This document shows, one piece after another, positions 1 through 38,115 of a stretch of 38,115 nt of DNA. This DNA is from a virus. How positions within the stretch are numbered: the first letter of the stretch is position 1; each line of letters opens with the position of its first letter. The translations under genes were made by a program, and so were the position numbers. Location of the stretch: positions 1 through 38,115 of the IMG/VR virus record IMGVR_UViG_3300017776_000050. One strand, written 5' to 3'. The notes beneath the pieces were generated by a model. That model made no database searches and was not told the DNA's origin. It saw nothing but the letters and a program-made list of their open reading frames with translations.

Positions 1-2
1 AT

Positions 3-914
3 CACATTTTTGACATTTCGGCTGGTTTTCATTCGACATCATCTTTGAGTGGCACATCTGGTAACCATGTGCAGATTGCTAAAAAAATTAACATATACAA
101 TCAAATGGCTCAAGTGTTAATGGGCTATGATGAAAGCGGAAGTATCAGAAGGTTTGACGAAGATGGCGATCTGACTGGTGGCACAAAAATGAATGAAGTA
201 TTCTTTATTAACTTTGCTAGATTATTGAGCAAAGACGAAATCAAGAAAGGATCTTTTAGTATTGAGTTGGGAGTTAACGAATTATTCAACGCCAGTAAAT
301 TTAGTTCTAGGATTAAATTGGCAGACACGAACGCCCAAAACGATCATAGAATTAATTCACCTGCAGGAGACTATGGTATTCTATACGCTGGAGAGTCAAC
401 ATCTGGAAACATATTACATTCTAATGCTCAAGCAGGAGATACGACTACAAAAGCCGGATTGATATTTTATCAAGCAGGTATCGCAGTAATCTCGGCATCC
501 GTATTTCTACAGGATACAGCAGGTATTCTTCATACAGACATGGATCATACAGATATGAACGCTGCAGAAAATAGTATTATTGATATTTTATCTGGATCAG
601 CAATTTCTGCATCTTGTGATGCTCTAAGGCAAAGAATGTACAACATTTCTTTCAACAACACAACAGAGTTGAATTCTACAGTATACTTCTGTAGAGCGCA
701 TCATAATGAATTCAACTACTCTACTAATCCTACTTATTTGAGTTCTTCTAAATTAGTTGTAAAGAACAATGCGTCTGATACTCCTGTGTCTTATATATCT
801 ACTGTTGGGCTTTATTCGGCAGACAATGAATTGCTAGCGGTAGCCAAATTGTCCGAGCCTCTGAAAAAAGATCCTTCAAACGAACTAACACTACGAGTTA
901 GACTGGACTATTAA
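3..914 (+). CDS. Virion structural protein, 5' truncated by window edge
   Basis: The frame is open from the first complete codon at the left edge, so the gene very probably begins outside the window; a TTG at 45 is the first internal candidate but the upstream residues read like protein of the same kind. The C-terminal third matches the protein at 1515-2687: both have an NPT(Y/F)L motif after an acidic/Asn stretch, then YIS.V..Y....LAVAK-like and P(L/V)KK segments and end in a K/R-rich LD(Y/I) terminus. I remember this family as an unnamed virion protein of marine T4-like phages; exact location in the particle is unknown. Its stop TAA overlaps the next ATG by one base, so translation is probably coupled. 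No enzymatic motif is visible. Confidence 0.7.
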   Translation, partial: HIFDISAGFHSTSSLSGTSGNHVQIAKKINIYNQMAQVLMGYDESGSIRRFDEDGDLTGGTKMNEVFFINFARLLSKDEIKKGSFSIELGVNELFNASKFSSRIKLADTNAQNDHRINSPAGDYGILYAGESTSGNILHSNAQAGDTTTKAGLIFYQAGIAVISASVFLQDTAGILHTDMDHTDMNAAENSIIDILSGSAISASCDALRQRMYNISFNNTTELNSTVYFCRAHHNEFNYSTNPTYLSSSKLVVKNNASDTPVSYISTVGLYSADNELLAVAKLSEPLKKDPSNELTLRVRLDY

Positions 915-1483
915 TGTCCGTAGAGGACTTGCGGTTTAAGAGACTTGTAAAAGAGTTGTCTTTTCTTAAATCCGATTTAGAGTACCACTCTGCAGAGCAT
1001 GCAGCAAGGCGAGTTGTCTTTTATGAAGATTTAGAAGATTTTATGAAAAAATCAGAATTTCAATACTCTGAGCAGAGAACGATGAAAAACATGAAGGACG
1101 TATATAAGCCAAAAGAGAAGAGTATGGTAGTGGAAAAAGAAACTGATATATCAAAACAAAACAAAGAGATGTATCGCAAGATTGCCAAAAAGACTCATCC
1201 AGACTTGCACTCCGACTCAGATAAAACAAATATGTTCAAGAGAGCAGTTAAGGCAATGGAACAAGGCGATTGGTACACTCTGTATGAACTCTCTGAGGCT
1301 TTAGGAATACAGATAGGAGAGCACTCGCCGATGCATCTAGAGTGGCTTAAAATGGAAATAGAGAGGAGTAGGGCAATAATAAAAGGGATAACTACGACAT
1401 TTGAATGGATTTATTCTGAACCTAACGCAAATAAACAACTAGTTCTAACTAATTACTGCAACATAACATGCAATAAAAAATGA
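914..1483 (+). CDS. J-domain (DnaJ-like) protein
   Basis: A 189-residue protein with an HPD tripeptide at residues 95-97 following a basic helix (MYRKIAKKTHPD), the signature with which J-domain proteins stimulate the ATPase of DnaK. A second helix (KRAVKAMEQGDWYTLYELSE) follows. The HPD is central, not N-terminal, and there is no G/F region, zinc finger or substrate-binding domain, so this is a minimal co-chaperone or a protein using the fold for another purpose. The N-terminal 80 residues are charged and probably helical. The start overlaps the preceding stop (TAATG). It sits between two related structural genes, which suggests a role in their folding or assembly; that is inference. The HPD and helix pattern make the family call fairly safe. 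Confidence 0.75.
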   Translation: MSVEDLRFKRLVKELSFLKSDLEYHSAEHAARRVVFYEDLEDFMKKSEFQYSEQRTMKNMKDVYKPKEKSMVVEKETDISKQNKEMYRKIAKKTHPDLHSDSDKTNMFKRAVKAMEQGDWYTLYELSEALGIQIGEHSPMHLEWLKMEIERSRAIIKGITTTFEWIYSEPNANKQLVLTNYCNITCNKK

Positions 1484-1514
1484 ATATTTGCTGTAGGATA
1501 AACGTATAGAGATT

Positions 1515-2687
1515 ATGAGTATATTTAAATTTGACGAAAAAGAAATATTTGTTAACAGCCTTAGACTGTACCCAAAGTATGAATTTGTTGCTTACTCTGG
1601 GACGCTGTATATCAACAACCAGAAAGCAGATTCCGGATCTTTCAACTCTCAGAGCCTGAATGTCCCATCTGGGTACATTTCTTTATATGAGATCAACAAT
1701 GATAAACTCTCAGGATCAAATAACTTTATTTACCCATTCATAACAAAAGACGGTTCACTGCAATCATTCGCAACTGTTAGTACAACTCAGTTTGCCCAGT
1801 CTTTTGCTTATGGGGATGTGATTACTGGATCTTATCCAATGTCATCATCTTTGTATAGAAACTACTATTCACAGTCAGCCAGTAGGGCTCACGTTGATGC
1901 ACTACGAAACACACTCAACCACTACAAAAATATTTCAAATCATTATGAATTTAGTGGATCTTTGGGTGACAAAGGAACACAAGAAGCAAACTTAATCAGC
2001 ATTCCTTCGATTTTTTACGGCAATCGTATTAAAAAAGGTACAATGGATCTTAAGTTTTATATAACCGGTACGCTCGTAGGACACCTACAAGATACAAAAA
2101 AGAATGGAGAACTTATTCAAGTGGCTCCGTCTGGATCACAAGGCTCCGGATCATGTGCAGGGGTTGTGCTATATAACGAAGGCTTTGTTATGCTTACTGG
2201 TTCTTGGACACTTGATGGCACATTGAGAAATTATGTCAACGATGTGTCTTTGAGGAAACCTACAAAATGGATTTACTGGGGCTCTGGAATTAACGGATTT
2301 GAAAATGATCCTATGACAGCATCTCATGGAAGCATAGCATTTCAGGGTGAAACCACAACTCCAACCATTTCAATGTATGCACATGCTCCCAAAGGAGAGT
2401 TGAACCATTCTAACAATCCTACATTCCTACAGTCAGATCAGTCATTGTATCCTTCTGAGATCGAACAAACAGGAAATCTCTATCTGGAAAACGACAGGGC
2501 ATTGATCAAGAATACTGTTTTTAGCCCCTACGATAACAATGAAGAGACTTTCAAGAAGCACACATACATATCGAAGGTAGTAATTTACGATGAGTTTATG
2601 AATGTTCTAGGCGTCGCTAAAGTGGCAAAACCTGTCAAGAAGACAGAAGACAGAGAGTTTAGTTTCAAATTAAAGTTAGACATATAG
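1515..2687 (+). CDS. Virion structural protein, paralogue of the first gene
   Basis: A 390-residue protein rich in Ser, Gly, Thr and Asn with beta-type sequence and many GS(G/L) turns. Its last about 110 residues align with the end of the protein at 3-914 (shared ISM/ISF strand, NPTFL motif, YISKVVIYDEF then LGVAKVAKPVKK and a final KLKLDI). The N-terminus (MSIFKFDEKEIFVNSL) and a GSFNSQSLN segment resemble unnamed structural proteins I remember from marine T4-like phages. It is likely part of the virion, perhaps tail or fibre associated, but nothing fixes the location. A 31-base gap separates it from the J-domain gene, and the next gene starts 7 bases after its stop behind an AGGAGAAGC ribosome site. 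Confidence 0.65.
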   Translation: MSIFKFDEKEIFVNSLRLYPKYEFVAYSGTLYINNQKADSGSFNSQSLNVPSGYISLYEINNDKLSGSNNFIYPFITKDGSLQSFATVSTTQFAQSFAYGDVITGSYPMSSSLYRNYYSQSASRAHVDALRNTLNHYKNISNHYEFSGSLGDKGTQEANLISIPSIFYGNRIKKGTMDLKFYITGTLVGHLQDTKKNGELIQVAPSGSQGSGSCAGVVLYNEGFVMLTGSWTLDGTLRNYVNDVSLRKPTKWIYWGSGINGFENDPMTASHGSIAFQGETTTPTISMYAHAPKGELNHSNNPTFLQSDQSLYPSEIEQTGNLYLENDRALIKNTVFSPYDNNEETFKKHTYISKVVIYDEFMNVLGVAKVAKPVKKTEDREFSFKLKLDI

Positions 2688-2694
2688 GAGAAGC

Positions 2695-3255
2695 ATGACT
2701 TATATATTAGGGCTTGATATTAGTACCTCTGTCATAGGAATGGCAGTGATGGATTTAGATAAAAACTTGATCCATTATAGAAATCTTAAGATGAGTTCAA
2801 AACAAGATCTAGAAATTAGATGTTGGCAATTCAAACAAGAACTATTGAATGTTTTCGAAGATTATGCTTTTGACGATGTATATGTCGAACAGCCTGCTAT
2901 GATGTTCGGCGGCGGAAAAACGACAGCCCAAACCATGTCCAAATTACAAAGATTTAATGGAATGTGTTGTTACGCTGTATACACGCAAACTTTCTTGGTA
3001 CCGCATCTAGTTCATGCAAACTCAGCAAGAAAAAAAATGAATATTTCAATACCTCGAAACGTAAAGAAGAAGAAGCACTTTATAATTCAAGAAGTGCAAA
3101 AGAAATATCCTAGTTTCACTTACGATATCACAAGGCACGGAAATCCAAAACCGGGTACTGACGATATAGCAGACGCTATCGTAATTGCTCATTATGGAGT
3201 TTCTGTATACAAAGAGGGGTTAAATGCAGTCGGAGAAGGTAAAACTAGTAAATGA
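2695..3255 (+). CDS. ruvC: RuvC-like Holliday junction resolvase
   Basis: A 186-residue protein with the RNase H-fold pattern of RuvC: first strand YILGLDISTS with Asp8, a VEQP segment with Glu65, and a C-terminal TDDIADAI helix with Asp156, Asp157 and Asp160. These acidic residues would bind two metal ions and cut four-way DNA junctions. T4 itself uses an unrelated endonuclease VII (gp49) for this; here the RuvC-type enzyme probably debranches replicating DNA before packaging. A lysine-rich loop (RNVKKKKH, 121-128) could contact DNA. The start follows an AGGAGAAGC site, and the 3' end overlaps the primase gene by 32 bases, so the two are translationally linked. Confidence 0.8.
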   Translation: MTYILGLDISTSVIGMAVMDLDKNLIHYRNLKMSSKQDLEIRCWQFKQELLNVFEDYAFDDVYVEQPAMMFGGGKTTAQTMSKLQRFNGMCCYAVYTQTFLVPHLVHANSARKKMNISIPRNVKKKKHFIIQEVQKKYPSFTYDITRHGNPKPGTDDIADAIVIAHYGVSVYKEGLNAVGEGKTSK

Positions 3256-4159
3256 TGTCTTGGGGTATCCCAAGAGACAATCATCAGAACATTTATACAC
3301 ATGTCCTTATTGCAACCATCACAAGAAAAAGTTTTCTGTCAATTTTGAGAGAAATGTATTTAAGTGTTGGATTTGTGATACTAGGGGCAGAAATATTAGA
3401 CGTGTCATTCGTCGGTTTGGTTCGTTTACACAATTAAAAGAGTGGGACAAACTATCTGGCATAGTGGATCACTCTAGGCTAGAGTTTCAACTGTTCGCCG
3501 AAGAAGAGGTAGAGCAGGAACAAATCATCTCTTTACCAAAAGAGTTTAAAACACTCACGGGCAAAACATCTGTGGTTGACAACATACCCTTGTCTTATCT
3601 TACGAATAGAGGCATAGAGCCTTGTGATTTGTTAAGATACAAGATTGGCTATTGTGGAGAGGGAGAGTTTGAAGGTAGGATCATCATACCGTCATTTAAT
3701 GTTAATGGCTATGTAAACTACTTCATCGCCCGTTCTTACGATGGACACTGGATGCGTTACAAGAATCCCGACGCATCTAGAGATATTATATTCAATGAGT
3801 TAAACATTGATTGGGATTCCGATGTCATATTAGTAGAAGGAGTATTTGATGCTATATTCGCAGGAAACGCTGTTGCTTTACTGGGTTCGACTTTACGAGA
3901 AGAATCTAGATTATTTCAACACATAATCAGAAATGATTCGAGCGTCTTCATAGCCCTTGATCCAGATGCGGAGAAAAAGGCTATGAGGATTGCTCATACT
4001 CTTCTGAAATACGATATCGAAGTTTGGAAGGTTGATATACCAGAAGGTGAAGATGTATCATCGATTGGGAAAGAAACCTTCACAGAACTTAAAAAGAGTG
4101 CTGTCTTGATGCGAGACAATCAAGATTGGATTCTCAAAAGAAAACTCATGTCTCTATAA
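3224..4159 (+). CDS. DNA primase, DnaG/gp61 type
   Basis: A 311-residue primase that would make RNA primers for lagging-strand synthesis with the replicative helicase. The zinc-binding domain has CPYC (C27, C30) and CWIC (C48, C51). The TOPRIM core follows, with VEGVFDA (Glu205, Asp209) and ALDPDAE (Asp246, Asp248), the metal-binding acidic pairs of DnaG. The protein is similar in length to T4 gp61 (about 340) and much shorter than bacterial DnaG, and no C-terminal helicase-binding domain is obvious. The ATG at 3224 lies inside the RuvC-like gene after an AGAGGGG site, which supports this start. The following nuclease-ATPase gene continues the replication/recombination operon. Confidence 0.85.
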   Translation: MQSEKVKLVNDVLGYPKRQSSEHLYTCPYCNHHKKKFSVNFERNVFKCWICDTRGRNIRRVIRRFGSFTQLKEWDKLSGIVDHSRLEFQLFAEEEVEQEQIISLPKEFKTLTGKTSVVDNIPLSYLTNRGIEPCDLLRYKIGYCGEGEFEGRIIIPSFNVNGYVNYFIARSYDGHWMRYKNPDASRDIIFNELNIDWDSDVILVEGVFDAIFAGNAVALLGSTLREESRLFQHIIRNDSSVFIALDPDAEKKAMRIAHTLLKYDIEVWKVDIPEGEDVSSIGKETFTELKKSAVLMRDNQDWILKRKLMSL

Positions 4160-4190
4160 TGTATCATATTCTAAACAACAAGGAGGATTT

Positions 4191-7100
4191 ATGATTAAAA
4201 TAGCACACATTGCAGATACGCATATTCGTAATCTAAAGTATCACTACGAGTATAAGGTTGTCTTTTCGCAAATTTACGAAACCTTACGAAATGAGAAGGT
4301 TGACTATATCGTACACTGCGGAGATATTGCACACACCAAAACACAGATCTCACCAGAGTTTGTAGAGATGGCTTCTGAGTTCTTTTACAACTTAGGAGAG
4401 ATCGCTCCGACATATATTATCTTAGGAAACCATGACGGAAATCTTAAGAACAGTTCGCGACAAGATGCAATCACGCCAATTATCAATGCGTTGGATCATG
4501 ACAACTTGCACCTATTGAAGAATTCTGGTGAAACAGATATTGGAGATGATGTTGTGTTGAACGTTTTGTCTGTATTCGACGAAGACAACTGGACAGATCC
4601 AACAGACGATAGTAAGATTAATATTGCTTTGTATCACGGAGCAGTACAATATTCTAAGACAGACACAGGCTTTGCCATGACTCATGGAGATCATGATGTT
4701 TCTATCTTCAGTGCTTTCGATTATGCTATGTTAGGTGATATTCATCAACGACAGCATTTAGATGCCGAACGTACTATATGGTATGCTGGCTCTACTGTTC
4801 AGCAGAACTTTGGAGAGACAGATGACAAAGGCATTCTAATATGGAATATCAAGAATAAGAAAAAGCATACTATCAAGCCAATTGTATTCAGCAATCCTCG
4901 TCCGTTCTTGTCATGGAACATCGAGTTAGATGTAAGTGGCAACCCAGACATTTCAAATTTTAACCCACCAGAAGGAGCAAGAATCCGTGTTATCGCTGAT
5001 AATTCTTTATCGATTGATCAAATCAAGAAGGCAACAGAGGTTGTCAAGCACAAATTCAATCCAGAGTCTGTCACGTTCCTCAACAGGGCAACAAGCAGAA
5101 ACTCGATAGAACTCGGAGAAGGAGAAACAGAAGTTCTTGATCTTCGTGATATAAGCGTACAGGAAGAATTGATAGAGGAATACCTAGAGCCTTTTAACTT
5201 GTCTCAAGATGAGTTGGAAAACGTCTATCGTCTTAACAAGAAATACAACGACGCAGTTGCCAGAGAAGATGATATATCTCGCAATGTTAATTGGAATTTA
5301 GATAATGTGCGATGGGACAATTTGTTCAACTACGGAAAGGGTAACGAGATAAACTTTCAAAACCTTAATGGTATTGTTGGCATCTTCGGTAAAAATTTCT
5401 CTGGTAAGTCATCTATCATTGATTCTATTTTGTTCTCCATGTTTAACTCAACATCAAAGAATGAAAAGAAGAACCTCAACGTCATCAATCAAAACAAGAA
5501 CAGGGCAATAGCAAAACTTGATGTTACCGTTGGGGAACAAAAATATGTCATTGAACGAGAAGCAGAAAAGTACACAAAGAAGTTAAAAGGCGTAGAAACG
5601 CTTGAAGCAAAGACAGGAGTTACGTTCTATTCAGAGTCATTGATAACAGGTGATATAACGCCCCTCAATGGCACTACAAGGAACGAAACAGATAAGGCTA
5701 TACGAAACCACTTTGGATCTCTAGAAGACTTCCTATTGACGTCTATGAGTTCACAAAACGGTGCTTTGAATTTTATATCCGAAGGCGCATCAAAGCGAAA
5801 AGAAATCTTCGCAAAATTTCTCGATCTAAACCAGTTCGAACAGAAGTATCGTCTCGCCAAAGAAGACTCAGCAGAGGTTCGGGCTATGTTAAAGCGACTA
5901 GATGGTAGAGATTTTCACCAAGAAAAGAAAGATCAGATAGTTGAATTAGCAAAAGTCACAAGGCGCTTAAACGGGCATGAAGAGGATTGCAAAGTGTTAT
6001 CGAACCAAATTGAAGAATTGAATGGGGAACTAGCCCTGCTAGAGTCAGCCATCTCGTCCGTTCCTACGGAATTAATTGATATAGCAAAAGTTAGAAACAA
6101 GATTGTTTCGAAAAAGACACAGGTATCAAGACTTTACAATCATATCGATGAACTCACCGAAGAAAGAAAAGGTAAAGAGGAACGATATAAAGCGCTATGT
6201 GAGTTTGAAGAGACATTTGATATTGAAGGGTTAAACACACGTAGAATTAAGATAGACGATCTAAGCCAATCTATCGAAGAATCAGAGAAAGTGTTGAAGG
6301 CAAAAGAAAGGGAATACAGTCAAAAGGCTGCCAAAGGTAAGTTATTGGAAGAGCATGAGTATGATCCAGATTGTAGATTCTGTTGTGAGAATCCGTTTGT
6401 CAAAGATGCAAATATTGCAATCGCGCAATTACCTGCTATCAATTTGCAGATAGAGGACTCGAATAGCAAAATGGCTGCTTTCGTACAGAGTCTACAAGAC
6501 TTAAACCCAGACAAAGTCACAGAGCACCTAGGTAAATTTCAGAAGTTGCTAGACAAAAAAGTGGAAACATCTTCTAGGATAACAGAGATAGGGCTTCAAT
6601 TTGAACGAGATCAGACTACGATTAAACTTCTTTCCAAAGAGATTGAAGAACTAGAGCAAGAGCAACAGGTATACGAAGATAATAAAGAATCAATTGAAAG
6701 CCTAGAGACTATGCTAGTGCAGAAAGATTCTTTAAAGTCTAAAATCAAGACTACCAAAAGAACACTTGCAAAATGTGAGAAAGATCGTTTAGACTTTTAC
6801 AAACAGACAGGATCTATAGAGGAGAAGATTAGTAACCTCGAAGATATGTCGATCCAACTTGAAGAGTACCGCTCTCAGTATTCAGCATATGATTTGTATA
6901 TGCAATGTATGCACTCTAATGGTATTGCTTTCGATGTCATTAAGAAGAAGTTGCCAATCATCAACGAAGAAATATCAAAGACAATTGCCAACATTGTTGA
7001 TTTCAATGTATTCTTCGAAGTTGATGGTGGTAAGTTTGAGATATATATCAAGCACCCTAAGCACGATCCTCGTCCTCTAGAGATGGGCTCCGGAGCAGAG

Positions 7101-7358
7101 AAGACTATTGCTGCTATGGCTATCCGCATGGCTTTACTCACAGTCTCTTCAATGCCAAAAGGAAACATTTTTATTCTCGATGAACCCGGAACAGCACTAG
7201 ATGAAGAAAATATGGAGGGTTTTATTCGTATTTTGGAACTAATTAAGGTAAACTTTAAAACAGTTTTACTAATTAGTCATCTAGATTCATTGAAAGATTG
7301 CGTAGACATGCAAATCGTTATAGATAAAAAGGATGGCTATGCTCATGTTAAACAATAG
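4191..7358 (+). CDS. SbcD-SbcC (gp47-gp46) fusion: recombination nuclease and ATPase in one chain
   Basis: A 1055-residue chain. Residues 1-320 form a metallophosphoesterase: DTH (9-11), CGD (43-45), GNHD (79-82), YHG (148-150) and GDIH (182-185), the metal ligands of Mre11/SbcD/gp47. Residues 370-1055 form a Rad50/SbcC/gp46 ATPase: Walker A GKNFSGKSS (400-408), long coiled coils, a zinc-hook CRFC (C728, C731), signature-like GSGAEK (966-971) and Walker B ILDEPG with Asp997-Glu998. Together they would resect DNA ends for recombination-dependent replication. In T4, genes 47 and 46 are separate; here there is one uninterrupted frame with a linker at about 320-370. The start follows an AAGGAGG site at good spacing. 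Family calls are safe; that the product acts uncleaved is inference. Confidence 0.9.
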   Translation: MIKIAHIADTHIRNLKYHYEYKVVFSQIYETLRNEKVDYIVHCGDIAHTKTQISPEFVEMASEFFYNLGEIAPTYIILGNHDGNLKNSSRQDAITPIINALDHDNLHLLKNSGETDIGDDVVLNVLSVFDEDNWTDPTDDSKINIALYHGAVQYSKTDTGFAMTHGDHDVSIFSAFDYAMLGDIHQRQHLDAERTIWYAGSTVQQNFGETDDKGILIWNIKNKKKHTIKPIVFSNPRPFLSWNIELDVSGNPDISNFNPPEGARIRVIADNSLSIDQIKKATEVVKHKFNPESVTFLNRATSRNSIELGEGETEVLDLRDISVQEELIEEYLEPFNLSQDELENVYRLNKKYNDAVAREDDISRNVNWNLDNVRWDNLFNYGKGNEINFQNLNGIVGIFGKNFSGKSSIIDSILFSMFNSTSKNEKKNLNVINQNKNRAIAKLDVTVGEQKYVIEREAEKYTKKLKGVETLEAKTGVTFYSESLITGDITPLNGTTRNETDKAIRNHFGSLEDFLLTSMSSQNGALNFISEGASKRKEIFAKFLDLNQFEQKYRLAKEDSAEVRAMLKRLDGRDFHQEKKDQIVELAKVTRRLNGHEEDCKVLSNQIEELNGELALLESAISSVPTELIDIAKVRNKIVSKKTQVSRLYNHIDELTEERKGKEERYKALCEFEETFDIEGLNTRRIKIDDLSQSIEESEKVLKAKEREYSQKAAKGKLLEEHEYDPDCRFCCENPFVKDANIAIAQLPAINLQIEDSNSKMAAFVQSLQDLNPDKVTEHLGKFQKLLDKKVETSSRITEIGLQFERDQTTIKLLSKEIEELEQEQQVYEDNKESIESLETMLVQKDSLKSKIKTTKRTLAKCEKDRLDFYKQTGSIEEKISNLEDMSIQLEEYRSQYSAYDLYMQCMHSNGIAFDVIKKKLPIINEEISKTIANIVDFNVFFEVDGGKFEIYIKHPKHDPRPLEMGSGAEKTIAAMAIRMALLTVSSMPKGNIFILDEPGTALDEENMEGFIRILELIKVNFKTVLLISHLDSLKDCVDMQIVIDKKDGYAHVKQ

Positions 7359-7366
7359 GAGGGAAC

Positions 7367-7576
7367 ATGACAATGGAAGAAATCAAAGAAAAGCAAGAAG
7401 CAGTGGTAGATGCTTGGCTTGGCAAAGTCACAAGCCGCAAACTTATGGTATGGGTTGCCGCAACCGCACTCATGGGATTTGGGATGGTTGAGTCTGCCGA
7501 TTGGGTTATGATCTCAGGACTTTACATCGGAGGACAATCTGTCATTGATGCTATTGCTAAAATGAAGGGAGTATGA
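7367..7576 (+). CDS. Small membrane protein, holin candidate
   Basis: A 69-residue protein with a charged N-terminal helix (to about residue 25), a hydrophobic segment around 28-42 and a second one around 46-60 containing SGLYIGGQS. This is the size and layout of small phage holins, and the following two genes look like envelope-disruption proteins, so a role in permeabilising the inner membrane at lysis is likely. No lysozyme or amidase is recognisable next to it. It starts 8 bases after the fusion-nuclease stop behind a GGAGGG site, and its TGA overlaps the next gene's ATG (ATGA). The function rests on size, topology and context, not on a confirmed family match. Confidence 0.5.
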   Translation: MTMEEIKEKQEAVVDAWLGKVTSRKLMVWVAATALMGFGMVESADWVMISGLYIGGQSVIDAIAKMKGV

Positions 7577-7947
7577 TGGTTTTAAACTACGTGCTAAAAC
7601 ACTGGAAAGAGTTGCTTATTGCGGCTCTTTTCCTCGTTCTCTGGGTTAAATCTAGAGTTGACTATGCGTCACTGAAAGAACTCGAACAACAAAGAATCGA
7701 GGCTCATGAGGAATCGATGCAAAAATTAAAAAATAATTATGAAATAAGAATAAAGGATCAAAAGGAAGCATATGAAAAATATAAAGAAGAAATTGACATT
7801 ATCTTGGAACACTACGGCGATAGGGTTGCAGACTTGGAAATCAAAACGTCCGAAAGGAAAGACGAATATCAAAACATCCTCAAAGAAAAACCGGAAACAC
7901 TAATTAAAGAAATAGAACAAAAATTTGGATTTAAGTATGTTGAGTAG
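7573..7947 (+). CDS. Inner-membrane coiled-coil protein, i-spanin (Rz-like) candidate
   Basis: A 124-residue protein with one N-terminal membrane anchor (about residues 11-26, LLIAALFLVLW) and a long charged helical region without prolines to about residue 90. This is the plan of Rz-type inner-membrane spanins, which span the periplasm and help fuse the membranes at the end of lysis. It overlaps the holin-like gene by four bases (ATGA), and its end overlaps the start of a secreted-type protein by 11 bases, as often seen for Rz/Rz1 pairs. The partner is not an obvious lipoprotein, so the pairing is inferred. Sequence alone cannot exclude another coiled-coil membrane protein. Confidence 0.5.
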   Translation: MMVLNYVLKHWKELLIAALFLVLWVKSRVDYASLKELEQQRIEAHEESMQKLKNNYEIRIKDQKEAYEKYKEEIDIILEHYGDRVADLEIKTSERKDEYQNILKEKPETLIKEIEQKFGFKYVE

Positions 7948-8359
7948 TTTACTGGTATTATTTATAGGGGTAGCGCAAGCAGACAATGGTAGGTTCACTT
8001 ATGTAGAATTAGAGCAGCCTTGCCCGTTCAAAGGAACGCTATTGGATGATGAAGCGATGTCACACTTACTGACTCTACCTGAGTTTGAACAGGAGAAGTG
8101 TGATATACAGAAGCAAAAAGAGTTAGACGTATTACAAACAGAATGTGATCTTATTCAAGATGAGTTGCAATCTCAGATCGACTTTCACAAAGGCGAAGTT
8201 GATAGGATCACAAAAGAAAAGAATGATGTCATTGAGACGCTTGAAGAAGAGATAGAAACACTTGGTAAAGACGATAATAAACTTGTCTTTACAGCAGGTG
8301 TGGCAGTAGGTGTTACATTGACATATCTATTGGTAAGAGCACTTGGAGGCGCACAGTGA
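7937..8359 (+). CDS. Exported coiled-coil protein with C-terminal membrane anchor
   Basis: A 140-residue protein starting at the ATG at 7937, which overlaps the preceding gene; an in-frame TTG at 7925 is less likely. Residues 1-15 form a hydrophobic leader ending in AQA, a plausible signal-peptidase site, although the usual positive N-terminus is absent. Then come a CPFKGTLL motif (C29-P30), two further cysteines (C55, C70), a charged coiled coil (about 51-112) and a C-terminal membrane segment (116-135). Both termini could thus touch a membrane, with the coil in the periplasm. There is no lipobox cysteine, so it is not a standard o-spanin. I do not recognise a named family; a role with the adjacent spanin candidate is inference. 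Confidence 0.5.
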   Translation: MLSSLLVLFIGVAQADNGRFTYVELEQPCPFKGTLLDDEAMSHLLTLPEFEQEKCDIQKQKELDVLQTECDLIQDELQSQIDFHKGEVDRITKEKNDVIETLEEEIETLGKDDNKLVFTAGVAVGVTLTYLLVRALGGAQ

Positions 8360-8745
8360 AAGTTAATGATCTTAATAAGATAGCAGCATATGAAAAAGCG
8401 ATAGGAAAGAAGTATGGCAAAGAAACAATACAGAACCCTAATGCTGGATGGGATGATGACAAAGAAAAAGAATATCTAGAAACAACGAAAAAATTTGAAT
8501 CAAAGGTTTCTAAGTATCACGAAGATAATGATTTAGTAGAAACAGATGGATTTTTAATGCCAAAAAGACTACTTAGTACTGATAGTAAAAGAACCTGCCC
8601 TGTATGTTCAACTTACTCTTTTGACAAAGGTGATGATTTCTATATGCACAAATATGAGTGTTGTCAGAATTGCTTCATTCAATATGTCGATGGAAGAGCG
8701 GAAAGATGGCAATCAGGATGGCGTCCAAACCAAGAGGATAAATAA
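8356..8745 (+). CDS. Hypothetical protein with a CPVC...CCQNC zinc-binding pattern
   Basis: A 129-residue protein starting at GTG 8356, which overlaps the previous TGA (GTGA). The N-terminal half is charged and helical. The C-terminal half carries CPVC (near residue 76) and CCQNC (near residue 96), spaced as a zinc ribbon, followed by a Trp/Arg-rich tail. Such knuckles occur in DNA-, RNA- and protein-binding phage proteins. Its place upstream of the terminase operon gives no clear function. I do not recognise the family. Confidence 0.5.
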   Translation: MKVNDLNKIAAYEKAIGKKYGKETIQNPNAGWDDDKEKEYLETTKKFESKVSKYHEDNDLVETDGFLMPKRLLSTDSKRTCPVCSTYSFDKGDDFYMHKYECCQNCFIQYVDGRAERWQSGWRPNQEDK

Positions 8746-8746
8746 A

Positions 8747-9301
8747 ATGGCTACAACATTACAGATAGTAACAGCACTACAACAAGCAGCAGCAAATTGC
8801 TACGACGGCTCGCATGACGAACGGTTTACTGGCAAAGACTTGGCAAAAGAAGTAGGACTTAGGAGAGAAGAAGGATGTGCGATTAAAGACTCTCGCGTAA
8901 TCGATGGATTCAATATTAGAGTCTTGGGCAATACAGTTTACTTGTCTTACCACACTGAGTGTACTTCAAAAGAATCTCATAATGCAAAATTATCATCAGA
9001 GATTGAGCAGTGTATGGCAGATATTATAAAGTTTCTTAAAAAAGAATATAAAAAGGTTGGAGGCGAAGGATCACTTAGCCTTAAGAAACCTTCAGAAGTT
9101 GACATAGATATGCAATATATATCTAGACAGCGTGTTGCAATAACCGCTCTGCAAAAGTTTGAGTTAGGTGGAGTTGAAGCAGAACATGTTGGACTTCCTA
9201 GTCCAGAAGATCGTTTGGATAAATCGATTAAAGACTTCTTGTCTTTAGGTAGAGAACAAGCAAAGAAACCATCCAACTACACATCAAAAAATGAGCAGTA
9301 A
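8747..9301 (+). CDS. Hypothetical protein directly upstream of the large terminase
   Basis: A 184-residue protein. The ATG at 8747 follows a GAGGA site and lies just after the previous stop; the frame stays open upstream to 8621 but that part overlaps the previous gene and has no ribosome site. It begins with a helix rich in Gln and Ala, has a beta-type segment (NIRVLGNTVYLSYHTE), then a helix with IEQCMADIIKFLKKEYKK and a conserved-looking SLSLKKPSEVD. Its stop overlaps the terminase start (TAATG). Position would suit a small terminase, but I see no helix-turn-helix or coiled-coil ring signature, so this is only a possibility. I remember similar unnamed proteins in marine T4-like phages. Confidence 0.5.
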   Translation: MATTLQIVTALQQAAANCYDGSHDERFTGKDLAKEVGLRREEGCAIKDSRVIDGFNIRVLGNTVYLSYHTECTSKESHNAKLSSEIEQCMADIIKFLKKEYKKVGGEGSLSLKKPSEVDIDMQYISRQRVAITALQKFELGGVEAEHVGLPSPEDRLDKSIKDFLSLGREQAKKPSNYTSKNEQ

Positions 9302-10896
9302 TGATCTCGAAACAACAAGCCGTAGATGAACTACTAAAATGTGGCAAGTCTCAAGAATACTTTGTTAATAACTTCTGCCGTATTCCACATGCGGTTCACG
9401 GATTGGTTCGTTTCGATACATATGATTTTCAAGATGAACTTCTTGTTGATCTAGAAAAATATAGATTTAACGCAGTACTCAAAGCAAGACAGATGGGTAT
9501 ATCAACAATTGTTGGTGCTCACATTGCTTGGTTAATGATGTTTCATAAACATAAGAAGGTTTTAATCCTTTGTACTAAACTAGAAACAGCAAAGAACGTT
9601 GTAATCAAAGTGAAAGAAATGGTTAAGGCACTACCAGAGTGGATGCAGATTGCCAAGATTACTGTTGACAATAGAACATCTTTTGAATTATCAAACGGCT
9701 CATGGATTAAGGCATCCTCCACCGCAGGTGATGCCGGACGTTCAGAGGCTCTGTCTTTGCTTGTTCTTGATGAGGCTGCCTTTATTCCAGATATGGAGCA
9801 GTTGTGGACAGGTATCTATCCTACAATATCAACAGGGGGACGCTGTATTGCCCTCTCAACGCCTAATGGTGTTGGTAACTGGTTTCATACTACCTACGTC
9901 GATGCAGAGTCAGGAGTCAACGCTTTCAAGCCCACAAGGCTACATTGGAGCAGACATCCTGATAGAGATGCAAAATGGTTTAACGATGAAACAAAAAACA
10001 TGAACTCAAGACAGATAGCGCAAGAGTATGAATGTAACTTCAACGCTTCTGGTGAAACTGTTATTGCTCCTGATGATATAGATAGAATTGAAAAGATGAT
10101 ATGCGATCCAAAGCACAAGGTTGGATACGATAGAAATTATTGGATTTGGGAAGAGTGTCAAGACGGTAAGAAATATGTATTGGTAGCAGATGTCGCTAGA
10201 GGAGATGGGGCAGATTATTCTGTGTTCCACGTCATCAATACTGATACAATGGAGATTGTAGCAGAATACAAGGGAAAGCCAAACATTGATGACTTCGCAA
10301 ACATGCTGTTTTCAGCAGGAAGAGAATACGGCGGCTGCTTATTGGTTGTTGAGAATAACAATATCGGATATTCAGTCTTAGAAAAATTAGTTGATCTAGA
10401 ATATCCAAATATTTATTTTAGCCTTAAAGGATCTAATGAGTATATAGAGCAGGTATCTGCGATAGGTAATCCAAGTGCAGTTCCGGGGTTTACAACTTCT
10501 ATGAAAACTCGTCCATTAATTATTGCTAAATTAGAGGAGTTCGTCAGAAATAAACTAATTACTATAAAATCTTTGCGTTTATTAAACGAATTGAAGACTT
10601 TTGTATGGTATTTGGGTAAACCACAAGCCATGAAAGGATATAACGATGACTTGGTAATGGCTCTTGCTATTGCTTGCTGGGTTAGAGACACAGCAATCAT
10701 CGCTTCTAAGAGAGGAGAGGAGTTGCAAAAAGCAATGTTAAATTCTATGGTATATACAAACACACTACTCAACACTAATATAAAAGGGCAACAAGGATAT
10801 AATAAAAATAGTTCTACTTTCGATTCAGTACCCAAAGGAGGGCTCGAAGAACATAAGCGCAATTTAGATAAATTTAGTTGGATTTTCAAAGGATAA
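9301..10896 (+). CDS. 17: Terminase large subunit (gp17-like)
   Basis: A 531-residue DNA-packaging motor. The ATPase domain has a Walker A-type KARQMGIST (61-69), Walker B LLVLDEAA with Asp157-Glu158 and a coupling-motif region STPNG (186-190). The nuclease domain begins at about 285, with DVARGDGADYS (Asp297, Asp302, Asp305), an acidic VVENNN segment (Glu351) and a C-terminal YNDDLVMALAIA, the RNase H-type metal ligands that cut concatemers. It would dock on the portal encoded next and pump DNA into the prohead. The length is somewhat below T4 gp17 (610). The start overlaps the preceding stop, and the portal ATG follows 4 bases after its stop. Confidence 0.93.
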   Translation: MISKQQAVDELLKCGKSQEYFVNNFCRIPHAVHGLVRFDTYDFQDELLVDLEKYRFNAVLKARQMGISTIVGAHIAWLMMFHKHKKVLILCTKLETAKNVVIKVKEMVKALPEWMQIAKITVDNRTSFELSNGSWIKASSTAGDAGRSEALSLLVLDEAAFIPDMEQLWTGIYPTISTGGRCIALSTPNGVGNWFHTTYVDAESGVNAFKPTRLHWSRHPDRDAKWFNDETKNMNSRQIAQEYECNFNASGETVIAPDDIDRIEKMICDPKHKVGYDRNYWIWEECQDGKKYVLVADVARGDGADYSVFHVINTDTMEIVAEYKGKPNIDDFANMLFSAGREYGGCLLVVENNNIGYSVLEKLVDLEYPNIYFSLKGSNEYIEQVSAIGNPSAVPGFTTSMKTRPLIIAKLEEFVRNKLITIKSLRLLNELKTFVWYLGKPQAMKGYNDDLVMALAIACWVRDTAIIASKRGEELQKAMLNSMVYTNTLLNTNIKGQQGYNKNSSTFDSVPKGGLEEHKRNLDKFSWIFKG

Positions 10897-10900
10897 AAAA

Positions 10901-12850
10901 ATGGCTGACAATAAAAAGAACCCAAGAAACCCACAGAGTAATCTGTATAAAAGGTTGACTAGACTGCTTTCATCACCTATTGTGAATAGGCGAACGCAGA
11001 TGCAAAGACGATACAAACGAGCAGATATGGATAAGTATAAATTCAATTCTGCTATGGGATTAGATTTCAAGAAGACTTCATACAATCCGTATGACACTAT
11101 GACTGCCAACATTATGGCAAACCAAAATCGCTATGAGCGATATATTGATTTTGATCAAATGGAGTTTACTCCTGAGATTGCGTCTGCACTAGACATTTAT
11201 GCAGATGAGATGACGACTTCTACAATGTTGTCTCCTATGCTTAACATTAAGTGCCCAAATGACGAAATCAAAATGATTTTGAAAAACCTTTATGAGGAGA
11301 TCCTTAATGTAGATCTCAATCTTTTTGGTTGGAGTCGTTCTTTATGTAAGTTTGGCGACTTCGTACTGTATCTAGATATTGATGCTACAACTGGTGTTCG
11401 CCATGCGATCTCTCTTCCTCTAGACGAAATAGAAAGAATTGAAGGCGAAGATAAGACAAACCCAAATTACATACAATTTCAGTGGAATTCCGGAGGATTG
11501 ACATTTGAAAATTGGCAGATTGCACATTTTAGAATATTAGGTAACGACAAGTATGCGCCATATGGAACTTCTGTTCTTGAGCCTGCTAGAAGAATATGGA
11601 GACAGTTGACTTTACTTGAGGATGCCATGATGGCATATCGTATCGTTAGATCTCCTGAGAGACGAGTGTTCTATATTGATGTTGGTAATATTGCTCCTCA
11701 AGATGTAGAGCAATTTATGCAACGAGTAACTACGCAAATGAAAAGGAACCAACTAGTTGACACATCCACCGGACGTGTTGATTTGAGATACAATCCTTTG
11801 TCAATCGATGAAGATTATTTTATTCCTGTGCGTGGTGGAAACTCGTCTAGAGTTGAATCATTACCCGGTGGACAGTACACTGGAGACATTGATGATGTTA
11901 AGTATTTAAGAGACAAGTTGTTTTCCGCACTGAAGATCCCGATGTCTTACCTTTCCAGAGGCGATGGACAAACAGAGGACAAAGCAACGCTAGCCCAGAA
12001 GGACATCAGATTTGCCAGAACAATCCAAAGACTGCAAAGATCTGTCGTTTCTGAATTAGAAAAGATTGGACTGGTTCACCTTTATACATTAGGCTATCGC
12101 GGTGATGATCTTATTTCGTTTAAATTATTATTAAATAACCCATCCAAGATTGCAGAGTTACAAGAACTTGAGCACTGGAAACAGAAGTTTGATATTGCTG
12201 GAGCAGCGACAGAAGGGTTCTTCTCTAAGAGATGGATCTCTGAAAACATTCTTGGAATGTCCGACGAAGAGTTTCTTAGAAACCAGAGAGAAATGTTCTA
12301 CGATAAGAAGATGGCATCTATGCTTGAGAAAGCATCTGAAGAGATTCCTGCTTCTGCACCTGATACTGGAGCCGCTGGTGGAGCCACTGGTGGAGGAGGA
12401 CTTGATCTTGGCGGAGGCGCTGAAGGCGGCGGACTCGATCTCGGTGGAGGTGATGCTGGAGGTGGTGATGCACCTGCAGGAGATGCTGGTGGTGACGCTG
12501 CTGGCGGTGACGCCGGAGGTGAAGCAGATTCCGCATTACTCGCATCACCGGGGAACAGAGACGAAAAACGCGATAAAGATGGCAAAGTATCTAGAGGAGA
12601 TGGCAAAGGAAGAAGAAAGGTTAAACCTTTCAAAAACTCAGAGGCAGGAAAGTCTGCTAGAAAAAGAAGCACAAATTCTGTGATTCAACAGCCATCTAAT
12701 AAAGCAGTAAAGAATCCTCTATCTAGTATTGTAAACACAGTGTATGAAGCGGAAGAAAAACAGATTTACGATAAAGAAGAGAAGCAACTATTTAATATTA
12801 GTCACGATTTAAAAGTACTACTCGAAAGTATGGAGCCTAAAGAAAAATGA
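10901..12850 (+). CDS. 20: Portal protein (gp20-like) with a Gly/Ala-rich C-terminal insert
   Basis: A 649-residue portal vertex protein, the dodecameric ring that nucleates the prohead and through which DNA enters. The region EFTPEIASALDIYADEMTT, the LCKFGDFVLYLDI segment and the later SYLSRGDGQTEDKATLAQKD segment are typical of the T4 gp20 family. After the fold, at about residue 488, comes a Gly/Ala/Asp tract of about 50 residues with two GLDLGG units, then a Lys/Arg-rich stretch (about 550-600) and a helical tail. T4 gp20 is 524 residues, so this tail is an extension. The 3' end overlaps the next gene by four bases (ATGA). Confidence 0.92.
   Translation: MADNKKNPRNPQSNLYKRLTRLLSSPIVNRRTQMQRRYKRADMDKYKFNSAMGLDFKKTSYNPYDTMTANIMANQNRYERYIDFDQMEFTPEIASALDIYADEMTTSTMLSPMLNIKCPNDEIKMILKNLYEEILNVDLNLFGWSRSLCKFGDFVLYLDIDATTGVRHAISLPLDEIERIEGEDKTNPNYIQFQWNSGGLTFENWQIAHFRILGNDKYAPYGTSVLEPARRIWRQLTLLEDAMMAYRIVRSPERRVFYIDVGNIAPQDVEQFMQRVTTQMKRNQLVDTSTGRVDLRYNPLSIDEDYFIPVRGGNSSRVESLPGGQYTGDIDDVKYLRDKLFSALKIPMSYLSRGDGQTEDKATLAQKDIRFARTIQRLQRSVVSELEKIGLVHLYTLGYRGDDLISFKLLLNNPSKIAELQELEHWKQKFDIAGAATEGFFSKRWISENILGMSDEEFLRNQREMFYDKKMASMLEKASEEIPASAPDTGAAGGATGGGGLDLGGGAEGGGLDLGGGDAGGGDAPAGDAGGDAAGGDAGGEADSALLASPGNRDEKRDKDGKVSRGDGKGRRKVKPFKNSEAGKSARKRSTNSVIQQPSNKAVKNPLSSIVNTVYEAEEKQIYDKEEKQLFNISHDLKVLLESMEPKEK
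12368..12525 (+). repeat. Low-complexity GGx/GCx coding tract in the portal gene
   Basis: Codons for Gly, Ala and Asp repeat almost without interruption, giving GGG, GDA and GLDLGG units (GLDLGG at residues 500-505 and 511-516). The DNA is far richer in G than its surroundings. On the opposite strand it yields long Pro/Ser open frames which are artefacts. The tract probably encodes a flexible linker. Confidence 0.8.
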
Positions 12851-13635
12851 AATATAACAAAAAAAGAAATACTGCGTTTTTATACGAGACACTAATCTTA
12901 GAAGTAACTAAGGCAGCACTGAATAAAGACGAGAGACGAAAGAACATCGCAATGGATATCCTTAAAGAAAACTTTGCGAAAAATTCTATATTGGATGAAG
13001 AGTTGGATGCCTATAGATCCATTTTAGAAACAAAAGGTGTTACAAAAGAATGGGCTAATATGATCCTAAGAGAAGCCCAAAGGACTTACCTCTCTTTGCA
13101 TCCGGGACACGTATTCCAACATCAAACACATGTAATCAACAGAGTGAATAAAGAACTGGGTAAAGACACTTTTGGTACCTTTACTCCCAATTATAAGTCT
13201 CTAGCAACCATTGGACAACTATTCAGTATCAAAACTCCTGTTAAGGCTAGAGTTATATTGGAAAGCAACATTATTGAAGAAATGACTAATCAAGAAGATA
13301 CCATGAATGTTGAACCAGTGGATAATTTGGTATTAAAAGTCTTTGTAGAAAAGTTTAACGAAAAATACAGTACCTTATTAGAGGAACAAAAAGATATTTT
13401 ATTCAAGTATATTTTCTCATTTGTTGATGAAGGTATGGGATTAAAAGTCGCAATTAACGAAGAGATCTCTAGAATGAAGAAGATTGTTATAAAAAACAAA
13501 ACTTCAGTACCAGAATTGTCAGATAAGTTCGAGTCTTTGGGACTTATGCTTGAATCTTTTTCAAGTAAGAATATAGATGATTCCATGCTCTTCAAAGTAC
13601 TAAAGACTCAAGAACTTTGTAAGGAATTGATCTAA
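12847..13635 (+). CDS. Hypothetical head-module protein
   Basis: A 262-residue, mostly helical, charged protein beginning MKYNKKRNTAFLYE. It has an HPGHVFQHQ segment near residue 90 and ends in helices with FESLGLMLESF. It overlaps the portal gene by four bases and the next gene by one, so it is translated with the head operon. In T4 the corresponding place holds small prohead core genes 67 and 68; this protein is larger and I see no clear similarity. A role in prohead assembly is inferred from position only. Confidence 0.5.
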   Translation: MKYNKKRNTAFLYETLILEVTKAALNKDERRKNIAMDILKENFAKNSILDEELDAYRSILETKGVTKEWANMILREAQRTYLSLHPGHVFQHQTHVINRVNKELGKDTFGTFTPNYKSLATIGQLFSIKTPVKARVILESNIIEEMTNQEDTMNVEPVDNLVLKVFVEKFNEKYSTLLEEQKDILFKYIFSFVDEGMGLKVAINEEISRMKKIVIKNKTSVPELSDKFESLGLMLESFSSKNIDDSMLFKVLKTQELCKELI

Positions 13636-14222
13636 TGTCAATTAAAGTATTCATAGGCGAGAAATCCATTTCTAGGGATGATAACAAACTCAAAGATTAC
13701 AAGTTCTCAGTAGACATGAGACAGACTCTTGGTGGGGATTATGTTATATACGATCATCCAGATATCGATATTGTAATTATGCCAAAAATGAAGAAAGTTG
13801 TTGGATTCCCGAAAGACAGAATATCCGATATGACTTATGACACACAGTCTAGACTATTTGATTTCTTAACTAAGAAAGGAGTTGTAGCAAGAGATTCTGT
13901 ACAAGGTGGTAACGTATATGCTTCATTACAAGCCTTGTTCGAAACCCCACCAGAACCAAAAACAAAAGAAGGTGAAGAAGCACAAGATCCACTCGATGCG
14001 TTACAGCCAATCCTTTTTACGATTTGCAAATTCATTGAGATGGAAAAACCTCAGTATGAATACTTGAAAAAGATGGATGAGGAAGAAGAAGATTATTACA
14101 CGAATCCAACAGATGATAATTCAACAGAGTTGGGTGAAGTTCCACACGCCAGAGAGAAAGGTTCAATACGGCCGGGTATTTATTATCAATCGTATATGCA
14201 TAATCGATTTTATAGGAGATAA
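13635..14222 (+). CDS. Hypothetical head-module protein
   Basis: A 195-residue protein. The N-terminal 65 residues look like alternating strands (KVFIGEKSIS, YVIYDHPDIDIVIMPK), followed by a helix, a Pro/Glu-rich acidic linker (about 103-120), a helical part and an acidic stretch before a Tyr/Arg-rich end. It overlaps the preceding gene by one base (TAATG) and lies six bases from the next. I do not recognise a named family. Context suggests a head-assembly or minor virion protein. Confidence 0.5.
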   Translation: MSIKVFIGEKSISRDDNKLKDYKFSVDMRQTLGGDYVIYDHPDIDIVIMPKMKKVVGFPKDRISDMTYDTQSRLFDFLTKKGVVARDSVQGGNVYASLQALFETPPEPKTKEGEEAQDPLDALQPILFTICKFIEMEKPQYEYLKKMDEEEEDYYTNPTDDNSTELGEVPHAREKGSIRPGIYYQSYMHNRFYRR

Positions 14223-14228
14223 AAGATT

Positions 14229-15047
14229 GTGAAACAATTGTTAAATGAATGGAGAGAATACTCCGAACATCACGAACTGTTTGAAAGACATGGTTACATT
14301 GAGCATGCATTGGGCTTTAAACCACTTTTAAACGAGAGCGGAGGCGCATATTACACCTCAGAAATGAAAAGCCAAATTATACAAGAGCATTTGCTTTTTG
14401 AAGGATTCTTTGATCGATTCAATCCAATCGAAGCAATCAAAAAGTATGGCAAAGAAGTTGGAGAATTATTCTCTACATTATATGGTGTTGTGCGAAATCC
14501 AAAGTATATACCTGATTTTATTGCTGCTGCGATTAAGAAGATTATAAATGTTTGGAAGGAAAAGTTAACAACTGCAGCAACTTGGCTGGAAGGAAAAAAT
14601 ATGCCCACATTTGCTGCAGGATTAAAAAAGGTTATAAGTGGGATCAATTCTATTACTGCAATGGCTGTTGATTGGAAAAAGGCTGTTCTTGTAACTGGGC
14701 TTATTATTGGACTTTCATATCTTCTTGATAAGATGAAAGACTATGGTGCAGATATCCTTGGTGGACTTACAGATATTAAAGAGCAAGCAGTTCAAGCGGC
14801 TGAGAATTTTTTGATAAAAGAGTTTCCGAAGTTTGTGACTAGTCTATATGGAAAGGCTGCTTTGGCAGCATCTTCAGGATTCCTTGGTTGGGTTGCAGCC
14901 GCAGTTGCTGTTGTAAAGGTTGTGAACCTAGCAAAAGACTCATTGAAGCCGATGTTTGCAAGATATAAAGAACTTACGCGCCGAAGAGATACCAGAGCAC
15001 AGATGGCACAAGGTGGTAGAGTTAGACTAGAAGCCAAGAGCAAATAA
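14229..15047 (+). CDS. Alanine-rich protein with T4-type head-targeting-like N-terminus
   Basis: A 272-residue protein starting at GTG 14229 behind TAGGAG at 14212-14217. The N-terminus MKQLLNEWREYSE has the MK-x-helix-acidic style of T4 capsid-targeting peptides (T4 internal head proteins begin MKTYQEFI). The middle has a hydrophobic helix (AVLVTGLIIGLSYLLDKM) and a second Ala-rich one (AAVAVVKVVNLA), flanked by amphipathic Lys-rich segments; the C-terminus is strongly basic (ELTRRRDTRAQMAQGGR). This could be a protein packed inside the head and ejected, or a membrane-active protein. The assignment is inference; the following gene starts within its stop codon. Confidence 0.45.
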   Translation: MKQLLNEWREYSEHHELFERHGYIEHALGFKPLLNESGGAYYTSEMKSQIIQEHLLFEGFFDRFNPIEAIKKYGKEVGELFSTLYGVVRNPKYIPDFIAAAIKKIINVWKEKLTTAATWLEGKNMPTFAAGLKKVISGINSITAMAVDWKKAVLVTGLIIGLSYLLDKMKDYGADILGGLTDIKEQAVQAAENFLIKEFPKFVTSLYGKAALAASSGFLGWVAAAVAVVKVVNLAKDSLKPMFARYKELTRRRDTRAQMAQGGRVRLEAKSK

Positions 15048-15355
15048 TGCAACTACTTTGGTTTATATTATCAGCCTATGGCTTGACACAGATATTGGTG
15101 TATGGTTCTATATTCAAAGAAATTAGAGATCTTAGTCTAAACTACACCAAGTTGCTGTCTTGTCCAATGTGTACAGGATTTTGGGTTGGTGTAATTTTAT
15201 TCTTCCTTAATCCTTTTACAGAACTATTTACATTTGAATTAAATTTAGCAAATTTTTTAATTTGTGGATGGTTATCGTCAGGAACTTCCTATATATTGTG
15301 TATGATGTTTGACGATGACGGTTTAAAAATTGTGAGGAAACAAAATGAACATTAA
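15047..15355 (+). CDS. Small integral membrane protein with CPMC motif
   Basis: A 102-residue protein with three likely membrane segments: residues 3-20, a second after SCPMCTGFWVGVILFFL (about 43-55) and a third around LANFLICGWLSSGTSYILCMMF (about 68-88). The CPMC pair followed by TGFW is a notable motif that I remember from unnamed phage membrane proteins. The start overlaps the preceding stop (TAATG) and its end overlaps the 45-codon gene. Why a membrane protein sits in the head operon is unclear; host-envelope modification or a role in DNA entry are possible. Confidence 0.5.
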   Translation: MQLLWFILSAYGLTQILVYGSIFKEIRDLSLNYTKLLSCPMCTGFWVGVILFFLNPFTELFTFELNLANFLICGWLSSGTSYILCMMFDDDGLKIVRKQNEH

Positions 15356-15482
15356 GATCCCCAAAAAAAGAGCAGATAAAATTTTAGTCGAAGAAGTTGA
15401 AAAGTTTCTCAAAGAGAACAAACACATCAGTAGAGAAGAATTATTATCTCACATTTCAAATACAACAGGAGAGAAGAAATGA
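15345..15482 (+). CDS. 45-residue small protein
   Basis: An ATG at 15345 opens a 45-codon frame ending TGA at 15480-15482. It begins inside the 3' end of the membrane-protein gene and its stop overlaps the next ATG (ATGA at 15479), the same coupling as the neighbouring genes. A GTGAGGAA stretch precedes the start at good spacing. The product (MNIKIPKKRADKI...) is lysine/glutamate rich and probably helical (VEEVEKFLKEN, REELLSHIS). Filling this gap exactly with overlaps on both sides argues for a real gene. Function unknown. Confidence 0.55.
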   Translation: MNIKIPKKRADKILVEEVEKFLKENKHISREELLSHISNTTGEKK

Positions 15483-15934
15483 AAGTAACAAAATCTTATT
15501 TGAAGAGAATTATTAAAGAAGAACTCAATGTGGTTCTTAACGAACAAGAGGGCGGAATGGCTCTTCCCCAAGAAAAGATGGATTTCTATAACAGTGATCA
15601 ATTTCAAGCAAGTAACTTGTCTGATGAACAGATCCAGCAAGCAGTCAATGATTCTGTCAGTATTGCAAACGCTTCCAAAGAAGGTAGTGGTTTTAAATTG
15701 GCAAACTCAATAACACGCTCCGCCGTATCATACACTATGAGTAAAAACGAAAAAGATCTACAAATGCTAGGGCAAACTGCAGATTCATATAATGTACCTG
15801 CGAGAATTCCATATCAAGCAGTGAAGGCGATTGCTTTAAAATTTGATCAAGCAAATAAAGGCGTAAATCGTTCAAATGTCTCTGATGAAGAAAATTTGAG
15901 TCAAATCGAACAGCACGTCAAAAGATTTATCTAA
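15479..15934 (+). CDS. Small protein with LKRIIKEEL-type N-terminus, internal head protein candidate
   Basis: A 151-residue protein starting MKVTKSYLKRIIKEELNVV, a short amphipathic helix ending in VLNE. I remember this type of N-terminus on many unrelated small proteins of marine T4-like phages, and it resembles in character the capsid-targeting peptides of T4. The rest is polar and helical (SDEQIQQAVNDSVSIANAS). It lies directly before the prohead protease gene, whose product cuts such targeting peptides after L/I-x-E in T4; LNE at about residue 20-22 would be a candidate. Stop TAA is followed by AAGGAG for the next reading frame. Confidence 0.5.
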   Translation: MKVTKSYLKRIIKEELNVVLNEQEGGMALPQEKMDFYNSDQFQASNLSDEQIQQAVNDSVSIANASKEGSGFKLANSITRSAVSYTMSKNEKDLQMLGQTADSYNVPARIPYQAVKAIALKFDQANKGVNRSNVSDEENLSQIEQHVKRFI

Positions 15935-15942
15935 GGAGAATT

Positions 15943-15996
15943 ATGATGATTAAATGGATGCTACAACCAGTAAGAAGATGCAAGAACGGGTGTTGA
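15943..15996 (+). CDS. Possible 17-codon leader ORF before the protease gene
   Basis: The strong AAGGAG at 15933-15938 is spaced for the ATGs at 15943 or 15946, not for the 15954 start of the protease frame. This frame reads MMIKWMLQPVRRCKNGC and stops at 15994-15996, two bases before the ATG at 15999 that is in frame with the protease. It could be a leader peptide that couples translation to the protease. Alternatively ribosomes may shift -1 from it. The product itself is unlike anything I recognise. Confidence 0.35.
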   Translation: MMIKWMLQPVRRCKNGC

Positions 15997-15998
15997 CT

Positions 15999-16610
15999 AT
16001 GAGTAAAGTTTTATTAAGAGAATATTATGAAATGTGTGAAGGTGGTGTGTGTCAAGACATGCTCACTGAAGCAGAGAAGCGTTACGTCAAGAATGGCGGA
16101 ATGATCTTGACAGGTAAACTGCAAGAAGCAGAAGTACAAAACGGTAACGGAAGAGTTTATCCAAGAAAAATTTTAGAAAGAGAGATGAAGAACTATACGA
16201 TGCTAATTAAAGAAAGTAGAGCACTAGGAGAATTAGATCATCCAGATGATTCAGTCATTAATCTCAAAAATGCGTCACACATGGTTACAGACGCTTGGTG
16301 GGACGGTAATAATGTTATGGGAAAAGTTAAAGTCCTTAACACGCCGTCTGGAAAGATATTACAACAACTTGTCAATGACGGTGTTAAGTTGGGTATTAGT
16401 AGTCGGGCTCTTGGCTCTGTTAATGAATCAGAAGGAAGAACGATGGTTCAAGAGGATCTTCAACTTATTTGCTTTGATTTTGTTAGCGAACCTTCTACTC
16501 CTAACGCATATATGGCGTTACAAGAAGCAAAAAATATCAGAATTGAAACAGATATTTTTGACAAGAAATACAAACTAAACAGAATGCTAAACGAAATACT
16601 AGAGGATTAA
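15999..16610 (+). CDS. 21: Prohead core protease (gp21-like)
   Basis: A 203-residue serine protease of the T4 gp21 family (MEROPS S77) which matures the prohead by cutting scaffold, internal proteins and the capsid protein. Motifs are GNGRVYP, GELDHPDDS with the likely catalytic His81, LGISSRALGS with Ser134/Ser135, and the C-terminal FDFVSEPSTPNAYM. I chose ATG 15999; an in-frame ATG at 15954 would add 15 residues but lies 15 bases from the ribosome site. The last 25 residues (KYKLNRMLNEILED) are helical. The next ATG follows the stop directly. Family identity is safe, the start is not. Confidence 0.88.
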   Translation: MSKVLLREYYEMCEGGVCQDMLTEAEKRYVKNGGMILTGKLQEAEVQNGNGRVYPRKILEREMKNYTMLIKESRALGELDHPDDSVINLKNASHMVTDAWWDGNNVMGKVKVLNTPSGKILQQLVNDGVKLGISSRALGSVNESEGRTMVQEDLQLICFDFVSEPSTPNAYMALQEAKNIRIETDIFDKKYKLNRMLNEILED

Positions 16611-17054
16611 ATGAACAAGAAAGAATTAAAAGCATTAATCAAGCCACTCGTAAAAGAGTGCATCAAGGAAGCATTGCTTGAAGAAGGAATGCTTTCAACT
16701 GTTATTGCAGAAGTTGTGAAAGGAACTTCTGGATTAGTCGTAGAACAACGACAAGAAAAGGTTCAAAGAACAACAGAAAGGGTTTTAGAATCAAATGAAG
16801 AAACAATGCGCAGACTTCAGGAAAGAAAATCAAAACAAAAAAATCAAAAAAGACAATTGCTAGATGCGATTGGGATGGATGCTTACGGCGGCATAGATCT
16901 TTTTGAAGGGACAGAGCCTTTATCAAAAGGTGGAAATCCAAATCAAGGAACACAGCCCCAAGGCGCACTGTCAGGATACGCCCCAAATGATTCAGGAGTT
17001 GATATTTCTGGATTGTTAGATTTAGCAGGCGGTTCTTGGAAAAAAATTAAATAG
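16611..17054 (+). CDS. Small head-type protein next to the protease
   Basis: A 147-residue protein with an amphipathic basic/acidic N-terminal helix (NKKELKALIKPLVKECIKEAL) ending in LLEEG, a coiled-coil stretch rich in Arg, Gln and Glu (about 40-85), then a LLDAIGMDAYGGIDLFEGTEP segment and a Gly/Asn/Pro-rich tail closing in GVDISGLLDLAGGSW. I remember this C-terminal pattern from unnamed proteins placed beside gp21 in marine T4-like phages. The N-terminal helix followed by LEE|G would suit gp21 cleavage. An internal head or scaffold role is inferred. The start abuts the protease stop. Confidence 0.5.
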   Translation: MNKKELKALIKPLVKECIKEALLEEGMLSTVIAEVVKGTSGLVVEQRQEKVQRTTERVLESNEETMRRLQERKSKQKNQKRQLLDAIGMDAYGGIDLFEGTEPLSKGGNPNQGTQPQGALSGYAPNDSGVDISGLLDLAGGSWKKIK

Positions 17055-17085
17055 AAGATAATTATAAGGAAAAGAGGATAACAAC

Positions 17086-17502
17086 ATGTCAGTACACAAA
17101 TATAATAATTTTGGAAGAACAAGGCAATTAAAGAATATTGCAGGATCTCACGAAGCAGAGGCGGACGTAGTTCTCGTAGCCACCCTAAATGATTCTGCAG
17201 ATGGTTACAGCACGGAAAGTCAAAGGTTTCTTCACGTTCTTGTGATAGATAAGCACAATAGCACAAATTTAGGTGTTACAATATATGGATATGCTCATGC
17301 ATTTGGCAAATGGTTTCCTCTGAATCAACTAAACGGATCTACTGCTGCCGAAGTCACAGTTGCCGATAGTAGCACCGCTGAAGGTTCTCAAACAGCCAAC
17401 CATAGAGAAATGGTAACATTTGAAATAGCAGGAATTGACAGGGTTGCTTTCGTAGGAACCACAGCAGATGTGAGAGTTCTCGCCGCATGTAGCACATTTT
17501 AA
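17086..17502 (+). CDS. Probable virion structural protein
   Basis: A 138-residue Ser/Thr/Ala-rich, beta-type protein with alternating strands (DVVLVATLND, FLHVLVIDKH, LGVTIYGYAHAFGKWFPL, MVTFEIAGIDRVAFVG, DVRVLAACSTF) and no charged helices. This looks like a compact jelly-roll or beta-sandwich, as in small decoration or tail proteins. It follows an AAAGAGG site and a 31-base gap, and precedes the bS21-like gene. No named family is recognised. Confidence 0.5.
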   Translation: MSVHKYNNFGRTRQLKNIAGSHEAEADVVLVATLNDSADGYSTESQRFLHVLVIDKHNSTNLGVTIYGYAHAFGKWFPLNQLNGSTAAEVTVADSSTAEGSQTANHREMVTFEIAGIDRVAFVGTTADVRVLAACSTF

Positions 17503-17513
17503 TAGGAAAATTA

Positions 17514-17732
17514 ATGAGTAAGAAAAGTAATATGACTGTGAAGCCTCGCAGAAACGAGTCACAGGAAAGAATGATTAAACGATTTATCAAGAAATGCAAA
17601 AAGAAAGGAATCATCGACGAAGTCAAAGATCGCCGGTACTTTAAATCCAATTCTCAGATAAACAATGAAAGAAAGAGAAAGAGAAAAAGGGCATTAGCGA
17701 AAGCAAAAGCCAAAGAAAAAGGCAGTAGATGA
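17514..17732 (+). CDS. rpsU: Ribosomal protein bS21-like protein
   Basis: A 72-residue, very basic protein matching bS21 in length and layout: an N-terminal V.PRRNES strand and turn, then an amphipathic helix (ERMIKRFIKKCKKKGIIDEVKDRRYF) equivalent to the bS21 core with its K(K)xGIxxExxxRxxF pattern, and a Lys/Arg-rich tail (NERKRKRKRALAKAKAKEK). bS21 sits on the 30S platform near the mRNA exit and anti-Shine-Dalgarno. Viral bS21 genes are documented in phages including pelagiphages; a phage copy could replace the host protein and bias initiation. A general RNA-binding role is the alternative. It begins after a TAGGAAAA site and its stop abuts an ACTATTTA element. Confidence 0.7.
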   Translation: MSKKSNMTVKPRRNESQERMIKRFIKKCKKKGIIDEVKDRRYFKSNSQINNERKRKRKRALAKAKAKEKGSR

Positions 17733-17740
17733 ACTATTTA
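17733..17740 (+). promoter_or_regulatory. ACTATTTA element, putative late promoter
   Basis: ACTATTTA directly after the bS21-like stop, 32 bases before the fibre-block ATG at 17773. It is the leftmost intergenic copy of the element that recurs before virion genes in the right half of the window. It shares TGATAA about five bases downstream with the copy at 25790. No -35 box is seen, as expected for clamp-dependent T4-type late promoters, but the motif differs from T4 TATAAATA. Confidence 0.45.
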
Positions 17741-17772
17741 ATTCTGATAATGTAACAACAGAGGTATAGTTC

Positions 17773-18573
17773 ATGGCAAATGTAACAAATTACGGATGGG
17801 CGTATGTCCACCCAACGGCTTCTCAAGCACAGGCTAGAGGTGTCGATAAATCAATTCAGTTCTTAACAGGCGCTGTGGATGGAAATGGTATCGGAAAAGG
17901 ATCAGGTTCTGCCAATCTTACTTTTGATTATGCCAATAATCAATTAGTGCTAACAGGAAACATGTCAGCAAGTGGACACATATCTGCTTCTACGTATCAT
18001 GGTGATGGATCTAATCTGTCAAATATTGGTACCTTTCCTTTTTCTGGTTCTGCGATAATAACAGGATCTTTAAACGTCACAGAGGGTATCACTGCTTCAA
18101 ATTATTTGATACAAAATACTTTCGAAGTTAATAGCAGTGGATCATCTGATTTTGGAAACACCAATGACGATAACCATATTTTCACTGGATCTCTTATGGT
18201 TGGGGCATCCGGATCAAATATTGATGTACATTATATTTTGGCTAGCAGTCAATTGAAGGTACCCGGACTAAGGGTGAATTACCGTTCAGTAGCCTCTACA
18301 GCGTTTTCTGCATCACAGTCTGATTATATAATAGGTGTCTCTGCTAATGCCAGTACTGCTGTTACTATAGAGTTGCCCGACGCATCAGGTAATTCTGGCT
18401 CGTTATTGGTAATTAAAGATGAAGCAGGGGGTGTAAGATCTTCTGGTAATGCAATTGCTGTATCTGCCTCTTCTGGAGATACAGTTGAAAATACCACTGG
18501 TGTTGAGATTGCTGGAACTATGGCGTCTAAGACGTTCTATTCCAACGGTGACACTAAGTGGTTCGTGATATAG
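17773..18573 (+). CDS. Fibre-like virion protein
   Basis: A 266-residue Ser/Gly/Thr-rich protein. It has a GHISASTYHGDGSNLSNI segment, common in phage fibre and baseplate-wedge-associated proteins, which recurs in the protein at 23539-24984 (SASTYYGDGSNLSGV). A C-terminal domain (about 180-266: DYIIGVSA, LLVIKDEAGG, ending FYSNGDTKWFVI) is also present at the end of the protein at 22317-23441 (DRIIGVTS... LYSNGSSAYFIY). This suggests a shared folding or trimer-tip module. Receptor binding or head-fibre function is inferred. It starts behind AGAGGT and is followed 10 bases later by the giant gene. Confidence 0.65.
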   Translation: MANVTNYGWAYVHPTASQAQARGVDKSIQFLTGAVDGNGIGKGSGSANLTFDYANNQLVLTGNMSASGHISASTYHGDGSNLSNIGTFPFSGSAIITGSLNVTEGITASNYLIQNTFEVNSSGSSDFGNTNDDNHIFTGSLMVGASGSNIDVHYILASSQLKVPGLRVNYRSVASTAFSASQSDYIIGVSANASTAVTIELPDASGNSGSLLVIKDEAGGVRSSGNAIAVSASSGDTVENTTGVEIAGTMASKTFYSNGDTKWFVI

Positions 18574-18583
18574 GGTATAAAAT

Positions 18584-21500
18584 ATGGCTTATAATTCTTT
18601 GAGTGGAACGGTAATCGGCCCAGACAAAATCGTAGCAAAATCAGATGGAACATTTACTCAGTTAACCGGAACCATATCTGGATCTTATATAAACTCTGAT
18701 GGCGCACCCGTGTCTTTTGCCGATATTGCCACTGGCTCAGGCGGAGGAACAATTGGTGATGCAGAAGATGGATCATACACTGATGGATTATTCACTGACT
18801 TTCATACGGGCACTGCTGTAGGCGTACCTATTGACAGGTATAATGAATTATTTAAATCTCTTGTACCTCCACCAGCACCTGCTGTTTCTAGAACAGACGC
18901 GACACAAGATGGAACGGATGCTTTTCTTTCCTTTGGTGCCTCAAACAATATGGAATCAGATGGTACTCCATACTTTTCTGTAGGTACAGCCGCAGGGTTT
19001 GCCGCTGTGGATAAAGGCGAGATATACGAAACTACAACAACTGGTAATAACTTTAGACGATCTATATTCAAACTAGACACAAATATTACTGGTGTGGTTA
19101 ATTTTCACGTTTCGGCATCAGTACTAGGATCTATTACGAATTATGAAGCAGATGCTTTTGGAAATGCAGAGACAGGATCTTTACAACTTTTTGTTAACAA
19201 TACTTCATCCGCTGTCCACACTTTAAACCTAGCAACTGCAACAGGTGGCGGAATACCCGGAGCAGGCTCAAGTTCATCCTTAAACACATCAGGATCAGGT
19301 TTCACAAACATTTCTGTCACATCTTCAGCAAAAGACGCCAACAACAATACATTCGATTTGTTCCAACACAGGACTGCGAGGTATGTTGTTCATTCCGCGT
19401 CCCAAAGAAGAGGTTGGAATTACGCTTTCATAAGACACACTCTAGGGGCAACAAATTATAATACTAACTTTATCGAGTGGGTTAATGATGACAATGCTGT
19501 CAATGTCACAATCACTGGTGACACTTTGACAGGAATCAATCTAAGTGGATCTAGATATTTATCTGGAGTCCGATATAACACCAGTGCAACCGCCAACTAT
19601 CAATTTTTGATTTCTAATTTTTATAAAAATGTATACACTCTGGCAACAGTGACATGTTCTGACTCTACATCAAATGCATCAATTGCAAACACAACAATGC
19701 CACATATTGGAGGCGATGATGAAAATAAGACTGTCGCCCTTACTCAATCACTGACAACAACGGATACAATTATTCTAAATGAATCTATCGGAGCCACATC
19801 TTCGGTAACTCATGTATTCAAAGGAGCGGCAACGTCCAATACAAGTATGTCTGGGTTTTTAATATTCACACCTTCAGTTGGCAGTGCCACAAACACACAA
19901 GAGTTTTTCAAAGATGAGGCAACATTTAGGCTTGCTTCTGCTTCTTATGATTCTCAAGGATCTGTGGTTACTGGATCTTGGAATAGTCAGACTCACATGA
20001 CTGGCTCTGGGAATCACTCAGACGGGCTACAACTATATAACCAAAAACTAGTTTCCCCTCTAAACACTACAAATGGTGGCAACTTCTCTACAATTGCTAA
20101 TACAGAAGCAGGTAATCCAAATTATTCATCTGTTTCCGGAACTAGAACATTCTATAGAGCATTTAAGAATGCAGGATCTCAACAGCGTGACGCATCTATT
20201 ACAATCAAAGGATCGGCAACAATTGTATCTAGTCAAGCATCTTTAGGAGCAAATGCAAATGTTAGAGTTCTTGTCAAGACTCCGGGACAAACAGATTGGA
20301 TGAACTTGGCTACAAACTTTACTTTCAATGATGTCTCTGAAGGTGCTGGCGCAAATGAACTTGGGCTTGATGCGACAATTGATGGAGCAGGCGCAGTTAA
20401 TGTTGCAACCCTTGGTACCAAGTATATCTCAACAAATGAGTTTTTATTGGTGAAGATTGAAGCAGATGCTGCATGGACAGGCAATATTACAGAAATATCT
20501 GTTGTGTTTGGAGCAGGATCTGGATCTCCAACATACGGAGTAAGTCTAGATGATATCAATGAGAATACTTCAAATAATGGATCAACAGCCAAACTTTCGT
20601 TTGGGACTAGCAAGGCGATCTCAGGATATACAAGCGTCGTGGCATCTCCAAATATCAATGGAGAAGTAGATATTAACGAGACTTGGACTCCAAATACTGG
20701 ATTAACCAACCAAAGACTAGGGATATACAACAAAACAATAGACATTACAGCCTTGTTGAATGATTCTGGAGAATCTTACAGGATTGATTCAGGTTCTGCA
20801 GGTAATTTAAAACTGTTCATAAATGGCGCAGAACGTCATTCTATAGACTTTTCATCTTTTGGCAGTGGTAGTAGCCTAAATTCATCCGGAAGTGGCTTCA
20901 CGAGTGTCTCAGCAGTTGAATATCCTACATATTCTAATAATGTTCATGACTACACTCGTCCATTTAGAACTGGATCTTTAATTGTTGATACAAATGATCA
21001 AAGAAACGGATGGAACTTCGTGAGAGTCATTCATAGTGGTACGTTCGGAGAACTATCTTCAAGTTATATTGAGTGGATCAATGATGATGATTCTTCTAGT
21101 ATCACAGTTGCCGGTGGTGCCATATCTAATTTCGTAAATGATGGTACAATCTATTACAGTTCAGGCATTAAACATTTTGCTACTGCCCCATCCGCATCTT
21201 TCACGCTAACTTCTAGCAACAACTATAAAAATGTATATGATGATGATTCAAGCGACGCTATCGATTTCAATGATACTTTGACGAATGTCACAATCACAGC
21301 AATGACTGCTAGCGGTGGCGGTATCAACTCTTTGACTGACTCTAACGGAGTTTCTGCATATCCAACTCTTTTGACATCTGCTGGAGCAGAAACTGGAAGT
21401 GTAAACTATAATGTAACATTACAATTCTCTCAAGCGAAATCCCTACAAGGTACCTTTGTGACAGGCGGTGACAAGCATACTGCATCTATTGGTAAGGCAA

Positions 21501-22312
21501 AGTTTCTACAGCCTCCGTTCAATGCTAGTAACAATACTTACACACAGTTCACCACTTCTGATTTTACAACATTTTCCAAAGCAGGGTTCATAAGGTTCAG
21601 TGGATCTGAAACTTCTACAAACAGTAGTTCGCAAGAGCACTTCACGGGAGAAGGGTTTAGATTAGAAAACAGAAATGTAACATACCTGTCTCAATCTAAT
21701 GTAACAGCATCATCAAACTCTTGGGAGCCAGAATACTCTGTAAATGATCAAGGCAACTATCCAAACTATTCAGATGGACTTGTTGTGTTTGACGGCAAAC
21801 TTATTTCTCCTGCTGATGCTGGAGTTGACGGTGATTGTAGAAATGTTGCTGATGGAGGATCATTGCAATCTCCAACAAGTAATGTAGATTACCGGCTAGC
21901 CGGATTAACACAAGGCACTAGAACATATGTGAGATACTTCAAGAATACAACTGGAGGTAGTAAATCAAATGCAACTGTCACACTCTACGGATCGGGCTCT
22001 ATGGAAGATGTATCTGACTCACTAGGAGGAGGTAAGTTTACAGTTGAGGTTAAATTCCCGTCAACTTCTTCTGCCGTTTCTACTGCATGGATTGACTCAG
22101 GATCTCCTTACACTTCTAACAACAAAGATGTTGATGGTGCTGGAGGTTTCGTAGGAGACGGAGGATTGCTACCCCTTACTATCGGCGGTAGCGGAACATC
22201 ATTTACTGTAACTTTTAATGGTGGCTCATGGCTAACCAATCAGTATATGCTCATTCGAGTAAGAGCAAGTGCAAGTTGGGATGGATATATAGATAGGATA
22301 GATATAGGATAA
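18584..22312 (+). CDS. Giant duplicated virion protein, probable fibre/adhesin
   Basis: A 1242-residue protein, Ser/Thr/Asn/Gly rich, almost entirely beta-type, no signal peptide or membrane segment. After an N-terminal module of about 110 residues it contains two related halves (about 110-640 and 667-1242). Paired landmarks: LSFG(A/T)S, S.LN(T/S)SGSGFT, QR.GWN, (F/Y)IEW(V/I)NDD, YKNVY, SDGL...KL(V/I)SP, T(R)TF/Y.R.FKN and a final W(T/D)G.I..I. Such architecture suits an elongated fibre or adhesin with repeated domains. It belongs to the five-gene structural block between protease and scaffold. Its codon use favours A-ending codons, unlike the abundant virion genes, which fits a low-copy protein. 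No named family is recognised. Confidence 0.65.
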   Translation: MAYNSLSGTVIGPDKIVAKSDGTFTQLTGTISGSYINSDGAPVSFADIATGSGGGTIGDAEDGSYTDGLFTDFHTGTAVGVPIDRYNELFKSLVPPPAPAVSRTDATQDGTDAFLSFGASNNMESDGTPYFSVGTAAGFAAVDKGEIYETTTTGNNFRRSIFKLDTNITGVVNFHVSASVLGSITNYEADAFGNAETGSLQLFVNNTSSAVHTLNLATATGGGIPGAGSSSSLNTSGSGFTNISVTSSAKDANNNTFDLFQHRTARYVVHSASQRRGWNYAFIRHTLGATNYNTNFIEWVNDDNAVNVTITGDTLTGINLSGSRYLSGVRYNTSATANYQFLISNFYKNVYTLATVTCSDSTSNASIANTTMPHIGGDDENKTVALTQSLTTTDTIILNESIGATSSVTHVFKGAATSNTSMSGFLIFTPSVGSATNTQEFFKDEATFRLASASYDSQGSVVTGSWNSQTHMTGSGNHSDGLQLYNQKLVSPLNTTNGGNFSTIANTEAGNPNYSSVSGTRTFYRAFKNAGSQQRDASITIKGSATIVSSQASLGANANVRVLVKTPGQTDWMNLATNFTFNDVSEGAGANELGLDATIDGAGAVNVATLGTKYISTNEFLLVKIEADAAWTGNITEISVVFGAGSGSPTYGVSLDDINENTSNNGSTAKLSFGTSKAISGYTSVVASPNINGEVDINETWTPNTGLTNQRLGIYNKTIDITALLNDSGESYRIDSGSAGNLKLFINGAERHSIDFSSFGSGSSLNSSGSGFTSVSAVEYPTYSNNVHDYTRPFRTGSLIVDTNDQRNGWNFVRVIHSGTFGELSSSYIEWINDDDSSSITVAGGAISNFVNDGTIYYSSGIKHFATAPSASFTLTSSNNYKNVYDDDSSDAIDFNDTLTNVTITAMTASGGGINSLTDSNGVSAYPTLLTSAGAETGSVNYNVTLQFSQAKSLQGTFVTGGDKHTASIGKAKFLQPPFNASNNTYTQFTTSDFTTFSKAGFIRFSGSETSTNSSSQEHFTGEGFRLENRNVTYLSQSNVTASSNSWEPEYSVNDQGNYPNYSDGLVVFDGKLISPADAGVDGDCRNVADGGSLQSPTSNVDYRLAGLTQGTRTYVRYFKNTTGGSKSNATVTLYGSGSMEDVSDSLGGGKFTVEVKFPSTSSAVSTAWIDSGSPYTSNNKDVDGAGGFVGDGGLLPLTIGGSGTSFTVTFNGGSWLTNQYMLIRVRASASWDGYIDRIDIG
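18911..20503 (+). repeat. Internal duplication, copy 1 (protein level)
   Basis: Residues about 110-640 of the giant protein. Landmarks: LSFGAS near 115, SSLNTSGSGFT near 231, GWNYAFIRH near 278, FIEWVNDD near 298, KNVY near 345, SDGLQLYNQKLVSP near 480 and AWTGNITEIS near 630. The copies are clearly diverged in DNA, so the duplication is old. Borders are approximate. Confidence 0.65.
20582..22309 (+). repeat. Internal duplication, copy 2 (protein level)
   Basis: Residues about 667-1242 of the giant protein, with the same landmarks in the same order: LSFGTS, SSLNSSGSGFT near 762, GWNFVRVIH, YIEWINDD, KNVY, SDGLVVFDGKLISP, TYVRYFKN and SWDGYIDRID at the very end. It is somewhat longer than copy 1 and contains an extra region before the SDGL segment. 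Borders are approximate. Confidence 0.65.
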
Positions 22313-22316
22313 TATT

Positions 22317-23441
22317 ATGGCTTTACCGGGAACAGGATCAACAAATCAGGCACAAACCATATCTGCTTTCAAAAAGTTAGCAGGTAAGGCTAACACGTCT
22401 ACGCTACGCGAATTTTATGAAGAAACCATTCCATCCAATATTCAGGTAAAGACAGATAGTATTTTCGCAGAAGACATTCCACAAGCAGTATCAGCAGATA
22501 CTTCCGATCTTTATACAAGATACTCTGCCTCTGTTGGGAAGCCACAAACAGTGGAATTTGTAGAATTTACAATTGAATCAGTTCTTGGTACAGATTATGA
22601 TGCCAACACAGGATCATTTGGTACTACTGGTTTTGGTGGTGGTGACGAAGCACAGTCTTCCGGTTTTCATGGATATCAATTAAAACTTCATGGAGACTAC
22701 AATGTCTCTTCATCGAATCCTGTTTCCGGAACTGCACCTTTCTCAAGTTCTCAAGTAGTTCATGAGACAAACGGTGAGTTACAGTTAGTATCTCCTTCTT
22801 TCGGCCCACAATCAGGAAACAACTACACAATACAACTTTATACATCTAAAGGTGGTACTAGAATATTCCCAACAGATCCAATTGATTGGGTTATGGACTA
22901 CTTTAATGGAGTCTTATTTATACAGGACTATAATGCCGCCAAGGTTCCTACGTACGCGGTTGGGTATATCTACACAGGTAAAATGGCATCCACTGCAATT
23001 ACTGATGCTTCTGGATCAGGTGGTGGCTCTAGTATAGTAGTTAAGGACGAGGGTTCAAACATATCAACTGCAGCATCTTCGTTTGACTTTGTTGGTTCTG
23101 GTGTTACTGCAACAAACTCAAGCAATGATATTACAGTTACCATTCCGGGCGGAATTGATTATGGTAGAACAGTCGCTTCTGCATCTTTAACTGCATCCGT
23201 ATCCGACAGGATCATTGGGGTTACCTCAACGGGATCATTGGAGATCAAATTGGCTCCTGCTCAAACCCTCACAGCAGGGCAATACGTTACAATCAAGAAA
23301 GAGGTAAATTCGAATAATCTAGTTACAATCTCGACTTCCGGCTCTCAGACAATAGACGGAGTAACGTCAGTGGTACTAGAATCCCCACATGCCGCAATAA
23401 ACCTGTATTCTAACGGATCCAGTGCCTACTTTATTTATTAG
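22317..23441 (+). CDS. Structural protein with shared C-terminal fibre module
   Basis: A 374-residue protein. The N-terminal 60 residues include a helix (ISAFKKLAGKANTSTLREFYEE) unlike the rest, followed by a beta-type region with YTIQLYTSKGGTRIFPTDPIDWVMDYFNGVLFIQD, the kind of sequence I recall from marine phage structural proteins. A GSGGGSS linker near 235 leads to a domain with IVVKDEGSNIS and then the YSNG-ending module shared with the protein at 17773-18573. It may attach to another virion component by the N-terminus and display the C-terminus. It starts four bases after the giant gene and is the last gene before a 97-base gap. Confidence 0.6.
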   Translation: MALPGTGSTNQAQTISAFKKLAGKANTSTLREFYEETIPSNIQVKTDSIFAEDIPQAVSADTSDLYTRYSASVGKPQTVEFVEFTIESVLGTDYDANTGSFGTTGFGGGDEAQSSGFHGYQLKLHGDYNVSSSNPVSGTAPFSSSQVVHETNGELQLVSPSFGPQSGNNYTIQLYTSKGGTRIFPTDPIDWVMDYFNGVLFIQDYNAAKVPTYAVGYIYTGKMASTAITDASGSGGGSSIVVKDEGSNISTAASSFDFVGSGVTATNSSNDITVTIPGGIDYGRTVASASLTASVSDRIIGVTSTGSLEIKLAPAQTLTAGQYVTIKKEVNSNNLVTISTSGSQTIDGVTSVVLESPHAAINLYSNGSSAYFIY

Positions 23442-23460
23442 TCTTTTTAAGAATTGTTGT

Positions 23461-23469
23461 ACTATATAA
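23461..23469 (+). promoter_or_regulatory. ACTATATAA, variant of the late-promoter-like element
   Basis: In the 97-base gap before the gene at 23539, ACTATATAA differs from the ACTATTTAT consensus at two positions. It is the only candidate in this gap. The remaining gap sequence holds no convincing hairpin and a TTAATTAA near the GGAGGG ribosome site. It is the weakest member of the set. Confidence 0.3.
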
Positions 23470-23538
23470 TAATGATGGGATTCGTACACGCTGCGTTTCC
23501 TGTTTATGCTTAATTAACATAACATGGAGGGTTTAATT

Positions 23539-24984
23539 ATGGCTTATAAATTTCAAATAGGAAGCGCTAAACTTAGCGGTTCTGTAACATCTACCGGTGT
23601 GATTGACGCCGAAGGAGCACTTTCTGGTGCTTTAATCCAAGTTGACGATGCTTCTGGCATCGCTGGTAATGGTTTGGACAATTCGTCTGGAAAATTAACA
23701 ATCGATCTTGATGGATCTACTGGTATTACTGTAGATGCTGATGGTATGTCTTTGGCTTCTATTCCAAATTCATCACTCGCAAACAGTACAATTTCTGGTA
23801 AGGCTCTTGGTGCAAACCTTGATGCATTGTCTGCTGGTAACGGTATTTCGATGACTGCTTACAATGGTTCTGCTGCTGTAAGTAATTTGACTATTGCTCG
23901 CTCTGGTTCAGACGCTTCTGGGCTTAAGTTGAATTCTGATGGTTTGGCTATTCTGGTTTCTGGTTCTACTGGACTTAACTTGACAAATGACGGAATTCGC
24001 TTGAACGCTGTCCCTAATGCATCACTTGCAAACTCTGGTGTAACCTTGTCTCAAGGTGCTGGTATGGCTGCTATGGGCGCTGTCTCTCTTGGTGGTTCTG
24101 TGACTGTTGGTGTTGATGGTGTTCTTGAAGATCTTGATACACTTGGTGCTGCTGCATCTGATGGACAATTCATTGTTGCTACTGGTGCAGGTGCTTTTGC
24201 ATATGAATCTGGTGCTACTGTACGTACTTCTCTTGGACTAGCAATTGGTACTAACGTTCAAGCATTTGATGCTCAACTTGCCGACATTGCTGGCTTGTCT
24301 CCAACTGATGGAAACATCATTATTGGTGATGGTTCAAACTTTGTTCTTGAGTCAGGTGCTACTGCTAGAACTTCTCTTGGATTAGGTACTGGTAATGATG
24401 TGCAGTTCACTGACTTGACTCTTACTGGAGACTTGACAGTACAGGGTACAACCACTACTATTGATACAGACAATTTAACCGTTAAAGACGCTAACATTGT
24501 TCTTCGTCAAGGTGGCGCAGGTAATGCTGATGATATTGGTTTTACTTTCGGTTCTACTTCGAACACTCAAACACTTCAAACCAAAGATTCTTCTGGTACT
24601 CAAAAGTTAGCCTCTTCGTTGCCTTTGTCTGCTTCGACTTACTATGGTGATGGCTCTAACTTGTCTGGCGTTCAGGCAAATAATGCTAGATTGACTGTTA
24701 GTGATCTTGCTGATGTGGCAGTAGTATCTGGTGGACTTTCAGCCGGATTCCATTTTGCTGGTAACTTGAGTCAAGATCAAGTTGTACACTTGTCTTCAAG
24801 TGCCGGTGGTTGGAATGATGGTGAAGTAGTATACATCAAACTTAATGATGCTAACAATACATTGACAGTTACTCCAAGTGGCACAAACCACATCGAAGGA
24901 GTAAATGGGCAGTCAATTGTTCTTGAAACTCAAGGTGCTGCAGTTACACTTGTCAGAAAAGGAACTGGTTTCTTTATCGTCTAA
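23539..24984 (+). CDS. Fibre-like virion protein with tail-fibre repeats, probably abundant
   Basis: A 481-residue protein; the ATG at 23539 sits seven bases after GGAGGG, better than the in-frame ATG at 23524 that overlaps the ribosome site. Residues about 210-285 contain two copies of an (E)SGAT(V/A)RTSLGL(A/G).G unit, a repeat typical of phage tail-fibre and collar-fibre proteins, followed by LTLTGDLTVQGTTTTIDTDN and SASTYYGDGSNLSGV. The C-terminus (ending LVRKGTGFFIV) resembles the end modules of the other fibre genes. Unlike them it uses GCT, GGT, ACT and TCT codons heavily, as the capsid and sheath genes do. It has its own terminator, suggesting a separately expressed, high-copy virion component. 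Confidence 0.65.
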   Translation: MAYKFQIGSAKLSGSVTSTGVIDAEGALSGALIQVDDASGIAGNGLDNSSGKLTIDLDGSTGITVDADGMSLASIPNSSLANSTISGKALGANLDALSAGNGISMTAYNGSAAVSNLTIARSGSDASGLKLNSDGLAILVSGSTGLNLTNDGIRLNAVPNASLANSGVTLSQGAGMAAMGAVSLGGSVTVGVDGVLEDLDTLGAAASDGQFIVATGAGAFAYESGATVRTSLGLAIGTNVQAFDAQLADIAGLSPTDGNIIIGDGSNFVLESGATARTSLGLGTGNDVQFTDLTLTGDLTVQGTTTTIDTDNLTVKDANIVLRQGGAGNADDIGFTFGSTSNTQTLQTKDSSGTQKLASSLPLSASTYYGDGSNLSGVQANNARLTVSDLADVAVVSGGLSAGFHFAGNLSQDQVVHLSSSAGGWNDGEVVYIKLNDANNTLTVTPSGTNHIEGVNGQSIVLETQGAAVTLVRKGTGFFIV

Positions 24985-25024
24985 TTTTCGAATTGGATTA
25001 TAATTTTGACAAGATTATTCTTGG

Positions 25025-25052
25025 AGGGTTGGGCGAAAGTCCAACCCTTTTT
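25025..25052 (+). terminator. Rho-independent terminator after the fibre-like gene
   Basis: AGGGTTGG pairs with CCAACCCT (eight pairs), continued by a G-U pair and a C-G pair closing a GAAA tetraloop (CGAAAG), followed by TTTTT. This is a textbook terminator. The next promoter-like element starts right after the T tract. Confidence 0.9.
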
Positions 25053-25060
25053 CTATTTAT
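25053..25060 (+). promoter_or_regulatory. CTATTTAT element, putative late promoter
   Basis: CTATTTAT adjoins the U tract of the terminator, and an AAGGAG site plus ATG at 25078 follow within 18 bases. If it is a -10 element the leader would be very short. Member of the recurrent ACTATTTA(T/C) set, here with T in the first position. Confidence 0.4.
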
Positions 25061-25077
25061 AAAAAAAGGAGATTCAC

Positions 25078-25749
25078 ATGTCATATAAATTTACCAAAGG
25101 TGCTCAAGTTATCGGAGATCTCAAAGCAGCAGATGATACCCAGAGAAACACTCTAATCGATTTTGGAGAAGATCAGATCAACTTTGAGACTAGTGGAACA
25201 GTAAGAATGCAAGTAAGTAACACAGGTATCACAGCACTTAATGGGGCATTTACTGGCTCCTTGCATGGTACAGCCTCTGTTGCCACGAAAGATCAAATTG
25301 GAGAAACAATTGTCGGTGGAGTATATGAAATAGATCAAGGTATCTTCCAAAACCCAAATTCATCTTACAATCCAATTTATTTTCCTAGTGACGATTCCTT
25401 CACGGAAAGAGTCGGCCCATCATCCGTGAATTATTTTATTGCTCCTTTTAATGGAGAATTGATACAAATACAAATTAAATCAACAACCGATTTCACGTCA
25501 AAAGCCCTAACCTCATCTCTTCATATTGGGACAGGAACAGCAAATGCTTACAGTTCCACTCCAGCGACATCTTTATCATTAAATGGACAAGCAGCAAACA
25601 CAGTGTATACCTTTGATTTTACCTCTGCTGCCAATACCACATTTAATGCTGGAGACGTTTTTGGATTTTCTCTAGAGTTACAAGGTGGATATGCTGGTAC
25701 TGAAAGTATACATTTCACCACTGTTGTCAAGTATAGCCCATATGTATGA
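25078..25749 (+). CDS. Small fibre-like virion protein
   Basis: A 223-residue protein whose first 75 residues read like a fibre shaft or attachment part (MSYKFTKGAQVIGDLKA, FGEDQINFETSGTVRMQVSNTGI, GSLHGTASVA) and resemble the MAYKFQIGSAKLSGS start of the preceding gene. The C-terminal about 140 residues look like a compact beta-sandwich (NYFIAPFNGELIQIQIKS, TVYTFDF, FSLELQGG, HFTTVVKYSPYV), in the style of C1q/TNF-like tips. It follows AAGGAG at short spacing. A head- or tail-fibre role is inferred from composition and neighbours. Confidence 0.6.
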   Translation: MSYKFTKGAQVIGDLKAADDTQRNTLIDFGEDQINFETSGTVRMQVSNTGITALNGAFTGSLHGTASVATKDQIGETIVGGVYEIDQGIFQNPNSSYNPIYFPSDDSFTERVGPSSVNYFIAPFNGELIQIQIKSTTDFTSKALTSSLHIGTGTANAYSSTPATSLSLNGQAANTVYTFDFTSAANTTFNAGDVFGFSLELQGGYAGTESIHFTTVVKYSPYV

Positions 25750-25789
25750 TAGAATAAATTAATTGTAAAGGTTTTTTATAATTAAAGTC

Positions 25790-25797
25790 ACTATTTA
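25790..25797 (+). promoter_or_regulatory. ACTATTTA element before the scaffold gene
   Basis: ACTATTTA followed by ATGTTGATAA in the 80-base gap before the scaffold ATG at 25830; an AATAGGAG ribosome site lies between. The downstream TGATAA matches the copy at 17733. Putative late promoter of the scaffold-capsid unit. Confidence 0.45.
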
Positions 25798-25829
25798 ATG
25801 TTGATAAACTATTAATAGGAGTTTTATTT

Positions 25830-26942
25830 ATGTCTTTGTTGAAACAAGCAATAGTTGATGCTGCCAACTTGAAAGAAGCAGCCCTTAAGAATGCTGAACA
25901 GATGATTCTTGAGAAATACTCAAATGAAATTAAATCTGCAGTTGACACGCTGCTTGAGCAAGAAGAAGAAGGTGGATTAGATCTGGGTGGAGATGCAGGA
26001 TCAGGAGCACCAGAAGAGGGCGCAGTGGAGCCCACTACTTTTGAAGAAGAAAACATCATCCCTCCTTCTTATATGGAAGGCGAGCAAATTACTTCAAAAG
26101 ATGGAGAATTAGAATTGTCCACTCCGGACGAAGGAGAGACAATCGACATCAATATCAGCCCTGAAGAACTAGCACAGTTTCTTAAAGACGCTGAACAGAA
26201 TGATGTCGGACAATACATCGATCCAAAATTAGACGACTTTCAAGCAGAAATGGACGACGAGCAAGTAGAAGTAGATCTTTCTCAACTTGCTGATCTTTCA
26301 GATGCTGAAGAGTTGGGTTATGAGGATGAAGATGATACTATAGAATTACCAGATGATCTTGAAGGTATGGAAAGAATGGTGGCGGAAGCGTTGAATGTAG
26401 ACTACAACCCACAACCTCACGGCATGTCAGGACAATTAGGTGGTGGACTCAACTCTGTTGAGTTGGAATCTGCTATTGACATGGCATTAGCAAAAGCAAT
26501 GTCAGATGACATGCAAGAAGAAAACGAAGAGATGAAAGAAACTCTCGCAGAACTTGAGGAAGAATTACAACACCTACAAGAACAAAATAGAAAATTTAAA
26601 TCTGTAACTATGCAGTTGAAAGATAAACTGGAAGAATCAGTTGTCACTAACGCTAAGTTACTATACTCAAATCGTGTACTAATCAGTGCCTCCCTGAATG
26701 AGCGGCAAAAATCTAAAATTGTCGAAGCGTTGAATAAAGCACACACCGTAGATGAAGCAAAAACTATCTATGAAACACTTCAAAGCACAGTGAGTGAGAA
26801 TACTTCTTCTCCACAATCACTTAGCGAAGCAATTAATAGAAATGCTGGACGCTCTTCTACATTACCGAGACGTACTCCAGAAAAGGAGAGTCTCAATGAA
26901 GGTACCGAATCGAGATGGAAAAGGCTCGCCGGTATCAAATAA
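25830..26942 (+). CDS. 22: Prohead core scaffold (gp22-like)
   Basis: A 370-residue, very acidic protein (Glu/Asp-rich from 45 to 180) with an N-terminal helix (IVDAANLKEAALKNAEQMILEKY), a GLDLGGD motif at 49-55 and a long coiled coil at about 230-280 (EENEEMKETLAELEEELQHL). The C-terminal region NAKLLYSNRVLISASLNERQKSKIVEALNKA and SLSEAI is the conserved part of the T4 gp22 family. It would form the inner core around which the capsid protein assembles and then be degraded by gp21. Its position directly before the major capsid gene is as in T4. An AATAGGAG site precedes the start. Confidence 0.85.
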   Translation: MSLLKQAIVDAANLKEAALKNAEQMILEKYSNEIKSAVDTLLEQEEEGGLDLGGDAGSGAPEEGAVEPTTFEEENIIPPSYMEGEQITSKDGELELSTPDEGETIDINISPEELAQFLKDAEQNDVGQYIDPKLDDFQAEMDDEQVEVDLSQLADLSDAEELGYEDEDDTIELPDDLEGMERMVAEALNVDYNPQPHGMSGQLGGGLNSVELESAIDMALAKAMSDDMQEENEEMKETLAELEEELQHLQEQNRKFKSVTMQLKDKLEESVVTNAKLLYSNRVLISASLNERQKSKIVEALNKAHTVDEAKTIYETLQSTVSENTSSPQSLSEAINRNAGRSSTLPRRTPEKESLNEGTESRWKRLAGIK

Positions 26943-26976
26943 GACAATATTATATTAAAATACGGAGGAAAATATT

Positions 26977-28746
26977 ATGTCTATCGTTGAAAAATTAACT
27001 GAAGGTATTGTCAGACGTGATCTTGCTAAAGAAGGTGCCGCTCTAATGAATAAATGGGAGCGTACTGGATTATTGGAAGGATTAAACTCTGATCATGCTA
27101 AAAATAACATGGCTTCTCTTCTTGAGAACCAAGCAAAGGAACTTCTTCGTGAGGCTTCTTTAATGTCATCTGGTGACGTTGAAGGTTTCGCTGCTGTTGC
27201 TTTCCCTATCGTGCGTCGTGTATTCGGCTCACTTATCGCTAACGATCTTGTTAGTGTACAACCAATGTCTTTGCCATCTGGGCTGATCTTCTTCTTGGAT
27301 TTCAGAACTTCTGATGGTACTGCTCCTAGATTAGGCTATAACGCTGATGAATCTTTGTACGGACAAGGAATCCTTGGGCAGCAAATCACTGGTGGTGTTC
27401 AGTTGAACAGTATCACTGAAGACAAGCAACCATACGGCATGCAGTCTGGCTATTCTAGCCCTACTGGCTCTGTTGCTTGTGGCACTGTCAACACTGCTTT
27501 TGTGGCTTCTGGTACTGTTGGTACTGACGCTGCTATTGATAAGTTGGTTCAGTTTGATCCAGATCTTCCTGCAGGAACTAAGATCGCTGTACACTCAATT
27601 GATCTTTCTGATAGCAATTTTGCAGAGTGTGATAAATCAGAAGATGGCTTGCGTCACCTTACAGTAGTAACTAATACTGCTATTTTCGGTTCTGAGACAC
27701 ACGGTGTTGTTGATCAGGGTGCTGATGAAAATCAAATCGGTTCTGACTATCGTCAGGTTCGTCGTTTGACTCGCTTGTCAGGTACTTCTCAGTCTACTGC
27801 ATTGTTGGTATTTACTGGTTCTACAGTTAACAATGCTATTATTGATGCTGCTGCAGTTGCAATTCACTTCCGTCAGAATGATGACTTTGGTGGAACTGCA
27901 AACGCTGGTGCTGGTGCATCTCTTGGTTCGGTTGTTGGGCAAACCAACTGGGGACTTGAGGCACAATCTGCTATTCCAGAGATCGAGATCCAAGTAGACT
28001 CGATCAGTGTAACAGCAAACACCAAAAAGTTGAAAGCAAAGTGGAGTCCTGAATTAGGGCAAGACTTGAATGCTTACCACAACTTGGATGCTGAAGTTGA
28101 ATTGACTTCTATCCTTTCTGAGCAAATTGCTTTGGAAATCGATAGAGAGATTCTTGGCGATCTTATGGGTGGTGCTAAGGCTGCTACTTATTACTGGAGT
28201 CGTTCACCCGGCTTGTTTGTGAACAAAGAAACTGGTGCTGAACTTGGTGCTGCTTCTGCTGCTCCTGACTTCACTGGTACTGTTTCAGAATGGTATGAGA
28301 CTTTGATTGAAACAATCAACGACGTTTCTGCTCAGATTCACAGAAAGACTTTGCGTGGTGGTGCTAACTTTGTAGTTTGCGGCCCTGAAGTTGCTAATAT
28401 TCTTGAATTTACTTCTGGATTCCGTGCTAGCGTTTCTCACGCTGATGAAAAAGGAACTATCGGTGCTGTAAATGTTGGATCTCTTTCTAAGAAATTTGAC
28501 GTTATGGTTGATCCATACTTCCCACGTAACGTAGTCTTGGTTGGACGTAAAGGTAACTCATTCCTCGAAAGTGGATATGTGTATGCTCCTTATGTGCCAC
28601 TACAAGTCACTCCTACCATCTTTGGTACAGAGGACTTCGTACCTAGAAAAGGCGTCATGACTCGCTATGCGAAGAAAATGGTTCGCCCTGATATGTACGG
28701 ATTGGTTATCTGTCGTGGACTTATTGGTGAAGAAGGTTCTTCCTAA
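26977..28746 (+). CDS. 23: Major capsid protein (gp23-like)
   Basis: A 589-residue T4-type HK97-fold capsid protein. The AIP-equivalent segment AFPIVRRVFGSLIANDLVSVQPMSLPSGLIFFLDF and the C-terminal part (KLKAKWSPELGQDLNAYHNLDAEVELTSILSEQIALEIDREIL, then GANFVVCGPEVA and VLVGRKG) are highly characteristic. Residues 1-59 look like the propeptide removed by gp21: LLRE|A at 59/60 fits the L-x-E rule, with LLE|G at 34/35 as a second candidate. T4 gp23 is 521 residues; the extra length lies largely in a Ser/Thr/Ala-rich insertion at about 140-330. Codons ending in T are preferred, as in highly expressed genes. An ACGGAGG site precedes and a terminator follows. Confidence 0.95.
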   Translation: MSIVEKLTEGIVRRDLAKEGAALMNKWERTGLLEGLNSDHAKNNMASLLENQAKELLREASLMSSGDVEGFAAVAFPIVRRVFGSLIANDLVSVQPMSLPSGLIFFLDFRTSDGTAPRLGYNADESLYGQGILGQQITGGVQLNSITEDKQPYGMQSGYSSPTGSVACGTVNTAFVASGTVGTDAAIDKLVQFDPDLPAGTKIAVHSIDLSDSNFAECDKSEDGLRHLTVVTNTAIFGSETHGVVDQGADENQIGSDYRQVRRLTRLSGTSQSTALLVFTGSTVNNAIIDAAAVAIHFRQNDDFGGTANAGAGASLGSVVGQTNWGLEAQSAIPEIEIQVDSISVTANTKKLKAKWSPELGQDLNAYHNLDAEVELTSILSEQIALEIDREILGDLMGGAKAATYYWSRSPGLFVNKETGAELGAASAAPDFTGTVSEWYETLIETINDVSAQIHRKTLRGGANFVVCGPEVANILEFTSGFRASVSHADEKGTIGAVNVGSLSKKFDVMVDPYFPRNVVLVGRKGNSFLESGYVYAPYVPLQVTPTIFGTEDFVPRKGVMTRYAKKMVRPDMYGLVICRGLIGEEGSS

Positions 28747-28771
28747 TCACTAGTTAGAACTCACTAATTTT

Positions 28772-28809
28772 AAAGCCTCTTTCTCTTATGGGATTGGGGC
28801 TTTTGTTTT
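28772..28809 (+). terminator. Terminator after the major capsid gene
   Basis: AAAGCCTC pairs with GGGGCTTT (eight pairs, one T-G) across a loop of about 16 bases, followed by TTGTTTTA. This would end the scaffold-capsid transcript. Confidence 0.8.
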
Positions 28810-28816
28810 ATATAAG

Positions 28817-28825
28817 ACTATTTAT
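28817..28825 (+). promoter_or_regulatory. ACTATTTAT element before the structured leader
   Basis: ACTATTTATATG directly after the capsid terminator. If this is a late promoter, transcripts would start near 28832 and carry the roughly 120-base structured leader before the ATG at 28953. Confidence 0.5.
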
Positions 28826-28849
28826 ATGTGACTTGAATTTGTTCTCCTT

Positions 28850-28932
28850 GGGACGGGGCGGCTGTCCCTAGAAAGATCTATACCGAGGCCGCTGGTATAT
28901 TTCATTGAATAGAATCATGTTATTGCAATAAC
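28850..28932 (+). ncRNA. Structured leader RNA with two hairpins and complementary loops
   Basis: Hairpin 1: GGGAC (28850-28854), a nine-base loop, GTCCC (28864-28868). Hairpin 2: TATACC (28879-28884), a nine-base loop, GGTATA (28894-28899). The loops contain GCGGC (28858-28862) and GCCGC (28888-28892), which are exactly complementary and could form a five-GC kissing interaction, seven pairs with flanking G-U. A perfect 14-base palindrome GTTATTGCAATAAC follows at 28919-28932, just before AAGGAGG. The loops are far more GC-rich than the surroundings. It may control translation or stability of the following abundant-protein gene; no known riboswitch class is recognised. Confidence 0.55.
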
Positions 28933-28952
28933 CATATAAGGAGGATTATATT

Positions 28953-29537
28953 ATGGGAAGTAGAAGATTAGGACGTAAAAGAATTAAGTCTCTCTCGTCA
29001 AGAGGCGTATCCGACACAATTACAGCAGGAGTAAATGCTCCAATTGTAACACGTCAAACAACTATGAGAGTAGGAAACAAAATCATTACCGAGATTAGTG
29101 TTGATTTGGGCGGTGGAAACACAGAAACAAGTACTGCTACTGTTGATCAGATTATTGGTAAAGGAAGTGCAACTGAAGCATGTCAAATTGCAGTAATCTC
29201 ATTGGCTACTCACGGGCATATCACATTTGCTGAGATTGCATGCTTAGAGGCTCCAACCACCGGACAGCCTGATATTGATTTGGTTGCAGGCGCAAACGCT
29301 ACTGATGATCAAGGTGCTACTGTAACTGGTGTTCAAAAACTTGTAGAAGCAGGTGGTGCTCACTCATTAGGATCAAGAGTTGGATCTGCTGCCTCTCTTG
29401 TAAACTTTGATACAGATGCTGATGTGAATCTTTATCTTGTGACTGGTGCTGGTTCTACTGCTGGTGCATACGATGCTGGTAAGTTGCTTATCACTTTGGA
29501 AGGAATTGCTTCTGATGCTGTTCCTGATCACGGATAA
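28953..29537 (+). CDS. Virion protein following the capsid gene, decoration-type candidate
   Basis: A 194-residue protein with a very basic N-terminus (MGSRRLGRKRIKSLSSRG) and a beta-rich body (NKIITEISVDLGGGNTE, IIGKGSATEACQIAVISLATHGHITFAEIACLEAP, DADVNLYLVTGAG, KLLITLEGIA). I remember an (R)RLGRKR...EI(T/S)VDLG family placed after gp23 in marine T4-like phages; the name and site in the particle are not known to me. Position behind the capsid gene, its own promoter-like element and T-ending codons suggest an abundant capsid-associated protein. The AAGGAGG site is well placed. An alternative is a vertex or head-completion protein. Confidence 0.6.
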   Translation: MGSRRLGRKRIKSLSSRGVSDTITAGVNAPIVTRQTTMRVGNKIITEISVDLGGGNTETSTATVDQIIGKGSATEACQIAVISLATHGHITFAEIACLEAPTTGQPDIDLVAGANATDDQGATVTGVQKLVEAGGAHSLGSRVGSAASLVNFDTDADVNLYLVTGAGSTAGAYDAGKLLITLEGIASDAVPDHG

Positions 29538-29548
29538 GGAGTATTATC

Positions 29549-29692
29549 ATGAGTTTTAGAAACCATATTATCTCCAAGGCTCAAGAGGAAGCACTAAAGC
29601 CAAAGCCTGCTAAAAAGGCACCTGCTAAGAAGGTTGTCAAAAAGCAAGCAAAGGTTGTTTCGTCTAAACCTGAAGAGAAAAAAGAAGAATAG
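29549..29692 (+). CDS. 47-residue lysine-rich protein
   Basis: An ATG at 29549, with AAGGAG at 29537-29542, opens a 47-codon frame ending TAG at 29690-29692. After a short N-terminal part (MSFRNHIISKAQEE) the protein is built of Ala-Lys-Pro units (KPKPAKKAPAKKVVKK), similar in composition to histone H1 tails, and ends acidic (PEEKKEE). It could bind DNA or RNA, or be an internal head component. Ribosome site, spacing and the terminator right after it support a real gene. Confidence 0.6.
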   Translation: MSFRNHIISKAQEEALKPKPAKKAPAKKVVKKQAKVVSSKPEEKKEE

Positions 29693-29714
29693 AATAATTC
29701 TTATTTTCAAAATT

Positions 29715-29748
29715 AAGCCCTGATCGTATGATCGGGGTTTTCTGTTTT
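29715..29748 (+). terminator. Terminator after the lysine-rich small gene
   Basis: CCCTGATC pairs with GATCGGGG (one T-G) around the tetraloop GTAT, extended by an AAG/TTT base, and followed by TTTTCTGTTTT. Confidence 0.85.
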
Positions 29749-29751
29749 ATT

Positions 29752-29760
29752 ACTATTTAT
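29752..29760 (+). promoter_or_regulatory. ACTATTTAT element, putative late promoter
   Basis: ACTATTTAT three bases after the terminator's T-rich tail, followed by AAGGAG and the ATG at 29782. The leader would be short. Confidence 0.45.
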
Positions 29761-29781
29761 TATACCAAAAAGGAGTATATA

Positions 29782-30084
29782 ATGGGCAAAAAAAGAAGAG
29801 CGATGTTTAATCCAAAGTTTAAGAACTCACATCCAGATCTGTGGAAACTAGGAAGAAAGTTATTAGGAATACCCACAGAAGAAGAGTTGGAAGAAAAAAG
29901 ACTTGAAGAAGCCAGACTCAAAGCCGAAGCAGAGGCAAAACTTAAAGCAGAGCAGGAAGCAAAACTCAAGGCAGAACAAGAAGCCAAACTTAAAGAAGAA
30001 AAAGAAACGAAGAAAAAGACTGCCACTAAAAAGACTACTAGGAAACGACGTACTACTACTAAAAAGGCAAAGAAAGAAGATTAA
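29782..30084 (+). CDS. Charged single-helix protein with basic tail
   Basis: A 100-residue protein; the ATG at 29782 follows AAGGAG, whereas the frame upstream to 29728 runs through the terminator and is not used. N-terminal 35 residues: MGKKRRAMFNPKF and HPDLWKLGRKLLGIP. Then residues 44-75 are four tandem eight-residue units of A(K/R)LKAE(Q/A)E type, expected to form a long charged alpha helix as in TolA. The tail is Lys/Arg/Thr-rich (KKKTATKKTTRKRRTTTKKAKK). A nucleic-acid-binding or head-interior role is possible. It is the second Lys-rich small gene in a row after the capsid region. No named family. Confidence 0.6.
   Translation: MGKKRRAMFNPKFKNSHPDLWKLGRKLLGIPTEEELEEKRLEEARLKAEAEAKLKAEQEAKLKAEQEAKLKEEKETKKKTATKKTTRKRRTTTKKAKKED
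29911..30006 (+). repeat. Four tandem 24-base coding repeats
   Basis: Four 24-base units encode ARLKAEAE, AKLKAEQE, AKLKAEQE and AKLKEEKE. Units two and three are identical in protein but differ in synonymous positions, so expansion is not recent or synonymous drift has been fast. Confidence 0.75.
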
Positions 30085-30103
30085 ACCTTTTCTCCCTACA
30101 CTA

Positions 30104-30112
30104 ACTATTTAT
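30104..30112 (+). promoter_or_regulatory. ACTATTTAT element before the neck genes
   Basis: ACTATTTATAAAG with GGAGGG and the ATG at 30133 close behind. It would drive the gp13-gp14-gp15 group. No hairpin terminator is seen between it and the preceding gene. Confidence 0.45.
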
Positions 30113-30132
30113 AAAGAATGGAGGGACTTTAA

Positions 30133-31422
30133 ATGTCAAAGCCTACGCTTACACCAACACAAGAGACATCTGTAATTGTTTTACCTGAGACAGGAACAAT
30201 TGCAAGTGTGTCTAACACTTTACCTTTAGGGGTATATGCAACAGATAACGATTTCCTATCAGGAGCCTCAGATCAAGTGGCTTACACTTACAAGAAGTTA
30301 GGTGGGGACGTTTTAGATATTGAAATAACAGAAGGCAATGTATATGCCAACTACGAAGAAGCAGTATTAGAGTATTCTTATATTGTCAACAGTCACCAAG
30401 CAAAGAATGTTCTTTCTGATTTGTTTGGGACAACCACCGGATCTTTTGATTCTGATGGTACATTGAAAGATAGTGATTTAAAAACATCTCTTTCTGGAAC
30501 CGGAGTACAACAGAGATTTCCAAGATTTGAATTTGCTTACGCTCGTCGTATTTCAGATGGTGTTGGCGTTGATGCTGGCGTGGGAGGAAATGTCCCAATT
30601 TACTCTGCATCTTTCAGCACAGTGGCACAACAGCAAGACTATGACTTACAAAACATCCTCTCTGCTTCATCTGTTTCAGGCACAGATGATGGCTCTGGCA
30701 ATAGTGTTCCTTGGGCTGGGTTGGTAGGAAACAAGAAAGTTGAAGTTAGAAAAGTATATTACAAAACGCCAAATGCTATGTGGAGATTCTATGGCTACTA
30801 TGGTGGGCTAAACGCTGTCGGTAACCTTTCCAGTTATGGGCAATATTCAGATGATTCAACGTTTGAGGTTATTCCTACTTGGCAAAACAAAATGCAAGCC
30901 ATGATGTTTGAAGATGCGATATATACAAGAAATTCACACTTTTCATATGAATTGAGAAACAATCTTCTTAGATTATTTCCTACTCCAAACCAAGTAACTG
31001 CAGATAAATATTGGATTGAGTTTACAATCCCAAATGAACCTTATATACAAACAAACCCAGACATCGGAGTCTTAGGTGTCAATAATATGAACACCTTACC
31101 GTTTGAAAATATTCCATACACTAACATAAATTCAATGGGTAAACAGTGGATTAGGAGATATGCCCTTGCTTTGTCTAAAGAGACATTAGGGCAAGTGAGA
31201 TCTAAATTTGGAAATGCTATACCTATTCCCGGAGAGTCTGTAAATCTTAATGGCGGAGATCTGTTATCTCAAGCAAAAGACGAGCAGAATGCCTTGAGAG
31301 ATGAATTAATTAAGTTCTTGGACGAGTTGACTTACACTAAGTTGGCTGAAGATGATAAGAACTTTGTTGAAAACGCAGGAGCATTGCTAAAAGCAATTCC
31401 ATTGACAATATTTGTGGGGTAA
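30133..31422 (+). CDS. 13: Neck protein (gp13-like)
   Basis: A 429-residue protein. The N-terminal half contains a helix-rich region with YEEAVLEYSYIVNSHQAKNVLSDLFG; the C-terminal part has YALALSKETLGQVRSKF, IPIPGESVNLNGGDLLSQAKDEQNALRDEL and a closing helix, a pattern I associate with the neck protein in T4-like marine phages. The next two genes match gp14 and gp15 features, so order 13-14-15 as in T4 supports the call. It would seal the filled head and connect it to the tail. It is longer than T4 gp13 (309), with a Ser/Gly-rich insertion near 100-200. The N-terminus follows GGAGGG. Confidence 0.65.
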   Translation: MSKPTLTPTQETSVIVLPETGTIASVSNTLPLGVYATDNDFLSGASDQVAYTYKKLGGDVLDIEITEGNVYANYEEAVLEYSYIVNSHQAKNVLSDLFGTTTGSFDSDGTLKDSDLKTSLSGTGVQQRFPRFEFAYARRISDGVGVDAGVGGNVPIYSASFSTVAQQQDYDLQNILSASSVSGTDDGSGNSVPWAGLVGNKKVEVRKVYYKTPNAMWRFYGYYGGLNAVGNLSSYGQYSDDSTFEVIPTWQNKMQAMMFEDAIYTRNSHFSYELRNNLLRLFPTPNQVTADKYWIEFTIPNEPYIQTNPDIGVLGVNNMNTLPFENIPYTNINSMGKQWIRRYALALSKETLGQVRSKFGNAIPIPGESVNLNGGDLLSQAKDEQNALRDELIKFLDELTYTKLAEDDKNFVENAGALLKAIPLTIFVG

Positions 31423-31426
31423 CTAA

Positions 31427-31924
31427 ATGTCAAAAAAAGATAATAAATGGACACAACCAACAGCGCCACCACCTCCCCTGTTCACAGGGAAGAAGGAGCG
31501 TGATCTTGTTAAACAAGTCAATGACGAGATCATCGAAAGAGTTATTGGGCAAACTATTGCCTATTATCCAATCGATTACGACACAACAGATTTTCATCCA
31601 ATATACGGAGAAGCGATTGAAAAGAACTTTCTTCCACCTATTAGAGTTCATGCACTTGTTGAGTGGGAAGGAATTCAGTCGGCATACACAGAAAAGATTG
31701 GAATTGATAAACAATCTACAATCACAGTTCATTTTCATAAGAGAAGGTTGACAGAAGATCAGAACCTGTTCGTAAGAGAAGGGGATTTTGTATTGTATGG
31801 TGATCTACACTATCAGATAGTATCTTTAATGGAACCTAAAAGATTATATGGACAAATAGAGCACAGATTAGAAATAAGTGCCAAATGCGTACGAGCAAGA
31901 GAGGGAGTATTTAATGGGGAATAA
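31427..31924 (+). CDS. 14: Neck protein (gp14-like)
   Basis: A 165-residue protein with a Pro-rich N-terminal stretch (TAPPPPLF), then KQVNDEIIERVIGQTIAYYPIDYDTTDFHPIYGEAIEK and a beta-type part with VREGDFVLYGDLHYQIVSLMEP. The layout parallels T4 gp14: a helix followed by a Tyr-rich segment and FGEDLK, a short strand region with EGDLIYFP and EINWVEP, then a region starting GQ. T4 gp14 is 256 residues, so this is a shorter version. It would bind gp13 and complete the head-tail joining site. The gene lies four bases after gp13 and its 3' end overlaps gp15 by 11 bases. Confidence 0.65.
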   Translation: MSKKDNKWTQPTAPPPPLFTGKKERDLVKQVNDEIIERVIGQTIAYYPIDYDTTDFHPIYGEAIEKNFLPPIRVHALVEWEGIQSAYTEKIGIDKQSTITVHFHKRRLTEDQNLFVREGDFVLYGDLHYQIVSLMEPKRLYGQIEHRLEISAKCVRAREGVFNGE

Positions 31925-32834
31925 CAGACAAGGGCTAGAGTTTCAGCCATCAACAATCGAAACTATTGACATTGCAATGTATAATTTTGTCACAGGGCTT
32001 AATTTACATGCCAGCACCAACAAAGGATTTGTCCCAACTCCAATCATATGGGTTGGAGCGGAAAGAACCTTTCAAGTCAAGAATGATCTAACCCTTAGAG
32101 ATTCAGAAGGGCTTCTCAAGATCCCTCTGATCACGATAGAAAGGAAAGAGATGACAAGAGATCCCTCTAAGGCTCCATTGCCAGCAAACATCCCAGATTA
32201 CGGATTTGGAGGCTACATACCTGTTCGAAGAAGAGTTGTTCAGTCCAAGACTAGTAATTTCAAAAACGCTCATAATTTAAAAAAGTATGGTGGGGATGAT
32301 GATGTAGGATTTACAGATGCGTTTCTAAAAAGTGGTAGGGCTTTTCCTTCGAATATTAACCCTATGTTTGACACACGTCCTCCAAATTTAAAAGACAAGA
32401 CAGTATATGAGACTGTGTACATCCCTGTACCTGTATATGTCAGTGTTAAATACGAAGTACATATTAGAACAGAATATATGACACAAATGAATCAATTGTT
32501 AACCCCATTTATATCAGCAAACTCTAGATTGGGAAGAAACAGCAAATATATTACATTAGGGCATGACAATCACTTTTTCGAAGGCTTCATAGACAACTCC
32601 TATACAAATGACAATAATGCAGCAAAACTCGATGAAGAAGAGAGGATATTTAACTCCACTATTAGTATTGATGTACTGGGATATCTTATAGGTGGCAATG
32701 ACAACGAGAACAGCAATTTGGCTAAATCATATGAAAACATTGTTCAGGTTAAAGTCTCTAGAGAAAGAGTAGGATTATCCGATAAACACGACAGATCAAA
32801 CAGAAGTGGCACAGATCCTTTCTATAAGGAATAA
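31914..32834 (+). CDS. 15: Tail terminator / sheath stabiliser (gp15-like)
   Basis: A 306-residue protein starting at ATG 31914 behind GAGGGAG; upstream in-frame residues overlap gp14 and lack a ribosome site. Features shared with T4 gp15 (272 residues): LLKIPLITIERKEM, a strand-helix PVYVSVKYEVHIRTEYMTQMNQLLTPFIS (T4 has the same strand, then TRYEDDM), and ERIFNSTISIDVLGYLIGG near the C-terminus. gp15 caps the finished tail tube and sheath and docks on the neck. The C-terminus is Arg/Ser/Asp-rich and probably flexible. The following 101-base gap carries the next promoter-like element. Confidence 0.75.
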   Translation: MGNNRQGLEFQPSTIETIDIAMYNFVTGLNLHASTNKGFVPTPIIWVGAERTFQVKNDLTLRDSEGLLKIPLITIERKEMTRDPSKAPLPANIPDYGFGGYIPVRRRVVQSKTSNFKNAHNLKKYGGDDDVGFTDAFLKSGRAFPSNINPMFDTRPPNLKDKTVYETVYIPVPVYVSVKYEVHIRTEYMTQMNQLLTPFISANSRLGRNSKYITLGHDNHFFEGFIDNSYTNDNNAAKLDEEERIFNSTISIDVLGYLIGGNDNENSNLAKSYENIVQVKVSRERVGLSDKHDRSNRSGTDPFYKE

Positions 32835-32872
32835 AAAACAATTTTTGTTAATTTCTTTTGAACAAAACAGCA

Positions 32873-32880
32873 ACTATTTA
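32873..32880 (+). promoter_or_regulatory. ACTATTTA element before the tail sheath gene
   Basis: ACTATTTACTATGAAA, a 16-base string repeated exactly before the tail tube gene at 35901. It lies 55 bases ahead of the sheath ATG at 32936. The gap also contains a weak AACAA/TTGTT hairpin near 32838 with T-rich sequence after it. Confidence 0.5.
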
Positions 32881-32935
32881 CTATGAAAGTTTTTATATTA
32901 ATAAAACTAAGACTGTTAACAAAGGAGAAAACAAC

Positions 32936-35857
32936 ATGTCAATAGATAAATTTAGATTTGTATCTCCCGGTGTTCAGGTTGCTGAAATAGATCAATCTCG
33001 CAGAACTCGTCCTTCTGCCGAACCCGGCCCACTAATCATTGGACGATTTGAAAGAGGGCCGACTATGCGCCCTGTTAAGGTAGATTCTTTACAAGAACTA
33101 TCAGAAATTTTTGGTGATCCAATCACCGGTAGAGAGTCAGGCGACGTGTCTCGTAATGGAAACTTCTCTGCCCCTTCTTACGCTGCTTTCGCAGCAAATG
33201 CTTGGCTAGCAAATCAAGGTGGTGCAACCATTCTTCGTTTGGTTGGAAAGCAACACTCACAAGCAGACGCAACCCTAGGTGAAGCAGGTTGGAATACAAC
33301 TTCTTCCGCTGATGGTGGCGGTGGTGCTTGGGGACTTTGGATTGTTCCTTCGGCATCTAGCAAAGAAATGACTGGTACTCTTGGTGCCATCTTTTACACG
33401 AAAGAGCACGTAGGTGTTGTCCTTTCTGGTACTCTTGGAGGATCATCTGACGTTGCTCAGGCTGCATCAACTTACTTCAAGTTCACAGGCGGATCAAGCG
33501 CTAACATTAAGGCTCTTGTGATCAGTGGTTCAGACACAACTTCTTCTGTACAGACTGCTGTTGAGAATCAAAGTTTTAACTTTAATCCTCAGTCTAGACA
33601 ATTTATCAGAAAAGTGTTCAATACGACTCCACACTTAACTAATGCTGCAACAACGCCAACTTCTGCTACTTCTAACGGAGAGTATAAATACTGGCTTGGC
33701 GAAACATTTGAAGATAAAGTTGGAGAGTTGATTGAAAGTGCTGGTAATGCACGTCCTCTTTTTGCATTTACTGCTCCATTGGTTTCATCATCGGCGTATT
33801 ACTCAGATCACACATTTCAGGCTCAGCCTTCGAAAACTGGATGGGTAGTATCTCAAGATACCTCAACTGATCATGCTGCTTACTCATTTACTAATATGCA
33901 AAAGTTGTTCCGATTTGTTTCTTTAGAAGAAGCAGAGTGGACTCAAAGAAACTTAAAGATATCTATTAGAAATATTAGACTTCCAAATGCAAACTCTGAT
34001 GCAAATGCTTATGGATCTTTTGACGTTCAAATTCGTAAAATTTCTGATACAGATGCTAGAGTAGATGCAGTAGAAACTTATGTTGGATGTAACTTAAACC
34101 CAGCATCTCCAAACTACATTGCCAACAAGATCGGCGATCAGTATATCGAATGGAATGACACCGAAAAAAGATATCGCTTCTTCGGCGCTTTCCCTAATAA
34201 TTCAAAATATATTCGTGTCGAAATGGCATCTGAAGTTGATGAAGGTGCGATCACAGAAGAATTAGTTCCATTTGGATTTTATGGACTTCCTAAGCCTGCA
34301 ACTGTGCAAATTCAAGGTGGTGGTTCTGCTGGGAACGGTGATCAAGCATTTATTCAAGATCAAGAAACCTCTGCTTTTGTGGCTGATGGTGTTAGTCTAT
34401 CTGCTAGAGGGAGTGGTTGCATCCGGGTTAATCCGGGAGGATCAACTGCTAATGCTATTACTGCATCCCTAGAGTGGCCGGCTCCTAAGTTAGTTGGATC
34501 TGCTTCGTTGTCATCATTGTCCGATGCTACAGATCGTTACTTTGGTATTGACTTGTCCAGACAAGGAACTTCTACTCAACTTGATCAATCTGTCCGTGAT
34601 TTATTTAAGGCAAGAGGTGCAGGATTATCAGACAACAACTGGGATACTACTGGCAATATGATAAATTCTCAGAATTTCTCTTTGGATGATGTCTCCGGTT
34701 CTGAAGATCCTAACGTAACTCAGACTGGATTTGTTTATGTCGCTGGTTCTCGTGCCGCAGGTAACTCTTGGACTGCACAACCGTCTTCAGGTACTACTGA
34801 CTTAATTTCTGCTGGTTATGACAAATTCACCATGCCTCTTTATGGCGGTTTTGATGGACTGGATATCCAACAAATGGAACCACTTGTTAATAATACACTT
34901 GTTTCCGGAAAAACAATGCAAAATTCTTATGAAAAGAATACTCTTATGAGAGCAATTGATACAGTTGCAGATCCGGAAATTGTCGATTTGAATCTTTTGG
35001 TTCTTCCCGGCGTAACTGATACTGGAGTTACCGATCACATGATCAACACTTGTGAAAGACGAAGAGATGCAATGGCTATTGTTGATATCCAATATGCATA
35101 CACTCCACGTCACGAAAGTGCTGATCCTTCAGAATCTGGAAGAAACGGCGTAAGTGGTGGAAATACAGTAACTGCTGCAGTTAATACAGTCAGACAACAA
35201 GGATACAATTCTTCTTACGCTGCATGTTACTATCCTTGGGTTCAAGTTCGTGCTCCTATTACTGGGCTTCCAACTTGGGTACCACCTTCAGTTGTAGCAC
35301 TTGGTGCAATGTCCTATAGTCAAGCGACTCAAGCAGTTTGGTTTGCTCCTGCAGGATTCACTCGTGGTGGACTTTCTGAAGGGCGTGGTGGATTACCAGT
35401 AGTTGGTGTTTCTCAGAGATTGTCTTCTAAAGAGCGTGACTCTTTGTATGAAAACAATATCAACCCAATTGCTCAGTTCCCTGCAGAAGGAATTGTTATC
35501 TTCGGACAGAAGACACTTCAAGCAACACCATCAGCATTAGATAGAATTAATGTTCGTCGTTTGATGATTTTCATTAAGAAGAGAATTTCTAATATCGCTG
35601 CTAGATTGTTGTTCGAGCCAAACGTTTCTACAACTTGGGCAAGTTTCACATCTCAGGTTGCCCCTTTCTTGGATTCAATCAAGACTGGCTTTGGGCTAGA
35701 TGACTTTAGAGTTGTTCTGGATTCAACTACCACAACTGCTGATCTTATTGATAGAAACACGATGTATGCTAAGATTTTCGTTAAGCCAACTAAAGCAGTT
35801 GAGTTTATCGCAATTGATTTCGTCATCACAAATCAAGGTGCATCTTTTGATGACTAA
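32936..35857 (+). CDS. 18: Tail sheath protein (gp18-like)
   Basis: A 973-residue contractile sheath subunit. The ATG at 32936 follows AAAGGAG; a TTG in frame at 32858 lies across the promoter-like element and is rejected. The N-terminus FVSPGVQVAEIDQSRRTR, then GPLIIGRFERGP, is typical, as is the C-terminal part with FGQKTLQATPSALDRINVRRLMIFIKKRI and the last strand VEFIAIDFVITN. T4 gp18 is 659 residues; the extra length is in the middle (about 100-650), where surface domains are inserted. Many T-ending codons mark high expression, as expected for a protein present in more than a hundred copies. Confidence 0.93.
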   Translation: MSIDKFRFVSPGVQVAEIDQSRRTRPSAEPGPLIIGRFERGPTMRPVKVDSLQELSEIFGDPITGRESGDVSRNGNFSAPSYAAFAANAWLANQGGATILRLVGKQHSQADATLGEAGWNTTSSADGGGGAWGLWIVPSASSKEMTGTLGAIFYTKEHVGVVLSGTLGGSSDVAQAASTYFKFTGGSSANIKALVISGSDTTSSVQTAVENQSFNFNPQSRQFIRKVFNTTPHLTNAATTPTSATSNGEYKYWLGETFEDKVGELIESAGNARPLFAFTAPLVSSSAYYSDHTFQAQPSKTGWVVSQDTSTDHAAYSFTNMQKLFRFVSLEEAEWTQRNLKISIRNIRLPNANSDANAYGSFDVQIRKISDTDARVDAVETYVGCNLNPASPNYIANKIGDQYIEWNDTEKRYRFFGAFPNNSKYIRVEMASEVDEGAITEELVPFGFYGLPKPATVQIQGGGSAGNGDQAFIQDQETSAFVADGVSLSARGSGCIRVNPGGSTANAITASLEWPAPKLVGSASLSSLSDATDRYFGIDLSRQGTSTQLDQSVRDLFKARGAGLSDNNWDTTGNMINSQNFSLDDVSGSEDPNVTQTGFVYVAGSRAAGNSWTAQPSSGTTDLISAGYDKFTMPLYGGFDGLDIQQMEPLVNNTLVSGKTMQNSYEKNTLMRAIDTVADPEIVDLNLLVLPGVTDTGVTDHMINTCERRRDAMAIVDIQYAYTPRHESADPSESGRNGVSGGNTVTAAVNTVRQQGYNSSYAACYYPWVQVRAPITGLPTWVPPSVVALGAMSYSQATQAVWFAPAGFTRGGLSEGRGGLPVVGVSQRLSSKERDSLYENNINPIAQFPAEGIVIFGQKTLQATPSALDRINVRRLMIFIKKRISNIAARLLFEPNVSTTWASFTSQVAPFLDSIKTGFGLDDFRVVLDSTTTTADLIDRNTMYAKIFVKPTKAVEFIAIDFVITNQGASFDD

Positions 35858-35869
35858 AAAATAATTATA

Positions 35870-35902
35870 GTGGGAGCACTAGTCTTTTACTGTTGCTCTC
35901 AC
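35870..35902 (+). terminator. Hairpin between sheath and tube genes
   Basis: GTGGGAGCA pairs with TGCTCTCAC (nine pairs, one G-T) with a 15-base loop that could itself pair AGT with ACT. No T tract follows, so it may be an mRNA-stability element rather than a terminator. Its last bases overlap the next ACTATTTA element. Confidence 0.5.
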
Positions 35903-35908
35903 TATTTA
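35901..35908 (+). promoter_or_regulatory. ACTATTTA element before the tail tube gene
   Basis: ACTATTTACTATGAAA, identical over 16 bases to the element before the sheath gene. It lies 40 bases ahead of the tube ATG at 35949, with TTGGAGG between. Confidence 0.5.
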
Positions 35909-35948
35909 CTATGAAAACAAATTACAAATTTTTTTGGAGGAATTATAA

Positions 35949-36650
35949 ATGGCTTTTTGGAATGACAAAATCGTAGAACCTAAACGTAAGTTTAGATGGT
36001 TGCTGAGTATTAATGGGATCCCTTCTTGGACTATTAAGAAAGTAAATCGCCCAACATATGAAGTGGCAGAGGCGGAACACAAATTTATTAATCACACTTT
36101 CTATTTTCCGGGACGTGTAACCTATAATACCGTGTCTTTCACTGTTGTAGATACTTCTTCACCTGATGCTGCTGAGACACTCAAGCAAATGCTTTATGCT
36201 GGTGGTTATGCCCTACCTAAAGACGAGTTGGCTTCAACTCAGACTTTGACTAAGAACGGATCTGTATCTGCTCTTGGTAGAGTTAGCATTGAATTGCTTG
36301 GTGGTGGTGGTGCTGACTCTCAACCCAACACTAGAACTGGTGGTTTTGGTGCTGGTAGTGGTAGAGTGTCAAATAGCGCTAATGATGGTTATAATGATGA
36401 AGGAACGGTACTTGAAAAGTGGACTCTTCACAATGCTTGGATCAAGAAAATTGAATTCAGCGAATTAGACTATGAAGGTGATGATCTTACTGAAGTAACT
36501 GTTGAACTTCGTTATGACTATGCAGAATTGAATGACACCAAGGTTGGTGCTGTATATGGAACTCTCAATGTAGATGCGGATCGCGAGCCTTCAGGCTTGA
36601 ACGGCAACTATGAAGTACCATTCGGCGATGTACCTGAGCGTCAAGATTAA
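35949..36650 (+). CDS. 19: Tail tube protein (gp19-like) with Gly-rich insertion
   Basis: A 233-residue tube subunit. The N-terminal RKFRWLLSINGIPSWTIKKVNRPTYEVAEAEHKFINHTFYFPGRVTYNTVSFTVVD and C-terminal LHNAWIKKIEFSELDYEGDDLTEVTVELRYDYAEL are characteristic of gp19. T4 gp19 is about 163 residues; here a Gly/Ser/Asn-rich segment at about 118-155 (GGGGADS, GGFGAGSGR) is inserted before the last strands, plus a short acidic tail. Its subunits stack as rings inside the sheath. T-ending codons predominate. The start follows TTGGAGG. Confidence 0.92.
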   Translation: MAFWNDKIVEPKRKFRWLLSINGIPSWTIKKVNRPTYEVAEAEHKFINHTFYFPGRVTYNTVSFTVVDTSSPDAAETLKQMLYAGGYALPKDELASTQTLTKNGSVSALGRVSIELLGGGGADSQPNTRTGGFGAGSGRVSNSANDGYNDEGTVLEKWTLHNAWIKKIEFSELDYEGDDLTEVTVELRYDYAELNDTKVGAVYGTLNVDADREPSGLNGNYEVPFGDVPERQD

Positions 36651-36674
36651 TAAAATATTCTCTTTGGAGGCTTA

Positions 36675-37547
36675 ATGAGAAATAACGATGAGAGAACAGG
36701 GGCTGTTGAACAACCTAGCAGCCCTGCCCCATCTCTACAACAAGGGCAAAAGGGACTTAACTTTGTTTCACCAACAGAGTTTGTTGAAATCCCATCTAAA
36801 GGTAAATTCTATCCGTCTGGACATCCGCTTCATGGTGTGGAAGCAGTGGAAATCAGACACATGACGGCTAAAGAAGAAGATATTCTTTCTTCTAAGACTC
36901 TGTTGAAACAAGGCGTGGCTATTGATCGTTTCTTGGAATCTGTTTTGGTTGACAAACGAATCACAACAGATCAGTTGCTTGTAGGGGACAAGAATGCCCT
37001 TATAATCGCTGCAAGGATCTCTGGTTATGGTAATGACTATCAAGCGGCTGTTGGGTGCCCTAATTGCGGCTCTCAGAACAAATGCGAGGTTGATTTGCTA
37101 GAGGCTAAAAGCGCATATGCTGGTGCTTTTGACGAATCGCACGAAGGAATTGCTCCTGAAGGCATTGCCGGCCCTAACTCTTCTGGATTCTACCACATCA
37201 CTCTGCCTGCTACACAGGCTGTGTTTGAAGTGAGAATGATGACAGGTAGAGAAGAGAAGGCTTTCGCTAAACGTATGGAACAAAGAAAGAAAAGAAAACA
37301 ATCTGAGGCTATGCTCACAGATCAGTTTAAAACTTTTACAGTTTCAATCAATGGAGTAGGTGATCTAAAGCAAGTATTTAGATTTATCGATAATCTACCT
37401 GTTCGAGATTCAAGATTTTTGAGACAAGCATATGCTAAGATCTCTCCGGCACTCAACCTAAAGCATGATTTCATGTGTACTGAGTGTGATCACGAACAGG
37501 AGGTTGAAGTGCCCATCACGGCACAGTTTTTTTGGCCTGACGCCTGA
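36675..37547 (+). CDS. 26: Baseplate hub protein (gp26-like)
   Basis: A 290-residue member of the T4 gp26 baseplate family. Conserved parts: FVEIPSKGKFYPSGHPL, MTAKEEDILSS, LLVGDKNALIIAARISGYG and a CPNCG (C128, C131) with a later CTEC (C268, C271), which together could bind zinc. T4 gp26 is about 208 residues, so this is a longer form. A Lys/Arg-rich helix (FAKRMEQRKKRKQ) lies at about 197-210. The gene ends in FFWPDA; at the last FF the DNA holds seven T in a row, and the +1 frame continues into the next conserved-looking protein. TTTGGAGG precedes the start. Confidence 0.82.
   Translation: MRNNDERTGAVEQPSSPAPSLQQGQKGLNFVSPTEFVEIPSKGKFYPSGHPLHGVEAVEIRHMTAKEEDILSSKTLLKQGVAIDRFLESVLVDKRITTDQLLVGDKNALIIAARISGYGNDYQAAVGCPNCGSQNKCEVDLLEAKSAYAGAFDESHEGIAPEGIAGPNSSGFYHITLPATQAVFEVRMMTGREEKAFAKRMEQRKKRKQSEAMLTDQFKTFTVSINGVGDLKQVFRFIDNLPVRDSRFLRQAYAKISPALNLKHDFMCTECDHEQEVEVPITAQFFWPDA
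37527..37533 (+). other. Run of seven T, candidate +1 frameshift site
   Basis: In the gp26 frame the codons are TTT TTT TGG. A tRNA-Phe in the P site on the second TTT could slip forward one base and still pair perfectly, giving FF then GLTPEFMEQV in the +1 frame. The gp26 frame ends 12 bases later. Overlapping frames joined by slippery sequences are common in tail-assembly genes of other phages (lambda G/GT, mostly -1). Simple translation coupling is the alternative. Confidence 0.35.
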
Positions 37548-37551
37548 GTTT

Positions 37552-37728
37552 ATGGAGCAAGTCTATGAGCAATTCTTCTTAATGAAATATTATGGAGGAT
37601 GGAGTTTCATAGAAGCCTATAATCTACCTGTTTCGCTCAGAACTTGGTTTATTGAGAGATTGTCTAAACAAATCAAGGATGAAGCAGAAGCAAACAAGAA
37701 GGCTATGCAAAAAAGCAAAAGAAGGTAA
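37552..37728 (+). CDS. Small helical protein downstream of gp26, baseplate/tail assembly candidate
   Basis: A 58-residue protein if started at the ATG at 37552, four bases after the gp26 stop. The sequence MEQVYEQFFLMKYYGGWSFIEAYNLPVSLRTWFIERLSKQI resembles unnamed proteins that I remember directly after gp26 in T4-like marine phages and the C-terminal parts of tail-assembly chaperones. There is no Shine-Dalgarno sequence near the ATG, so expression must come from coupling or from the frameshift at 37527. The frame is open upstream, inside gp26, to 37465. The tail is Lys-rich (KKAMQKSKRR). A terminator hairpin begins at the stop codon. Confidence 0.6.
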   Translation: MEQVYEQFFLMKYYGGWSFIEAYNLPVSLRTWFIERLSKQIKDEAEANKKAMQKSKRR

Positions 37729-37756
37729 AGCAGAGATGAAAGTCTCTGCTTTCTTT
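37727..37756 (+). terminator. Terminator after the gp26 unit
   Basis: AAAGCAGAGA pairs perfectly with TCTCTGCTTT (ten pairs) around a six-base loop, followed by CTTTG. Confidence 0.85.
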
Positions 37757-37764
37757 GTATATAC

Positions 37765-37773
37765 ACTATTTAT
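37765..37773 (+). promoter_or_regulatory. ACTATTTAT element before the last gene
   Basis: ACTATTTATGATAAGG just after the terminator, 23 bases before the ATG at 37797. Another terminator-element pair. Confidence 0.45.
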
Positions 37774-37796
37774 GATAAGGATTTTTGGGCTAATAT

Positions 37797-38105
37797 ATGG
37801 ATAAATTTGAATTTGACTTTTCTAATAAATTAAATGAAGGTTTCATTGGAACGTTCGGTATCACTTTGAAGCAACTCATGAAGAAGATGTTTGGTGGACA
37901 GCAAGTACCTATACTTGTTAAAGGTACCCCTAGAGAGATTAGAGCCTTTGCAAAGGCAATGATTAGAGAAAAAGATTATTATACAGTATATAAGAAGTAT
38001 GGGCTCGACAATCCAAAAACATATCGTTCAAAGTATCGTCTTAAACGAGCAATATACGATTTTGAAAGAAAGACGGGCATGAAGTGGCCGCTTAAGTTTA
38101 GATAA
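37797..38105 (+). CDS. Hypothetical protein of the tail region
   Basis: A 102-residue basic protein. The N-terminal part (FSNKLNEGFIGTFGITLKQLMKKMFGG) is followed by PILVKGTPREIRAFAKAMIREKDYYTVYKKYGLDNPKTYRSKYRLKRAIYDFERKTGMKWPLKF, a pattern I remember from unnamed marine T4-like phage proteins downstream of the tail genes. It is mostly helical with conserved-looking Tyr, Arg and Trp. Its promoter-like element and the preceding terminator suggest an independent transcription unit. The stop TAA lies ten bases from the window end. Ribosome site is weak (GATAAGGA at 37774). Confidence 0.55.
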   Translation: MDKFEFDFSNKLNEGFIGTFGITLKQLMKKMFGGQQVPILVKGTPREIRAFAKAMIREKDYYTVYKKYGLDNPKTYRSKYRLKRAIYDFERKTGMKWPLKFR

Positions 38106-38115
38106 GGGGATATTA

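Follow-up and report, generated by a model that had tools for sequence, protein, structure and literature searches.

In bacteriophage T4 the -35 region of late promoters is not conserved, gp55 is sigma-like in domain 2 only, and a separate protein, gp33, acts as a sigma-4 mimic; the sliding clamp gp45 is the activator, and about one helical turn separates the late box from the start downstream (PMC2988020). The same review raises the question of why a fused late sigma is missing, or has at least not turned up (PMC2988020). For the Far-T4 phages, a genome study of 2015 reported finding none of the T4 core genes for transcription and did not settle how transcription is controlled (PMC4360716), and the transcriptome of Ma-LMM01 gave sigma70-like promoters only, with no phage-specific motif. 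The titles and abstracts of the open-literature matches listed contained no report of ACTATTTA as a promoter motif in T4 relatives.

Here we analysed a virus record of 38,115 bases (the window), which appears to be a genome fragment; its genes all lie on the + strand and include virion genes of the T4 superfamily. The nearest relatives of its major capsid protein, those of Flavobacterium phage immuto, Microcystis phage Mel-JY01 and Rhodothermus phage RM378, place it on the Far-T4 side of the family. We consider it probable that a recurrent intergenic element in this DNA marks the two-box late promoters of a Far-T4-type phage, read by a gp55-family sigma with an extra C-terminus. Such a promoter would have two boxes on the coding strand: the strong one, ACTA(T/A/C)TTA, would take the position of T4's TATAAATA at about -13 to -6, and (G/T)GCTTTT would lie about 13 nt upstream of it.

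Like the T4 late promoter, that of the clade would have one strong box of 8 bp, placed about a turn upstream of the start, would be served by a gp55-family sigma and stands before virion genes. The T4 box and the clade element have the frame NN-TA-NN-TA in common and nothing more. The Aeh1 late consensus has a/gC at -13/-12, as does the clade element. The clade differs from T4 in having ACTATTTA rather than TATAAATA and a conserved upstream box, and in a sigma with an additional C-terminal domain. RM378 has an enriched gene-sense TTATTTAA that shares the core TATTTA, but it has no phased upstream T-box and its annotated sigma belongs to phrog_1740 (ECF-like); a phrog_234 search of RM378 gave no match. 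In immuto and Mel-JY01, (A/C)TATTTAT precedes virion genes and distant homologues of the clade sigma occur, but ATATTTAT predominates and the upstream box is weak or different. The phased T-box was not clearly seen in immuto, Mel-JY01, RM378 or T4.

The element in the window and in related genomes

We found the element at every position where it had been predicted. Eight copies are exact intergenic ACTATTTA, the site at 25053 reads CTATTTAT with a T before it, and that at 23461 reads ACTATATAA (Table 1). Intergenic copies number 8 in 1,609 bases, compared with 2 in 36,506 coding bases (at 12787 and 15223) and none on the minus strand, which bears out the claim that the element is much rarer inside genes. 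ACTATTTAY has seven matches in the window, all on the + strand, where 1.1 were expected, and none of 100 shuffles reached that number. The copies before the sheath and tube genes do share 16 identical bases, ACTATTTACTATGAAA. Those at 29752 and 32873 fall within mechanically called ORFs; we count them as intergenic because ATG starts with good Shine-Dalgarno sequences lie at 29782 and 32936. The terminators ahead of 25053, 29752 and 37765 are taken from the mechanical list.

Table 1. Predicted late-promoter elements, upstream boxes and leader RNA in the window
Feature	Position	Strand	Context
Late element ACTATTTA	17733..17740	+	40 nt before gene 17773; without upstream T-box
Variant element ACTATATAA	23461..23469	+	before gene 23524/23539; phased CTTTTT box at about -18
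Variant element TCTATTTAT	25052..25060	+	25 nt before gene 25078; directly 3' of terminator 25023-25050; without phased T-box
Upstream (-30) box GGTTTTTT	25770..25777	+	belongs to predicted 25790 promoter
Late element ACTATTTA	25790..25797	+	before scaffold-like gene 25830; also before orthologues in G021 and G022
Upstream (-30) box GGGCTTTT	28797..28804	+	of predicted 28817 promoter; overlaps hairpin and its T-run
Late element ACTATTTAT	28817..28825	+	after major capsid gene; followed by conserved structured leader RNA
Conserved pseudoknotted leader RNA	28828..28955	+	outer helix pairs Shine-Dalgarno of gene 28953
Late element ACTATTTAT	29752..29760	+	after terminator 29715-29740, before ATG 29782; T-box off by 2 nt
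Upstream (-30) box with TTTT, AACCTTTT	30084..30091	+	of predicted 30104 promoter
Late element ACTATTTAT	30104..30112	+	before gene 30133 (PHROG head-tail adaptor Ad2); also before G021 and G022 orthologues
Upstream (-30) box with TTTT, TTCTTTTG	32853..32860	+	of predicted sheath promoter
Late element ACTATTTAC	32873..32881	+	before tail sheath gene (ATG 32936)
Upstream (-30) box AGTCTTTT	35881..35888	+	of predicted tube promoter
Late element ACTATTTAC	35901..35909	+	before tail tube gene 35949
Upstream (-30) box TCTGCTTT	37745..37752	+	of predicted 37765 promoter; overlaps terminator 37727-37752
Late element ACTATTTAT	37765..37773	+	before gene 37797; also before orthologues in G021 and G022

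Since all genes of the window lie on the + strand, the strand specificity of the element needed testing in other genomes. We used 80 IMG/VR loci with capsid proteins 60-78% identical, and the motif was not assumed in the search. Among 8-mers enriched in the intergenic gaps of these relatives, ACTATTTA ranked first, occurring in 181 of 391 same-strand gaps, with 1.2 expected from coding sequence and no antisense copy in these gaps; ACTAATTA and ACTACTTA came next. The same pipeline run on T4 yielded TATAAATA. The consensus in the clade is ACTA(T>A>C)TTA. Contigs stored with minus-strand genes carry the element on the minus strand, and forward and reverse copies in the near-complete genomes stand at 51:4, 42:4, 19:0 and 25:1. 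At least one third of the copies in genomes sit within genes.

Gene class and separation from sigma70 promoters

In two relatives, G021 and G022, the element precedes the orthologues of the scaffold-like, adaptor, sheath, tube and 37797 genes, and in G022 a wedge gene as well. These two genomes have no element before the SSB, RecA/UvsX-like and helicase genes, nor across the glycosyltransferase block. Gaps without the element were rich in sigma70 motifs (CTTGACA, 44 versus 3.4; GTATAAT, 26 versus 1.7), and in G022 two TTGACA/TATAAT promoters precede SSB and helicase. Element and sigma70 promoter occurred together in 3 gaps only (table 233/128/53/3, p=7.8e-7), and just 3 of 131 element gaps scored at least 11 of 12 against the host promoter TTGACA-17-TATAAT. 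In the cultured phages immuto and Mel-JY01, the genes that (A/C)TATTTAT precedes are those for the portal, tube, hub and other virion proteins, with terminase and sheath in addition in immuto, and replication genes essentially lack it.

The original prediction of a late promoter unlike T4's TATAAATA is strongly supported by the enrichment, the strand, the gene class, the separation from sigma70 promoters and the position of the leader RNA described below. The elements are very likely late promoters, and in the cell they would be expected to act as such, while host sigma70 promoters would serve the early and replication genes instead.

The canonical TTGACA/TATAAT pair is not known to fit Bacteroidota promoters. 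The early-type promoters of 11 clade contigs have this canonical form, which is at odds with one paper that places many Far-T4 phages with Flavobacteriales, and the host of these contigs may differ from that order.

Upstream box, leader RNA and probable start site

Over 267 sites in the clade, the upstream box (G/T)GCTTTT lies at -20 to -13 from the element, about 13 nt before it. The earlier statement that no -35 is visible is thus wrong for the clade. The box is no by-product of terminators, because hairpin-free sites keep it (TTT starting at -16 in 38 of 75). In the window, a phased TTT starting at -17 to -15 from the element was present at 7 of 10 sites and absent at 3, with a shuffle mean of 1.25 and none of 20,000 shuffles as high. 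The architecture of these sites is one of two boxes, as can be read directly from the sequence. The proposed pairing of terminator and element exists but does not define the element, because the enrichment of terminators in element gaps is weak and not significant (23 of 98, versus 34 of 222 gaps without the element; p=0.08). Where a terminator was present, it preceded the element in 22 of 23 gaps, and in 15 of these 22 its stem ended 9-15 nt before the element, so that its GC arm and T-run mostly coincide with the upstream box or lie close to it.

In sequence and in position, 12+/-1 bp upstream of the -10 element, the upstream box matches the MotA box of T4, TGCTTtA (PMC2988021), and in both respects it resembles the T4 middle promoter, which combines a MotA box with a sigma70 -10 (PMC2988021). 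The elements could accordingly be late or middle promoters at which a gp55-like (or host) sigma sits on ACTATTTA and a separate MotA-like activator binds the upstream box. However, the MotA domains PF09158 and PF09114 were found in T4 and in no clade contig, and we rejected a MotA system for this reason. Moreover, the lower box lacks the TATAAT that middle promoters have at -10, and the element marks late genes, not replication genes, which have sigma70-type promoters without it. We regard a separate activator as unlikely, and a gp55-family sigma reading both boxes as the better account.

The probable start site is indicated by a conserved leader RNA. We chose 37 leader loci by their RNA pattern, without reference to the element, and in all 37 ACTA(T/A/C)TTA was found 10-11 nt before the first base of the RNA model. 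The leader (alignment A5, 37 loci) has five helices including a pseudoknot, and its outer helix, UUCUCCUU/AAGGAGAA, pairs the Shine-Dalgarno sequence. Paired states accounted for 98.6% of cells, compared with 43-62% in slid controls, and 11 pairs showed two-sided changes. A search of Rfam gave no match to the leader, which is a candidate for a new cis-regulatory RNA of the virion gene that follows the major capsid gene. The base preceding its invariant ACT is a purine in every aligned sequence, with 12-13 nt separating it from the element's first A. Transcription would begin at this purine, probably at about 28829-28830 in the window, and a start 12-13 nt past the first base of the element would fit the T4 geometry (element at -13 to -6).

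The element is specific to the transcribed strand and close to start codons (median 40 nt), as might be expected if it acted at the RNA level, as a site for processing or a signal for translation. We consider this highly improbable: it may stand as little as 9 or as much as 260 nt from the start codon, a phased DNA box lies upstream of it, it replaces sigma70 promoters, and the conserved leader RNA starts after the element and not across it. Least credible is the reading that places ordinary late promoters of the T4 type on the opposite strand. In its favour, ACTATTTATA has the reverse complement TATAAATAGT, and the copies at 28817 and 30104 read backwards give the exact T4 late consensus. We rejected this reading of TATAAATA on the strand counts (0 antisense copies in 391 gaps). 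In addition, a final A or C in many copies breaks the match to T4, the sense side holds both the phased box and the leader RNA, and RM378, which has genes on both strands, shows the related TATTTAA facing genes in 23 cases and opposing them in 7.

A gp55-family sigma in the relatives

If the elements are late promoters, a phage sigma of the T4 gp55 family would bring host RNA polymerase to them. A Pfam Sigma70_r2 search over 20 records gave one weak match, which was the route to such a protein. In G003, with a capsid protein 70% identical to that of the window, a 235-aa protein matches phrog_234, the T4 gp55 family. All 28 aligned homologues of this sigma matched phrog_234 (best 4.4e-9), and a phrog_234 sigma was present in 7 of 7 clade contigs tested, each of which also has the capsid gene. 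The distant homologues in immuto and Mel-JY01 are 27-29% identical, C-terminal domain included. With the full sigma model, the best PDB matches in Foldseek were sigma factors at modest E-values (0.025-0.4); hhalign of alignment A1 against a single T4 gp55 sequence was not significant. The sigma gene does not lie within the 38-kb window, whose own phage presumably carries the same gp55-family sigma.

Past its gp55-like part, the sigma has an extra, strongly conserved C-terminal domain with NKKAIYLYxREITGLNTKQ as the longest invariant run and a predicted fold of four helices with a helix-turn-helix (pLDDT 88). Foldseek with the isolated domain returned nothing below E=1 and, at E>1, only assorted helix-turn-helix and other proteins, and there was no Sigma70_r4 Pfam match in the clade sigma. 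In bacteria, reading the upstream box is the job of sigma region 4. The position of the domain and the presence of the upstream box suggest that it may be a sigma region 4. The sigma-2-like part would then read ACTATTTA and the extra helix-turn-helix-like domain would most likely read the upstream box, and it is plausible that one fused sigma reads both. We searched for gp33 (phrog_254) and found it in T4 and P-HM1 but not in the clade, where a diverged gp33 could escape detection. Whether the Far-T4 phages have a natural fused late sigma, in which a gp55-type sigma-2 joined to a C-terminal domain reading the -30 box replaces the split gp55/gp33, seems to us evenly balanced. If so, the clade sigma may be the fused late sigma that the T4 review found missing from nature.

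A second protein with the C-terminal domain of the sigma (NKKAIYLYIREITGLSTKQIV) and a different N-terminus is encoded in G022 (L178:1154-1840; G022 181154-181840), and is possibly a second phage sigma. Because this paralogue has the same C-terminal domain, either protein may be the one that reads the element.

For the abundant and mostly uncultured Far-T4 group, these results predict a late promoter, a sigma and a split of early and late genes, which can be used in annotating many contigs.

The gene content of these phages offered two further observations. Within its head gene cluster the window encodes a phage ribosomal protein S21 (17514-17732), which is also found in Mel-JY01 (22183-22410), and in G021 a late element precedes the S21 orthologue. 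At 4191-7358 of the window, one open frame of 1,055 aa joins SbcD-like and SbcC-like (gp47/gp46) domains and is a fusion of two T4 genes.
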